From contig JAFGCG010000084.1 of assembly GCA_016932715.1 (NCBI GenBank), positions 1 through 64,000 on the forward strand: a stretch of 64,000 nucleotides of DNA, read 5' to 3'. A model generated the notes under the pieces. It searched no databases and was not told the DNA's origin. It saw nothing but the letters and a program-made list of their open reading frames with translations. Both the position numbers and the translations under genes were made by a program. Origin of the DNA: Anaerolineales bacterium. Its GTDB lineage: Bacteria > Chloroflexota > Anaerolineae > Anaerolineales > Villigracilaceae. Of this stretch, positions 1 to 64,000 are shown one piece after another. Every line of letters begins with the position of its first letter. Position 1 is the first letter of the stretch.

Positions 1-100
1 AAACACTGATTTTCGCTGATTCAAGACAAAAAACTGCGTTTTCAGCGTGAGTCAGCGTCCGGATTTTGAAAGTGTAAGGTAATCAAGGATAGACACTAAA

Positions 101-466
101 TTATTTTCGATACGTAACATTGAGGTTATATCTTGCGGCTTTGAAATATTCAGCCGCGAACGTTGCCGCATCTTCAGGTTCGTAAGCTGCGCAGCTGAAC
201 ACGTCCAGGTAGATCGCGCGGCTTGCATCTGCAAAATGAGCCGATATCAGGGATGTTTCGATCAGCTGCGTCATGCTAAAGCCCGTCACACGCGGATCAT
301 CTCCAAAATGAACGACCTGTGTCTCGCCATAGCGCCGCATCTGGATGCGATCGCATAGAACCCTGACGAACTCGCGGATCGCATCGGCATCCTGCATCAG
401 CCCGAGATCACATTCATACAGATCGATGCTGGAGGAAATGCCCCAATACTCATTGGAACCACTCAT
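101..466 (-). CDS. S-adenosylmethionine decarboxylase family protein (small SpeD/SpeH-like)
   Basis: ORF 121 aa; ETSLISAHFAD...YLDVFSCAAYEPEDAATF aligns with the AdoMetDC core. Ser-x4-His and His-x14-Cys spacing match the Ser63/His68/Cys83 arrangement of the Thermotoga enzyme. Confidence 0.72.
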   Translation of the reverse strand: MSGSNEYWGISSSIDLYECDLGLMQDADAIREFVRVLCDRIQMRRYGETQVVHFGDDPRVTGFSMTQLIETSLISAHFADASRAIYLDVFSCAAYEPEDAATFAAEYFKAARYNLNVTYRK

Positions 467-589
467 TCATTTTCTCCTTTCGTGTTATATGCATGTCTGC
501 TTTATTTGTAAACACATGCAAGCAACAAATGACGCGCGAGTATATCAGGTTTTGCGCGCATTTCCGGAGTAAACAAAAGAAAAAACTCT

Positions 590-1243
590 GTGTGCTCCGT
601 GGTGAAGCTGTTTGGCAAACTTTCACAACTTATTTCTACGGTAAAATCATTCCACCATGACAGCCGGCGTTCAACTCCTCGATCGCATAAACAAAGCGGG
701 GAACCCTCATGTTCTCCACGCAGCTATTCATGGTCGCATGAGGTTCGTGTGAATCGAAAGCGCTGGATCACGGGAGCCGTCCTGCTGGTACTTCTCCTGA
801 TCCTGTGCATATCCGGAACAACCCTTGCCTGGAAGGAGTGGAAAGGCGAACCGGGCAGCGTGGGGACCCATGAACCTCTGCCAGGATTCGGCTATTGCAG
901 TTCGAGGCCGAGCAGGCCGTGCATCCTATCCTTCCGCTCGAACTGGTCTGGAGATATGGTCATCAATCTCCTGGTGAATGGTTCCTCACCGGATTTTCAT
1001 ATAAAGATCCGGCATGCAGAAGGCGAATATATCTATGAATGCAAAAGAGCCAGGAAATATTCCATCAATGTTTCCTGCACAGGTGAAACCCTGCCGGTCG
1101 GGGAAACATTCAGTTTCCTCGTCATTTCGACAGAGGCAGGCACCACGCTCGCAGAAGGAAGCTTCCCGATCATTGGCATGGCGCTTGCCACGCCGGAAAC
1201 CTATTTCACACCGACACCCTTCACCCATCGTGACCCGCGCTGA
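590..1243 (+). CDS. Hypothetical protein with one N-terminal TM segment and an extracytoplasmic domain
   Basis: ORF 217 aa; RKRWITGAVLLVLLLILCISGTTLAW is a TM/signal anchor. The true start may be the GTG at 749. Confidence 0.5.
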   Translation: MCSVVKLFGKLSQLISTVKSFHHDSRRSTPRSHKQSGEPSCSPRSYSWSHEVRVNRKRWITGAVLLVLLLILCISGTTLAWKEWKGEPGSVGTHEPLPGFGYCSSRPSRPCILSFRSNWSGDMVINLLVNGSSPDFHIKIRHAEGEYIYECKRARKYSINVSCTGETLPVGETFSFLVISTEAGTTLAEGSFPIIGMALATPETYFTPTPFTHRDPR

Positions 1244-1282
1244 CCTTTATCAGAGTCCCACCTTCATAAGGAATCGATCGCA

Positions 1283-2311
1283 ATGTCGTCAAACAGCCCC
1301 CGCAAACTACTCTTATCCATCTTTTCCATCCTGATCCTGTTCGCCTGTCAGATCCAAAGTTTCGGAGCGCCCTTCGCGCCGCCGACCGCGACCGCCACGC
1401 AGACGCAGACGCCGACCCTGACGCCAACGGTGACTGCGACGCTGCCTCCCACCGAGACAGCCACACCCTCTGCGACGCCAACCCCCACACCGCGCGCCCG
1501 CCGCGTCGTGATCCTGTCCATCGACGGTCTCCGCCCCGATGCGATCGCGCTGGCGCCCATGCAGAATCTGATCGAGCTGATGCAGGGCGGCGCCTATTCC
1601 CTCGTCGCGCAGACTACATACCCAAGCGTCACACTCTCGGCGCATGCCTCCATGCTGACCGGGACCTGCCCATCCAAACATGGCGTGAACTGGAATGACT
1701 ACATGCCCGAAAACGGAGTCGCCCAGGGCACGGACCTGTTCGACGTCGCGCACGCGGCGGGTTTACAAACGTACATGTACGTCACCAAGAAAAAACTGAT
1801 CCAGCTGACCGAACCCTCCAGCCTCGATAACGCCGTCTATGTCAATGACCGTGACACGGTCCTGATGAAACGACTGCTCGATGAATTTCCCCAGGACTTC
1901 GGCGTCCTGTTCATCCACTTTGGCATCACGGACGGGATGGGACATTCCTATGGCTGGCTTTCGCCCCAGCAGCTCAGTGTCCTCTTCCGCGCCGACCAGG
2001 CGCTGAAACAATTCCTGGACGAACTGGAGGTACGCGGCTTACGGGGCGAAACGCTGCTCATCGTCACATCTGACCACGGCGGTCACGAGTCCACCCATGG
2101 CTCCAATTCCCCCGAAGACATGACCATCCCCTGGATCGCCTCAGGAGCGGGCATCGTTGCCAGGCCGTTGACGACTCCCATCCACACGATGGACACCGCG
2201 GCAACCGCCGCCTTCGCCCTCGGTCTGCCCATTCCTGCCGAGTGGGATGGCGTGCCCGTCTATGAAGCGTTTGGCTTGCCCGTGGAAAGGCAATCGGAAG
2301 CCTGCAAGTAA
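1283..2311 (+). CDS. Alkaline phosphatase superfamily / type I phosphodiesterase-nucleotide pyrophosphatase lipoprotein
   Basis: Lipobox ILFACQ; Thr/Pro-rich linker; VVILSIDGLRPDAI, YPSVTLSAHASMLTGTCPSKHGV, TSDHGGHESTHG metal-binding motifs. Confidence 0.85.
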   Translation: MSSNSPRKLLLSIFSILILFACQIQSFGAPFAPPTATATQTQTPTLTPTVTATLPPTETATPSATPTPTPRARRVVILSIDGLRPDAIALAPMQNLIELMQGGAYSLVAQTTYPSVTLSAHASMLTGTCPSKHGVNWNDYMPENGVAQGTDLFDVAHAAGLQTYMYVTKKKLIQLTEPSSLDNAVYVNDRDTVLMKRLLDEFPQDFGVLFIHFGITDGMGHSYGWLSPQQLSVLFRADQALKQFLDELEVRGLRGETLLIVTSDHGGHESTHGSNSPEDMTIPWIASGAGIVARPLTTPIHTMDTAATAAFALGLPIPAEWDGVPVYEAFGLPVERQSEACK

Positions 2312-2374
2312 TTTCTTCGATGCTCCCAGCGCCGCCCGCTCCGCGCGGCGCTCCTCGCAATGACGGAGCAAGCT

Positions 2375-3145
2375 CTAGAACCGCAAATGCTTGACCGTCT
2401 CTCCTTTGTTGATCAACTGCTTGAGCGAGTCGATGCCGATGCGCAGGTGCATTTCCAAAAACTCCTCCGTCACTTTTTTATCGCTCCTGGCGGTCTTGAC
2501 GCCCGAGGGGATCATCGGCTGGTCAGAGACCAGCAGCAGCGCGCCCGTGGGGATCCGGTTGTAAAAACCGGTGCTGAACAGCGTCGCCGTTTCCATGTCG
2601 ATCGCCATGACGCGGATGAGATGCAGATACGCCTTGAACTTATCGTCGTGTTCCCAGACGCGGCGGTTGGTGGTGTAGACGGTGCCCGTCCAGTAGTCCC
2701 GGTCGTAGTCCCGGATGGTGGTCGAGACGGCTTTCTGCAGATTGAATGCCGGCAGCGCCGGGACTTCCGGTGGGAAATAATCGCCGGAGGTCCCCTCACC
2801 GCGGATCGCCGCGATCGGCAGGATCAGGTCGCCGAGATTGTTCTTCTTCTTGAGTCCGCCGCATTTCCCGAGCAGCAGGCAGGCACGCGGTCTGATCGCA
2901 CTCAGCAGGTCCATCACGGTGGCGGCATTCGGGCTCCCCATCCCGAAGTTGATCAGGGTGATGCCCTCGGCGGTGACGGTGGGCATCGGCTTCCCAACCC
3001 CGCGGACGGGGACGTTGTACCACGCCGAAAACATGTGCAGGTACTCTTCGAAGTTGACCAGCAGAATATATTTGCCAAACTCCCGCAGCGAGGTATCGGT
3101 GTAGCGCGGCAGCCAGTTGTGTACGATCTCTTCTTTCGTTTTCAT
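2375..3145 (-). CDS. amn: AMP nucleosidase
   Basis: ORF 256 aa; LLLGKCGGLKKKNNLGDLILPIAAIRGEGTSGDYFPPEVPALPAF and AIDMETATLFSTGF are typical of AMP nucleosidase / phosphorylase fold. Confidence 0.88.
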   Translation of the reverse strand: MKTKEEIVHNWLPRYTDTSLREFGKYILLVNFEEYLHMFSAWYNVPVRGVGKPMPTVTAEGITLINFGMGSPNAATVMDLLSAIRPRACLLLGKCGGLKKKNNLGDLILPIAAIRGEGTSGDYFPPEVPALPAFNLQKAVSTTIRDYDRDYWTGTVYTTNRRVWEHDDKFKAYLHLIRVMAIDMETATLFSTGFYNRIPTGALLLVSDQPMIPSGVKTARSDKKVTEEFLEMHLRIGIDSLKQLINKGETVKHLRF

Positions 3146-3270
3146 CTTACCTCCCGGTGTACCTTGAAGGAGTCGCCGGGGCTAATCTTACTCGATGTTA
3201 TCCCGCCCTTGTAAACCGACGATACTGCCGAATCCCCAGCCTGACACGCCCAATGAGCCGCTGATAAATA

Positions 3271-3301
3271 AAAACTTCCGATGTTTTCATCGGAAGTTTT
3301 T
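3271..3301. terminator. Bidirectional intrinsic terminator
   Basis: Perfect hairpin AAAACTTCCGATG-TTTT-CATCGGAAGTTTTTT between two genes. Confidence 0.85.
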
Positions 3302-3307
3302 TGTGGT

Positions 3308-3712
3308 TTAGTATTCCACAGCCCGTTTCAGGGACTTTGCATTCTTCACCCAGGCTTTGACCAGGCTCAGCGCAGGCAGCTGGTTGACGAGATTCTTTTT
3401 GGCATTCACCTTTGCCATGGTTTCAAGCAGGGCTTCGGGTTTGCGCTTTGCCAGTTCGACCACGGTATCGACCCCGGCGGCTTCCAGCAGATCGGAGTAC
3501 TGGGTCGCGACCCCTTTGACGCGGAACAGGTCCGCCCGGTTGACCCATTCCAGGATTGTCTTGGGTGCAAAACCTGTAGCTTTGGCAAGTTCCAGGCGTC
3601 CCTTTCGGGTACCGCCCATTTGCAGCAGCCCATTCGTGCCTCGGACCCCAGCCTTGTTCAGCTTGGCAGCATTGACAGGACCGATCCCCTCGATTTCAGC
3701 AAGTGTAGACAT
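3308..3712 (-). CDS. DUF4332 / helix-hairpin-helix domain protein
   Basis: ORF 134 aa; AEIEGIGPVNAAKLNKAGV and VKGVATQYSDLLEAAGVDTVVELAKRKPEAL repeat HhH modules. Confidence 0.8.
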   Translation of the reverse strand: MSTLAEIEGIGPVNAAKLNKAGVRGTNGLLQMGGTRKGRLELAKATGFAPKTILEWVNRADLFRVKGVATQYSDLLEAAGVDTVVELAKRKPEALLETMAKVNAKKNLVNQLPALSLVKAWVKNAKSLKRAVEY

Positions 3713-3897
3713 GGCAACTCCTTTTAAAATAAGTATAGCATCATAATCATTGAATTACACAATTTTTGCGGTGACTTGCAAAACTAAAAGCCTGATGTAC
3801 CGCAGGCTCTCGTCCTGCTGCCCCTTGCGATTCATATCCTCATGAACCGGCTGCAGCGCCACTCCAGGACTTCCCTGCCGGGGTAGTTGGTAAAATC

Positions 3898-4272
3898 TTA
3901 TACCAGCGTCAAAATCATTTCTTTGATCTTCTCCACTCCTATGGATAAGTTTTTCAAGACCTCATCATTCCGAAAGCGGACAATTCTGAGCCCTATCTCA
4001 TTCAAAGCCTTTTCCCGCCTGGCGTCCTCTTCCTGCTGCAAATCATGGATATCTCCATCCACTTCAACGACCAGTGCCGCCCTGTGACAATAAAAATCGA
4101 CGATAAACCCTGCAATGACCTGCTGCCTCCGAAAATGGACTCCCAGCCTGTTCGCCCGCAATTCCTGCCAGAGAATCTTTTCGGCAGGTGTCATCTCGCG
4201 GCGGAGTTCTTTTGCACGTTGAAGTTTTTCTTTGCTTACTTTTTGACCTGGGATGATGTTTTTGACAGGCAT
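3898..4272 (-). CDS. DUF559 (Vsr-like endonuclease fold) protein
   Basis: LRREMTPAEKILWQELRANRLGVHFRRQQVIAGFIVDFYCHRAALVVEVDGDIH...R matches the DUF559 family. Confidence 0.9.
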   Translation of the reverse strand: MPVKNIIPGQKVSKEKLQRAKELRREMTPAEKILWQELRANRLGVHFRRQQVIAGFIVDFYCHRAALVVEVDGDIHDLQQEEDARREKALNEIGLRIVRFRNDEVLKNLSIGVEKIKEMILTLV

Positions 4273-4579
4273 GCAGCAATTCTAATTCAAAACCCCTCCC
4301 CCGCCTCCCCCAAGGGGGAGGAGCTATTTTTGCTCCAATATGAAACATCGCTTTGGAACGCCACCAAACCTGTCACGCGACCAGCCCCCTTCCCATTTGG
4401 GAAGGGCGGGGAGATGGGTCCTTCACACCCGCGTGAAGCGGCTGTAGCGCGACTCCAGGGCTTCCCTGCTGGGATACAAACAATAGAAACGTCAGGTACT
4501 GTTGCCTTGTCCAATTCGTTGTTTGACTGTATCCTTATAAAACCAAAGGATCCTTCTCTGAACCGAAACAGAGGGATAT

Positions 4580-6556
4580 ATGAGACGAGAATATTACTCC
4601 GACACAATTACAAACTTCCTCAAAACCACAAGCGATGAAATACTCGGAAAACTTGCACGAAGCAGCGATTTTGCTCTGGAGCAAACTCAACGAGATGCTT
4701 GGCTAGAAGAAATCCAAATTCTGAAAAGCGCTTTGCAGCCATATAAAGGCTCAATATATTTTGAATATTCAATTCCCAGAATGGGGAAAAGAATTGATGT
4801 GGTATTGATTATTGGGTCAGTAATTTTTGTTCTAGAATTCAAGGTGGGAGAAAAAGAATTCCCGCCTTACGCAATTGATCAAGTCTGGGATTATGCCCTT
4901 GATTTAAAGAATTTCCACGAAACGAGCCATGAGCATTATATTGCCCCGATACTAATTGCTACGAAGGCGAAGACAGCATCTACTGCTGTTTACACAACTC
5001 TGCACAACGATAAATTAATTCATCCCATAAAAAGCAATGAGGAACTACTAAGCCAAGTAATCATGAGCGTTATAAGTTTTGCTGAGGGGGAGAATATTAA
5101 TGTGGAGCAATGGGAAGCAGGAAGGTATCAACCAACTCCCAACATCATTGAAGCAGCAATGGCATTGTACAGTGGTCATTCAGTAAGCGAGATTTCTCGT
5201 AGCGATGCGAGTGCCATAAATCTTAGCCAAACATCTGACGCGGTTTCCGATATTATTCGATGTTCAAAAGAAAAATCGCAAAAATCCATTTGCTTTGTAA
5301 CAGGTGTTCCAGGATCAGGCAAAACACTGGTTGGTTTGAATATTGCTACCAAGCACTTCGATAAAGATAATGAGCTTTATAGTGTGTTTTTGTCGGGCAA
5401 CGGACCACTTGTTGAGATTCTTAGGGAGGCACTGACACGGGATAGAGTTAGGCAAGCAAAAGAAAAGGGGAAAAGACTAAAGAAAGGTGAAGTGAAAAGC
5501 GAGGTAAAGCTATTTATTCAGAACGTTCATAACTTTCGTGATGAGGGGTTAATTGACATCAAAAGACCACCCATTGAACACGTTGCTCTGTTTGATGAAG
5601 CACAACGCGCCTGGGATTTGGAACAGACAGCAAAGTTTATGCACCGCAAGCGTGGTCATATAAATTTTCACGCGTCAGAACCAGAGTTCTTAATTTCTTG
5701 TCTGGACCGTCATCCTGATTGGGCAGTTGTTGTTTGCCTTATCGGTGGTGGCCAGGAGATTAACACAGGAGAGGCAGGCATTAGCGAATGGATTGAGTCG
5801 CTAGACCGTTCCTTCCCCAATTGGCATGTTTACATTTCCCCGCGACTCACAGACAGCGAATATAGCACAGAAAAAGTGTTGGGTAAAATCAAGGCGCGTA
5901 AAAATGTCACATACAAAGAAGAGCTACACCTTTCTGTTTCCATGCGTTCTTTCCGTGCCGAACATGTATCTCTTCTAGTCAAGCAACTCTTGGATTTACA
6001 ACCCGAAGAAGCACAGAAGACATTAAAGAAAATTCAAGACAAATACCCAATCGTAATTACTCGTGATCTTGCTAACGCAAAGAAATGGCTAAAGGCCCAG
6101 GCTCGTGGATCAGAACGATATGGAATCGTCGTTTCCTCTCAGGCAGAGCGACTTAAGCCTCATGCAATCGATGTGAAGTCACCTGTAGACCCAATTCACT
6201 GGTTCCTCGATGGAAAAGAGGATGTCCGTTCTTCTTATTACCTTGAGGATGTAGTCACAGAGTTTGACGTGCAAGGACTTGAATTGGATTGGGCTTGCGT
6301 GACTTGGGACGCTGATTTCCGTCACACCGAAAACGGCTGGGAACACTTCTCATTCGTTGGGGACAAGTGGAATCGAATCAAAAAACCTGAAAGACAACAC
6401 TATCTAAAGAATGCCTACCGTGTTCTTTTAACAAGAGCAAGACAAGGAATGGTTATTGTTGTCCCATCGGGAAATTCAGAGGATTTAACTCGTAAGCATG
6501 AGTATTATGATCCCACTTTTGAATATTTACAAGAAATTGGTTTTACAACTATCTAA
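4580..6556 (+). CDS. DUF2075 (Schlafen group 3-like) helicase/ATPase with N-terminal PD-(D/E)xK-like nuclease domain
   Basis: ORF 658 aa; [20 protein letters not shown]...[11 protein letters not shown] (D..ExK..Q nuclease pattern), GVPGSGKT Walker [13 protein letters not shown] Walker [17 protein letters not shown]. Visibly AT-richer than its neighbours. Confidence 0.85.
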
Positions 6557-6773
6557 GACTATCCTTACGCCTTTCAGCAATTAATGCTTTCAATACCCCT
6601 GTGCCTCGCAAAGAACCTTGTAGCTTTTTCAGGTACTGATCTGTTATCGGCTTTAAAACAATAGAATCTTCAGTATCAAGGAGAATAATTCTAGTACCTT
6701 CTTTTATTCCATATTTCTTTCGTAATATTGAGGGAATAACGATCTGACCTTTTTTGTTTGCATGAGTTTTCAT
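6549..6773 (-). CDS. AbrB/MazE/SpoVT-type antitoxin-like DNA-binding protein
   Basis: [43 protein letters not shown] is a swapped-hairpin AbrB domain. No PIN/toxin gene follows. Confidence 0.85.
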
Positions 6774-6855
6774 TTGAAAATCTCCTTGCTTATTAAACCA
6801 TAGTCAAGGCGATTCTGAAGCGCGGATCTTCAAAGTACTATTCCCCATTCCCGAC

Positions 6856-6971
6856 TCTCTGTATTCTCCCACGCGTGAATGAAGAATCACCTGCGTACAC
6901 CTGAACAAGGCGATCGTTTTCTTGCCCGCCTCCCCCGACATCTCGGCATCCCAGACCTGAGTGGTCCAGCG
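6856..6971 (-). pseudogene. Remnant of a PaaI/hotdog thioesterase-like C-terminus (copy 1)
   Basis: Minus-strand reading RWTTQVWDAEMSGEAGKKTIALFRCTQVILHS, with an in-frame TAG immediately upstream and no start. Matches the copy at 10015-10122. Confidence 0.6.
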
Positions 6972-7039
6972 CTATGTATTCTATTTCAATATCTTTTTCA
7001 AGAGTGGAATAATGACTGGCAAATCTTCACATTCGCGCT

Positions 7040-7342
7040 TCATACGGGAACAGCCTCACGCAAGATCCGCTCTCCGATTTTCGGCTTGAGCGAATCTTTC
7101 ATGACCAGATCCGCCTTGACCCCCAGCAGGTCAGACAGGTAATTTTCAATTGCAATAAACGTCAACAAACTCGGGGCTTCCTTGAACGTAACCAGAATAT
7201 CCGGGTCACTGTCCTTCTTCTGCTCCGAACGGACATACGACCCGAACACCTCCAGTTTTTCCACGCTGTAGTGCTCCGCGAGCAATGGGATTTGCCGGCG
7301 GAGGATTTCAAGGATTTTCTCCAAAGAAAGTGTGCGTGCCAT
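7040..7342 (-). CDS. MNT-type nucleotidyltransferase (MntA-like antitoxin)
   Basis: LEVFGSYVRSEQKKDSDPDILVTF = GS-x(n)-DxD nucleotidyltransferase motif; no intact HepT gene follows. Confidence 0.85.
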   Translation of the reverse strand: MARTLSLEKILEILRRQIPLLAEHYSVEKLEVFGSYVRSEQKKDSDPDILVTFKEAPSLLTFIAIENYLSDLLGVKADLVMKDSLKPKIGERILREAVPV

Positions 7343-7390
7343 GCTTAAATTATGCAACCAAAGCAGGAAGCAAACTCCCCCTGCTTTCTG

Positions 7391-7440
7391 CTCTCTACTC
7401 TCTACTCTCTACTCTCTCTTCTCTATCCCCTCCCTCTCCA
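7391..7440. repeat. Degenerate 7-bp tandem repeat (TCTCTAC)n
   Basis: tctctac|tctctac|tctctac|tctctct|tctctat... Confidence 0.85.
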
Positions 7441-7489
7441 CTGTATAATTTGCTAATCGTTCCTTCGCGCACATACCAGGGAGGGTCCC

Positions 7490-9424
7490 ATGAATATCAA
7501 ACGCGCCTTCTTCGCTCTGTTCCTGCTCCTTTGGCTGGCGGGCTGTGTTCCCGGGTCGGCGGTGCCGCCTCAGCCGTCTCCTGCGGCGACTCAGCCTCCG
7601 CCTGCGACCCCGACTGCCTCGCCGGTCCCTGCCGCCCCCACGCCGGTCAGTCTCTCCGCTGCAAATGCCAATCGAATCGTCCCGCTGAGGCGCCTGGGAC
7701 TGGGCGTCCCCACCGACCTGGCATACGCCCCGGACGGGAACCTGATCGCGGTGTCCACTTCGATCGGGGTGTACCGCTACGATCCCCGGACCTTCGCGGA
7801 ACTGCCGCCGATCGAGACCGGCGCCTGGGTCTGGTCCCTGGCGTTCTCGCCCGAGGGGCGCCTGATCGCAGCCGGCGAAGAGGACGGCGGTCTACGCCTG
7901 TGGGCTGCGGAGGACGGTACCCTCGTCCGCGCGCTGGAGGGGCACGCGGGCCGCGTCGAGCACCTGGCTTTCTCACCCGACGGCAGGCTGCTGGCTTCGG
8001 CGGCATACGAGATCGAATCGCACGAGGGCAGGGTCAGGGTCTGGCGCGTGGAGGATGGGACACTGCAGGCTGAGTTCAGGGAGGAAAACTGGGGATCGCC
8101 GACCCGGGTCACCGCGCTGACGTTCTCGCCGGGGGGTGACCTGCTCGTCGTCGGAACGGAGACCCGCACGTTCTCCATCCGTGACAGCGCAGACGGACGC
8201 CTGATCCGCAGCATCGAGGGTCACAGCGACGATGTCACCAGCCTGGCGTTTTCACCGGACGGACGCGTGCTCGCGACCGCCTCGGTCGACCGGACCGTCC
8301 AGTTCTGGCTGGTGAGCGAATGGAAACGGATCGACAAAATCGTCACGACCGGGCCCGGCTGGGTCGCCGACCTGGGGTATTCTCCCGATGGGAAAGTCCT
8401 GGCTGGGAACGGGGACCCCGTCAAGTTCTGGGACGCAACGACAGGGAAACCACTCGAATCCCCGGCAATCCCGGGCAGCCAGATCGCCTTCTCTCCGGAC
8501 GGGACATCCCTGGCTGTCCTGGGGTCCAAGCTAACGCTGTGGCGGCTGGCGGATCACAGCCTGGTGCAGACATGGGGCGGCTGCACCGACGGGATCTGGA
8601 GCCTGGACGTTTCCCCCGACGGGCAAATACTGGCTGCCGGAGGCTTGCGCGCCCCTGCCCGCCTGTGGCGGGTCGAGGATGGCAGCCTGCTGCACATGCT
8701 GGAACCGGCGCAGCGGGATGTGCTCTTCTCGCCGGACGGGCAAACGCTGCTGGCTGTCGGCGAGGAGATCCAGTTCTGGCGCACCGGCGACGGCGCCCTG
8801 CAGGACACGCACCGGCGGTCTGAGAAAGCCTATTCCGCTGCATTCTCACCAGACGGGCAATTGCTTGCCGTCGGCCTGGACAAAAGCCGCGTCCAAATAT
8901 TGAGTTTCCCTTCTGGCAGGCAGCTCCTCTCGCTGGAGTGGGAAACAGAATTTTCCAACTGGATCTACGCGGTTGCCTTTTCGCCGGACGGCCGATTGCT
9001 GGCGACAGGCGATCTCGACAAGAAGGTGCGGCTCTGGCGGGTCGCGGACGGTCAGCTCGCGTTCACGCTGGAGGACCATGCACATGCCGTGCACGACCTG
9101 GCTTTCTCCCCCGATGGGAGGGTCCTGGCATCCGCCTCCGCCGACAACACCGTGCGCCTGTGGCAGGTGGAGGACGGCAGCCTGCTGCGGGTCCTGGAGC
9201 ACAGCGACGATGTGAACGGCGCGGCCTTCTCCGCCAACGGTCAGGTACTGGCTTCCGCCTGCGCAGACGGCACCGTCCAACTCTGGGACCTGGACGGGAA
9301 TCTGCTGGCGAGCCTGTCCGGTCACAACTCGGACGTGAAAAGCATCGTCTTCCTGCCCGACGGCCTGACCCTGGCAAGCGGCTCCACAGACGGCACGATC
9401 CGGCTCTGGGGACTGGCTCCGTGA
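7490..9424 (+). CDS. WD40 repeat lipoprotein
   Basis: ORF 644 aa; signal + lipobox LLWLAGC; many LAFSPDGRLLASAS...VRLW repeats. Confidence 0.93.
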   Translation: MNIKRAFFALFLLLWLAGCVPGSAVPPQPSPAATQPPPATPTASPVPAAPTPVSLSAANANRIVPLRRLGLGVPTDLAYAPDGNLIAVSTSIGVYRYDPRTFAELPPIETGAWVWSLAFSPEGRLIAAGEEDGGLRLWAAEDGTLVRALEGHAGRVEHLAFSPDGRLLASAAYEIESHEGRVRVWRVEDGTLQAEFREENWGSPTRVTALTFSPGGDLLVVGTETRTFSIRDSADGRLIRSIEGHSDDVTSLAFSPDGRVLATASVDRTVQFWLVSEWKRIDKIVTTGPGWVADLGYSPDGKVLAGNGDPVKFWDATTGKPLESPAIPGSQIAFSPDGTSLAVLGSKLTLWRLADHSLVQTWGGCTDGIWSLDVSPDGQILAAGGLRAPARLWRVEDGSLLHMLEPAQRDVLFSPDGQTLLAVGEEIQFWRTGDGALQDTHRRSEKAYSAAFSPDGQLLAVGLDKSRVQILSFPSGRQLLSLEWETEFSNWIYAVAFSPDGRLLATGDLDKKVRLWRVADGQLAFTLEDHAHAVHDLAFSPDGRVLASASADNTVRLWQVEDGSLLRVLEHSDDVNGAAFSANGQVLASACADGTVQLWDLDGNLLASLSGHNSDVKSIVFLPDGLTLASGSTDGTIRLWGLAP

Positions 9425-9448
9425 GCTGCATAGGATGCTAAAAACAAA

Positions 9449-9482
9449 ACTCCGAGACTCTTCACGATCTCGGAGTTCTTTG
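9449..9482 (+). terminator. Intrinsic terminator downstream of the WD40 gene
   Basis: ACTCCGAGA-loop-TCTCGGAGT followed by a T-rich tract. Confidence 0.8.
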
Positions 9483-9496
9483 TTTACATCATCGAA

Positions 9497-9700
9497 TCAC
9501 GCTGCCAATGATACTTGATACTCGATCTTACTGGGTACGGTAACCCGCCGTGAGGCATCCAGTATCTCCAGCGAGACAAGATTGCCTTTGTCATCATAAT
9601 CCAGGATCACACCAGGCTTATCCTCGTCGCTTTCAGCGACGGGAGTTTCAGCGAAAATAATTGTTAACGCATCCGTTTCACGGTCATAAATCACTTTCAT
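9497..9700 (-). CDS. DUF2283 domain protein
   Basis: MKVIYDRETDALTIIFAETPVAESDEDKPGVILDYDDKGNLVSLEILDASRR is typical DUF2283. Confidence 0.88.
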   Translation of the reverse strand: MKVIYDRETDALTIIFAETPVAESDEDKPGVILDYDDKGNLVSLEILDASRRVTVPSKIEYQVSLAA

Positions 9701-9703
9701 GGT

Positions 9704-9981
9704 TTATCTCCAATACTTCTCAATCTTACTGGTTCGATAAACAGTCACAACATGAGGCGGCTTGCGGTCAATATCCACAAAGACTCCAAGAGATACATCT
9801 TTGGTGGTTCACCCATATTGTACTTTGCCTGATACACTGCCCGTGCTTCTCGAATCCATTCCATTTGCTCAGGGTTTGCCAGCACATTTTTCACATGTTC
9901 CTGAGAGATTCCACGCCTCGCCATTTCCGTCAGGGCATGGTCAGTAAACATAAAGTCGAAGATGGATTCAAGGCTGGGCAT
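9704..9981 (-). pseudogene. DUF4258 protein with a single-base frameshift
   Basis: The annotated ORF ends ...KMYLLESLWILTASRLML*. Shifting frame at CTCTTGGAGTC restores VFVDIDRKPPHVVTVYRTSKIEKYWR* ending 3 nt before the DUF2283 start. Confidence 0.75.
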
Positions 9982-10014
9982 GTTTAATCAAAGTATAGCA
10001 CAATCCCTTATCCC

Positions 10015-10122
10015 CTACTCTCTGCCTGGATACAGAATCAACTCCGTACACCTGAACAAAGCGATCGTTGTCCCGCTGGATTCATTCGTCATGTGGGCAT
10101 CCCAAACCTGTGTCGTCCAGCC
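10015..10122 (-). pseudogene. Remnant of a PaaI/hotdog thioesterase-like C-terminus (copy 2)
   Basis: Minus-strand reading GWTTQVWDAHMTNESSGTTIALFRCTELILYPGRE*; no start or N-terminal part. Confidence 0.6.
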
Positions 10123-10146
10123 GCGTGAGCAGCAGCCCCCTCCCTG

Positions 10147-10199
10147 CCCTCTACTCCCTACTCTCTACTTTCTACTTTCTACTCTCTGCCCTCCCCTCC
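10147..10199. repeat. Degenerate 7-bp tandem repeat (TCTCTAC)n
   Basis: cctctac|tccctac|tctctac|tttctac|tttctac|tctctgc... Confidence 0.85.
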
Positions 10200-10213
10200 C
10201 CCATGCACGTCAA

Positions 10214-12781
10214 CTACGCCGGGAGCTTCAATTCTTTCAACGACTCCCATTCTGTTTCCAATAATCCTGTAACTTCCTGCGCTTCCCTGACGTCCTTTAA
10301 TTTTGGCTGGTCCCTGACTGCCAGCTTCAAGTCATCCAAAGCGATATAGATCAAGCCGCGGCGTTTCAGTTCGTTCTTTGTTTTGATCTTTTCCAGGCTA
10401 TCCCGGTAGGTCTGGCAGGCCTGATCGTAGTCGCCCATACACATCTGTGCCAGGGCGAGGTCGAACCAGGTGGAGTGATGACCGGAATCCAGCGCTAGGC
10501 ATTCCTTCAGGGAGCTGGCAGCCTCCTCATACTGCCCCAGGCAATAGTGACACCAGCCGATCAGCGATTTATCATCGGCGCCCGTCAAATTCCGCCGGTC
10601 CGCTTCCGCGATCACAGCCGTGTACTTTTCTCTGGAGGCTTCAACCTCGCCTGTCAAATTCAGCGCGTTGGCAAGTCCCTTCAGGGTCCAGAGATTCTCT
10701 TTGTCCAGTTCCAGGGCTTTTTGATAAGCCTGTTTGGAGTTGTCGGCATATCCCGGTCCCATATTCTCATAACACCAGCCCAGGCCGGCATAACTATCGG
10801 CTGAGGCCGGGTCGAGCGCGACGGCCTGCAGCAGGCGCTCGCTTGCCTGTTCATAGAATGCCGCCTCGGACAGGATATCGCCCTGAAGCTGCAGCACCCA
10901 GACATCGTTAGGATCCAGCGCCAGCAGCGCATCGAGGCAGGGCAATGCCTGCGCGAATTCGTCGGTCAGGTACAAAGATAAAGCCAGGCCGTTGAGGGCG
11001 GTCTTTTCCTGTTCCCGATCCCTCGTTTTGCGCGCCAGCCTCAGGGCTTTCGAATAATCCTCCCCTGCCAGCGCATAGTGTTTTTGATCGTAATACAAGC
11101 GAGCCCGGGCGTTCATGACCTGTGGATCTTTGGGGGTCAGCTCGAGCACCCTGTTCACTTCCTCGAGCGCTTCTTCGTAAGCCTCCTGCGCATCGTAAAC
11201 CTGGGCGCGTCCCCAGTACCCATCCGCCTGTTTGGGCGCCAGCGCCACCACCCTGTCGTAGTCCAGCAGGGCGGGACCAAAGCGCTGCAGGGCGAAGTTG
11301 ATATCGGCGCGCGCCAGATAAGCCGACGGGCTATCCTTCTGAAACTCGATGGCGCTGTCCAGACACTTTAACGCCTCTTCGAGCTTGCCCTGGGTGATAT
11401 AGACCTGCCCCATATTGAAATGAGCATCCGGATCCATGGGATTGTGTTTGAGCGCCCGGCGATAGAGGGTGAGAGCTTTCTCCAGTTTTCCCTGCGCGGC
11501 ATAGACGTCCGCGCTGCGCCGATAGCCGATGCCTGCCTCCGGCATCAGCTCGATCGCCCGGGTGTAATCCTTCAACGCATCCGAATAGAGTCCCAGGTCG
11601 AAGTAGGTATCGCCGCGATTGCCGTAGCCAGCCGGGCTGTCCGGCGCGATCGCAATCACGTGTTCATATTTGCGAAATGCCTGCTTGTAATCCCGCTGTT
11701 CCTTGTAGACAGTGCCCATGCTGCAATGGGCATCGATATCCCTGGGGTTGCGTTTGAGCGCCAGGCGATACATTTCCAGCGCCTGCTCGTACTTGCCCTG
11801 CGCCAGGCAGATATCGCCGCTGCGCCGATACCCTAAACTATCTTTCGGCGCCAGCTCGATCACTTTGGCATAAGCCCGCAAGGCGGCTGCATATTTACCC
11901 AGGGTGAAATACGTCTCGCCGTTCGTGACATGGACATTTGGATTATCGGGTACCAGCTTAGCCACCCGCTGATATTGCTGCGAGGCCTGAGCGTATTGCT
12001 CGCGGGCTTCGTAGGTCTGGCCCATGTTGAAATAGGCATCGGCATCCTGCGGGTTGTGTTTGACAGCCAGACGATACATCTCCAGCGCCTGCTCGAACTT
12101 CCCCTGCGCGACGTAGACGTTCCCGCTTTGACGATAGCCTTCGCTTTCCTTCGGCGCCAGTTCGATCACTTTAGCATAGGCCTGCAATGCCTGCTCGTGT
12201 TTACCCAGGGCGAAATACGCATCGCCGGTTCCGAGATGGCTCACCGGGTCATCAGGGTCCAGCCTGGCTGCCCGCCGAAATTGTTGCAGTGCCTGCTTAT
12301 GCTCATTGCGGACACTGTAGACCTGGCCCATGTTGAAATAAGCCGCGGCATCTTTTGGGTTGTGTTTGACCGCCAGAGCGTACATCTTCAGCGCCTGCTC
12401 GAGCTTCCCCTGCTCGGCGTAGACATTCCCGCTCTGACGATAACCTTCGCTTTCCTTCGGCGCCAGTTTGATCACTTTGGCATAGGACTTCAGGGCTTCT
12501 GCATATTTGCCCAAAGCGAGATACGCATCGCCGCTCAAGGCGTAACCGGTCGGATCCTTGGGGGCAAGTTTGACTGCCCGCTGGTATTTTTTCAAAGCCT
12601 GCTGGCGCTCCCCCTGCAGCTCATGAACCTGCCCCAGGCCGATGAGCGCCTGGACGTTATGCGGGTCGGAACGCAGCACCTTTTTGAAAGCCTTTTCAGC
12701 CCTGACCGGATCGTTCCCCTGCAGAGACAAATAGGCTGCCATCAATTCATCACTGGTGATATCGCTGTTCGGGTTTGGCAT
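10214..12781 (-). CDS. TPR repeat protein (about 20 TPRs, 102-aa higher-order repeat)
   Basis: ORF 855 aa; successive 34-aa units (GDAYLALGKYAEALKSYAKVIKLAPKESEGYRQS / GNVYAEQGKLEQALKMYALAVKHNPKDAAAYFNM / GQVYSVRNEHKQALQQFRRAARLDPDDPVSHLGT). Confidence 0.95.
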   Translation of the reverse strand: MPNPNSDITSDELMAAYLSLQGNDPVRAEKAFKKVLRSDPHNVQALIGLGQVHELQGERQQALKKYQRAVKLAPKDPTGYALSGDAYLALGKYAEALKSYAKVIKLAPKESEGYRQSGNVYAEQGKLEQALKMYALAVKHNPKDAAAYFNMGQVYSVRNEHKQALQQFRRAARLDPDDPVSHLGTGDAYFALGKHEQALQAYAKVIELAPKESEGYRQSGNVYVAQGKFEQALEMYRLAVKHNPQDADAYFNMGQTYEAREQYAQASQQYQRVAKLVPDNPNVHVTNGETYFTLGKYAAALRAYAKVIELAPKDSLGYRRSGDICLAQGKYEQALEMYRLALKRNPRDIDAHCSMGTVYKEQRDYKQAFRKYEHVIAIAPDSPAGYGNRGDTYFDLGLYSDALKDYTRAIELMPEAGIGYRRSADVYAAQGKLEKALTLYRRALKHNPMDPDAHFNMGQVYITQGKLEEALKCLDSAIEFQKDSPSAYLARADINFALQRFGPALLDYDRVVALAPKQADGYWGRAQVYDAQEAYEEALEEVNRVLELTPKDPQVMNARARLYYDQKHYALAGEDYSKALRLARKTRDREQEKTALNGLALSLYLTDEFAQALPCLDALLALDPNDVWVLQLQGDILSEAAFYEQASERLLQAVALDPASADSYAGLGWCYENMGPGYADNSKQAYQKALELDKENLWTLKGLANALNLTGEVEASREKYTAVIAEADRRNLTGADDKSLIGWCHYCLGQYEEAASSLKECLALDSGHHSTWFDLALAQMCMGDYDQACQTYRDSLEKIKTKNELKRRGLIYIALDDLKLAVRDQPKLKDVREAQEVTGLLETEWESLKELKLPA

Positions 12782-12796
12782 GTTTGCGCTCTCTTT

Positions 12797-14386
12797 CTAA
12801 CGGCGGCCGGGTAAAGGACCGCGGTCAGCCGGGCCCTTTGGCGGGAGCTTTGGCTGCTCCCCTCCGCTTTCGAAGCCTCGCGTTGGTTTGGCATCGGTCA
12901 TGGACAACTTTAGTTCCGGGGAACGCAGTGCCTGCTTCAACCTTTTTATCGCCCCGTCGATTTCCTGCATATCCAGGCATTCCCTGGCATCGCTGACTAT
13001 GTTTTTTACCTTTACCAGCGAATCATCTTTAAGGTCGATCACATCATCCATCCAGGTCCTGGCTCGATCCACATCCACTTCCCCGCCCGTATCCTCCAGA
13101 TATTTCAGCGCGTTCTCGATCTTGCGAGCCACCCGTTGGCCGGTCGACAGAGACGGGTTGGGTTTATCCGCGGCGAGCGACGGACGAGTCCTGGCTATGC
13201 GGGAGGTGATTGGCTGCATGATCGCATCGGGCCGGTAGGTAAACAGCACCGGTGCGCCAAAATCGCGCTTGGCCCAGCGGGCTTTGGCAGTGATTTTCGA
13301 GCGTCCGATCTGAACAGCAGCGTCCACATCCTTGCCGTCCCGCAGCGCCTCATAAAATCCATGCGCAAAGATGGTGGCATAGTCGTTTGCGATGCTGTAT
13401 TGCATGGCGACCACAGCCGGGATATTGCGTTTGAAGATGCGATCAGCCAGGCTCATGAAACCCGGTTCGGTGCCCGACTGCGCGCTTTGGCAGGCCTGCA
13501 GCAGGACCAGGCGTGGTTTCCAATCAGAGAACAACTGCGAAATATCATCCGCGCTGGTCCAATCCACCTCCCGGCCTTCTTCATCCTTCATCAACCCCAG
13601 GAAACCCTGACTCTGGTCGAACTTCCCATGCCCGATGAAATGAAGCACGTGCGGCCGCCAATTCTCCTTGATCAAGTCCGTGATATTCTCGTACTTCGCC
13701 GGCTGGTCAAGGTAATCGATGCCGGGCGTCTCCTTCTGATAATTCTTGACCCGGCCGAGCACCTTGACATCCATGCTCTTTTCCTCGCCGCCGGAAGGTG
13801 TGTTGGCCAGCTGGCCGATCTCCTCCAGGACCTTGGCGCTGATCACACCGCGCAAGTCGGTCGGGTCACTGATGATGACCAGCGCGCGCAAGGGTGGAGC
13901 CTGACGACTGAGGTCCAGGGTCCCTTCGAGGGTGAGATGGCGCGAGAGGGCGAGGAAAGACCGTTCGGTTGCCAGCCATAGCTCCCTGCGAGGGCAAAAC
14001 AGGAACTCCAGCGGCCAGGCAAAAACGGAAGACTTGGGATGAACATCGATGATCACGCGCAGCCAGCGGTCTTTTTTCTCGCCCTGGCGATCCCGCTCCT
14101 GCAGGACATTTTGCAGGGTTTGGTCAAAAAACTCACCCACTCTTCCCGGAAAGATGGCGCGGTACAAATCACGCCCCAGGAACTGGATCTGATCTCCTTC
14201 CAGCGTGCCCTCGCCCAGTTTTTCAAGACGGTTCCGGATATCCTGCCTTAAATACTCAGAATCATCGACCTGCCCCTCCGGCCCGGGATATTCCTGATTG
14301 GCGGTATCGAAATGTGTAGTCTCGATCGAATCGTTGGCATTTATTTTCAGCCGGAACTGATCGTAGTCCTTTTTTTCTGCCATCAT
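12797..14386 (-). CDS. CHAT domain (caspase-like) protease
   Basis: ORF 529 aa; PLEFLFCP...FLALSRH, catalytic His in VLHFIGHGKF and Cys in LVLLQACQSAQSGTE, VVAMQYSIANDYATIFAHGFYEALRDGKDVDAAVQIGRS. Confidence 0.92.
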   Translation of the reverse strand: MMAEKKDYDQFRLKINANDSIETTHFDTANQEYPGPEGQVDDSEYLRQDIRNRLEKLGEGTLEGDQIQFLGRDLYRAIFPGRVGEFFDQTLQNVLQERDRQGEKKDRWLRVIIDVHPKSSVFAWPLEFLFCPRRELWLATERSFLALSRHLTLEGTLDLSRQAPPLRALVIISDPTDLRGVISAKVLEEIGQLANTPSGGEEKSMDVKVLGRVKNYQKETPGIDYLDQPAKYENITDLIKENWRPHVLHFIGHGKFDQSQGFLGLMKDEEGREVDWTSADDISQLFSDWKPRLVLLQACQSAQSGTEPGFMSLADRIFKRNIPAVVAMQYSIANDYATIFAHGFYEALRDGKDVDAAVQIGRSKITAKARWAKRDFGAPVLFTYRPDAIMQPITSRIARTRPSLAADKPNPSLSTGQRVARKIENALKYLEDTGGEVDVDRARTWMDDVIDLKDDSLVKVKNIVSDARECLDMQEIDGAIKRLKQALRSPELKLSMTDAKPTRGFESGGEQPKLPPKGPADRGPLPGRR

Positions 14387-14400
14387 CGACCTCCTCGCTC

Positions 14401-15318
14401 CTAATTAACGCCGGCTGTAATGTCTTCCCAGACCATATCGTGGGTAACAGGCGCGCCTTTTTTAAAGAAGTTGGCGCCCAGGCTGGACATGAATTCCGCC
14501 AGATTGCGAACCTCAGCAGTAAAGTAATGAAATGTCGGGAGAGCCTTCAAGACGCCATTGATATCCACCCGCGGTACATCTTTCGGAACCTGGAGGACGA
14601 CCCCTAAACAAGGCTGCTCCTGTGTGATAGCTTCCTCGCTCTCCATGCGCCAGTAGACTTTCACGTTCCCCTGACCACGACCGACGATCTTCGGGCGTCT
14701 GATATCGTAATCGAAGGGACCAAAGACCAGCCCGGCTTTGCCAGCCAGCTTGAGTTCTATGGCGGCTTTTGCCGGGGAGTCCAGTGCCGGCAGCCCGGAA
14801 GCCGCCTGGATTGGATCGATCTTGAATTCAAAGGATTCATTCAAGCCGACCCTGACGCCCTGCCAGGCGTGAATGATCGACTGCCATTCATCCTGGGGAA
14901 AGATCTGATAGGCGATGGGGCGTTCCTTGGGAGGAGAGCCAGGATTGAATTCGACAATGGATTCCAATTGGACGAACCCCCCGCCGGGCCTGGGATGCAC
15001 CGTGATCGGGAAATTCACCAGGTAAAAATCGTAACGCCGGAGCAGACTGGCGATAGCCGGAGGTACTTCCAGTTTAAGGTCAGTGAACATTTTCTTGCTC
15101 AACGCCAGTGCGGTTAATTGGGGGGAGAATGTCACCACATCCTTGCCAAGTTCCGCCGCCAATTCCTCAAGCTGGGTAGTGCGTATCCCTTTTCCCTCTG
15201 CCGGCCCCAAATGACTTTGATAGTCGCGGGCTACATCCGCAAATTCCTGCAGAAACTTTTGTCGATCGTCGGGTTGAAAGTCAACCCCTAATTCAGCATA
15301 AAGATCACCAATACTCAT
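14401..15318 (-). CDS. Uncharacterised protein, first gene of the CHAT-TPR operon
   Basis: ORF 305 aa; 14-nt gap to the CHAT gene on the same strand; no family recognised. Confidence 0.8.
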   Translation of the reverse strand: MSIGDLYAELGVDFQPDDRQKFLQEFADVARDYQSHLGPAEGKGIRTTQLEELAAELGKDVVTFSPQLTALALSKKMFTDLKLEVPPAIASLLRRYDFYLVNFPITVHPRPGGGFVQLESIVEFNPGSPPKERPIAYQIFPQDEWQSIIHAWQGVRVGLNESFEFKIDPIQAASGLPALDSPAKAAIELKLAGKAGLVFGPFDYDIRRPKIVGRGQGNVKVYWRMESEEAITQEQPCLGVVLQVPKDVPRVDINGVLKALPTFHYFTAEVRNLAEFMSSLGANFFKKGAPVTHDMVWEDITAGVN

Positions 15319-15479
15319 CTTGACCTCCTTACAACTGCTTTGACAATGGATGGCTGCGAACCCTGTTGGTATCTGGATGCTCTACTTGCGTGGTTTCTGT
15401 AACCAGTATAGCATCAATAAAAATTTATTCAAGTAGGTCCCCCTAATGGTCAATAAGAGCGTTAAACGCCTCTTTCGCC

Positions 15480-15596
15480 GACAATGTGAACGACGCGGCG
15501 TTCTCCGCCAACAGCGTCATCTTCCTGCCCGATGGTCTCCCCCTGGCAAGCGGCTCCTCCGATGGTACGATCTGGCTCTGGAGACCGGCTCCATGA
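15480..15596 (+). pseudogene. Internally deleted copy of the WD40 gene 3' end
   Basis: Reads DNVNDAAFSANSVIFLPDGLPLASGSSDGTIWLWRPAP*. The intact gene ends DDVNGAAFSAN(...)SIVFLPDGLTLASGSTDGTIRLWGLAP*. Confidence 0.85.
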
Positions 15597-15658
15597 GGTT
15601 CCATCCCTTAAACCTTCGTGCCCCTGGTGGTGAAACAAGGTAAAATCACCCCACTCGT

Positions 15659-15697
15659 CTGGTCTCGATACGCGCCTTCGGCGCTACTCGACCACCT
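15659..15697. repeat. REP-like palindrome
   Basis: GGTCTCGATACGCGCCTTCGGCGCTACTCGACCACC forms an imperfect hairpin. Confidence 0.7.
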
Positions 15698-15735
15698 ACT
15701 CTCTACTCTCTACTCTCTATTCTCTATTCTCTAAC
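15697..15735. repeat. Degenerate 7-bp tandem repeat (TACTCTC)n directly before the EttA-like gene
   Basis: tactctc|tactctc|tactctc|tattctc|tattctc|taactc. Confidence 0.85.
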
Positions 15736-15737
15736 TC

Positions 15738-17438
<1,701 letters not shown>

Positions 17439-17442
17439 GGCA

Positions 17443-17470
17443 GGAATTGGGAATCGGGATTTGGAAATCG
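17443..17470. repeat. Degenerate 7-bp tandem repeat
   Basis: ggaattg|ggaatcg|ggatttg|gaaatcg. Confidence 0.7.
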
Positions 17471-17486
17471 CAGAGGCGGGAGGAAT

Positions 17487-18413
17487 TTACGGTCTGTACG
17501 AGTTGACAAAATTATCAAAGACAAAGGGGCACATATTGATATAAAAATCAGCCTCTGCTTTGTCGAAAGAATCTGCCTGGTAGGGACGTACGCTGATCCC
17601 GGATCGCATCGCCGCTGTGCATTCCGGCGTAAAGTAATGATCCTGGTTGCCATTGTGCCCGAAGGGATGCATGATCTCGTGGACAGAACTGGAGGAAGCC
17701 ATATAGGTGGGCGTGCTGGCGTACAAATCATCCACGGCATTGCTGCACATGGAATATCCGAATTTCTCCACACAGGCCGTCCCGGGCTGATTGCGGCACT
17801 CCCCGTCAATGGAAACATCGCTGACCGGCGTTTCCGAGTCGCCGTATCCGCAGCGCGCATAACGATGGCTAAAATGGACCACCCCGACGTAGAGATCGTT
17901 CTCATGGGCATACGGCGAGACGAACTGATTGACATATCCTGCGGGACCGGGCAGGGTATAGGCATACCCGCCGAACACCTTTGCTCTGCCGTCATCGCCA
18001 AAAGAAAACAGGATGATCCCGTTGGGAATGACCGCCGGCGCGGAATTCAAATATTCCTGAATGATCGCACTCGTCGCGCCGCCGCCTGAAAATTCCCGAA
18101 AGTCGATCATTGCCAGTTCGAAGCCGGTCAGGCTGAACAGGATCCTGCTGGCTTCCTCCACAAGAGTCTGCGCTTGTTCACGCCTCACGGGTTCCGATGC
18201 CAGGTCCACGAGGACGGCGAGCGTGAAGGTCCGCGCGGCTTCCGGCGGGGACGCAGCCGGGAGGATCGCCGCCGTCGGTGGGGTGACCGCTGTGGGGGCC
18301 GGATCAAACGTCGGCCGGGAAAGAGGCGGGGCCTGTGTCGGAGCGGCTGACCCGAAGGTGCATGCCAGTGTCAAAGCAAGCACGAGGCTGAGGATCGAGA
18401 GTTTGGCTTTCAT
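17487..18413 (-). CDS. Lipoprotein with a candidate zincin HExxH motif
   Basis: MKAKLSILSLVLALTLACTFG lipobox; SSVHEIMHPFGHNGNQDHY. Confidence 0.65.
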   Translation of the reverse strand: MKAKLSILSLVLALTLACTFGSAAPTQAPPLSRPTFDPAPTAVTPPTAAILPAASPPEAARTFTLAVLVDLASEPVRREQAQTLVEEASRILFSLTGFELAMIDFREFSGGGATSAIIQEYLNSAPAVIPNGIILFSFGDDGRAKVFGGYAYTLPGPAGYVNQFVSPYAHENDLYVGVVHFSHRYARCGYGDSETPVSDVSIDGECRNQPGTACVEKFGYSMCSNAVDDLYASTPTYMASSSSVHEIMHPFGHNGNQDHYFTPECTAAMRSGISVRPYQADSFDKAEADFYINMCPFVFDNFVNSYRP

Positions 18414-18471
18414 GATGAGCTCCTTGAAACAGGGGCGGCGCGGCGCAGCGTGTCGCCCATGCATAGCAGCG

Positions 18472-19203
18472 TTATTCGCGCAAATCCTGGTAACCGAGAT
18501 CGATCATCCACTGGCAGAGGATGGGACCGCCGTAGCGGTCGGGAGTGGGAGCGCCTCCCTCCGGGAACGGCAGGCCGCTGTAGCCGCGGAAATACCCGGC
18601 TGGACCGGTGAGCTGATTCTCGGCCGCCGCGGACAACTCCCGGTCGCCGATCGCGATGGCATGGATGTGAATGGCTGAGTCCTTGTACACTTCGCCATAT
18701 TCCCGCAGCCAGGCAGCGAAGCCTGCCGCGCGCAGGGCGCGCAGCAGCGGATCCACCTCTTCCCACAACACCGTGTACGTCCCTTTGCGCATGACCGAGA
18801 GATCGACTGCGCCCCCGCCCAGGTGTGTGCCAAAAGAGTACGAACCGTTGTCGTGGTAGCTGCCCTGCGTGATGGCATAGCCGGTCACATCGATCTCACC
18901 GCCATAGAGTTCCTGGGCATGCGCCAGCATCGCCAGGGTACGGCGGTTGAGCGTCCAGCCGTTATTGACCTTGATCCGCGTGTAATCCTCCGGCGGTTTG
19001 AGGCAGCCGAACGGTTCCGGCGTGGAGGTGGGGGAAGGGATCGGCGTGAGAGTTGGCGTCAGAGTAGCCGTGGATGGGACGGGTGTCTGAGTTGCGGTTG
19101 ATGAAAGCGTAGGAGTGAATGGGACTGCGGTAGCGGTCTGCGGTGTGAGACAGCCCGCCAGCAAAACTATCAGTAACGTGCAGAGAGCAGTCCATTTGGA
19201 CAT
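18472..19203 (-). CDS. M15-like (D-Ala-D-Ala carboxypeptidase-type) lipoprotein
   Basis: MSKWTALCTLLIVLLAGCL lipobox; THLGGGAVDLS and AIHIHAIAIGD resemble M15 Zn ligands. Confidence 0.6.
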   Translation of the reverse strand: MSKWTALCTLLIVLLAGCLTPQTATAVPFTPTLSSTATQTPVPSTATLTPTLTPIPSPTSTPEPFGCLKPPEDYTRIKVNNGWTLNRRTLAMLAHAQELYGGEIDVTGYAITQGSYHDNGSYSFGTHLGGGAVDLSVMRKGTYTVLWEEVDPLLRALRAAGFAAWLREYGEVYKDSAIHIHAIAIGDRELSAAAENQLTGPAGYFRGYSGLPFPEGGAPTPDRYGGPILCQWMIDLGYQDLRE

Positions 19204-19235
19204 GGGTTGATTATAGTTGCAGTCCTGTCGTTGCA

Positions 19236-19390
19236 GGAAGACGCGCGCTGAGCGGAGCGAGTGACAATGAGCGAAGACGAAGCGTGAGCGCCAAAGTACA
19301 TCCGCGTTCTGCGGTGTTCCTTTGCTATCTGCGCTTCGACTGCGGTCCCCTTCGACAGGCTCAGGGTCCCTCCGCTCAGCGCGAAGGTCA
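19236..19390. repeat. Compound palindromic element (GCGCTGAGCGGAGCG ... CTTCGACAGGCTCAGGGTCCCTCCGCTCAGCGCGAAGG)
   Basis: Inverted GCGCTGAGCGGAG / CTCCGCTCAGCGC ends. Related pieces recur at 45839, 57595 and 63321. Confidence 0.7.
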
Positions 19391-19460
19391 TTCCTCACAC
19401 CCTTTTTTAACCGGTTGCGTATAAAATAGGTGATGACATTTATTGCCAAATGGAGAGTCT

Positions 19461-20228
19461 ATGCCTGAAAACCTGATCGAAGTGCGCAATCTTACGAAAC
19501 GTTATGGCGACAAGGTCGCGGTAGACAGCGTCAGCTTTGAGGTGTACGGCGGCGAGGTGTTCGGTTTCCTCGGTCCCAACGGCGCGGGGAAGACTACCAC
19601 CCTCAAGATGATCGTCGGTCTGCTGCAGCCCACCTCCGGGATGGTCCACGTCGCGGGCTACGACGTTCAAACGCAATCCAGGCTGGCAAAAGCCTCCTGC
19701 GGCTATGTACCTGACACACCTAATCTGTACGCCAAACTGACCGGGCACGAACTGCTGCGTTTTGTGGGCGATCTTTACGATATCGACCGTCAGCAGGCGA
19801 TGCGGCGCGCAGAGGAGCTGCTGCGCATGTTCGACCTCATGAATGCGGCGAACGATACGGTCGATTCCTATAGTCACGGCATGCAGCAGAAGACCTCCCT
19901 GGCGGCAGCCCTGATGCACGACCCCAGGGTGCTCGTCCTCGATGAACCGACCGTGGGACTCGACCCGAAGTCCGCGCGCTTGATCAAGGATATCCTGCGC
20001 CAACTGGCAGAGCGGGGCGCAGCCATCATGCTCTCCACCCACATCCTGGAAATCGCCGAGCGCATGTGTGACCGGATCGGGATCATCAACAAGGGTCAGC
20101 TCATCGCCGTGGGGACCATGGAGGAGCTGCGCACGCTGGACAAGACCGGTCAAGCCAGCCTCGAAGATATCTTCCTGAGCCTGACCGGCGGGGCGGAAGA
20201 AGCCGCCATCGCTGACGTTTTGAAATGA
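19461..20228 (+). CDS. ABC transporter ATP-binding protein
   Basis: FLGPNGAGKTTTLKMIVGLL, YSHGMQQKTSLAAALMHDPRVLVLDEPTVGLDP. Confidence 0.92.
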   Translation: MPENLIEVRNLTKRYGDKVAVDSVSFEVYGGEVFGFLGPNGAGKTTTLKMIVGLLQPTSGMVHVAGYDVQTQSRLAKASCGYVPDTPNLYAKLTGHELLRFVGDLYDIDRQQAMRRAEELLRMFDLMNAANDTVDSYSHGMQQKTSLAAALMHDPRVLVLDEPTVGLDPKSARLIKDILRQLAERGAAIMLSTHILEIAERMCDRIGIINKGQLIAVGTMEELRTLDKTGQASLEDIFLSLTGGAEEAAIADVLK

Positions 20229-21988
20229 ACATACGAAGCAATTCCTCCTCACTGCAGGCGGCAGAGGCGGGCGTGCTGGCGTCGGTTTGGAAGCTGCTGC
20301 GCCTGCGCTTGCGCATCACATATAACAGCTTCCGTCGTGCCAAACTGAAAAACAAGATCGGCATGATTATCGTCTTGCTGCTGCTATTGGGGCTTGCCTA
20401 CTTCCTGCTGTCCGCAAGCCGCTGGCTGCTGGGGTTCGTGCAGTCACCCGAGTTCGCTCAATATGCCGGGCTGGATCTGCGCGGCATCCTGGCATCCATC
20501 CCGACATTGATGCTGACCGCCCTGTTCGTCGGGACGCTGCTGACCAGCTTCGGCGTGCTGCTGCAAGCCTTGTATCTTTCGGGTGATATGGACTTCCTGC
20601 TTGTCACCCCTGTACCCATTCGGGCAGTATTTATCGCCAAGCTGCTGCAGGCTGTTCTTCCAAACTTCGCCCTCTTCTCCCTGTTCGGCATTCCGATGCT
20701 GTTTGGCATGGGGCTCTCGAATGAGTATCATGTCAGCTACTACCCGCTTGTGATCCTGCTGATGATCTTCCTGGCGCTGGCAGCCGCGGGACTCTCAGCC
20801 CTGCTGGTCATGGGGGTTGTGCGGGTCCTGCCGCCGCGCCGCGCCGCGGAGATCCTTGGATTTATCGGCGCGATGTTCGCCTTCGTTTGTTCGCAAATGG
20901 GCAACCTGGCCGGCTCGTTTGGCAGGGACATCGATTTTTCCGGAACCCGCATTACCGGACTCCTGGTGCTGGCAGACACGCGCTGGCTGCCGCTGAATTG
21001 GGCCGGGCAGGGATTGGTGGCGCTGGGAGAAGGCCGCTGGCTGCCTGGTGTTCTACTGGTGGGAGGAACGCTCGGGCTGGCAGCTATCACGTTCTGGCTG
21101 GCTGTGATCACCGCTCAGCGTCTGTATTATTCCGGCTGGGCCGGGATGCAAGTCGTCGCCCGCAAAAAGAGCCCGCCGCGCTCCCGACCCGCCCGGCAGA
21201 CCGGGACCGTCAGCGGACTGTTCCGCCTGCTCCCCAAGCCGGTCTTTGCCATCCTGCAAAAGGATTTTCTCACCCTGACACGTGACCTGCGCAACCTGTC
21301 CCAGTTGATCTCGCCCATTATCCTCGGCCTGGTATACACGCTGCTCCTGCTGCGTGGAGGCGATGAACCGCCCCCGGGGAGGGGCGAGGCGCCTGACTGG
21401 TTCATGAATTCCTTACAAGTTGTCCTGACGTACAGCAGTGTCGGGATGTCGCTTTTCGTGGGCTGGATGCTGCTTTCCCGCCTGGCCGGGATGGGCTTTT
21501 CACAGGAGGGCAAAAATTACTGGATGTTAAAAGTCTCGCCGATCCGCGTCTGGCATTTGCTTGCCTCGAAATTTCTTATCGCTTACCTACCCACCCTGGG
21601 ACTTGGCTTCCTGTTTTTGAGTGTGATCTCCATCATGCAGGGGCTTTCCATTGGGGAATTTATGTACAGCTTGATCGCCATCACCATGTGTCTGGCGGGC
21701 ATGACCGGCATGCTCCTGTCGTTTGGCGTTGCCGGGGCGAACTTCACCTGGGATGATCCGCGCAAAATGAACAGCGGCATGCTGGGCTGCTTCGGGCAGA
21801 TCCTCACGATGATCTATCTGCCGATCAGTTTTGGACTGTTCATTGCGCCGCTGGGGCTTGCCCCACTCCTGCAATTTCCCCTGGCGTATGGCTACCTGGC
21901 TGGGTTGATCCTGGGTTCCACGTTTGCAGCAGGGTTTGCCATCGTTCCACTTTGGCTCGTGCGGAAAAGAGTCGCACGATTGGGGTAG
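20225..21988 (+). CDS. ABC exporter permease, multi-TM
   Basis: ORF 587 aa overlapping the ATPase stop; many TM helices; AILQKDFLTLTRDLRNLSQL. Confidence 0.85.
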   Translation: MNIRSNSSSLQAAEAGVLASVWKLLRLRLRITYNSFRRAKLKNKIGMIIVLLLLLGLAYFLLSASRWLLGFVQSPEFAQYAGLDLRGILASIPTLMLTALFVGTLLTSFGVLLQALYLSGDMDFLLVTPVPIRAVFIAKLLQAVLPNFALFSLFGIPMLFGMGLSNEYHVSYYPLVILLMIFLALAAAGLSALLVMGVVRVLPPRRAAEILGFIGAMFAFVCSQMGNLAGSFGRDIDFSGTRITGLLVLADTRWLPLNWAGQGLVALGEGRWLPGVLLVGGTLGLAAITFWLAVITAQRLYYSGWAGMQVVARKKSPPRSRPARQTGTVSGLFRLLPKPVFAILQKDFLTLTRDLRNLSQLISPIILGLVYTLLLLRGGDEPPPGRGEAPDWFMNSLQVVLTYSSVGMSLFVGWMLLSRLAGMGFSQEGKNYWMLKVSPIRVWHLLASKFLIAYLPTLGLGFLFLSVISIMQGLSIGEFMYSLIAITMCLAGMTGMLLSFGVAGANFTWDDPRKMNSGMLGCFGQILTMIYLPISFGLFIAPLGLAPLLQFPLAYGYLAGLILGSTFAAGFAIVPLWLVRKRVARLG

Positions 21989-22335
21989 AATCATGCTCCC
22001 GCATCACAGAGATTGAAGAGACGATCGGGTTTGCCCTGCGAGCATAATGTCTTTGCTGGAAGAACAAAGCGGCGGGGTTTGGTCGTTTTTTATTTGTCAA
22101 ATTTATTGGACCTGTATTGGTATATCGAATGGCTGTATCCCCCCGGCAAGACTCCTTTTACACCGCACTGTCCGAACGAACAGTTCTAAATGCTGAAACA
22201 CCCGGACCGATATGCCCGTGAGGACCTTTCCGGAAAAAAGCCTCTCCATATTTCCAGTCGCCGCGCAGAAGCGGGCAAATACGCTCCACCAGTTTCGGGA
22301 AGCAGACATCCGGCAGGGCAGTCTGTTTCACGGGC

Positions 22336-22465
22336 ATGGTCCTCTCAAATTCCTCGCGATCATCCATCTTAGCCGCGAATCCGCACGAATTTACGCGAAA
22401 AATTAAACCATGCGCACAGATGCGCGTACATTCGCGGCTCCAATTCCAATCTTGCGAAAGCCATG
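22336..22465. repeat. MITE-like palindromic element (diverged copy)
   Basis: atggtcctctcaaatt ... aatcttgcgaaagccat with internal cgcgaat/attcgcgg motifs; compare 28077-28206. Confidence 0.45.
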
Positions 22466-22661
22466 GTTTCATGGATCCTTGGGATTTTCCTGAACACATG
22501 TATAATACATGCAACGACTGCGTTTACTGGCTGCCGGGACGCAGTTGCCGGGTTAGTAGGCGGGCTTTCAGCAGGACCGAGTATGGAAGGGTTTCGAGCA
22601 TTTACTTTTAGTTCCTGGTTAATGTCATTGGCAAAATAAGGTTAATCCAGGAGAAGGCTCA

Positions 22662-25600
22662 ATGAACACACTATCCATTCCTGTGGTCGCCATAGCCAGC
22701 ATATCCTTCTATGTTGGCTTTTACCATCTGTTGATCTATTTGAGGCGGCGGCAAAACCGCGAAGACCTGACTTTTGCCTTGCTCTGCTTTGCAATTGTTT
22801 TTTATGATGTGTTCTGCACGGGCCTGTACAATGCAACCTCAGTGAGCGAAGGGGCACAGTGGCAGAGGGCACAATTCATCGCACTGGCGGTCTTTGTCCC
22901 CGCGTTCCTGTGGTTCGTATCCGACTACACCCGCCAGAAGCCAGGCATGGGGACCTATGTTTTTTCGGCATTTTATCTCATTGCCCTGCTCGTTCAACTG
23001 CTGGACCGCAGTGATTTGACCTTTCCGCCAGATCAACCTTCGATCAAACATATCACGTTGCTCTACAGCCAGTCCATCACTTATTACGAGGCAACGCTGG
23101 GTCCATTTTCAACAGTCCAGGGCCTGATAGGGATCTTTGCCAGTACTTACATCCTCATTCTGGGCATCCGGTACTTCCGGCGCGGCTATAAGCGGGAGGC
23201 AATGCCGCTCATCCTGGCAATCGGGCTCATGTATGCCGCGGGACTCCATGATACATTTGTGAGCAACGGTGTTTATGATTCCATTTATTTCATTGAATAT
23301 TCATACCTGGCAATGATCCTGATGATGGCATATTCGCTCTCGAATACGATTGTGGAAGCCGCCATGGCGAAAGAGGAACTGAGGAAGAGCGAGGAACGAT
23401 TCCGCGCCCTGGTGGAGACCACCAGTGACTGGGTCTGGGAGGTGGATGCGAACGGCGTTTACAACTATGCCAGCCCAAAGGTCCGCGATCTGCTGGGGTA
23501 TGAGCCGGAGGAGATCATCGGCCGTACGCCTTTCGACCTGATGACCGAAGACGAGGCAAAACATATCAGCGCCATCTTCCAGAATATTTTGCTTCACAAA
23601 GCACCGTTTCAAAACATGGAAAACACTGTGCGCCACAAAGACGGGCAGTTGCTGGTATTGGAAACAAATGGAGTTCCTTTCTTTGATAACTACGGCAGGT
23701 TACTGGGCTACCGCGGCATCGGCCGTGACATTACCGAACGCAAAAGAGCCGAGGAAGTGCTGCGTGAGTCAGAGCAGAAATTCCGCCTGTTTGTCGAACA
23801 ATCGTCAGACGGGTTGGTATTCACTGACGAACACGGGATCATCATCGAGTGGAACCAGGCTCAGGAACGCTTAACGGGTATCCCGCGCGAGGAAAGCATC
23901 GGCCAGCCCCTGTGGGAGGTCCAACCCAGGCTACTGTTTTTTCCTGCGCAGCCGGGGAGAAACGAAGCGCTGAAGCAAACCTTTTTACTGGCACTGCAAT
24001 CCGGTCAGGCTGATTTTTTGGACAAGCCGGTGGAAGTTGGGTTACATCATCGTAATGGAACGAAAGTTATTGTCCAACAAATGGCTTTCAGGATCAAAAC
24101 CAACCAGGGTTATCGTCTTGGGTCAATCGCGCGTGACATTACCAAGCGCAAGCAGGTGGAAGAAGCGCTTCAGGCAAAGACCCAGGAACTCGATCGTTAC
24201 TTTACCTCCAGTCTCGACCTCCTGTGCATTGCCGATACGGATGGGCATTTCCGCCGGTTAAATCCTGAATGGGAAACGACCCTGGGATACACCATCCCCG
24301 AACTTGAAGGCCGGCAATTCCTCGAATTCGTTCATCCGCAGGATGTTGAAGCGACGACTTTAGCCATCTCCCGTCTCAAGGACCAGCAGCAAATTCTGAG
24401 TTTCGAGAACCGTTATCGCCGCAAGGATGGCTCTTATCGCTGGATCGAATGGCGCTCGCTGCCAATTGGAAAGATGATCTATGCTGCTGCCCGCGACATC
24501 ACGGAACGCAAACAGATGGAGGCAGCACTGCGGGAGTCGGAACAGGAGCTGAGAGAAAGTGAGGAAAGATTCCGCACGCTTGTGGAAGTGTCTCCGACTG
24601 CCACATGGATTACCAAGGATAACATTATCACCTATGTAAACCCGGCAGCCCAGCAGGTCATCGGTGCAGCGGATCCCGGAGAGATGGTGGGCAGGCCTGC
24701 TTTCGATTTCATCCATCCGGATTACCACGCAGTGGTGAACGAGCGCGTCGCACAAATGCAGGAGGAGGGAAGGGTCGTCTCCCTGCTGGAGGAAAAATAC
24801 GTGCGATTGGACGGCGGCATTGTGGATGTGGAGGTCATTGCCATGCCATTCGTCACACCTGAGGGTCTCGTCATCCAGGTATTCTTTCAGGATGTCACCA
24901 AACGCAAGCAAGCTGAGGAGGCACTCCGCGAGAGTGAGATGCGTCATCGCGCCCTGGTCGAAAGTCAGATCGACCTGGTCAGCCGCTACCTGCCCGATAC
25001 CACACTTACATTCGTCAATGACGCCTACTGCAAATTCTTTGGAAAGACGCGCCAGGAACTGATCGGGCAGAGCTACATGTTTATGATCGCGCCCGAACAT
25101 CGGGAATTTGTTGCGAATGACACGAAAAAACTGGCAGAGGAAAATGGAACGATCACCGGCGAGTATATAAACTACAGGTACGATGGGAAAGAATGCTGGA
25201 TCCAGTGGGTCGTAAAGTGCATTACCGATGAGAGCGGCCATGTGATCGAGCTGCAGGCTGTCGGCCGTGACATTACCCCGCTCAAGGATGCAGAAGCCGA
25301 GCGCGAGCGCCTGATCACAGAACTGGAAAGCAAAAACGCCGAACTCGAGCGTTTCACCTACACTGTTTCCCACGATCTAAAAGCGCCGCTGATCACGATC
25401 CGCGGCTTCCTTGGCTTTATCGAACAGGATGCCCAGTCTGGCAACCTGGATCGCCTGAAAGAAGATATCCAGCGTATCGTCACTGCCAGCGATAAAATGC
25501 AGCGCCTGCTCGATGAATTGCTCGAGCTTTCCCGCATCGGGCGCCTCATGAACCCGCCCGGGAGCATCGTGTTCGAGGATCTCGTTCAGGAGGTCATCAA

Positions 25601-26048
25601 AATGATGGAAGCCCGATTGCGCGAAAGAAATGTCGAAGTCAAAATTCAGGAGGACCTGCCCATCGTGTTCGGGGATTCGCAGCGCTTATTGGAGGTCATC
25701 CAAAACCTGCTCGATAATGCTGTCAAGTTCATGGGTGAACAAACCAGGCCCGTCATCGAAATAGGCACGCAGGGAGAGGAAAATGGCAGGCCGATCCTCT
25801 ATGTCCGGGACAATGGGATCGGCATTGCACCCGAACACCATGAGCGGATCTTCGGCCTGTTCAACAAATTAGATCCAGGGGCAGAGGGCACCGGAGTGGG
25901 ACTGGCCATCGTGAAGAGGATCGTCGAAGTGCACGGAGGCAGGATCTGGCTTGAGAGTGAGGAGGGCAAAGGAGCCACGTTTTATTTTACGTTCGCGAAA
26001 GGGACCCGGGATTCCGGGGTCGAACCCTCCGCAGCGGGGAAAACATAA
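22662..26048 (+). CDS. Multi-PAS sensor histidine kinase with N-terminal multi-TM sensor
   Basis: ORF 1128 aa; N-terminal TMs, repeated PAS/PAC (GRDITERKRAEEVLRESEQKF), HisKA FTYTVSHDLKAPLITIRGF, HATPase LLDNAVKF..GTGVGLAIVKRIVEVHGG. Confidence 0.95.
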   Translation: MNTLSIPVVAIASISFYVGFYHLLIYLRRRQNREDLTFALLCFAIVFYDVFCTGLYNATSVSEGAQWQRAQFIALAVFVPAFLWFVSDYTRQKPGMGTYVFSAFYLIALLVQLLDRSDLTFPPDQPSIKHITLLYSQSITYYEATLGPFSTVQGLIGIFASTYILILGIRYFRRGYKREAMPLILAIGLMYAAGLHDTFVSNGVYDSIYFIEYSYLAMILMMAYSLSNTIVEAAMAKEELRKSEERFRALVETTSDWVWEVDANGVYNYASPKVRDLLGYEPEEIIGRTPFDLMTEDEAKHISAIFQNILLHKAPFQNMENTVRHKDGQLLVLETNGVPFFDNYGRLLGYRGIGRDITERKRAEEVLRESEQKFRLFVEQSSDGLVFTDEHGIIIEWNQAQERLTGIPREESIGQPLWEVQPRLLFFPAQPGRNEALKQTFLLALQSGQADFLDKPVEVGLHHRNGTKVIVQQMAFRIKTNQGYRLGSIARDITKRKQVEEALQAKTQELDRYFTSSLDLLCIADTDGHFRRLNPEWETTLGYTIPELEGRQFLEFVHPQDVEATTLAISRLKDQQQILSFENRYRRKDGSYRWIEWRSLPIGKMIYAAARDITERKQMEAALRESEQELRESEERFRTLVEVSPTATWITKDNIITYVNPAAQQVIGAADPGEMVGRPAFDFIHPDYHAVVNERVAQMQEEGRVVSLLEEKYVRLDGGIVDVEVIAMPFVTPEGLVIQVFFQDVTKRKQAEEALRESEMRHRALVESQIDLVSRYLPDTTLTFVNDAYCKFFGKTRQELIGQSYMFMIAPEHREFVANDTKKLAEENGTITGEYINYRYDGKECWIQWVVKCITDESGHVIELQAVGRDITPLKDAEAERERLITELESKNAELERFTYTVSHDLKAPLITIRGFLGFIEQDAQSGNLDRLKEDIQRIVTASDKMQRLLDELLELSRIGRLMNPPGSIVFEDLVQEVIKMMEARLRERNVEVKIQEDLPIVFGDSQRLLEVIQNLLDNAVKFMGEQTRPVIEIGTQGEENGRPILYVRDNGIGIAPEHHERIFGLFNKLDPGAEGTGVGLAIVKRIVEVHGGRIWLESEEGKGATFYFTFAKGTRDSGVEPSAAGKT

Positions 26049-26082
26049 ATCATTGAAACGACAAGCGAGGTCACCCTGCAAG

Positions 26083-26136
26083 GAAATAAAAATACCCCTC
26101 TCGTGCCTTTGCCCCATGACGGCACGAAAGAGGCTG
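26083..26136 (-). terminator. Intrinsic terminator for the DUF2917 gene
   Basis: CCTCTCGTGCC...GGCACGAAAGAGG with an A-rich flank on + (U-tract on -). Confidence 0.65.
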
Positions 26137-26162
26137 GAGGGGGAAGATGCAAAGCCAGGTTG

Positions 26163-26405
26163 TTACTTGTGTTCTTCGATATCCACGCGCGCTTCGTCGA
26201 TCGCTTCAATCACGATTGTGCCTTTGGTTTTTGGCACATAGCGCCTGCCCGCCTGAAGGATGTGATCCCCAGGCTCTCCGGCACATGTGACCCAAATCAC
26301 ACCATTCTTGCATTCAATCGCCATGCGCTGCTGATTATCCAGGTTTAGCACTTCGCGTGGCTGAAGGAGCAGTTCGATCCGTGGGGTTCTTGACATTAAA
26401 TTCAT
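26163..26405 (-). CDS. DUF2917 domain protein
   Basis: LLLQPREVLNLDNQQRMAIECKNGVIWVTCAGEPGDHILQAGRRYVP. Confidence 0.85.
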   Translation of the reverse strand: MNLMSRTPRIELLLQPREVLNLDNQQRMAIECKNGVIWVTCAGEPGDHILQAGRRYVPKTKGTIVIEAIDEARVDIEEHK

Positions 26406-26488
26406 TTGGACTCCAATCACTGGTGTTCCGATGCTCACAGTATTACACAAGCCAATGCAGCAGTACAGATGCAGATTATCAAAAGTGT

Positions 26489-26550
26489 AACCATAACAGT
26501 TTATGATAGAATAAACTGTACTGGTCAAAATATCCCTAACTGTTATGGTT
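26489..26550. promoter_or_regulatory. MocR-type operator with nested inverted repeats
   Basis: AACCATAACAGTTTA (26489-26503) inverted against TAACTGTTATGGTT (26537-26550); internal ACAGTTTA-8nt-TAAACTGT (26496-26519). Confidence 0.75.
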
Positions 26551-26552
26551 GT

Positions 26553-27986
26553 ATGTCCACTGCAAACCCCAAAATTCCGCGCTATCAGGAACTTGCCGAA
26601 CGACTTGCCGAGTTGATTCATCAGGGCACGTATCCGCCCGGTACGCGCATCCCATCCGTGCGACAGATGAGCGGACAGCAAAATTTGAGCATCAGCACTG
26701 TTCTCGAGGCATATTCCTTATTGGAAAGACAGGGGCTGATCGAGGCCCGCCCGCAATCCGGTTATTACGTTCACACCCAGCCCGAGGAGCGATTGCCCGA
26801 ACCGGAAACCTCCTCCCCGCGGCGCGATCCCAGTCTGGTCAGCCTGCATGAACTGGTCATGATGCTCATGCGAGACTCGGCGAACCCAAACCTGGTCCAG
26901 CTGGGTGCGGCGCTTCCCCATCTCGACAGCCAGCTCATTCAAAAGCTCAATCGAGTCATTGCGAAGGTCATCCGCCACCAGGGTGTCAATGCACACCAGT
27001 ATCACTTCCCGCCGGGACTGGAAAAACTGCGCACCCAGATCGCGCGGCGGATGGTCAATGCGGGCTGTCATCTCTCCCCCGCGGATATCCTGATCACCTC
27101 CGGAGGGACGGAAGCCATTGACTTCAGCCTGCATGCGGTCTGCCGGCCGGGCGATATCGTTGCGATCGAGTCGCCTTCCTATTTCGGCGCGTTCCAGACG
27201 CTCGAGGTGCACGGTTTGCGGGCGCTGGAGATCCCCACCCATCCGCGGGACGGCATCAGCCTGGAGGCGCTGGAGTTTGCGATCGAACACAACCCCATCC
27301 GGGCAGTTTTTGTGATCTCCAATTTCAACAATCCACTCGGCAGTAAAATCCCGGATGACAGGAAAAAAGCGCTGGTGGAGCTGCTCGCCAGGCACGAAAT
27401 CCCCCTGATCGAGAATGATATTTCGGGTGAGCTGTATTTCGGGGAAAAACGCCCCCTGGTCTGTAAAGCCTTTGACACAAAAGGATTGGTCCTCCTGGTA
27501 TCGTCCTTCTCCAAGGATATCAGCCCGGGGCTGCACCTGGGATGGGTCGCGGCGGGGCGCTACAGCGCCGAAATGGAGTGGCTCAAATTCACCCTTAGTC
27601 CCTCTCCCACCCTGCCGCAGCTGGTGATCGCTGAATTCCTGGCAGGCGGCAGCTACGACCAGTCTCTCCGCCGCATCCGGCGCGAATATGCCCGCAATGT
27701 GGAACGGATGTCAGATGCAGTCATGCGCTATTTCCCGGAGGGCACACGTTTAACGCGTCCATCCGGCGGCCTGGTCCTCTGGGTGCAGTTGCCGGAGAAT
27801 GTCGATTCGCTCGAGCTCTATAAGATCGCCCTGCAGGGCGGGATTACGCTTGTCCCCGGACATGTTTTCTCCGCCACCTACCAGTTTTCGAATTTCATTC
27901 GCCTGAATGCGGCTGAGTTCAATTATTCCACGGAACGCGCAATCGAGCGTTTGGGAGGGATGATCGTCGAGCTGGCAAAACGATAA
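26553..27986 (+). CDS. MocR-family PLP-dependent aminotransferase/GntR regulator
   Basis: GntR wHTH (RYQELAERLAELIHQGTYPPGTRIPSVRQMSGQQNLSISTV) fused to fold-type I aminotransferase (VSSFSKDISPGLHLGWV). Confidence 0.93.
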   Translation: MSTANPKIPRYQELAERLAELIHQGTYPPGTRIPSVRQMSGQQNLSISTVLEAYSLLERQGLIEARPQSGYYVHTQPEERLPEPETSSPRRDPSLVSLHELVMMLMRDSANPNLVQLGAALPHLDSQLIQKLNRVIAKVIRHQGVNAHQYHFPPGLEKLRTQIARRMVNAGCHLSPADILITSGGTEAIDFSLHAVCRPGDIVAIESPSYFGAFQTLEVHGLRALEIPTHPRDGISLEALEFAIEHNPIRAVFVISNFNNPLGSKIPDDRKKALVELLARHEIPLIENDISGELYFGEKRPLVCKAFDTKGLVLLVSSFSKDISPGLHLGWVAAGRYSAEMEWLKFTLSPSPTLPQLVIAEFLAGGSYDQSLRRIRREYARNVERMSDAVMRYFPEGTRLTRPSGGLVLWVQLPENVDSLELYKIALQGGITLVPGHVFSATYQFSNFIRLNAAEFNYSTERAIERLGGMIVELAKR

Positions 27987-28076
27987 TGGAAATCTGCTTG
28001 CAGCGCAGAAGAAGGATCAGGTGCAGCTGACTGAGATTGAACGGTAAGCGGCACACGCGGAGACAGGAAGGGAAGC

Positions 28077-28206
28077 ATGGTCTTCTCAAAGTTAAAAATG
28101 AGTCCACGAATTCACGCTAATCTTCGCGAATCTTTTGCAAATTAGCGCCAGTTCGCGGAGATTAGCGGACAAAATGCGTGGCCTACCCGGACTTTGAGAA
28201 AGCCAT
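28077..28206. repeat. MITE-like element, 130 bp, with near-perfect inverted ends
   Basis: ATGGTCTTCTCAAAGT (28077-28092) vs ACTTTGAGAAAGCCAT (28191-28206), 14/16 inverted match; internal cgcgaat/attagcg arrays. Confidence 0.7.
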
Positions 28207-28300
28207 TAGGAAGGGAAGTTTGTCATCTTGCTTTATCCGCCAGAGTCTGCAATAATAATCATATCCTTCCTGTACAGTGGGAATCAAAAAGGAGGTTACC

Positions 28301-29290
28301 ATGCCACTGTCTGATCTGTTCAAAAAATCGTCCCCAAAAGAGCCTCAGAAAGACAACCCCTTCGGCTCGCCGGAATTGCAGAAGCAACGCTATGACGCCG
28401 CCATGGAAGTGCTTGCCGTGCTGCAGGAGTACTTCCTTGCCCCAGATGGCAGGGACCATGCTGGAACCGTTCTATCCACGGCGGCCTGGCTTGCCGGAAC
28501 AAGCCTGTATCGATCATTGAATTACAGGCACAATCCCGCTCCGGGCACCGTCGTGCTCTCAGACGAAGTGAATGAAGAGTGGCCAAAGTTAATGCGGCTT
28601 TTCATGTACTATTGTCAGCGGAACGGGATCTCTTTCACGCCCGAACAACTGGTCCTCACTCCCCCCGACGAACACAAACCGCGCATGGAGATACTTCAGG
28701 TTCAGGAGAAATTCCAGGATCGATACAATGCGATCATGAAAAAACATGGTCTGGACGATCGGGACGGAGCCAGGGCCGGTATGATCGTTTGCTCCGTCCT
28801 GTTCCAGTATCACTGTACAAGTGTCAAAGACATCGACCCTCTGGTAGCCGCAGGGATCGTATCGATGGGCATTGTCGCAGGGGCGAAAACAGCCCCTCTG
28901 CCGTTAGGATCGGGAAACTCAATGGATAACGCATCGGAGGAAAAGGCAATGAACAATAATCGTCTTGTGTTGGGAGAACCGGATGCCGCCATTCAGGATG
29001 CACTGGATAATGGCGGAGTCTTTGTTGATATACACCCCGAGGTATTGAGAACACTGCAGGCAGGAAATATCGATCCATATCTTGTGTACGAACAGGCGTT
29101 GCTTGCTCAAATCGAAAAGAAGATTTCGAGAATCGACTTTGTCCAGGCGGATGTGGATCAGCTCTTCGCTGAATGGAACGGGAAACCTGAGAGGGAGATA
29201 CCCATCCATGTCAGATTGATCATCTGGCTGAAAAACAACGCCAAAACGCATGGATATGAACAGAGTGGAAACAGCTGGGTATTGAAGTAA
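28301..29290 (+). CDS. Uncharacterised two-domain protein
   Basis: ATG preceded by an AGGAGG Shine-Dalgarno; 329 aa; no family recognised. Confidence 0.75.
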   Translation: MPLSDLFKKSSPKEPQKDNPFGSPELQKQRYDAAMEVLAVLQEYFLAPDGRDHAGTVLSTAAWLAGTSLYRSLNYRHNPAPGTVVLSDEVNEEWPKLMRLFMYYCQRNGISFTPEQLVLTPPDEHKPRMEILQVQEKFQDRYNAIMKKHGLDDRDGARAGMIVCSVLFQYHCTSVKDIDPLVAAGIVSMGIVAGAKTAPLPLGSGNSMDNASEEKAMNNNRLVLGEPDAAIQDALDNGGVFVDIHPEVLRTLQAGNIDPYLVYEQALLAQIEKKISRIDFVQADVDQLFAEWNGKPEREIPIHVRLIIWLKNNAKTHGYEQSGNSWVLK

Positions 29291-29310
29291 GGGCGAGGCA
29301 TGCCTCGCCC
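29291..29310. repeat. Perfect 20-bp palindrome GGGCGAGGCATGCCTCGCCC
   Basis: Abuts the stop codon of the preceding gene. Confidence 0.9.
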
Positions 29311-29511
29311 CTACGTGTTTTTGTAAAACTCCACAATCTGTGCCGCAAAATCGATTAGGCTCCTGCGCAGGGACCCAGGCTTGAGCACTTCCGCGGCGAG
29401 AGGCGTATCCGCGCGCAGAATGGAGGCTGGGATTCGTACTCCCGGCATTGGAGATGCCCGGGGAACAGCCCATCACCCTCGACCTGCATCTGCCGATCAC
29501 AGAATAAAAAG

Positions 29512-29543
29512 AAGAGGTTGTCACATCGGGTGACAGCCTCTTT
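29512..29543 (+). terminator. Intrinsic terminator-like hairpin
   Basis: AAGAGGTTGTCAC-ATCGG-GTGACAGCCTCTTT. Confidence 0.65.
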
Positions 29544-29569
29544 GTGATTAAAGTATCCTTGCAAGGAGG

Positions 29570-30127
29570 CTACTTATGGCAGTAAAGACCGCCTATCGAA
29601 TCAATTCCCACAATGTCGCTGCCATCTACCCAGCCTTCAGCACTACTATGCACTTGCGCAAGCGTAGACCCGAAAATAAATTCAGTGTATGTGTCTCCGC
29701 CGCCGGTGAGGAAGGTTACATCCGCGCCGGGCCCCGTCCCCGCGGGACAGGCAAGAGGTGTGTTTCCGTACAATACTGCTGGCTTGTACGGTATAGTCAC
29801 ATAGAAGCCCTGGCCTGCCAGAGAGAGAATGCCCATTTCGCCTGCATGGCGCGTAAGCCTGCTACCTGCCACACAGATGATTTTCTCCGCCTTTTTATTG
29901 ACCGTGCAATACACATTAAAAGACTTCGAGCCAACAGTGATGCGCGCGCCTTTGACATCTGCATTTTTATAACCTGATGCATCAAAAACAAACACCACTC
30001 CTTTCCCCCAGACAAAGCGCGCCCCGCTATAGGTGATCGTCCCTGCAGCCGTGGCCTGCTCTACGCTGAGCCACAGGGTAGCGGCAAGAATAACCAGGAT
30101 CATGACCAAGAACATAAATTTTCTCAT
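29570..30127 (-). CDS. Secreted hypothetical protein
   Basis: 185 aa with signal peptide MRKFMFLVMILVILAATLWLSVEQATAA. Confidence 0.65.
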   Translation of the reverse strand: MRKFMFLVMILVILAATLWLSVEQATAAGTITYSGARFVWGKGVVFVFDASGYKNADVKGARITVGSKSFNVYCTVNKKAEKIICVAGSRLTRHAGEMGILSLAGQGFYVTIPYKPAVLYGNTPLACPAGTGPGADVTFLTGGGDTYTEFIFGSTLAQVHSSAEGWVDGSDIVGIDSIGGLYCHK

Positions 30128-30240
30128 TGTTTTTCACTCCGATGCTTAGTAGTTGAGCTTGTGCTGAAATGCACAATACATGACGGGAAGCCCTGAGGCT
30201 TGAACATTACAGATATGATAATTGGCATAAAAACCTATAG

Positions 30241-30278
30241 AAAACAAAGACCGGGACGGAGGCAAGCCTCCATCCCGG
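30241..30278 (-). terminator. Intrinsic terminator for the gene at 30301-30810
   Basis: CCGGGACGGAGGC-AA-GCCTCCATCCCGG with AAAACAAAG on + (U-tract on -). Confidence 0.8.
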
Positions 30279-30300
30279 TTCAAATACAAGCGCCTGTCAC

Positions 30301-30810
30301 TCAATCCGGCGCGAGGAAGAAATTATCCGGTACATGGAAGGAGAAACCCACATACGTGAGGAACGCTGCCAGGAATGCGATCACGATCAGGCTCTTCAGT
30401 GCCGGGCGCAGCTCCATTCCGTCCAGAGGTTCTTCGAGCCGGATCGAAAAATAAAGCCCGAACGCCGTCATCACCACCGCCCAGGTCAGGTCGGCGGCAC
30501 GCGGCAGGGTGATCCCGACGGCCTCGACCGCATAGTACGTGGCGATCATCATCCACGGTACGGCCGCCAGGATCAGCATGCGCGCGTAGAAGAACGATGC
30601 GGGCAGGCCCTTTGTGCGAAGCCGGAAGAAATCGATCATGCTCAGGATGAGATAGGCGTAGAACAACATTTTCATGTGGGCATAAACGGATTCGATGCCT
30701 TCGCCGAGAAGTGTCCCAATCACACCGGGCAGGAAACGGTCCGCCTCATGAAAGAAAAGGTACAGCAGATACCCCAGCAAAAATTTTGCCCATGGGAATT
30801 TCGCGCGCAT
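30301..30810 (-). CDS. Small multi-TM hypothetical protein
   Basis: 169 aa with about 5 hydrophobic segments. Confidence 0.7.
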   Translation of the reverse strand: MRAKFPWAKFLLGYLLYLFFHEADRFLPGVIGTLLGEGIESVYAHMKMLFYAYLILSMIDFFRLRTKGLPASFFYARMLILAAVPWMMIATYYAVEAVGITLPRAADLTWAVVMTAFGLYFSIRLEEPLDGMELRPALKSLIVIAFLAAFLTYVGFSFHVPDNFFLAPD

Positions 30811-30894
30811 GTTGTTCTCCTGAGTAAGGTAAATTATACAGCACCGGGAGCAGGCCCGGTTTTATTCACTGCGGGTTCTCCCGTATTTCGCGGG

Positions 30895-31060
30895 AAAAGG
30901 CTCAACCACGAAGGGCACGACACTTGCACCTGCATGCAAGTGCAGGTGAGCACACAAAGGGAGGAACAAGGTTTGATTTTACGGGCTTTTTTCCTTCGTG
31001 ACCTTTGTGTCATTTCGACTTCGCTCAATGCAAGCCTTTGTGGTGAGAAAGGGTTTTCCG
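30895..31060. repeat. ACCACGAAGG...CTTTGTGGT hairpin repeat, with nested CACTTGCACCTGCATGCAAGTGCAGGTG
   Basis: Inverted CACGAAGG / CCTTCGTG motifs; same family as 34575, 40410, 53484, 56215, 57778. Confidence 0.6.
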
Positions 31061-31165
31061 TTAAAACGGTAGAGTCTCACTGCGCTGATTCCTTCCAAAA
31101 ATCAGGCACTCATGCTATATACTTGCCGTTGCTTTTGTCTGCGCAATAAAAACAAGGATTAATCA

Positions 31166-33055
31166 ATGTTCTCATCCATACAAGGCAAGGTGAAGAATAT
31201 CCGGATTTCAAAGGTTGAGATTGCGCTCCTTTTTTTCCTGCTTCTCTTTGGCACCCCCATGATCGTGTTGATCCCGCCGGGCGCCGGGTACGATGAAGAG
31301 GATCACCTCGTCCGCGTCTGGGAGTTGTCCGCATTCTCCTTCATCCCCGGGCAGATGTCCCCGCAGGAGATGAAATATCCAACGCTGTTTCGGGACTTTG
31401 CTTACCGGCAGCAAGGCAGCACAGGCACACTCGCAGCGGAATTCTGGCAAAAATATACCCGAGCCTCATTTTATGAATATGGGTTTGTACGCCGGGAATT
31501 AAATACCAAATCCGTTTATTCGCCCGCCTTGCTGTTGCCGCAAGCGCTCACCTTGCGCCTCCTGGGCCGCAGCCTGGACCTGCCAGCCCTGCCCGTTTTC
31601 TACGCCTGCCGGTTCGCCAGTTTGTTAAGTTATTTACTCCTGATCTGGCTGGCGATCCGCTGGATACCCTTTGGCAAGTGGATCTTGCTCGTCCTGGCCG
31701 CCGCTCCCATGGCTTTATTCCAGGCGACAACGATCAGCCCGGACGCCATTTCCAATGGCATAGCATTTTTATTCATTGCAGGCTGCCTGCGAGCAACGGA
31801 ATTCAAAGAAATTGGCTGGAGAGAATTTGGTAACCTGGCATTTTTGATTTTTTTGCTTTTTCTGGGAAAGCTCAATCTCATACCCTTAATTCTGCTCCTC
31901 TTGCTCGTGATCCCGCCCTCGCGATTTCCCAAAAAGGGAATGTACGCTTTGCTGCTGGTAACGGCTGTCATTCTCTTTCTGGTGGAAATAGTCGGCTGGT
32001 ACATCATTGCCTCGGCACGCTCTGACCCACTCATGGCAAACGACGCAAATCCTGTTGCGCAGCTGCGCTATCTGGCAAGTCACCCGTTTGCCTTTCCTCA
32101 AATCATCGTTAAAGACCTGATCACAAATGGCTGGACATACTTCCAGGGCTGGATCAATGGATATGGCTACTATTACTGGACTCCGCCCCAGGTCGTTTCG
32201 CTCTTCTTCCTCCTGGGCCTGGTGGCCGTACTATTGAGCGACTCGACCCGTGAGCAGATCGGCAGGAAATCCCGGATCGTCTTTATTTTCGTATTTGTGA
32301 CGGGTTATCTCGCCACGCTGGGAGCCGAATATACGACGTTCACCCCCGTTGGCTCCGATCAGGTTTTTGGCATGCAGGGAAGGTATTTCATCCCTCTGGC
32401 TCCCCTGCTTTTTCTGACACTGGCAAGCCTCTCCTGGCTGCGAAAAATTGCCACTCCAGCCTCAAAGTGGATCATTCTCTTTTTAGCTGTCACCCTGACT
32501 CTCAATACGGCGGGCCTATATCTTTCCTTCCATGTACCCTGCGGGTCCACATTTTATCAAACAGGGTTGTGTTACCGGCCTCTTGTCAGGGACTTCTCCA
32601 GTGAGACCCATGTCTCCCAGCCAATTTCGAATGAGCTATCACTTGCTCAGGAAATCCAGGTTGCCTGTAGCGGACTGACAGAACTGCGCCTCATGCTGAT
32701 CCCATCTGCAGCCGGGGACCAGGGGATAACGCGTTTCGTTTTGCAGGAGTCAAGCAGCAATCAGATCCTGCTCGACAGCCTGGTTACGAACAATCAGATC
32801 GCCACGGAGGACTGGTATCCGTTGCGTTTTGAGCCAGACTGGAAGTCAGCAGGAAAACAATACGTTCTTATGGTTTCCAGTACAAATACGCCAGACGGCC
32901 AGGGGCTTAAATTTCTTTATAGTCCACAATCTGATTTTGACCGGGGAAATCTCTATCAGAACGGAGAACCAGGGGAAGAGGACCTTGTTCTGCAATACGG
33001 CTGCGCCACCGGCCTGCGAAAAATATGGCTGACTGGCCAGGTCCAAAAACCTTGA
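31166..33055 (+). CDS. DUF2142 membrane protein (predicted glycosyltransferase-like)
   Basis: 629 aa; GYDEEDHLVRVWELSAFSFIPGQ...PMALFQATTISPDAISNGIAFLFIAGCLR. Confidence 0.88.
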   Translation: MFSSIQGKVKNIRISKVEIALLFFLLLFGTPMIVLIPPGAGYDEEDHLVRVWELSAFSFIPGQMSPQEMKYPTLFRDFAYRQQGSTGTLAAEFWQKYTRASFYEYGFVRRELNTKSVYSPALLLPQALTLRLLGRSLDLPALPVFYACRFASLLSYLLLIWLAIRWIPFGKWILLVLAAAPMALFQATTISPDAISNGIAFLFIAGCLRATEFKEIGWREFGNLAFLIFLLFLGKLNLIPLILLLLLVIPPSRFPKKGMYALLLVTAVILFLVEIVGWYIIASARSDPLMANDANPVAQLRYLASHPFAFPQIIVKDLITNGWTYFQGWINGYGYYYWTPPQVVSLFFLLGLVAVLLSDSTREQIGRKSRIVFIFVFVTGYLATLGAEYTTFTPVGSDQVFGMQGRYFIPLAPLLFLTLASLSWLRKIATPASKWIILFLAVTLTLNTAGLYLSFHVPCGSTFYQTGLCYRPLVRDFSSETHVSQPISNELSLAQEIQVACSGLTELRLMLIPSAAGDQGITRFVLQESSSNQILLDSLVTNNQIATEDWYPLRFEPDWKSAGKQYVLMVSSTNTPDGQGLKFLYSPQSDFDRGNLYQNGEPGEEDLVLQYGCATGLRKIWLTGQVQKP

Positions 33056-33082
33056 CTTAGAGTACACTCTAAGTTGTAAACT
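33052..33082 (+). promoter_or_regulatory. MerR-type promoter with 19-bp spacer and operator dyad
   Basis: TTGACT -35, dyad ACTTAGAGT-AC-ACTCTAAGT (33055-33074), TAAACT -10 at 33077-33082. Confidence 0.85.
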
Positions 33083-33484
33083 ATGCCCATGGATATCCAA
33101 AAAGACAAACTCACAATCCAGGAGGTTGCCCAGGCGACAGGGCTGAGTGCACACACCCTGCGCTACTATGAGCGCGTCGGTCTCATCCACTCCATCGACC
33201 GGGAGCAGAACTCGCACCGTCGGTACACCGCGGACGATGTGGGCTGGATCGATTTCCTCACCAAGCTGCGCGCCACAGGCATGTCCATCAAAGACATGCA
33301 AAGATACGCGGAGCTGCAGCGACGAGGAGATGAAACATTACCCGAACGCGTGGAGATGCTGGAGGCGCTTCGGGACAAGGTAGAAGCGCATATGGATGAA
33401 TTGAACGAACATTTAAAACTGATCTACTACAAGATCGAACTCTATCAAAAAATTGTTGAAGAGAAAGAATTGGAAAAAGCCTGA
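33083..33484 (+). CDS. MerR family transcriptional regulator
   Basis: LTIQEVAQATGLSAHTLRYYERVGLIHSIDREQNSHRRYTADDVGWIDFLTKLRATGMSIKDM; start possibly ATG 33089. Confidence 0.93.
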   Translation: MPMDIQKDKLTIQEVAQATGLSAHTLRYYERVGLIHSIDREQNSHRRYTADDVGWIDFLTKLRATGMSIKDMQRYAELQRRGDETLPERVEMLEALRDKVEAHMDELNEHLKLIYYKIELYQKIVEEKELEKA

Positions 33485-33496
33485 AAGGAAGAACAG

Positions 33497-34507
33497 ATGA
33501 ATACAAGTACAAAATCATTCCAACGAACGTTGGGCCGCTCAGGTCTTAAAGTTAGTGCAATGGGCCTGGGGTGCTGGGCGATCGGCGGACCCTGGACATT
33601 CAACGGAATGCCCGCTGGCTGGAGCGACATCGACGATGCCGAGTCGCTGCGGGCTATCCGCCGCGCCCTCGAGCTGGGCGTCGATTTCTTCGACACCGCC
33701 GCCAACTATGGAGCGGGTCACAGCGAGCGGATTCTTGGCAAGGCTTTCAAGGGCCGCCGCGACCAGGTGATCATTGCCACAAAGTTCGGCTATCACGTGG
33801 ATGAAGCTGCCAAAGAGGTGAGCTACTACGATGATAAAGAAGAGGAGAGCAACGTCGCCAGCCGCCTGCGTGCCAGCCTGGAAGCCAGTCTCAAACGCCT
33901 CGACACCGATTACATCGACGTGTACCAGCTGCACGTTTGGGGATTGGTCATCGAACGTGCTCTGGAAGCCCGCGATATTCTGGAAGATCTGGTGAAGGAA
34001 GGCAAGATCCGCACCTACGGCTGGAGCACTGACCGTGTGGACGCGGTCAAAGCCTTCTCCACCTCTCCGAACTGTGGTGTCGTTCAGCAGCAGTTGAGCG
34101 TCCTGGACGGCAACATGGAACTCCTGGCACTGTGTGAGGAACTGAACCTGGCTAGTCTCAACCGCGGTCCCCTGGGCATGGGCCTGCTGACCGGCAAATT
34201 CACCCCTACAAGCAGTTTCGCCAGCAACGACGTACGCCATCACGTTCAATGGCATCCCGGCTTCAAAGACGGCAGGCCCACGCAGGATTGGCTCGACAAG
34301 CTGGCTTCTATCCGCGCAGTGCTGACCAGCAATGGCCGCACCCTTGCCCAGGGCGCCCTGGCGTGGATCTGGGCAAGGAGCGAAAAGACCATCCCGATCC
34401 CCGGCTTCAAGACCGTCTCCCAGGTGGAAGAAAATGCCAAAGCAATGGAGCTTGGTCCGCTGACAGCGGATCAAATGAAGGAAATCGATACGATCTTGGG
34501 AAGATGA
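33497..34507 (+). CDS. Aldo/keto reductase
   Basis: GLGCWAIGG...DFFDTAANYGAGHSERILGKAF...YIDVYQLH...IPIPGFKTVSQVEENAKA. Confidence 0.93.
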   Translation: MNTSTKSFQRTLGRSGLKVSAMGLGCWAIGGPWTFNGMPAGWSDIDDAESLRAIRRALELGVDFFDTAANYGAGHSERILGKAFKGRRDQVIIATKFGYHVDEAAKEVSYYDDKEEESNVASRLRASLEASLKRLDTDYIDVYQLHVWGLVIERALEARDILEDLVKEGKIRTYGWSTDRVDAVKAFSTSPNCGVVQQQLSVLDGNMELLALCEELNLASLNRGPLGMGLLTGKFTPTSSFASNDVRHHVQWHPGFKDGRPTQDWLDKLASIRAVLTSNGRTLAQGALAWIWARSEKTIPIPGFKTVSQVEENAKAMELGPLTADQMKEIDTILGR

Positions 34508-34528
34508 ATTTTCCTGGCAGAGATACAG

Positions 34529-34564
34529 AACCGCCGCTACGCTGAAAGCGTGCGGCGGTTTTGG
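34529..34564 (+). terminator. Intrinsic terminator after the aldo/keto reductase gene
   Basis: AACCGCCGC-loop-GCGGCGGTTTTGG. Confidence 0.8.
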
Positions 34565-34621
34565 TTTGAGTTAGGACATTAAAACCCTTCGTGCTTCTTC
34601 GTGTCCTTCGTGGTTTAGAAA

Positions 34622-36295
34622 TCACTCTTTCAACAGAAAATCGCCATCCTTCAGCAAGCCATCGAATATCGCTTCGATCGCTTTTGCATTCTCAGGCGAC
34701 AACTCTTCCAACCCAAACGACTTCAACCTCGTCTGCGTTGTACGGACGGAGGACCCGAGGAAATCGCCAAACGGCAGGGAGGTGCGGAACAACTGGTAAT
34801 ACAAAAATCGGCGCGCATTGCGTTTGAATTCCGGCGGCACTTCGATCTTTTCCGCCTCCAGAAACTCTTCCATCTTTCTTCTGACTTCATCCACCCTCTG
34901 CGGGAAGAACACGGTGGGATATTGCGTGAAGCGCGCCTTGCCCGCACACAATACGGCTGCGCCCATGATCGACGCCTCCAGGCCGATCGTCGAGTTGTAG
35001 ACCATCACGAACTTCGATCTCTGGATCAACTCATACGAACTCAAGGTTTCGTTCGGAGCGACGAAGATGACATTCGGCTCTTTATCTGCACCCGTTGCTT
35101 CGACCCAGGCTGCGACCGTCTCGCGGCTGACTTTGCGCACGCGCAGCTCGTCGGGGTGGGCGCGGATCACGAACAGCGTTTCCGGGTGAAGGCGGATGAC
35201 TTCCAGCGTCAGATCGAGCCAGTCGAACATGTCTTCAAAGACCGTGTTGGCATGCGGCTGGCTGGTATCGAAAATGACGTTGGTAAAGACCGGCACGATC
35301 TGCCTGAATGCCCCTGCCTTTTGCAGGAACGCCTCGTCGAGGCCCTTCATGTCCACCCAGAACCTGATGCCCGCCATGGTAAAGTCACCCTGGAAGCGTC
35401 TGGCGAGATAGGCATCGAGTTTTGCGTTTTGCTCCTCACTCAATTCGAATTCGTCAGGGATGCGGATGGGATACGCGGTCGCTTCGCCCTCGGTGAAGAA
35501 GGCAGTCGCGGGCTGCAATCCCACCTCGTGGGTGATCACGCGGATGCCGCGTTTTTGGGCGAGGTAGCGCGCGGTCGCTTCGGGGTAGAACTGCCCGTTG
35601 AACACGACGACCGCCCGCGGCTGAGTCTGATCGAGAACGTCCGCGAATTTGCGCGCCACATTCCACGCCGACAGGATATATTCCCGCAGAAGATAGCGCG
35701 TCGCTTCGTCGTCGATCAGGTGATGGATTCGCAAAATCCAGCGCAAGCCCGGGAGACACAGGGGGCCGAGAGGAATCCCCTGCCACTCGAAGGTCACGAG
35801 GCGTTGCAGGGGAAGGTTCTCAACGGCAGTCGCAAGTTGCGGATCACGGTCATAATCGAACCAGGTCACGTGCGTACCAGGAACGAGATGCGAGGGATCA
35901 GGGGACCGATTTACCTGTGTACCTGTATACCTGTGTATCTTTACACCTGTGTACAGGGTCTTTGATTGATAGATGCAGGATTTACACGGCGGCGCTTTGC
36001 GGACATTATCCCGGTTCGTCCCCAGCACGCAATGGCTCATCCCCGAGCGGCAGGCAAAGTAAGCAACGGGAATCCCCTTCAGCCGCAGCGCCCAGGAGGC
36101 CAGAAGATGAAACCCACTGTTCCAGGAGAGATCGTCGATTCCTGTGGAGGCTTTGAAGAAGAGGATCGGCGCGCCCGAAGGAACTGGCGCCTGGCGGGCG
36201 ACACGTTTCGCCAGGCGCGCGATCTTTAAATTATTGAGCCGGCGGACGAGTCCGCGTTGGATGCGTTGTTTGAAGAATTCGGAAAAACGATTCAT
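34622..36295 (-). CDS. Capsule/surface polysaccharide biosynthesis-like protein
   Basis: 557 aa; SWALRLKGIPVAYFACRSGMSHCVLGTNRD, ...FVIRAHPDELRV, NSTIGLEASIMGAAVLCAGKARFTQY. Confidence 0.7.
   Translation of the reverse strand: MNRFSEFFKQRIQRGLVRRLNNLKIARLAKRVARQAPVPSGAPILFFKASTGIDDLSWNSGFHLLASWALRLKGIPVAYFACRSGMSHCVLGTNRDNVRKAPPCKSCIYQSKTLYTGVKIHRYTGTQVNRSPDPSHLVPGTHVTWFDYDRDPQLATAVENLPLQRLVTFEWQGIPLGPLCLPGLRWILRIHHLIDDEATRYLLREYILSAWNVARKFADVLDQTQPRAVVVFNGQFYPEATARYLAQKRGIRVITHEVGLQPATAFFTEGEATAYPIRIPDEFELSEEQNAKLDAYLARRFQGDFTMAGIRFWVDMKGLDEAFLQKAGAFRQIVPVFTNVIFDTSQPHANTVFEDMFDWLDLTLEVIRLHPETLFVIRAHPDELRVRKVSRETVAAWVEATGADKEPNVIFVAPNETLSSYELIQRSKFVMVYNSTIGLEASIMGAAVLCAGKARFTQYPTVFFPQRVDEVRRKMEEFLEAEKIEVPPEFKRNARRFLYYQLFRTSLPFGDFLGSSVRTTQTRLKSFGLEELSPENAKAIEAIFDGLLKDGDFLLKE
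35913..35956. repeat. Degenerate 8-bp tandem repeat (ACCTGTGT)n inside a CDS
   Basis: acctgtgt|acctgtat|acctgtgt|atctttac|acctgtgt|acag; read as LYTGVKIHRYTGTQVN. Confidence 0.85.
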
Positions 36296-36361
36296 GTACG
36301 TTGATTTTTGCTGTGATTCGGTCTATACTTTGCAAAGCCCGCTTATTATACGGCATCCCCT

Positions 36362-37282
36362 ATGAACCGCATCGACCGTCTTTTTGCCATCCTGCTGTCC
36401 TTACAGCACAAGCGCCGCGTCCGCGCCCAGGATCTGGCGCAGCAGTTCGAGATCAGCAAACGTACGATCTACCGGGATCTATCCGCGTTGAACCAGATGG
36501 GGGTCCCGATCGCAGCACTGCCAGGTGAGGGATTCGAACTGGTGGAGGGTTATTATCTGCCGCCGCTGATGTTCACGGAAAACGAAGCACTCGCGCTGCT
36601 GCTCGGATCGCGCCTGCTCGCGCAGCAGGCAGCAGGTTCACTGACCCAAAGCGCAGACTCTGCCCTGGCAAAGCTCAAGGTCGCGTTGCCGGACCCGGTC
36701 CGGGCGCGCGCGGAAGCGCTGACGAATATCATTGGCTTTGTGACGCCCAAGGCGAAGTTCGATCTCGATGACCCGCAACTGCTGCTGATCCAAAATGCCA
36801 TTCGGGAAAAACGGGTGCTTCATCTGCGCTATCGCGGGTACAAGAAAGAGGAGGACACTGAACGTCAGGTCGAGCCGCATCAACTATTTTACGCGGACGG
36901 CGTCTGGTATCTCGAAGCGTATTGCCGGATGCGCAAAGGGATGCGGGATTTCCGTTTATCCCGCATGGAGAAGGTAACACCATGTCCCGAGACCTTCCGC
37001 AAAAAACGCACGGGCAAGGCCCAGACGCAGCCCATCATCGTCATTCAGATCCGTTTTGCACAAAATGCCGTGCGCTGGGTGCGTGAACAGCAGCATTACG
37101 GCTATCAACATGATGAACAGGAAACGGCGCAGGGCACGCTTATGGTCTATCACGTCAATGATGCGTCGGAGATCGTCCCGTGGATATTGGGCTGGGGCAC
37201 GAGCGCGGAAGTGCTTTCGCCCAGGGAACTTCGCCGGGCACTGCGCGAAACTGCGCTGAAACTCGCAAACTTGTTGACATAG
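36362..37282 (+). CDS. HTH + WYL domain transcriptional regulator (YafY-like)
   Basis: MNRIDRLFAILLSLQHKRRVRAQDLAQQFEISKRTIYRDLSALNQMGVPI; WYL region VLHLRYRGYKKE. Confidence 0.92.
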   Translation: MNRIDRLFAILLSLQHKRRVRAQDLAQQFEISKRTIYRDLSALNQMGVPIAALPGEGFELVEGYYLPPLMFTENEALALLLGSRLLAQQAAGSLTQSADSALAKLKVALPDPVRARAEALTNIIGFVTPKAKFDLDDPQLLLIQNAIREKRVLHLRYRGYKKEEDTERQVEPHQLFYADGVWYLEAYCRMRKGMRDFRLSRMEKVTPCPETFRKKRTGKAQTQPIIVIQIRFAQNAVRWVREQQHYGYQHDEQETAQGTLMVYHVNDASEIVPWILGWGTSAEVLSPRELRRALRETALKLANLLT

Positions 37283-37336
37283 GGTTGTCACATCTATTCT
37301 GTACAATCCGGGGAAATTAGACGTACAGGAGTGAAT

Positions 37337-37759
37337 ATGAAGATCAACAGTTTTTATCCGGTGATCCTGACAAAGGATGTTCCCCGTACAAAAGATTTCT
37401 ACACCAAACATTTCCCCTTCGAAATCACCTTCGATGCCGGCTGGTATGTGAGCCTGAAAGCCAAACAGGAATTCCCGTTCGAACTGGCGCTGCTGCAATC
37501 GGATCACGAGACCATTCCGCCCGGCTTTCGTTCTGCTGTGCAGGGAGGTCTGATCCTCAACTTCGAAGTGGAGAATGCCGATGCTGAATATGCCCGCCTC
37601 CAGGCTGCCGGTTTGCCCATTCATCTGGAGATCCGCTCGGAGGCGTTCGGGCAGCGTCACTTTATCACCGCCGATCCCGATGGGATCCTGATCGATGTCA
37701 TTCAGGTCATTCCCCCCTCAGAAGAATATGCAAAACAATACCTGGGAAGTGTGGTGTAG
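37337..37759 (+). CDS. VOC family (glyoxalase-like) protein
   Basis: [35 protein letters not shown]...[11 protein letters not shown]. Confidence 0.9.
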
Positions 37760-37763
37760 CTCG

Positions 37764-38885
37764 ATGGAAGAAAACTTTCAGGTCCGCAATATCTTCGACG
37801 AAGAGGCTGTCGATCAACTCGCTCAGCGCCTGAGGAAGGTCTGGCATGAATTTGACGCGCACGGATTTTGCCGATCCATTCATCCAAAGCTCAAAACATT
37901 GACGTTCAGCGAACGGAACAATTTGATCCGCGACACTCTCTGGGAATATCTTCCCAGAGAGTACCCGCACGCGCTCAGGATCATCCTGAATGCCCTGCCG
38001 CCCGAACTCCCGGACTGCGACATCTCCGGCTTCGGGAACTTTATCATCATGCCCCAGAATGATTATGTTGCGAAATATGGATTGGAACATTATGACCTTT
38101 CCATACAGGCGCTCTACCAAATGACAAAACGCTTTACCGCCGAGGGAGCCATCCGGCCGTTCCTTCAGAAATACCCCAGGAAGACGCTCGCCATCCTTTC
38201 GGAATGGGCGGAAGATGAAAATTGTCACGTCCGGCGCCTGGTCTCGGAAGGGACTCGGCCGCGCCTGCCCTGGGCGATGCAGTTGAAACAGTTCATCGAG
38301 GATCCAGGTCCTGTTTTGGACTTGCTCGAAACGCTGAAAACCGACCGTGTATTGATGGTACGCCGATCGGTTGCCAACAATCTCAATGACATTGCCAAGG
38401 ATCATCCAGACCTGGTTGTCAAAACTCTGGATAGGTGGAAGAGGATCGAGGACGAAGGCACCCAATGGTTGATCCGTCACGCGGCGCGCACACTGGTCAA
38501 GCAGGGGAACAAGGGCATTCTTACGATCCTGGGTTATTCTCCAAAAGTCGATATCCATGTTTCGAAGATCAAACTTGGTAAAGCCAGCCTGAAAATGGGA
38601 GAGAAACTTGATTTTGCTTTCGAGGTCAAATCAACATCCAAACAAATACAGACCCTGGTGATCGATTACATCGTCCATCATGTCAAAGCCAACGGGAAAC
38701 GGACACCCAAGGTCTTCAAGCTTGCCGATAAGACCCTCGAACCCGGCCAGGCGATAAAGATCTCAAAGGCACATTCATTCCGCCCCATCACCACGCGCAG
38801 ATACTATCCCGGCAGGCACGCGCTGGAGATCCAGGTGAATGGCACAAGCTATCAGAAGATCGATTTTGAGTTGAGAGTCCAGTGA
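37764..38885 (+). CDS. DNA alkylation repair (AlkD/HEAT-like) protein
   Basis: HEAT-like helices; WAEDENCHVRRLVSEGTRPRLPW, VLMVRRSVANNLNDIAKDHPDLV. Confidence 0.85.
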   Translation: MEENFQVRNIFDEEAVDQLAQRLRKVWHEFDAHGFCRSIHPKLKTLTFSERNNLIRDTLWEYLPREYPHALRIILNALPPELPDCDISGFGNFIIMPQNDYVAKYGLEHYDLSIQALYQMTKRFTAEGAIRPFLQKYPRKTLAILSEWAEDENCHVRRLVSEGTRPRLPWAMQLKQFIEDPGPVLDLLETLKTDRVLMVRRSVANNLNDIAKDHPDLVVKTLDRWKRIEDEGTQWLIRHAARTLVKQGNKGILTILGYSPKVDIHVSKIKLGKASLKMGEKLDFAFEVKSTSKQIQTLVIDYIVHHVKANGKRTPKVFKLADKTLEPGQAIKISKAHSFRPITTRRYYPGRHALEIQVNGTSYQKIDFELRVQ

Positions 38886-38906
38886 AGAAGCAAAGGCTTT
38901 TGTATT

Positions 38907-39542
38907 TCAATCCTGCAAGTGATCCGAGATCAGCCCGCTGATAAAAGGTTCCCGGCCATAAAATCTTACTTTGAAAATGCCGCCGTTTGGAATTTCAAAA
39001 ACTTTGTCGAACCAAATGAATTCCTGCATCAACTGGGGAGTAACTTCCCGCGGTCGCAGCAGCAGGGACAACAGGAACATGCGTGTAAACTGACCGTGCC
39101 CAAAGATCAAAACGAGTCCATCCTCGATCTGTTCGATGCGCCGGTACATGGCACAAACCCGGTGATATAGATCCGCGAACGATTCGGCACCCTCCCCGTG
39201 GATATAAAAAGGGTCGCATCTCTGCCAGTATTCTTCCACCAGGGGGCGCCGTTCCATACGCGATGTGTTTTTGCAAAGCGCCGGAGAGAGAAATGAGAAC
39301 TCCTGTATGTTCCATTCCTGGCGTTCGACTTGCGGAAATCGTTCCAGCGTGGGACGCGCCGTCTGTTGGGTCCGGAGATAGGGGGAGAAAACGATCAGAG
39401 AGGGAACGGCTGGGATGAGAGCACTGACTTTGGCAGCCTGCCGATGACCTTCTTCCGTCAGAGAAATGAGGTCCGGCATGCTGGTGACAAGCCCGGCATT
39501 CGCCTCGCTCTCGCCGTGTCGGATCAGCCAAACTTCTTTCAT
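38907..39542 (-). CDS. Histidine phosphatase family protein
   Basis: EVWLIRHGESEANAG; LVLIFGHGQFTRM. Confidence 0.9.
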   Translation of the reverse strand: MKEVWLIRHGESEANAGLVTSMPDLISLTEEGHRQAAKVSALIPAVPSLIVFSPYLRTQQTARPTLERFPQVERQEWNIQEFSFLSPALCKNTSRMERRPLVEEYWQRCDPFYIHGEGAESFADLYHRVCAMYRRIEQIEDGLVLIFGHGQFTRMFLLSLLLRPREVTPQLMQEFIWFDKVFEIPNGGIFKVRFYGREPFISGLISDHLQD

Positions 39543-39548
39543 GGATAC

Positions 39549-40403
39549 TTACCAATCATTGCTCTTTTCATAGGCGAGCTTTACCAGCAAATCACCGGCG
39601 ACATCCTTGAACAGCCGCTTGTGTTCCGCGGTGAAGTGATCCTTCCATCCGCCTGTTTTTCCGGAGCGGAATGTGTGACTCTTTTTCGGTTGAATGGCTT
39701 CCAGCAGGACAGCCAGTGCTTTCCCACGCGGCGTCGGGATTTTGTAGCCGGTCTTCTCCACTTCATCGAGCATGGCATGCAATGTATCCTCACGATGATC
39801 GATCAGGTCCTCGAAGCGAATGCAAAGGATATGTCTTTGCTCCAGCCACTGGAACACGCCTTCATATCTCTGCTTCACACTGACCATGTGCAGCCCGTCC
39901 TGGTCGATGCCGGTGATGGCGACTTTGAGCCGCGCGCCAAAATCGGGCAGGGACTTGTAATACGCGTGCATTCCATGTTCTTCGTGCATGTCGGTAGCGA
40001 AGAAGACCTGTGAGACCAGCATGTCGCGCGGGTCACGGTAAATAAAGTAATTCACACGCCCAGGCTTGCAAAGGAAGGCGACATTCTCAGGCGAAGCTTC
40101 CACATAGCCCCAGCCAATCGCCCCGCGTGGAACGCGCCGCAACTCATTCAGGACTTCCTCTTTCTGCTTTCTTCTCCCCTCTTTTTCTATCGTTCGAATC
40201 GGATCCGCCCCCACATACCTGTACGGCATGATCTGTGTAAAACCATTCAGGATTTGCAGCAATAAATGGGATCCGCTCTTGGGCTTGGAGTTGCCAAAGA
40301 CCGGCGGCGCCTCATCGAAGGACAATCGCTTCCAACGCGCCATTGCCTGCAGGGTTTTGCCTGCAGGCCGGAATACGCGGCGGAGTTGTTGGACAATTCT
40401 CAT
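39549..40403 (-). CDS. Sulfotransferase domain protein
   Basis: FGNSKPKSGSHLLLQIL (5'-PSB loop) and NYFIYRDPRDMLVSQV (3'-PB motif). Confidence 0.87.
   Translation of the reverse strand: MRIVQQLRRVFRPAGKTLQAMARWKRLSFDEAPPVFGNSKPKSGSHLLLQILNGFTQIMPYRYVGADPIRTIEKEGRRKQKEEVLNELRRVPRGAIGWGYVEASPENVAFLCKPGRVNYFIYRDPRDMLVSQVFFATDMHEEHGMHAYYKSLPDFGARLKVAITGIDQDGLHMVSVKQRYEGVFQWLEQRHILCIRFEDLIDHREDTLHAMLDEVEKTGYKIPTPRGKALAVLLEAIQPKKSHTFRSGKTGGWKDHFTAEHKRLFKDVAGDLLVKLAYEKSNDW
40157..40191. repeat. Degenerate 7-bp tandem array inside the sulfotransferase CDS
   Basis: cctcttt|ctgcttt|cttctcc|cctcttt|ttctatc; read as RTIEKEGRRKQKEEV. Confidence 0.65.
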
Positions 40404-40409
40404 AATTTT

Positions 40410-40488
40410 TGAACCGCGAAGGTCGCGAAGATCGCCAAGAAAATCCTGCTTTATCTTTGCGCCCTTGGCGTTCTTCGCGGTTTAGTTT
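40410..40488. repeat. ACCGCGAAG 9-bp-unit hairpin repeat
   Basis: gaaccgcgaaggtcgcgaagatcgccaag ... gcgcccttggcgttcttcgcggttt. Confidence 0.8.
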
Positions 40489-40497
40489 TCCGTATGG

Positions 40498-41382
40498 CTA
40501 ATCTTCGCCACTAACCCGGCGGAGTTTCTTCATCGAAGGCTGTTCGCTCTCATAGACCCTCTTCACTCCATCGCCCAGCGCAACCTCAGAGACGCGAATG
40601 TACTTGACCAGCGTCTCGAATCCCCAGGGCTCCACAGAGGCAGCCTGGTCACTGCCCCACATAGCGCGATTGAGGGTCAGGTGTCGTTCCAGCATGCAGG
40701 CGCCCAGGGCAACCGCAACCGCCGACGGGACGAGTCCAACCTCATGGCCCGAATAGCCGATGGGAATATTGGGGAACTCACGACGGAGAGTCTCGATCAT
40801 CTTGAGATTCAGCTCTCCCGGCTCGCACGGATAGGTGCTGGTGCAATGCATCAAGACCAGGTCTTTTTCGCCAGCGGTCTGCACGCCTTTTCTGATCTGC
40901 TCCATCGTGGACATCCCTGTCGATAAAATGACCGGTTTGCCGGTCGCCCGGGCTTTGCGGATCAAGCCGACGTCTGTGAGGGAGGCGGAGGGAATCTTAT
41001 ACGCCGGCGTCTCGAACTTCTCCATGAACTCCACGGAAGGTTCATCCCACACCGAAACCAGCCAGGTAATGCCCCTCTGCTTGCAGTATTTCTCGATCTC
41101 GCAATATTGCTCTTCGCTGAACTCGACCTTGTACCGATATTCCAGATAAGTAATGTAACCCCAGGGCGTCTCACGCATCTGTGCCTGCTGATCGGCCGGC
41201 GTGGCAATCTCAGGTGTGCGTTTCTGGAACTTGACGGCATCCACGCCAGCGTGCACCGCAGCATCGATCATCTGCCTGGCGACTTCCAGGTCGCCGTTGT
41301 GATTGATCCCGATCTCCGCGATGACATAGGCCGGATGACCATCACCCACCATGCGATTTCCAATTCTTATTTCACGAGTCAT
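40498..41382 (-). CDS. neuB: N-acetylneuraminate synthase family protein (NeuB-like, short form)
   Basis: YVIAEIGINHNGDLEVARQMIDAAVHAGVDAVKFQKRTPE...STGMSTMEQI; ends SMKKLRRVSGED*, where a C-terminal SAF domain usually follows. Confidence 0.9.
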   Translation of the reverse strand: MTREIRIGNRMVGDGHPAYVIAEIGINHNGDLEVARQMIDAAVHAGVDAVKFQKRTPEIATPADQQAQMRETPWGYITYLEYRYKVEFSEEQYCEIEKYCKQRGITWLVSVWDEPSVEFMEKFETPAYKIPSASLTDVGLIRKARATGKPVILSTGMSTMEQIRKGVQTAGEKDLVLMHCTSTYPCEPGELNLKMIETLRREFPNIPIGYSGHEVGLVPSAVAVALGACMLERHLTLNRAMWGSDQAASVEPWGFETLVKYIRVSEVALGDGVKRVYESEQPSMKKLRRVSGED

Positions 41383-41415
41383 GTAGTCTCTCCAATTTTG
41401 AATTCATTGCCGGTT

Positions 41416-43035
41416 TCACTGCGGCAGCGACAAATCTGTAACTTCGATAAAGTCAAAGGGTTCCCCCCAGGTGGAATAATAATGCCGATCCGGGATAAGC
41501 GCATCTTCATTGCCGAAGAACCGGCCGAGGACTACCCGAAAGGAATTGACCGGCGAGATGGATGGGTACAACGAGGTGTAATCCTGGTCCGGGAAATAAT
41601 AGGCGTTCAAAATACCGAAGCGCTCCGCCGGCAATGTCTTTTTCAGCGTTCCCTGGTGCAGACGGGAGCCCGGACCATGGTCACCCTGAAGGATAATGAT
41701 CGGCGCGGTCTCTGATGCTGCCAGGATGGCATCCACGGTATTAAGGACAATTGTATTGATGAACTGAATTTGCCCGCGGTACCCTGTAACATATTCTTCA
41801 CGTGAATGGTTTTTGATGTAGTTGTTGCCGTCTGCCAGCTTGAAAGGCTCCTTGTGAGCGAGAGCCTCGCCATTTTCGCCAAAAACGAACGGCGGATGCG
41901 GGGCAATGATGTGGGCGTAGACGAAGTAATCGCCGTCCAGTGTCGGAACTTCCTTCAGCCGAGCAAACGTGGAGAGGATCTGGCTGCGATGGGTATCGTA
42001 GGGCATCTCGATGAATACCCGGTTGAAGAACGGGACCTCCAGCAGGACCCGCGCCAGGGTCCGGTCGATCACGATGCTCTCGAAGGGAGTTACCGGATAG
42101 GCAAGCCGGCTGTCATCGTAATAGATCTCCGCGTTGGAGATCGTTGCATTATATGCATTGCGAAAGGAAACCAGTTCATATCCATTCCGCGCCAGTATAG
42201 TGCGGACGTTACTCTTCTCAAGGACCTCGACCAACGCTTCCCGATTTTCCAGATGTATACCAGCCTCTTCGAAGGATTGCACATACTCCATGTTGAGCGA
42301 AGAACTTAACGATAACAATGTTTGTACATAATTGCTGGAGGACTCCTCCGCAATATAAAAGCCTCTGGCTGCCAAAGCATTCAGGAAATCCGAATTATCG
42401 AAATCGTAGAGTGCCTGCAGAATATCCTTTCTACCGTACCCGTCAAGAATAATGTAATAGATATCCGGGCGCGGCTCGGTCGACGCGACCACCGCCACCG
42501 GCGCGGGAGGGTCCCGGGTTAAAGAAATACCGTTTTCAAGCAGGTGCGCCCCCACCGGGATGCCCGATTTCAGCAGGAGAAGGACACTCAGCAGATTGAA
42601 ATACAGGTTTATGGAGGCAATATTCCTGATCCGCTTTTGTACAAGCCAAATCCAGAGGATCATACATGCAGAGACAAGTACCAGGATCAGCAGGTCTGCC
42701 CGGAGCGGTCCCAGCCCAAGACGTTCGGCGGTCCCGTCCGACAGATCCCCAAAGAGAAAGAACAGAAAAATGAATAATGAAGCCACCGGGCTGGCTTTTT
42801 GCAGATCGCGTACAAGGAGATATGCCAATCCAAGAACAAGGATTCCGAAAAGCAGGGACACGCCAATCGAACGGATGGCTTCCGAGAAATACACTTCCGT
42901 TTCATTGATCAAGTACAAATGCAGGATCGGCTGCATTGCAAGCAGGAACGGGGCAAACAACCCTCGTTCAAAGAACCGGGACGAGCCCTGGATCAACGAT
43001 CGTTTGGCTTTGCGTTTCTCTAACACCGTCTGCAT
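41416..43035 (-). CDS. Membrane sulfatase-like/LTA synthase-type protein
   Basis: N-terminal TM region; PDIYYIILDGYGRKDIL...IILQGDHGPGSR. Confidence 0.8.
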   Translation of the reverse strand: MQTVLEKRKAKRSLIQGSSRFFERGLFAPFLLAMQPILHLYLINETEVYFSEAIRSIGVSLLFGILVLGLAYLLVRDLQKASPVASLFIFLFFLFGDLSDGTAERLGLGPLRADLLILVLVSACMILWIWLVQKRIRNIASINLYFNLLSVLLLLKSGIPVGAHLLENGISLTRDPPAPVAVVASTEPRPDIYYIILDGYGRKDILQALYDFDNSDFLNALAARGFYIAEESSSNYVQTLLSLSSSLNMEYVQSFEEAGIHLENREALVEVLEKSNVRTILARNGYELVSFRNAYNATISNAEIYYDDSRLAYPVTPFESIVIDRTLARVLLEVPFFNRVFIEMPYDTHRSQILSTFARLKEVPTLDGDYFVYAHIIAPHPPFVFGENGEALAHKEPFKLADGNNYIKNHSREEYVTGYRGQIQFINTIVLNTVDAILAASETAPIIILQGDHGPGSRLHQGTLKKTLPAERFGILNAYYFPDQDYTSLYPSISPVNSFRVVLGRFFGNEDALIPDRHYYSTWGEPFDFIEVTDLSLPQ

Positions 43036-43065
43036 CTGAAATCCATCATGCTACAAAACAACTGC

Positions 43066-44283
43066 TTACTTTCTGCTCAGCAATAGATCAATGAGTTCTC
43101 GCACTGCGCCATGTCCACCTGCTTTGCTCAGAACAAAGTCGGCAGCCCGCAGGACCTCCGGATACGCGTCGGCGACCGCGACGGACCAGCCTGCAACTTC
43201 GAAACAGGGCAGGTCGTTGAGATCATTGCCCACATAGATGACATTCTCCGCTTTGACATTTCTCTGTTCCAGGACTTCACGCATCACGCGCCCCTTATCG
43301 TGGACCCCGACCCCATGGATTGCCTCTACCCCCATTTTTTTCGCGCGCGCCGCCACGACCGGGTCCACCTCCGAGGACAGGATCAGCAGCTCCATGCCGG
43401 TCGTGCGCAGTTCCTTCACACGGATGCTGTCGCTGCGAAACGCGGCAACGGATTCCCGGCCGTCGCGATCGACCCAGACGCGGTTATCGGTGAGGACCCC
43501 GTCGAAGTCACAGATGACCAAATCAACTTTCCCGGGCATGGGGCGTTTCGTTCCACCGGGTGTGACCATCGCAAGCCCGCTGTACACCAGCGCTTCATAC
43601 TTTGCCCAATCCGATAAATTATCGATATCCACCGTGTAATGCGGATCGATCACCAGCGGATAGATCACATCCCCTGTCAGCGATTTTTTCTGCCTGATCG
43701 TCGAAACGCGGATGACGTCGATGTGCCCGGTCTGCCAGTAGACGGGCGGCAGGATCTGGCGCGGCGCGTTGTACGGCTCGGCGATCCCTTCCACCGCAAG
43801 CAGCGGCTTCATTGGCTGGCCTTCCCCTGCCAAGCGCCACATCTTGTGCGGGTTTTGCCCCGCCGGGACCACACCGCGCACACAGTCGGCATCCGGGTGC
43901 TCCAGCAGGATTTTGACCGCCTCGTCCACGCAGCCTTTCGGACGGATCGGCGAAGTCGGCCGCAGCTGGACGAGGACCTCGGGCTGATAACCTTCCTGCT
44001 CTTCCAGCCAGGTCAGGGCATGTTCAAAAAGAGGTAAATCGAGTGAGTTGTCCTGCGCCAGCTCAGAGGGCCGCAGGAAGGGAGTCTCCGCACCATATTC
44101 ACGGGCGACAGCCGCGATCTCAGGGTCATCCGTCGAGACGATCACACGCGTCACGGAGGAGGATTGTTTTGCTGCCGCAATGCTCCAGGCGAGGAGTGGG
44201 TAACCCGCGAAGGTACGGATGTTCTTGTGCGGGATCCCCTTCGAGCCGCCGCGGGCAGGGATGAGAGCCAGTGTTTCAGTCAT
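43066..44283 (-). CDS. neuA: Acylneuraminate cytidylyltransferase fused to KdsC-like HAD phosphatase
   Basis: LALIPARGGSKGIPHKNI...QLRPTSPIRPKG (NeuA) followed by DLVICDFDGVLTDNRVWVDRDG...GNDLNDLPCFEVAGWSVAVADA (HAD). Confidence 0.93.
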   Translation of the reverse strand: MTETLALIPARGGSKGIPHKNIRTFAGYPLLAWSIAAAKQSSSVTRVIVSTDDPEIAAVAREYGAETPFLRPSELAQDNSLDLPLFEHALTWLEEQEGYQPEVLVQLRPTSPIRPKGCVDEAVKILLEHPDADCVRGVVPAGQNPHKMWRLAGEGQPMKPLLAVEGIAEPYNAPRQILPPVYWQTGHIDVIRVSTIRQKKSLTGDVIYPLVIDPHYTVDIDNLSDWAKYEALVYSGLAMVTPGGTKRPMPGKVDLVICDFDGVLTDNRVWVDRDGRESVAAFRSDSIRVKELRTTGMELLILSSEVDPVVAARAKKMGVEAIHGVGVHDKGRVMREVLEQRNVKAENVIYVGNDLNDLPCFEVAGWSVAVADAYPEVLRAADFVLSKAGGHGAVRELIDLLLSRK

Positions 44284-44288
44284 AATCA

Positions 44289-44340
44289 GACCACGGACCA
44301 CCGACGACGGACCACGGTCTGTGGTCTACCGTCTACGGTC
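44289..44340. repeat. Degenerate 7-bp tandem repeat (ACCACGG/TCTACGG)n
   Basis: accacgg|accaccg|acgacgg|accacgg|tctgtgg|tctaccg|tctacgg between neuA and the SDR gene. Confidence 0.85.
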
Positions 44341-44344
44341 GAAT

Positions 44345-45172
44345 CTACCACGCCGTCCAGCCTCCATCCACCACGACGTTGTTCCCGGTCATGTAGGAGG
44401 AGGCGTCCGAGGCGAGGAACAAAAGGGCGCCGTTCATTTCATCCTTCTTTGCCATGCGTCCCAGGATCGTCTTGGCGGAATAATTTTTGACGAAATATTC
44501 TTCGTGGTTGTTGAACACGCCGCCGGGCGTGAGCGCATTGACGCGGATCTCCGTCCCGGCATAATATGCGGCGAGATATTTGGTGAAACCCAGCACGCCA
44601 GCCTTGGTCACCGTGTAATAAATCGGCTTGAACGCTACCCGCTTGCCCTCTTTGATGTAAATGCGCTGGTCAGGACCGTTCAGGCCGTAGGTCGAGCAGA
44701 TATTGATGACACTCCCTTTTTTGCCCTGTTGGATCATCGGTTTGACACATGCCTGCGTCATCATGAACATGCCGGTCAGGTTCACGTTCAACGCCGAGTT
44801 CCACAGATCGAGCGGATAGTCTTCGAATGCACCGGGCGTGATGCCCTTGTTCATTGCATCCGGGTCGAACTTGGGGTCAAGCGCCGCGCTGTTGACGAGC
44901 ACATCCAGCCGATCAAAAGCCGATAAAATCTTCTCGACCGCCGCATGAACAGAATCAGGCTGGGTAATGTCGGTAGGCAGCGCCAGGGCTTTGTATCCAC
45001 CCTTCGTGAGCGCATCCGCTGCGGCTTGCGAAGCAGAAGCGTTCAAATCCACAATAGCCACTGCCGCACCCGCTTCCGCGAGCGTCCTGCAAAATTCTGC
45101 GCCCAGTAATCCCACCCCGCCTGTCACAACGGCTACTCGTCCGGTCAGATCGAATTTTTCCTGAATAGTCAT
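44345..45172 (-). CDS. SDR family oxidoreductase
   Basis: GRVAVVTGGVGLLGAEFCRTLAEAGA...YYTVTKAGVLGFTKYLA. Confidence 0.92.
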   Translation of the reverse strand: MTIQEKFDLTGRVAVVTGGVGLLGAEFCRTLAEAGAAVAIVDLNASASQAAADALTKGGYKALALPTDITQPDSVHAAVEKILSAFDRLDVLVNSAALDPKFDPDAMNKGITPGAFEDYPLDLWNSALNVNLTGMFMMTQACVKPMIQQGKKGSVINICSTYGLNGPDQRIYIKEGKRVAFKPIYYTVTKAGVLGFTKYLAAYYAGTEIRVNALTPGGVFNNHEEYFVKNYSAKTILGRMAKKDEMNGALLFLASDASSYMTGNNVVVDGGWTAW

Positions 45173-45204
45173 ACCTTCCTTGTTGCGCAAGCTGGCAGCT
45201 TGCG

Positions 45205-46815
45205 TTATGGTTTTGCCGTGTAGATCGAATCACCGGCGGACTTGTGAGCAAGATACAAGCCTTCGGTCAGTGCCGGCACGTCTCCCGCAACATTATCGCC
45301 GTCGTCGAAGAGCGCCAGCACAGCCTCGCCGTTGTTGATCCTCGTCCGCATCACAGCCAGTCCCTTCTCGAAATCCGCGCGCTCCTGAGCAGTCGCCGAG
45401 TCGAAGCGGTCGGGCAGGACGTAACAACCCCGGCCTGTGTACAGATAAACCGCAGCCGGTTCGTTGGTGAAGATCATGATGTCCGCAGGCAGTTCGCGCA
45501 GAAATGCCATTGCCTTCGAATCGTACCATTGGAAGGATGCGTATCCGAGCCCGCTCCTCGCCCAGGTATTGACCGTCATGGATTGTTTATAGATCGAAAC
45601 GCCGAGCAGCAGTACAGCCAGCACGATCGCAGCTTCACGGCGCCTGTTCCATAGCCAAACTCCGGACAGGACCAGCAGGATCAATAACGAAACCAGGACC
45701 GGCGAAAGGATACGCAGCTTGAACTTGGTCGCGGCGTCGAACATCAGCATGGATGAGATGATCGAGGCGAGATAGGCAAAGAGATACAAACCTGTGGTAA
45801 ATGAGATCACTTCCCGCGGTTCTGCCCCCCCTTTCCCACTCGCGCTGAGCGGAGCGCCAGCGGAGACGAAGCGGGGAGAGGGTCCGGGGGTGAGGGGTCT
45901 CGATATATATTTCCAGCCTTTCACAACAACCCAAACCAGCACCGCGCCCAGCACCAGGGCGATAAGTCCTTCGATCAAACCATCCTGTCTGACGATTGCC
46001 CGCCGCCAGGGTTCGATCGGGACAAAGAACTCCGAAAATACGCGCAGGCCCGGATCGATGTTCTCAGACGTGAGCGGATGCCACGCAAACGCACGGTTGG
46101 TGGCATTCCCGGCGACGAGCCGGTTACGGATGGACCAGCCAAGCGCCCAGGGAATCACACTGGCAAGAAAGATTCCCGCGCTGACCAGTCTTTTTTTCCA
46201 ATCAGTGTGCAGGATCAGGAGCGCGACGATGAACGCTGCCACCAGCGCCAGCCCGGCATAACGCGTCAGGTACGCCAGGCCAACAAAGATCCCGCAGGCG
46301 ACGAGCCACCACCAGTGATGAGCACGCTCGAAATACAGGTCGAACGCCCAGAAGGCAAGCAGGGAGAGAAAAATAAATAACGGCTCGCTCATCGTCACGG
46401 CATGGACCTGGAACATCTCGCCGCTCGCAGCGAACAGGGCTGCCAGGACCAGTCCCGCCATGAGCGAGCGGGTCATCCGCCAGCCCAGGATGCCAAGCAG
46501 CCCCGCATTCAAACCGAAGAGCAGGGCATTGACCCAGCGCGCCGCGCGCAGTGGGTCGATGCCGAAGAAGCCAAAGAACGCCAGGACGGAGGGAAAAGCG
46601 GGAGGGAAATGCGTCACAGGCTGGTTGGATGCCAGCCAGGCTTCGCGGTAACCATCCCCCGCCACCAGGCTGCGCGCGCCGGCGATATAGGCGATCGAGT
46701 CGTCAGATAAGCCAAGTCCATCGGGAGTCGTTTTGATGATCAGAACCATCCCGAGGAGGGCGATCAGCCCGAGGGCAAGAAAGGAAGCGAAGCGTGGGGA
46801 AACGCGAATGGTCAT
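45205..46815 (-). CDS. Multi-TM glycosyltransferase (ArnT/GT39-like)
   Basis: SIAYIAGARSLVAGDGYREAW...FPPAFPSVLAFFGFFGIDPLRAARWVNALLFGL; many TM helices. Confidence 0.82.
   Translation of the reverse strand: MTIRVSPRFASFLALGLIALLGMVLIIKTTPDGLGLSDDSIAYIAGARSLVAGDGYREAWLASNQPVTHFPPAFPSVLAFFGFFGIDPLRAARWVNALLFGLNAGLLGILGWRMTRSLMAGLVLAALFAASGEMFQVHAVTMSEPLFIFLSLLAFWAFDLYFERAHHWWWLVACGIFVGLAYLTRYAGLALVAAFIVALLILHTDWKKRLVSAGIFLASVIPWALGWSIRNRLVAGNATNRAFAWHPLTSENIDPGLRVFSEFFVPIEPWRRAIVRQDGLIEGLIALVLGAVLVWVVVKGWKYISRPLTPGPSPRFVSAGAPLSASGKGGAEPREVISFTTGLYLFAYLASIISSMLMFDAATKFKLRILSPVLVSLLILLVLSGVWLWNRRREAAIVLAVLLLGVSIYKQSMTVNTWARSGLGYASFQWYDSKAMAFLRELPADIMIFTNEPAAVYLYTGRGCYVLPDRFDSATAQERADFEKGLAVMRTRINNGEAVLALFDDGDNVAGDVPALTEGLYLAHKSAGDSIYTAKP
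45826..45903. repeat. Palindromic element in frame in the GT39-like gene
   Basis: Encodes RPLTPGPSPRFVSAGAPLSASGKGGAEPRE; combines the PxPSP-type and GCGCTGAGCGGAGCG elements. Confidence 0.8.
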
Positions 46816-46840
46816 GAGGAAATACTAAACAGTCACTGAG

Positions 46841-46910
46841 ACCAGTAGACAGGTACACAAGTAGACGCGTATCCACTTGTGTACTTTTCTACCTGTGTGC
46901 CTGTGTACCC
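46841..46910. repeat. Degenerate 8-bp tandem/inverted repeat (CCTGTGTA)n
   Basis: caggtacacaagtagac...cttgtgta|cttttcta|cctgtgtg|cctgtgta. Confidence 0.8.
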
Positions 46911-46919
46911 ATTCCTGAA

Positions 46920-48713
<1,794 letters not shown>

Positions 48714-48762
48714 TCAGCCGATGAATTTTGGAATTTACCCTTGATTATCCGTAGCAGGTGCC

Positions 48763-50277
48763 TCACTCGGAGGCTGGCATCAAGTCATTGCGAAGGAACA
48801 GCCGAAAATATTCCACATACAAGATCAGGGTGTAATTTTCCTGCAGATATGCCTCAAGGGCCGGGATTTCAAAGCGCGCCATGAGGACTTGTTCCGGCTG
48901 GTATGCGCGCATCGCGGCGAGGATGTCTTCGTCTGTCAGGGCGCCGGTCGCCAATCGTTTGCTGGAGAACGTCGCCAGGTTCGGAGGGACAGGCCGCTGA
49001 ACGCGAAAAGCATACATGGGCATATCGGTCACGATCCAGTTCGTCTGATCGATGTGCTCGTTCAGGGCGCGCAATACTTTCAGCTTTCCGGAAGTGGCTC
49101 GCAGGTTGAAGTCGCTGAGGCGCGGGCTGTCCATTAGCTCTTTATCCAGCACCGGCAAATAGTGGCTGGATACCAGCACAAAACCGATCAGGGCGCTCAC
49201 TCCCAGGATGGTTTGGAGGCGAATCAGGTCAGAGGGGTGTCTCAGGCGGAGGAGAGCGAGAATCCCCTCCCCGACCGCCGCGGCAGCCAGCAGCGCGGCG
49301 GGAATCGTGACCAGCAGCTGGTGGTGATAAAAAACCGGTGAATAAAAACTGAACGAGGCATAAGCCAGCACAGACCATGCCAGCGGATACAAGCTCAGCC
49401 AGTTTCGCCTGTGGACGGCAAGCAGCGCGCCCAGCGCTGCCAGGAGCAGCAGCGGAACTGCAGCCTGCAGACGGGTATTGATGCTGTAGCCCTCGCCTTG
49501 CAGCCAGTCTGTCGTCGGCGCGGCAGCATGCGGGAAGATGATCGACCACACGTTTTGGGGACCGACCAGTACCAATCCAAGCAGGATCGTCAGGCCGGCG
49601 AAGCAGATGCTCCAGACCAATACCAGCCGCAGCATTTTCCAGGAGAACCCCTCATCTCTGCTATCGAAATACACCCCCGCGGTGATGCCGATCAAAAAGA
49701 CAGGCACTAAAAGACCGGTGAAAAGTTTGATGAGCACCGAGAGCGCCAGCACAAAACCGGAAAGCGCCAGCCAGAGATTGTTCCTTTTGTGATGCCAGAG
49801 CGCCACAAACGCCAGCGAGGCGGCAGCCAGCGCAATGGAGGGCAGGCCGATCATGACGGACGTGCTCAACCTCAAATATTCCGGCAGCATGACCACCAGC
49901 GGCAAAAACAGGATCGCAGCCAGTTTTCCCCAGGCAAGCTGCAAAAATTGAGCACAAGACCAGACCAGCAGCGTGGCAAACAACAACACAAGTAAACGAG
50001 CCGGGTTTACCTCAAACCCTACAATACGAAACAGAAGTGCCAGCAGGTGTGTCAGCAGAGGCGGCTGGTCGCTGGACACCTCGCTGTACAAGGGGTGACC
50101 GAGCGTGACCAGCATCGAACGCATTAAATTCAAGCCTTCGTCCGAATCGAATTGCAGCTTTTCGCGAAAGGGATAATAGGAGAATACAAAAGCAAGGAAG
50201 ATCAGGGCGATAAGGACGGGCAAAAGAAGATCCCCTAATCTGCCCCACCGGGTTTTATGCAACGATTGAGTTTTCAT
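48763..50277 (-). CDS. Multi-TM glycosyltransferase (ArnT/GT39-like)
   Basis: DSDEGLNLMRSMLVTLGHPLYSEVSSDQPPLLTHLLALLFRIVGFEVNPARLL. Confidence 0.85.
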   Translation of the reverse strand: MKTQSLHKTRWGRLGDLLLPVLIALIFLAFVFSYYPFREKLQFDSDEGLNLMRSMLVTLGHPLYSEVSSDQPPLLTHLLALLFRIVGFEVNPARLLVLLFATLLVWSCAQFLQLAWGKLAAILFLPLVVMLPEYLRLSTSVMIGLPSIALAAASLAFVALWHHKRNNLWLALSGFVLALSVLIKLFTGLLVPVFLIGITAGVYFDSRDEGFSWKMLRLVLVWSICFAGLTILLGLVLVGPQNVWSIIFPHAAAPTTDWLQGEGYSINTRLQAAVPLLLLAALGALLAVHRRNWLSLYPLAWSVLAYASFSFYSPVFYHHQLLVTIPAALLAAAAVGEGILALLRLRHPSDLIRLQTILGVSALIGFVLVSSHYLPVLDKELMDSPRLSDFNLRATSGKLKVLRALNEHIDQTNWIVTDMPMYAFRVQRPVPPNLATFSSKRLATGALTDEDILAAMRAYQPEQVLMARFEIPALEAYLQENYTLILYVEYFRLFLRNDLMPASE

Positions 50278-50335
50278 GCTGAAAAAAATCCAAGGGCTCT
50301 GAAAAACAGAGCCAAGTGTACCATGTTACAATTTA

Positions 50336-52384
50336 ATGATGGAGTTTGGAATAATGAAGCAAACACTGCAAAAATTATTTAAAAACGAAACCTTCATCGC
50401 CGCTCTGCTCATCCTTCTTACCACTGTAATTACCTATGGGGTAAGCATCCCCAACCTTGGATACTATCATGATGACTGGTTTGTATTGTGGTCCGGTCAC
50501 GTGCGGGGCGCAGAGAGTCTCGGTCCCCTGTTTGCGACAGACCGCCCATTCATGGGCATCGTCTATTCCGTTGTCTATCGCCTCCTGGGGGATACAGTCG
50601 TCAACTGGCAATTGTACGCGCTGTTGTGGCGCTTCCTCGGCGGGCTGGCATTTTTCTGGATCCTGCGCCTGATCTGGCCCCAGCATAAATATCTGACAAC
50701 CCTGATGGCAGTGCTGTTCATCGTCTACCCGGGGTTTTTATCCCAACCCAACGCAAATACAAAACAGAACCACCTTTACGGATTTGGGACAGCACTTCTG
50801 TCCATTGCTCTGATGCTGCAAGCGCTGAAAACAAACAAGCAGGGCTGGAAGATCGCTTGCAGCCTCTTCTCCATCCTTCTGACCGCGAATTATCTGTTCA
50901 TCTACGAATACATGATCGGCTTCGAGGGTACGCGCCTGCTCCTGCTCGGGTACACCCTGTTCCAGGAGGGCTTCAAGAATATTCGTTCCCTGGTGCGAGA
51001 GATTCTCAAGAGGATCTGGCCCTACTGGGTCGTTACGGCAGGGTTTCTCTACTGGCGCGTGTTTCTTTTCGAAGGTTCCAGAAACGCGACAGATGTATCC
51101 GGTCTGGTACAAGGGTATTTCAGTAATTTTCGCTACATGGCTGTCCGATCGATCCTCGAAACGGCCAAGGATTTTCTGGATACATCCATCTTTGCCTGGT
51201 TCGTGCAGCCGTATCAGTTATCTTCCGGAGCTCCCTATTCGAATTTGACATACGCGCTGCTCGTTGCCGCGCTTGTGGCTGCGTTGGTTTTGCTCTATGC
51301 GTTCCTGTTCAAAAAATGGTGGGGAGCGGATTTGGAGGAGGCAGCAACTCCCCGGCTGATCAAAGATTTCGCCTGGCTCGGAGCCCTGGTGATTCTGTGC
51401 GCGATCGTGCCCGTCATCCTGTCAGACCGGCAGGTGGAACTGTACGATGCCTACAAGAGTTATGGCCTCCATCCAATTCCCGGAGTGATCCTGTTCGTCG
51501 TCGGCATCGTGCTGATGTTCCAGCCAAAATTCCGCAGACGGATTTTGATCGCTCTGGTCCTCATCTCGGTCGCGACCCAGATTTTGAATGCGGATTACTG
51601 GGAACGATATTGGGGCTTCCAACGCACGATGTGGTGGCAGATGAGCTGGCGCGCGCCGGACATTCTGGATGATACGCTGGTGATGGTATACAGCTCAGGA
51701 TATAACCCCGAGCAGGACTACGAGATCTGGGGACCTCTCAATCTGATCTACAATCCCAATCCCGCGCAGACGCCTGCAATCCAGGCGGAGGTCCTTAACT
51801 TCGATACGTCCTACAGCATTCTTAAGGGCGAAGTCCTTAATAATTATGTCCGTGACATCAGACTTCACAGGGATTTCAATAATCTGCTCCTGCTGACTGT
51901 GTCGCGTTACTCTTCCTGTGTCCATGTGATTGATGGACGCCTGCCTGTCTACTCCGCCAGGGAGCAGTTGTTGATCCAGCAGGTCGGAAAATACTCCCGC
52001 ATCGATCGCATCGTTCCGTCTGGAACCTCCCCCGTGCCGCCGGCCGCCCTCTTTGGCACGGAGCCCGAGCATGGCTGGTGCTATTACTATCAAAAAGCAT
52101 CCCTCGCCCGGCAAAATGGCGATTGGGAGGAAGTCGGTCGAATCTACGACCAGGTCCGTGAGCTGAACCTCGAAACAAGGGACAAGTCCGAAATGATTCC
52201 CTTCTTTGAGGCTTTGGTGAACCTGGGCAGGCTCGAGGATGCCGAAGCCCTGTTCAACAAAGAGATCAAAGGACAGTCAGAAATGCGCCTGCCGCTCTGC
52301 GCGACCCTGGCGAACGATCCGGGCTACCCGCCGGAATTTGGTTATGACTACGAAACGATCTATGAAATGCTGTGCAAGTCATGA
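50336..52384 (+). CDS. Large multi-TM protein, predicted glycosyltransferase-like
   Basis: 682 aa; LGYYHDDWFVLWSGHVRG periplasmic-loop motif plus many TMs; soluble C-terminal part. Confidence 0.7.
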   Translation: MMEFGIMKQTLQKLFKNETFIAALLILLTTVITYGVSIPNLGYYHDDWFVLWSGHVRGAESLGPLFATDRPFMGIVYSVVYRLLGDTVVNWQLYALLWRFLGGLAFFWILRLIWPQHKYLTTLMAVLFIVYPGFLSQPNANTKQNHLYGFGTALLSIALMLQALKTNKQGWKIACSLFSILLTANYLFIYEYMIGFEGTRLLLLGYTLFQEGFKNIRSLVREILKRIWPYWVVTAGFLYWRVFLFEGSRNATDVSGLVQGYFSNFRYMAVRSILETAKDFLDTSIFAWFVQPYQLSSGAPYSNLTYALLVAALVAALVLLYAFLFKKWWGADLEEAATPRLIKDFAWLGALVILCAIVPVILSDRQVELYDAYKSYGLHPIPGVILFVVGIVLMFQPKFRRRILIALVLISVATQILNADYWERYWGFQRTMWWQMSWRAPDILDDTLVMVYSSGYNPEQDYEIWGPLNLIYNPNPAQTPAIQAEVLNFDTSYSILKGEVLNNYVRDIRLHRDFNNLLLLTVSRYSSCVHVIDGRLPVYSAREQLLIQQVGKYSRIDRIVPSGTSPVPPAALFGTEPEHGWCYYYQKASLARQNGDWEEVGRIYDQVRELNLETRDKSEMIPFFEALVNLGRLEDAEALFNKEIKGQSEMRLPLCATLANDPGYPPEFGYDYETIYEMLCKS

Positions 52385-52441
52385 GGGTGGGAGACTGTCT
52401 TCCATAGCGGGAGCAGGCTGAGGTCCGCGCGCGCGGGTGGC

Positions 52442-53473
52442 TCAAAGATCGACGCGGCGGCCCGAACGTTCTGACTCGTGGACAGCTTCCACCAGTCGCT
52501 GTACGCGCAAACCGTCGGCGAGCGTGCAGGTCGGTTCGGCATCCCCGCGGACAACCGCCACGAAATGTTTCATCTGTTCCAGGAACATGATATTGCGTTC
52601 CCACTCCGCCGACAGCGGATACACTTCCCAATCGCCCTCACCCCTTGCCCCTCTCCCGCCGGGAGAGGGGTTGGGGTGAGGGGAGGCACGATAAATTCGC
52701 GTCGCGCCATCCGCGAGGTCCCACTTGATGGTTCCCTGTGTGCCGGCAATGTCAAAAGTATGCACGGGAGGCTGCCGGTTAAAGTCCAGGTGCAGGCTGC
52801 CCAAAGCCCCGCCCGCAAAGCGCAGACCGATCTTGGCTGTGTCTTCCACATCCACTTCCAGGTTGCTGAGCTTGCCGGTGAATCCCCACACCGATGCCAC
52901 TTTGCCCACAAGCCACGGGAGGTAGTCGAGCGAGTGACACTGCGTCAGCACCACGCCGCCGCCCAGGTCGGCGCGCGCTGCGTATCCCTTGCGATAGTCC
53001 TCCCAGGGATGCCAGGCGGGCAGGTACTCTCCAAAGTGGACATGCGCGGAAAGTATGCGTCCGATCTCGCCTGCTTCGATCAACTGTTTTGCCCGGACCA
53101 GGCTCGGGTGAAAGCGAAACTGGAACGCGACCAGCACCTTTGCGCCGCTTTTGCGGACTGCCTCTTCCAGTTGATCCAGCCTTTCCGTGGAATGGGAGAT
53201 CGGTTTCTCGAGCAGGAGCGCGCAGCCTGTTTCCGCCGCGGGGATCGCCACGTCGAGGTGAAATGCCGTCGGGTTCGACACGATGACCGCATCCGGTTTA
53301 TGCTTCCTGAGTGCCTCCTGTACATCGGTTTCCAGAGGATAACCCGCCAGCTCGTCGTCGGGCAGCGTCGCTTTGCGCGTGCGAAGCAGGACGATATCCT
53401 TTTCCCCCAATGCGATTAAATTACGAAAATGTCTTCTTCCGATGGAGCCGAGACCGGCGATGAGGAATTTCAT
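52442..53473 (-). CDS. Gfo/Idh/MocA family oxidoreductase
   Basis: MKFLIAGLGSIGRRHFRNL...LLEKPISHS; RADLGGGVVLTQCHSLDYLPWL. Confidence 0.93.
   Translation of the reverse strand: MKFLIAGLGSIGRRHFRNLIALGEKDIVLLRTRKATLPDDELAGYPLETDVQEALRKHKPDAVIVSNPTAFHLDVAIPAAETGCALLLEKPISHSTERLDQLEEAVRKSGAKVLVAFQFRFHPSLVRAKQLIEAGEIGRILSAHVHFGEYLPAWHPWEDYRKGYAARADLGGGVVLTQCHSLDYLPWLVGKVASVWGFTGKLSNLEVDVEDTAKIGLRFAGGALGSLHLDFNRQPPVHTFDIAGTQGTIKWDLADGATRIYRASPHPNPSPGGRGARGEGDWEVYPLSAEWERNIMFLEQMKHFVAVVRGDAEPTCTLADGLRVQRLVEAVHESERSGRRVDL
52636..52681. repeat. GC-rich palindrome in frame in the Gfo/Idh/MocA gene
   Basis: CCTCACCCCTTGCCCCTCTCCC-GCC-GGGAGAGGGGTTGGGGTGAGG; read as SPHPNPSPGGRGARGE. Confidence 0.9.
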
Positions 53474-53483
53474 AGGAACCTTT

Positions 53484-53568
53484 TTTACCACGAAGGACAC
53501 GAAGACGCACTAAGGTGAATGCAAGAGCCTTTTCCTTTGTGATCCTTCGCGACCTTTGTGGTTAAAAA
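53484..53568. repeat. ACCACGAAGG 9-bp-unit hairpin repeat
   Basis: accacgaaggacacgaagacgcactaag ... gtgatccttcgcgacctttgtggttaaa. Confidence 0.8.
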
Positions 53569-53569
53569 A

Positions 53570-54595
53570 TCACCAACTTAAATCCTTCTCATACTTCCAC
53601 TTAACCAACATCTCACCTGCGACCTCTTTGAAAGCAGATTTATCGCGCCCGGTGAAGAGTCTCTGCCAGTTGCCGGCGTGACCTTTCGGGAGGAAGGAGG
53701 CGATGTCTTCGTTGCGTTTTGCCTGCCATTCCTCGTCGGGGTTGGACGACATTTCGGCAGCGATGGTCTTTTCCAGCGATGGATCGGCCTGGACGCCAAG
53801 GAATAGCCAGAGTCTTTGCATTTCGTCGAAGGGATGCGCCAGCAAATCTTCATATCGCAGGCTGCAGTAATTTTCGCCGAACAACCTGCGGCCTTCCTCT
53901 TCGGTCTCCTGCAAATTCGTGACCCAGCCCTTCGCCACACGCCGAATGACCGCTTCGGTGAAGATCGAGCGCGTGCCATTCGTGAACTGAGTCTGATCCT
54001 TGCGTAATTCTGCGATGATGCGCTTGTCGTCCGCCTTCAGGAATTTGGACTCCTCCACCAGGTTGCGGAACCTCTCCGAGACCAGTACGTCGCGTCCATC
54101 GCGGACAATGTAGACCAGCTTCGCGTCTGGATAGACCGCGTGCAGGTCGCGCACCGCCTGCCCGTGGATCGTGGAGGAGGGACTCTTATCCCCGACGATG
54201 CGCTTGCCTTCCCTGGCTGCCTCGCGCTCCATGACGAAGTCCGCGGCGGCGCGCAGGACGAGCGGCGAGAGGTCGCGCCCCTGATTCCAGCGGTTGGATT
54301 TGCGCCCCAGCCACTCCTCCGCCTCGGGCGTATCCACCAGCGACTTGAGCAGCGGCTGGCGCGTGAAGAAATGTGCCTGATAGTTGCAGTGCACTTCCGG
54401 GTGCAAGCGGACGAGGCGCATGAGGAGCGTCGTCCCGGAACGGGCATGACCGAAGATGAAGAACTTCTCGCGCGGGAAGAACTGTTTGATCTCCGCCATT
54501 TCCTTCGCTGTGATGGAAGGAATCGGGTTGCGTTTTTTCTTTCTTGAATCGCCCTTGAGCAGGATGCGGGCAGCGGAACGAAAGCGGGAAAGCAT
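53570..54595 (-). CDS. Sulfotransferase family protein
   Basis: FIFGHARSGTTLLMRLVRLHPEV (5'-PSB) and KLVYIVRDGRDVLVSERF (3'-PB). Confidence 0.9.
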   Translation of the reverse strand: MLSRFRSAARILLKGDSRKKKRNPIPSITAKEMAEIKQFFPREKFFIFGHARSGTTLLMRLVRLHPEVHCNYQAHFFTRQPLLKSLVDTPEAEEWLGRKSNRWNQGRDLSPLVLRAAADFVMEREAAREGKRIVGDKSPSSTIHGQAVRDLHAVYPDAKLVYIVRDGRDVLVSERFRNLVEESKFLKADDKRIIAELRKDQTQFTNGTRSIFTEAVIRRVAKGWVTNLQETEEEGRRLFGENYCSLRYEDLLAHPFDEMQRLWLFLGVQADPSLEKTIAAEMSSNPDEEWQAKRNEDIASFLPKGHAGNWQRLFTGRDKSAFKEVAGEMLVKWKYEKDLSW

Positions 54596-55056
54596 TAGCT
54601 GTGAGTCTCCGGATCGCTCAATCGTTTTTCGATTGCGTGAGCGATCTTATCCATCAATTCCTTGTCGCGCTCCGGGTCGAACTTTGGAGCCTTATTCATG
54701 TCACTGAACCAGATCGGTCTGCGGCGCTGCTCGTCCGGCTCATCGGCATAACGCGGGACGATGTGAGCGTGCAGGGCACGGTCGGTGTTCCCCAGGATTT
54801 CATAATTGACCAACGCCGCCTCGGTCACTTCCAGCAGCGCGTCGCCGATCATCGTCATATCCCGTAAAAACGCGACCCGGTCTTCGATAGGCAGGGCATT
54901 CAGGTCCGGCACGACCGGATCGTGCAGCAGGATGGAGTATCCACGTGTTATCTGCGCATCCCCCAGCACTGCCCAACCGGACGGCATGCGGCAGATCACC
55001 GTCGGATTCGTGCCTTGCTGTGCCATTTCAACCCGTTGATGAATTAATGTGGACAT
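54595..55056 (-). CDS. HIT family protein
   Basis: ALHAHIVPRYADEP (HxHxH-like HIT motif region). Confidence 0.8.
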   Translation of the reverse strand: MSTLIHQRVEMAQQGTNPTVICRMPSGWAVLGDAQITRGYSILLHDPVVPDLNALPIEDRVAFLRDMTMIGDALLEVTEAALVNYEILGNTDRALHAHIVPRYADEPDEQRRRPIWFSDMNKAPKFDPERDKELMDKIAHAIEKRLSDPETHS

Positions 55057-55063
55057 TTGATCG

Positions 55064-55513
55064 TTACCTCTTCCAATTCAGCATGACCAGCCCCGCCAGG
55101 CAAACCAGGATCCCCAGAATATTGACCCAGGAGATTTTATCCTTGAAAAAGAAAATCGCCACCGGCACCAGGATCAGCGAGGCGACCACATTGACCAGCA
55201 CCGCAGCGATTCCCAGCTGCCAGCCGGCACGATAAGTGAGCAGGAAACCGAATTCGATGCCGACGATGGCAATCGCCAATCCAATGCTTGCCCAGTTCAG
55301 CTTTTTGAACTCCGCCGCGACACCGTTTGCAGCGGGAAAGAAAAAGAAACCCAGCAGGGTCACCACAAAGGCAACCGCGTACGTGACGAGCAGCGAAACC
55401 GTAAAGTTGACATTCGAGGGCGTGCTCTTGGCGGTAAAGTGATAGAGGGCGCTGGAGGCAATTGCCAGCGTGATGGAAAAATAGAACAGGAACATATTGC
55501 GTTTTCCGATCAT
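55064..55513 (-). CDS. EamA/EmrE-like transporter, 149 aa
   Basis: Four TMs; ASIGLAIAIVGIEFGFLLTYRAGW; FFKDKISWVNILGILVCLAGLVML. Confidence 0.8.
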   Translation of the reverse strand: MIGKRNMFLFYFSITLAIASSALYHFTAKSTPSNVNFTVSLLVTYAVAFVVTLLGFFFFPAANGVAAEFKKLNWASIGLAIAIVGIEFGFLLTYRAGWQLGIAAVLVNVVASLILVPVAIFFFKDKISWVNILGILVCLAGLVMLNWKR

Positions 55514-55580
55514 AATATCAAGCTGCCGCTGCCAGTGGAACCGGGATGGGCTTCCTCAAACTTTAGATGTCCGAATATTA

Positions 55581-56177
55581 TCAATCAAAGCCGATTGAGT
55601 TATTGTTGATCGTGAGTCCGCGTGTCTGAGTGGTATCGGTTAAACATATATAGTTCACTCTTGGCGTGGACGGTTTGGGACCATTTTGATATCCGGCTGC
55701 CCAATAACAACCGGACAGGATTGTTATAACCTCAGATCCTTTGTGACCTACGCTAAAAGCCCAGGTAAAGCATTCTCCCTGGTCGTTTGGTTCGTACATT
55801 CCCATGGAAAGGTTCACAGGACCGTCTGATTTGTTGACTAATTTAATTTGCACCGTGGTTCCCAGGAGCTTTGCAGGAGGCGGCTGGTAGCAATCAGGGG
55901 TAGGGCTTGCATTGGGATTGGTTATCGGCGCGAGGATCGGAGTTTCCAGAGCGACGGTTGGCAATATTGCCAGCGTTGCCGCCTCTGTGGTGGGTGTGGG
56001 AGGAACGGGGGTATCCGTCGGGATCGCGGACTGAGTCAAGGCAATCTCGGTCATTGCAAGTGCGACGGCTGTGTTGTGCACATCCGTCATACTTAAGCCG
56101 GGCGCAGACTTCGGACCACAGGCAGTCAGCGCCATGACGACAAACAACGAAACAACAAGCAGAAATCTTTTTTTCAT
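55581..56177 (-). CDS. Hypothetical lipoprotein
   Basis: MKKRFLLVVSLFVVMALTACGPK lipobox; Thr/Pro-rich linker. Confidence 0.75.
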   Translation of the reverse strand: MKKRFLLVVSLFVVMALTACGPKSAPGLSMTDVHNTAVALAMTEIALTQSAIPTDTPVPPTPTTEAATLAILPTVALETPILAPITNPNASPTPDCYQPPPAKLLGTTVQIKLVNKSDGPVNLSMGMYEPNDQGECFTWAFSVGHKGSEVITILSGCYWAAGYQNGPKPSTPRVNYICLTDTTQTRGLTINNNSIGFD

Positions 56178-56214
56178 TTTTTCTCCGTTAATAGTTACTT
56201 TTGCCAAAAAGGGT

Positions 56215-56285
56215 TTTGAACCGCGAAGCGCGCGAAGATCGCCAAGCGTTTTTTCTTTTCTTCGCGCTCTTAGCGGTTCGAATTT
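56215..56285. repeat. ACCGCGAAG 9-bp-unit hairpin repeat
   Basis: gaaccgcgaagcgcgcgaagatcgccaag ... cttcgcgctcttagcggttcg. Confidence 0.8.
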
Positions 56286-57769
56286 TCCAGGATCTTCAGA
56301 ATATACTCTGCCGTTCGCTTGCCGGAGGTCGCATCAGTGAAGGTGATTTCCTCTTCGATGAACTTCCTGCGTTCTGCTGCGTCGAGCGAGGGATTCTTGA
56401 GATAAAGGTTGATCACCTCGCAAAGTTCTTTTTCGCTGCCTGCGATGCGTCCCGCCTTCGCCTCGCGGAAGCGTTGGTGTGTGGGCCAATTGCCGATCTT
56501 CTTCAGCGAGAGCGAATATTTCTTTGGCTTGTTCCAGCCGCCCGGGACATCGATCACCGCGGCGACGATCGGCGTGTCGTGAACGGCGGTCTCGACGACC
56601 ATCGTGGAGTAGACCGTCACCAGCACATCCGAATGCGCCATCATGGAGGATTTCTCATCCATGTCTTCGCCGCCGTAGTAGCCAAGTGAGCCGCCCAACG
56701 CCACGGGCTTGACGACATGCACGTTGGGATACTGCTTTTCGAGGGCAAAAATCCGTTCGCGTTCCTCGGCGAAGATCTTGGGCTTATCCTGAAAATGGCT
56801 TGGGTGCAGGCGGATCAACAGCTGGGAAGGTTCAGCCAGCGCATCGGAGGAAACCAATTTCGCCAGTGCTTCCACGTTGGGATAGTTGGGGGCAAAGTGC
56901 ACAAACGAGCAGGCATAGGAAATCAACTTATAGTTGTGGTCGAGACCATACAGCTTGAAATAATCTTCCTTCGATAACAACCACTCTTTGCGAAAATATC
57001 CGTCATATGACGGAATACCGCCGATGTGCACGCGCTCAGGGTCCCAATCGGAACCGTAGATCAACTCATCCTTTTGCAGCTGAGACCAGCAGGTGGCGTA
57101 ATCCATCGAGGCGCCAGGAATGGAGTAACTGGACGGGTTGTCCCAACCGACGATCGCCGCCATGGTCGGGACGTTGTGCAGAGTCGCTTCACGGAGCAGA
57201 TAACGGTCGAGGCGCCAGCCGGCCGTCGAAGCGATGACAAGATCGGGCTGGTGCGAGGCGAATAGATCGGCATACAGGTTCGGGCGCGGGATGAAGCGAT
57301 TCTGCATCCGCACCAAAAATTTGCGGGCGAAGGCAAACGTCCGCAAAACGAGGATCGCCAGGGCCGCGGGAATCCAGATCCCCAGACGGAACTTCCACGA
57401 GTTCTCGACCCAGACTTCCCAGATGTGGCTGTCCATGGCTTCGGTGTTGATGCGCCACGAACCGCCGACACGCCGCAGGTAAACGAGCAGCCATTGCAGG
57501 CGCGGCTGGAACGTAGTGGCGAATTTATTCGCCTCCTTGAGGCGCAAACCTTCGAAGATAAGCCGCTTCGCCTGCGGGTCTCGAACGTCACTCGACCCTC
57601 CGCTCAGCGCGAGATCTCCAAATCGCTGCGCAATGCGATCCTTGGTTTCGTCGTCGGTGAGGATGACGACTTCCACGCCCGCCTCGAGCAGAGTCGGGAC
57701 GACGTCGCTTTGCAGGAAACAGATGATTGCCATGCCGTGGTCAGCGGAGATGAAGACTTTTTTGGACAT
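56270..57769 (-). CDS. Surface polysaccharide biosynthesis-like protein
   Basis: MSKKVFISADHGMAIICFLQSDVVPTLLEAGVEVVILTDDE...LLIRLHPSHFQDKPKIF...HSDVLVTVYSTMVVETAVHDTPIV. Confidence 0.75.
   Translation of the reverse strand: MSKKVFISADHGMAIICFLQSDVVPTLLEAGVEVVILTDDETKDRIAQRFGDLALSGGSSDVRDPQAKRLIFEGLRLKEANKFATTFQPRLQWLLVYLRRVGGSWRINTEAMDSHIWEVWVENSWKFRLGIWIPAALAILVLRTFAFARKFLVRMQNRFIPRPNLYADLFASHQPDLVIASTAGWRLDRYLLREATLHNVPTMAAIVGWDNPSSYSIPGASMDYATCWSQLQKDELIYGSDWDPERVHIGGIPSYDGYFRKEWLLSKEDYFKLYGLDHNYKLISYACSFVHFAPNYPNVEALAKLVSSDALAEPSQLLIRLHPSHFQDKPKIFAEERERIFALEKQYPNVHVVKPVALGGSLGYYGGEDMDEKSSMMAHSDVLVTVYSTMVVETAVHDTPIVAAVIDVPGGWNKPKKYSLSLKKIGNWPTHQRFREAKAGRIAGSEKELCEVINLYLKNPSLDAAERRKFIEEEITFTDATSGKRTAEYILKILENSNR
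57585..57615. repeat. CGCTGAGCGGAGGGTCGAGTGACG element in frame in a CDS
   Basis: Read as LALSGGSSDVRD within the gene 56270-57769; shared with 19370, 45839 and 63330. Confidence 0.7.
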
Positions 57770-57777
57770 GATACCTT

Positions 57778-57872
57778 GTCGAACCGCCAAGCCCTGCACT
57801 GAGCCTGTCGAAGTGACGCGAAGAACGCTAAGGGTTTCTTTACGAGCTTCGCGCTCTTTGCGGTTAAAAATT
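57778..57872. repeat. ACCGCCAAG/CTTTGCGGTT 9-bp-unit hairpin repeat with nested CTGAGCCTGTCGAAG
   Basis: gaaccgccaagccctgcactgagcctgtcgaagtgacgcgaagaacgctaag ... cttcgcgctctttgcggttaaa. Confidence 0.75.
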
Positions 57873-58818
57873 AAGAATAATACCAATTAAAAATTTTGTT
57901 ATACACCGCTAGTAACATCTTCTTAATTGGTCCCAGCTCCAACACACGCCGCGCCAAACCTTCTTTCTTCTTTCCTCTTTCTTTCCCTAACTCCCCACGT
58001 AGATACCCAAGTGTATTGGACATATTCATTGCCAGCGGATCGGAGACCATCAGGCGCAAGAGTCCTGCGTCGTTCATGCGCTTATCCAACTGGCGGACCT
58101 GGCCCATCGGCTTGTCCATGTCGAAGGGCAGGAACTGCTGGAGCGTGGACTTGTACGCCGTGAACTGCCAGTGCGAGGCGCCAGCCATGGCAGTCACGCC
58201 TTTGTAGATTATTTTCCAATCGCTGGTCTCTGCATACACTTTTTTGTTCTCTTCTTCCGTCTGCCCCAGCGAGAGATTGAATTCCAGGAAGCGTTCCCAG
58301 GGGATGAATTGCCCTTCTTCGAGTTTGGCGTTCGCGCGCGCCCAGCTGAGCGTGGTTTCGAAAAACTCAGGCGGCGTGCGGAAGGGCCGCGCGGTCACCA
58401 TGCCGACGTTCGGGAAGGTTTCGAGAATTTCCACCGAGCGCGAAAGCCAGCCTGGGGAGAATAAGACGTCGCTGTCGGTGTAGGCAATGATCTCGCCGGG
58501 CGCGCCCGCCAGCATGACGTTCCATGCGCCGCCCTTGCCCATGTTCTTTTCACAGAGGATCAAATACTGGATTCGCCCCTCTTCCTTTTCCCGGATAAGG
58601 TAGTCGCGCACTTCCGGGCAGGAGCCGTTGTCGAAGACCATCAGGTCGAACGGCAAGCCCGCATCCTTGCGCATGGATTCCAGGCATACTTTCAAGACAT
58701 CGAGCGTCTCGGTATAGAAACCACTCAGGAACGGGATGTAGTTCAGCAACGCGGCAGTGATCCGCTCCGGGCAGGCTACCTCTTTGACGAACTTGGCAGG
58801 GTTTTGGCCTTTTCTCAT
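57871..58818 (-). CDS. Glycosyltransferase family 2 protein
   Basis: LPFDLMVFDNGSCPEVRDYL...NMGKGGAWNVMLAGAPGEIIAYTDSDVLFSPGWL. Confidence 0.92.
   Translation of the reverse strand: MRKGQNPAKFVKEVACPERITAALLNYIPFLSGFYTETLDVLKVCLESMRKDAGLPFDLMVFDNGSCPEVRDYLIREKEEGRIQYLILCEKNMGKGGAWNVMLAGAPGEIIAYTDSDVLFSPGWLSRSVEILETFPNVGMVTARPFRTPPEFFETTLSWARANAKLEEGQFIPWERFLEFNLSLGQTEEENKKVYAETSDWKIIYKGVTAMAGASHWQFTAYKSTLQQFLPFDMDKPMGQVRQLDKRMNDAGLLRLMVSDPLAMNMSNTLGYLRGELGKERGKKKEGLARRVLELGPIKKMLLAVYNKIFNWYYS
57960..57987. repeat. 7-bp tandem array inside the GT2 CDS
   Basis: cttcttt|cttcttt|cctcttt|ctttccc; read as GKERGKKKE. Confidence 0.7.
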
Positions 58819-58946
58819 GTGGGTGTCAGGTTCCAGGTGTGAGGTGTCAGGTGTCAGGTTCCAAGTTTCAGGTCTGGGAATCGGGATTCGTTATTCGGGA
58901 GTCGAGCACGATTTCCGACTCCCGATTTCCGACTCCCGATTCCCGA
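58819..58946. repeat. Composite intergenic region made almost entirely of 7-bp tandem arrays
   Basis: gtgtcag|gttccag|gtgtgag|gtgtcag|gtgtcag|gttccaa|gtttcag then gggaatc|gggattc|gttattc|gggagtc then ttccgac|tcccgat|ttccgac|tcccgat|tcccgat. Confidence 0.9.
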
Positions 58947-59861
58947 TCATCGATTTCCAAATCTCTTTTTGATCCGCTTCTTCCATCGTTTCGGTCTGGC
59001 GACATTTTCGATCATATCTTCTGGCAGGAAGAAAAAGAGGGCACGCAGGAACAATTCCACGCGGCGCAGGAAGCGCAGAGACGACATCTTCGGGCGAACA
59101 AGTTTACCACCTGCGGCAAGCTGGTGCGTCGCATCCAAAACCGTGTAGCGGATATTTGCCTGCCCGCCCGCCAGACGGATGTTTTCATTCGTGTCAGGAT
59201 GTTCGTAATGTGGTTTCCCGCCGGGCAGGTGACTGTAATCGTGGTTTTGATGGATAACCATGACCGAGGGCGTGCAGTCGATCACGGGCCATTTTTCCAG
59301 GCGGGCTTTGTAGATCATCCAGTTGTCCCAGCCAGCGCGACCGATCGTGAAATCAGGGATGTCGGCGTAGCAGGATTTGGGGAAGAGGAAATAGTCGCTG
59401 CCCGCGGGACGATGGAGCGAGCCCTGACGATGGACGATGGACGATAGACGATTTTGCCAACCCTCGGTGAATTCGATGGGCTGAGTGACATCCAGATCCC
59501 AGCGCTGGCTGAGCAAAACGAATTCGTCTTTCCGTCCGAACACTCGCTTCGCCGCCTCGACGAAATCGGGCATCACGAGCATGTCCGCGTTGATGATGCA
59601 GAGCAGGTCGCTGTTGCTATTTTCGCGCGCCAGCTGAAACATGGATGAGATCAGCGGCGTGCCATTCTCATTGCACTTTACATTGGGAATGTGCTTCACG
59701 CCAAGCTCGCGCGCCGCTTCGGCGAGACCCGTCTCTTCGCCGAGCAAAATGACTTCCACATCGGGAAGCAGAGTCCAGGATTTGAGCGCGTTGCGCTGGA
59801 TCATCGCAATGTGCGGATCGGTGAAAGGTTTGGGGGCGGAGAAGAGAGTGATCAGGGGCAT
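58947..59861 (-). CDS. Glycosyltransferase-like protein
   Basis: PLITLFSAPKPFTDPHIAMIQRNALKSW...LLCIINADMLVMPDFVEAA. Confidence 0.78.
   Translation of the reverse strand: MPLITLFSAPKPFTDPHIAMIQRNALKSWTLLPDVEVILLGEETGLAEAARELGVKHIPNVKCNENGTPLISSMFQLARENSNSDLLCIINADMLVMPDFVEAAKRVFGRKDEFVLLSQRWDLDVTQPIEFTEGWQNRLSSIVHRQGSLHRPAGSDYFLFPKSCYADIPDFTIGRAGWDNWMIYKARLEKWPVIDCTPSVMVIHQNHDYSHLPGGKPHYEHPDTNENIRLAGGQANIRYTVLDATHQLAAGGKLVRPKMSSLRFLRRVELFLRALFFFLPEDMIENVARPKRWKKRIKKRFGNR
59426..59453. repeat. 7-bp tandem array (GACGATG)n inside a CDS
   Basis: gacgatg|gacgatg|gacgata|gacgatt; read as NRLSSIVHRQ. Confidence 0.9.
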
Positions 59862-59882
59862 CAGTATTCAGTAAGTCAGTGT

Positions 59883-60698
59883 TCAGTGGTCAGTGGCTCT
59901 TCTGTCAATATCTTTCAAAGTTTTGTGTTGCACGCCGGCGTTGATCTTCATCAACTGAGGCTCATCGTGCACCAAATCGAGCACTTCCTTCCAGGTGAAG
60001 TCGTCGCGTCCATCGAAACGATGGTAGACCTGGCGGATGAATTCCAGGTCTTCGGGAGTATCCACTGTCCAGCGGTAGTCGCCAAAGTCGGTGGTGTGAT
60101 GCAGCAGAGCGACGCGAAAGCCGCGCGGAGAGATACCAGTTTGCAGTGATCTGTTTTCAGTGATCAGTTCTACGCCTTCGTAGAAATACGGCATGGCATG
60201 CTCGCGCTGCTGTGGTTCCTTAGCCACCTTCCATGCCTTCTCCAAATTTTTGAACGTGCAGGCTTCCACGTCCAAGCCAATGGGATAGGTCCGGTGCCAG
60301 GGAAGCGGGAGACGATTGCAGACGAAGTCATACTCGTCATCGAGCAGGGTGTTGACGACATCGTCGATCAACGCCGGATCGATGACCGGGCAATCGGCGG
60401 TGACGCGGACAACCACATTCGCTTTGGCTTGTTTGGCGGCCTGGTAGTAACGATCGAGCACGTCGTAGAGGCTGCCGCGCGTGAACGGGATGCCGCTGAA
60501 GTCGCAGTATTCAGCGACGGGGTCGTCGGAGGGATCGGTCGTCGTGGCGAAGATCGTTTCGGCAACGGTGGCCGCTCGCGAGGTCCGAAGAAAGACGCGC
60601 CCCAGCATGGGCTGACCCGCGATGTCTGCCAGGATCTTTCCCGGCAGGCGGGAGGAGGACATGCGTCCCTGAATGATGGCAACAACGCGTGGTTTCAT
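59883..60698 (-). CDS. SpsF-like cytidylyltransferase family protein
   Basis: RVVAIIQGRMSSSRLPGKILADIAGQPMLGRVFLRTSRA...VRVTADCPVIDPALIDDVV. Confidence 0.92.
   Translation of the reverse strand: MKPRVVAIIQGRMSSSRLPGKILADIAGQPMLGRVFLRTSRAATVAETIFATTTDPSDDPVAEYCDFSGIPFTRGSLYDVLDRYYQAAKQAKANVVVRVTADCPVIDPALIDDVVNTLLDDEYDFVCNRLPLPWHRTYPIGLDVEACTFKNLEKAWKVAKEPQQREHAMPYFYEGVELITENRSLQTGISPRGFRVALLHHTTDFGDYRWTVDTPEDLEFIRQVYHRFDGRDDFTWKEVLDLVHDEPQLMKINAGVQHKTLKDIDRRATDH
60137..60169. repeat. 7-bp tandem array (CAGTGAT)n inside the SpsF-like CDS
   Basis: cagtttg|cagtgat|ctgtttt|cagtgat|cagttc; read as LITENRSLQTG. Confidence 0.88.
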
Positions 60699-62020
60699 GA
60701 AGCTTGCGCCTCTGAGGGGATCGGCAAGGGAGTCACGAATCCCTTTGCCCGGAATTTTTCAACATACTCTCGCACAACCCAATAATCAAGCCCGACCTGT
60801 TCGGCGATGTCGAAGATCGAATGCTGACCTTCGAAGCGCATCATGATCTTTTCGATCGCTCGGTTGAGCGCCCAGTTCTCGCGCCAGTCCACCCAGAGAC
60901 CGTATCCGCTGAGAAAGACCGGACCGCGGAAGGTCCGCCTCGGGATGTAGTTGCTGGCATAGATGCGGATGATCCGCTCGGCAACGTCCGCAGCCTCGAG
61001 CAGCATGTCCTCGTGGATGATGTCGAGATTGTCGTCGGTGGTGTGATACTCGTCGTAAGGAGCGCGGTTGAGCGAGATGCACGGCACGTTGACGCCGGGT
61101 CCGTTGACCACGCGCTCATCGTTGGCGGGCGCGGCAGCGAAGTCGCGTTCGTCATGATCGGCCTCGCGCAAAACATAATTCGTGATGCGGTCAAGAAGGT
61201 GATCGTGCTGGCGGGTGTGATGCCAGGCGATCCTGTTCTGATTGCCCGTCATCTCCAGGAAGATGCCGCCGCGCAGGTTCGGGATGAGTGACTCGTTGTG
61301 GGCGAGCCAGGCGATCGTGCCGATGGTCTCGGGCCCGAACCAAAAGCGGACGCTCATCGACCCAGCCGGTAGCGGGTTCTCGACGAGGCGCCGCGCCAAC
61401 CCGAGCGCGCTGACCACGCCCGCGCCGTCGTCATTGGCTTGCATCGGATGGCAGGTGTGCGCCTGTACAAGGAATTCACCCGCTGCGGGATTCGCTCCAC
61501 CTTCGGGATGAATGACCGCGCTGGCGACCTTGAATCCCAACTGCGGGTCAGCGATAAATTCCGATTTGATGACCGCGTGATATTTCTTATCGCGCGGAAG
61601 TTTGTCAAAGGTGTTCTTCGATAAACAGAACCCCCAATCGCGTTCGTAATATTTGAAAATCCACGGGATGGCATGCGGGCGTTTCTCATTGAAATACAAA
61701 TGCGGCTGGAGTTCTTCGAAGCCCAGGATTTTATCAATCGGCAAAGAATATGAAACGATGTGAAGCGGATTATCCTTGAAATCCACTACTCGCTCGCCGC
61801 CTTCAATTTCCAAATACGCCTCATGGAGGACGTACCGCTCCGGCACTTTCCACGTCCAGACGGGAGTCAGCGGCGCGTACGTCTCGATGGTGTAGTTCGC
61901 TGAGTCAGGCATGTACGAACCGACGATCTCCAGGGTTTTGTCCTGATCGTCGGAGGCGAGGGCGCGGTGTAGAGGCAGGAATTCTGCGAGGATGGATTTG
62001 AGGGAGGAGTAGGGTTTCAT
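60695..62020 (-). CDS. DUF4910 (M28-like aminopeptidase-fold) protein
   Basis: FLVQAHTCHPMQANDDGAGVVSALGLARRLVENPLPAGSMSVRFWFGPETIGTIAWLAHNE. Confidence 0.88.
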   Translation of the reverse strand: MKPYSSLKSILAEFLPLHRALASDDQDKTLEIVGSYMPDSANYTIETYAPLTPVWTWKVPERYVLHEAYLEIEGGERVVDFKDNPLHIVSYSLPIDKILGFEELQPHLYFNEKRPHAIPWIFKYYERDWGFCLSKNTFDKLPRDKKYHAVIKSEFIADPQLGFKVASAVIHPEGGANPAAGEFLVQAHTCHPMQANDDGAGVVSALGLARRLVENPLPAGSMSVRFWFGPETIGTIAWLAHNESLIPNLRGGIFLEMTGNQNRIAWHHTRQHDHLLDRITNYVLREADHDERDFAAAPANDERVVNGPGVNVPCISLNRAPYDEYHTTDDNLDIIHEDMLLEAADVAERIIRIYASNYIPRRTFRGPVFLSGYGLWVDWRENWALNRAIEKIMMRFEGQHSIFDIAEQVGLDYWVVREYVEKFRAKGFVTPLPIPSEAQAS

Positions 62021-62046
62021 AAAAGTTATTTCATGCAGTTGTTTTT

Positions 62047-62457
62047 CTAAGAAGGAATAGTTTTCAGAATTACACACATTCCCGCAAGTATCCGAATTTT
62101 GAAAGTAGGCTTTTGAAGCATGAAAAGAATATATTGTTGTGCAAAAGCATCCATCATATTTTCGTCGATTTTCAAGAAACCTTCTCGAAGCAATGATTTC
62201 CGTTCATTGATATCGCTCAATTCAAAGTCTATACCATCCCAACTAGTAGGTCCTTGAAAGTACCAGACGCCCTCAAATCCCATATAAAAAGCGACTTCAG
62301 GATCATCTAATTGTTTATGTCCTGCTATAACCAAAACACGATGACCTTGTGAGTAACTATAAATAACTGAGTGATACAAAGATGGATCACCTATATCGAA
62401 ATCAAGTTGATTATGAACTCGTGGTTGCTGAGGCTGCCAGATAGAGTTTGGATTCAT
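62047..62457 (-). CDS. Hypothetical protein, AT-rich gene
   Basis: 136 aa ORF; no family recognised; base composition differs from flanks. Confidence 0.5.
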   Translation of the reverse strand: MNPNSIWQPQQPRVHNQLDFDIGDPSLYHSVIYSYSQGHRVLVIAGHKQLDDPEVAFYMGFEGVWYFQGPTSWDGIDFELSDINERKSLLREGFLKIDENMMDAFAQQYILFMLQKPTFKIRILAGMCVILKTIPS

Positions 62458-62462
62458 AGGTT

Positions 62463-62512
62463 CTCCCTCACCCGTCCTTCGGACACCCTCTCCCGCAGGG
62501 AGAGGGGTACGG
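62463..62512. repeat. GC-rich palindromic element
   Basis: CCCTCACCCGTCCTTCGGACACCCTCTCCCGCAGGGAGAGGGG. Confidence 0.85.
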
Positions 62513-62542
62513 GCGCGGCGACTATTCTCTACTCACTACTCT

Positions 62543-63301
62543 CTATTCATCTTTCTTAATGTAATACAACAAATGCGGATTGCGCTTCATTTCGCGCGCG
62601 GTAAACTCATAGACCTCATTCGCTTTCATCAACTTGACATCCGCTTCGCCGATCTTCGCAACCTTGATGATCCCCGCTTTTTCCATCAACTCACCCATTG
62701 GATCGACCTCGGTGATGACGCCCTTGTCGATGTCGCGCACGAGCATCTCGAAGGTATCGGTGTACGTGTTGCCGTTCTCATCGGTCACCTCGCCGGTGAA
62801 CTGCTTCAGGAAACGATAGTCCACGCCTTCCATTTGCTCGATGTGATGGAAGAAGGTCATGCTGTTCGTATACGACAAGCCGATCACCATGATCTTGCCG
62901 TCCAGGTCACGCAGTTTGCCGAACACAGAATTCCGTTCATAGCTGCTCTTGTACCGCAGACTGCCAAGCATCTCGGCATGCTTGCCCAGAATCGCAAACG
63001 AATAAAAGGGATGGAAGACCCGTTTGGAGCGCGGATCCATACGCACTAATTCTGTCAGTGCGCCCATCTTCGAACGCGTCTTGCGCACATCCCAGGGTTT
63101 GCCCTGGGTGAAATCAAAATTGAAGGTTGGCATGATGAGCGTCCCCTCGGGGCCGAGAGCCGCCTCCAAAGCGCGGACTACCGTCTGCAGGCCGCCTTCT
63201 ACCTCGCCAAGCGACTTATAGGAACTGTGCACGAGCAATGTGTCGCCCTCCTGCACACCCAGGTCACGAAAGCCTTCCACCAGTGTTTCGAATGTCAGCA
63301 T
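62543..63301 (-). CDS. AAC(3) family N-acetyltransferase
   Basis: LGVQEGDTLLVHSSYKSLGEVEGGLQTVVRALEAALGPEGTLIMPTFNFDF. Confidence 0.92.
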   Translation of the reverse strand: MLTFETLVEGFRDLGVQEGDTLLVHSSYKSLGEVEGGLQTVVRALEAALGPEGTLIMPTFNFDFTQGKPWDVRKTRSKMGALTELVRMDPRSKRVFHPFYSFAILGKHAEMLGSLRYKSSYERNSVFGKLRDLDGKIMVIGLSYTNSMTFFHHIEQMEGVDYRFLKQFTGEVTDENGNTYTDTFEMLVRDIDKGVITEVDPMGELMEKAGIIKVAKIGEADVKLMKANEVYEFTAREMKRNPHLLYYIKKDE

Positions 63302-63320
63302 GTTGTCCTCCGAAACTTTC

Positions 63321-63432
63321 TTCGCGCTGAGCGGAGTGCCGTGCTCGTTGGCACGCAGTCGAAGCGCGTTAGAAGAATATGTTTGCTCCATTAACTGCGC
63401 TTCGTCTTCGCCTACGGCTCCGCTCAGCGCGA
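63321..63432. repeat. Two CTCCGCTCAGCGCGA-containing palindromic elements between genes
   Basis: cttcgcgctgagcggagtgcc...cgcagtcgaagcgc and ctgcgcttcgtcttcgcctacggctccgctcagcgcga. Confidence 0.7.
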
Positions 63433-64000
63433 TATAACCTTCTCATAAGCCTGCAGAAGTTTACCAAAGTTCTTCCGCCAGTCCGCTTTTTGCTCCGCGG
63501 TCTTACGCGCCGCCGCACCGATCTTCTTGAACGACCTGCGGTTTTTGATCGCATACAGGATTTTCTCTGCAAGATCATCCGCATCCCCATCCCGGAACAG
63601 CCAGCCGTTGACGCCGTCCTCGATCCATTCCCGGTTGCCCGGGATATCCGAAACCAGACAGGGCAGCCCGCTCGCCAGCGCTTCCATCAGTGAAACGGAT
63701 GAACCGTCCACGTGCGAAGGCGAGATGTAGAGGTCGGCCATGTGATACCAGCGCGGCAAGTCCTTCTGTCCGATCTGCCCGCCAAAATGGACGCGTTCCA
63801 GCAGTCCGCCCTTCATCAGGGTCTGGCGGATCTTCCCACCCTGCGAGCCTCCGCCCAACAGGATGAGATTCACGTTCGGCTTCATCGCCGCAACCTTGAC
63901 AAACGCCTTCGCCAGCACATCCACGCCATAGATCGCTTCCCAGGTGCGGTTGCAAAACAAAGTGATTTGCCGATTTGTTGATTTGCTGATTTGCCGATTT
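63424..64000 (-). CDS. Glycosyltransferase family 4 protein, 5' end beyond the window
   Basis: NLILLGGGSQGGKIRQTL...LPRWYHMADLYISPSHVDGSSVSLMEALASGLPCLVSDIPGNREWI; frame stays open to the window edge. Confidence 0.9.
   Translation of the reverse strand, partial: NRQISKSTNRQITLFCNRTWEAIYGVDVLAKAFVKVAAMKPNVNLILLGGGSQGGKIRQTLMKGGLLERVHFGGQIGQKDLPRWYHMADLYISPSHVDGSSVSLMEALASGLPCLVSDIPGNREWIEDGVNGWLFRDGDADDLAEKILYAIKNRRSFKKIGAAARKTAEQKADWRKNFGKLLQAYEKVISR
63964..64000. repeat. 8-bp tandem array (GATTTGCC/TGATTTGC) inside the GT4 CDS
   Basis: gatttgc|cgatttgt|tgatttgc|tgatttgc|cgattt; read as NRQISKSTNRQIT. Confidence 0.85.

Follow-up and report, generated by a model that had tools for sequence, protein, structure and literature searches.

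In-frame insertion of palindromes and short tandem arrays into Anaerolineales proteins, and the repeated filling of one protein loop

Repeats inside genes of the window

The DNA analysed, here called the window, is a stretch of 64,000 nucleotides (C134:1-64000) from an uncultured Anaerolineales bacterium; its metagenome-assembled genome of 4.94 Mb is 94.7% complete and consists of 195 contigs. A sequence-only reading had listed nine stretches of a glycan cluster in which a repeat array or palindrome is read through as protein. All nine were found inside open reading frames and read through. Eight are clear repeats; the ninth, 40157-40191, is no more than a weak pyrimidine-rich tract with a TRF score under 40. 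Orthologues for the nine sites were taken from about 40 relatives, aligned as proteins and compared as DNA at the site. The sites and three intergenic arrays are as follows.

7375..7437, no strand: intergenic CTCTACT 7-bp array of a dispersed array family (TRF, self-BLAST)
15695..15735, no strand: intergenic CTCTACT 7-bp array, same family as 7375..7437 (TRF, self-BLAST)
35876..35944, minus strand: 23-residue repeat-derived insertion VKIHRYTGTQVNRSPDPSHLVPG in the capsule-like gene 34622-36295 (alignment, site DNA)
40157..40191, minus strand: weak pyrimidine-rich tract within sulfotransferase gene 39549-40403, no insertion (gap-free alignment)
45826..45897, minus strand: inserted compound of two palindromes, GT39-like (PMT) gene 45205-46815 (orthologue alignment, site DNA)
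52634..52684, minus strand: inserted palindrome CCTCACCCCAACCCCTCTCCCGGCGGGAGAGGGGCAAGGGGTGAGG, encoding SPHPNPSPGGRGARGEG, in the Gfo/Idh/MocA gene 52442-53500 (alignment, site DNA)
57572..57616, minus strand: 15-residue insertion (DLALSGGSSDVRDPQ) that includes a CTCGCGCTGAGCGGAG-family copy, in the PF04464-like gene 56270-57886 (alignment, site DNA)
57960..57987, minus strand: CTTCTTT array in the GT2 gene 57871-58818, no insertion (alignment)
58818..58958, no strand: intergenic 7/14-bp arrays between the GT2 gene and gene 58947, like the in-gene arrays
59426..59453, minus strand: GACGATG array in gene 58947-59861, no insertion (gap-free alignment with relatives)
60132..60176, minus strand: insertion of about 15 residues that includes a 7-bp array of ACTGATC type, in the SpsF-like cytidylyltransferase gene 59883-60698 (alignment)
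63964..64000, running beyond the window end, minus strand: GATTTGCC 8-bp array coding NRQISKSTNRQI in a GT4 inter-domain linker (ORF, structure comparison)

Five of the nine sites (35913, 45826, 52636, 57585 and 60137) were lineage-specific in-frame insertions in the orthologue alignments, which at these five bore out the claim that repeats from several unrelated families are inserted into genes in frame, in loops. Three others (40157, 57960 and 59426) aligned with orthologues without gaps, the result that the sequence-only reading had itself set against an insertion.

The capsule-like insertion overlaps the ACAGGTA 8-bp array at 35913-35956. The element at 45826, which encodes LTPGPSPRFVSAGAPLSASGKGGA, is compound: a CTTCGTCTCCGCTGGCGCTCCGCTCAGCGCGAG palindrome lies inside the loop of a CCCTCACCCC..GGG palindrome. 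At the same site the relative G012 (a single contig, of which 400 kb were taken) and its clade carry PLTPRPSPTGKGKQG, which we read as a probable decayed form of the outer palindrome. Several relatives lack the insertion at 52636, and L148 and L160 have a shorter one. In gene 56270 the loop is occupied by a palindrome here, by a CCGTCCA array in L030 and by a GTAACTC array in L029, and it is empty in most other relatives. The insertion at 60137 is old: it is common to the whole bacterial family and absent from order-level relatives.

The array at 57960-57987 encodes a lysine-rich stretch of equal length in most relatives, and the sulfotransferase orthologue of G012 has a period-7 array at the codons matching 40157-40191. 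At the three gap-free sites 7-bp periodicity lies on conserved codons without a change in length, and it recurs in relatives. The linker containing the GT4 array at 63964 is similar in length in solved relatives.

Abundance and dispersal

The sample of the own genome comprised 1.46 Mb including the window (about 1.4 Mb beyond it), with 1.22 Mb of CDS. A codon-model gene finder called 1198 genes in it, window included, giving 84% coding DNA. Arrays were detected with TRF and dispersed palindrome families with self-BLAST, which recovered the short families overlooked by a scan for long palindromes.

The in-gene repeats are genuine, in frame and far above chance. Gene-by-gene TRF on the 1.22 Mb of CDS found 17 period-7 arrays, compared with 0.1 in codon-shuffled genes, and a second, simpler detector gave the same outcome. 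Over the whole sample, TRF placed 18 period-7 arrays in CDS (0.0147 per kb) and 43 in intergenic DNA (0.181 per kb), CDS being about 12-fold poorer. The palindrome family of 52636 (CTCTCCC..GGGAGAG) had 8 copies, 6 of them in CDS, and that of 45826 (CTCGCGC..GCTCAGCGCGAG) had 22, of which 8 were in CDS. By these counts CDS is a minor but real home for the arrays and a substantial one for the two palindrome families. The palindromes of the window are read in different frames (LTPxPSP, PHPNPSPGGRGARGEG, SPLPEGEGAGVRA).

Intergenic DNA of the sample also contained 9 GTAG palindromes and 13 ACAGGTA arrays. The GTAG palindrome had 32 exact matches in the whole own genome (G000), compared with 0 for a control pattern, and was found in 14 of 121 genomes of the order.

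Host genes

Repeats were carried by 43 of the 1198 genes in the sample. The suggestion that in-frame repeats are confined to the glycan cluster did not hold, since 38 of the 1148 genes outside the window have them and these hosts are mostly housekeeping or metabolic genes. They include gyrase A, glycyl-tRNA synthetase (GlyRS), TlyA, ribonucleotide reductase, chorismate synthase, shikimate dehydrogenase, aldehyde oxidases, hydrogenase subunits and histidine kinases. In chorismate synthase, TlyA and an alpha-glucosidase, alignment with solved homologues confirmed in-frame insertions some 8-13 residues long. The reported absence of repeats from the genes at 15-34 kb was reproduced by an automatic scan of the window's first half (0 of 24 genes), but just 0.86 were expected there.

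An enrichment restricted to glycan genes at P=0.004 was discarded as biased, because part of the seed genes had been selected for bearing repeats, and glycosyltransferase gene positions defined by Pfam were therefore substituted. Outside the window, repeats then occurred in 2 of 13 glycosyltransferase genes and 36 of 1135 others (P=0.066), and in 6 of 84 genes at most 5 kb from a glycosyltransferase gene compared with 32 of 1064 elsewhere (P=0.053). The glycan cluster of the window has five repeat-bearing genes where 0.9 were expected (P=0.002), the cluster having been chosen after the fact. In G012, 5 of 8 in-gene 7-bp arrays were in glycan-cluster genes, in regions picked for being orthologous. 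A mild excess of repeats in or near glycosyltransferase genes is no more than suggested. The proposed allelic variation in surface-glycan enzymes was seen as variation between species, and at that level only.

Predicted structure at the insertions

AlphaFold models were built from orthologue alignments that were shallow (17-18 rows). In the Gfo/Idh/MocA model the repeat peptide (residues 275-288) lies between two strands, in a hairpin, at a pLDDT below 50. Internally, just five further residues (160-164) fall below this value. The low-confidence repeat peptide may be a disordered loop. In the capsule-like model, residues 126-137 of the inserted loop have a pLDDT below 50, as has one longer, unrelated stretch (303-318).

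The loop of the capsule-like protein

The capsule-like protein had no Pfam match at E 1e-5. The nearest structures found for its model with Foldseek, at low TM-scores, were UDP-GlcNAc 2-epimerases and the KpsC N-terminal domain. Its named relatives belong to the Anaerolineales (Chloroflexota). For the own genome and 80 further genomes, together 81 species, the comparison covered the stretch flanked by QS..LY and V.WF.

The loop was empty in 16 of the 81 species and filled in 65; L213 and the outgroups had it empty. Nearly all fillings were recognisable repeats, of at least 10 unrelated types, and six species stayed unclassified; type labels followed our own short motif rules, which makes the counts of types and switches approximate. 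The array units were ACAGGTA, AAACGTT or CCAACCTT with 8 bp, and AAGGTCA, AAGGTT, CGTCCA or CGATTCCC with 7 bp. GTAG-tagged palindromes filled the loop in six species (L260, L263, L266, L268, L283 and L288). Other fillings were GGAGTC palindromes (three species), a GTCGGATTG palindrome, CCGGTTATCC motifs and, in two species, a CTGAGC..GAAGGG palindrome inside an array. Loops longer by 6 residues or more numbered 64, and in 39 of them periodicity or palindromy was above the 99th percentile of windows of the loop's own gene. A large insertion supposed for L318 proved to be a second similar segment downstream.

On a tree of the capsule-like gene built without the loop columns, the loop type switched 42-48 times among the 81 tips. 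Shuffled type labels gave 57 switches on average and at least 51, so that some inheritance is combined with a very fast turnover of the loop type. Species pairs with 87-90% identical capsule-like proteins had similar flanks and wholly unrelated loop DNA. Over the species compared, the DNA flanking the loop varied.

Further loops

Hotspot loops were documented in glycan genes, the genes whose orthologue DNA was compared. In a second loop of the capsule-like gene, at residue 168, four species had a complete palindrome of the GTCATTGCGAGG..CCTCGCAATGAC type, and L214, which belongs to another family, had a CACAATT array. The GTCATTGCGAGG element is about 100 bp long in relatives. The GT2 gene 57871 has a separate loop at residue 205 with palindromes in three relatives. 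Among 82 orthologue pairs between the own genome and G012, a set in which glycan clusters are over-represented, 35 indels were 5 residues or longer; 7 of them were associated with repeats, and 5 of these 7 were in glycan genes.

Comparison with known repeats

In-frame selfish repeats have so far come mostly from Rickettsia or from scattered intragenic REPs. Rickettsia palindromic elements (RPE; Ogata 2000, 2002, as cited in PMC10969869 and PMC2229807) are palindromes in frame in unrelated, often conserved genes, with further intergenic copies. The comparison with them made in the sequence-only reading was apt. Dispersed palindromes with intergenic and in-gene copies occur here too, and the insertions at 45826, 52636 and 57585 are likewise in frame and absent from orthologues. 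RPE are 105-150 bp long and encode a peptide conserved within the family, whereas the elements of the window are mostly about 35-75 bp and are read in different frames. RPE hosts are obligate intracellular bacteria; here the hosts are Anaerolineales, several families and arrays share sites, and one loop has been refilled across 65 species.

GTAG/CGTC-tagged REPs are associated with RAYT transposases and occur inside genes for many proteins, and in recB of two Xanthomonas they are located at about the same site (PMC3733652). The palindrome in the capsule-like loop of six species resembles them in that it starts with GTAG, forms a hairpin and is dispersed in high copy number. The two main families of the window (those of 52636 and 45826) differ in having no GTAG tag, and the recurrence seen here extends over dozens of species and includes repeats other than REPs.

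TAACTGA heptanucleotide arrays of Beggiatoaceae and cyanobacteria are dispersed and mostly intergenic, some being read through in ORFs, mainly at the edges of proteins (PMC4679880). The period-7 excess described here is also chiefly intergenic; unlike the TAACTGA repeats, it involves many units rather than one, and it includes internal loop insertions in conserved enzymes. Bacterial MITEs such as Correia, ERIC and YPAL have been found fused in frame to genes (PMC2229807, PMC10969869) and are, like the elements here, small non-autonomous repeats in frame with genes. Terminal TA, target-site duplication and a family-wide ORF are not established for the elements of this genome. In-frame palindromes, intragenic REPs and heptamer repeats that are read through were thus known already. 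What appears new is that a single loop has been refilled time and again by repeats unrelated to each other, tandem arrays among them; a search of mostly open-access literature gave no report of one protein loop refilled in this way by many unrelated repeats across an order.

Origin of the in-gene repeats

Our main reading, to which we give a probability of roughly 0.7, is that dispersed repeats insert everywhere and that only in-frame copies in tolerant loops survive. It builds on direct observations, namely lineage-specific in-frame insertion, unrelated types at the same codons, dispersed families, hosts other than glycan genes and a low-confidence loop in two models. The genome and its relatives would steadily gain REP/MITE-like palindromes of about 35-130 bp, some of them GTAG-tagged, as well as tandem arrays of 7-8 bp units. 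These repeats would land or arise at any place, the surviving array copies being mostly intergenic. Survivors in genes would be those with a net length divisible by three and no stop, located in a disordered surface loop or a linker. Because few loops tolerate insertion, the same ones would be hit again and again and refilled by the repeats that happen to be active in each lineage. Random insertion followed by purifying selection is the presumed cause, with a near-neutral effect on the enzymes. The palindromes may be moved by a Y1/RAYT-type transposase, and the arrays may form by slippage or template switching. The GTAG tag in six loops, the 32 matches in the genome and the presence of Y1 transposase (Y1_Tnp) genes are consistent with Y1/RAYT mobility. 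The Y1 transposase of L048 was rejected as a REP partner, as its flanks hold other hairpins. In pairs with an empty site, the junctions were too diverged to define a target-site duplication.

Insertion alone leaves the gap-free arrays on conserved codons, three of the nine sites, unexplained, and tolerance by itself may be too little to account for such frequent switching of the loop type. The switching could stem from an active exchange with other repeats or from recombination within the gene between species. In a tentative form of this idea, which we think rather doubtful, certain enzyme loops serve the whole order as landing pads: their content turns over about as fast as species form, through exchange with resident repeat families, unrelated mobile palindromes and arrays supplying the same protein segment.

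It is unlikely that the repeats reflect an adaptive diversification specific to surface-glycan enzymes, in which they are retained for the changes that new loop peptides make to the structure of capsule or glycan. The five repeat-bearing genes of the window cluster, the borderline values for glycosyltransferase genes and their neighbourhood and the arrays of G012 point in that direction, but most hosts are housekeeping or metabolic, and several cluster hosts are by family cytosolic sugar-activating or nucleotide-sugar enzymes. The peptides that fill the same loop are unrelated, with no sign of a common function, and 16 species do without the capsule-like insert. Slippage in place, by which arrays expand from near-repetitive native codons and nothing moves, would suit the length-preserving arrays at 40157, 57960 and 59426, and the empty capsule-like allele of L213/L267 (TATACAGGTACACG) is already similar to one 8-bp unit. 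We nevertheless consider it improbable as the general explanation, in view of the 17 arrays against 0.1 in codon-shuffled genes and the change between unrelated units in close species pairs. The same loops are also filled by palindromes of several families with dispersed copies elsewhere, and such full-length palindromes leave slippage at most a part of the array story.

The use of the same codons in dozens of species might also be due to a transposase or repair process favouring a DNA motif or structure at these codons. REP-associated tyrosine transposases act on single-stranded DNA (PMC3733652), and Y1 genes are present. Such targeting is very improbable, however, as unrelated repeat classes including tandem arrays share the site, the flanking DNA is unlike between species, and the sites match low-confidence loops in the models. 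Most of the genomes are metagenome assemblies, but the chance of an assembly or gene-calling artefact is negligible: the pattern was repeated in many independent assemblies and in the single-contig G012 (intact loops, one species), the frames are open, and the sequences on either side are 70-90% identical, with conserved flanking residues.

The capsule-like loop offers 81 parallel outcomes with empty relatives, type-switched sister species and several kinds of repeats, so that it becomes directly testable whether selfish DNA is a source of new protein segments or is merely tolerated in loops. Landing-pad loops, should strain-level genomes confirm them, would constantly generate protein variation, and the means would be the turnover of repeats, not point mutation or phase variation. 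A further caution is that peptides of the form LTPxPSPxxGEG, and some of the insertions in Chloroflexota proteins that have had no explanation, are translated repeats and not domains.

A second hotspot in the capsule-like gene was located at about residue 168, where full GTCATTGCGAGG..CCTCGCAATGAC type palindromes were present in frame, encoding a segment of approximately 30 to 35 aa. It was occupied in the orthologues on sequences L213, L267, L302, L312 and L319. In three of the four second-hotspot species of the 80-genome set the first loop of this gene was empty. The longest first loop, with 65 aa between the anchors, occurred in L334 and consisted of CAGTTATCCGGTT-like units followed by the inverted form of those units.

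In-frame repeats were also present in housekeeping and metabolic genes of the following sequences:

L017:2604-5243, gyrase A
L021:4614-7664, GlyRS
L119:18057-19253, chorismate synthase
L089:13318-15873, ribonucleotide reductase
L067:5862-6674, TlyA

At window positions 40157-40191 (sulfotransferase gene) and 59426-59453 (gene 58947-59861) conserved codons exhibited a 7-bp periodicity with unchanged length, a pattern common to several relatives and found in L244:4493-5347, L037, L039 and L025. These arrays look as if conserved codons had been overwritten, not as if sequence had been inserted. The large 306-bp internal tandem repeat at window positions 11741-12533 belongs to a TPR-like gene, which encodes an ordinary repeat protein.

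The start of the contig (window 1-86) falls within a dispersed element of about 90 bp, which was probably the cause of the assembly break. Self-BLAST of the 1.46-Mb genome sample yielded 84 copies of this family, nearly all of them intergenic, and the copies among the matches listed were located at contig ends.
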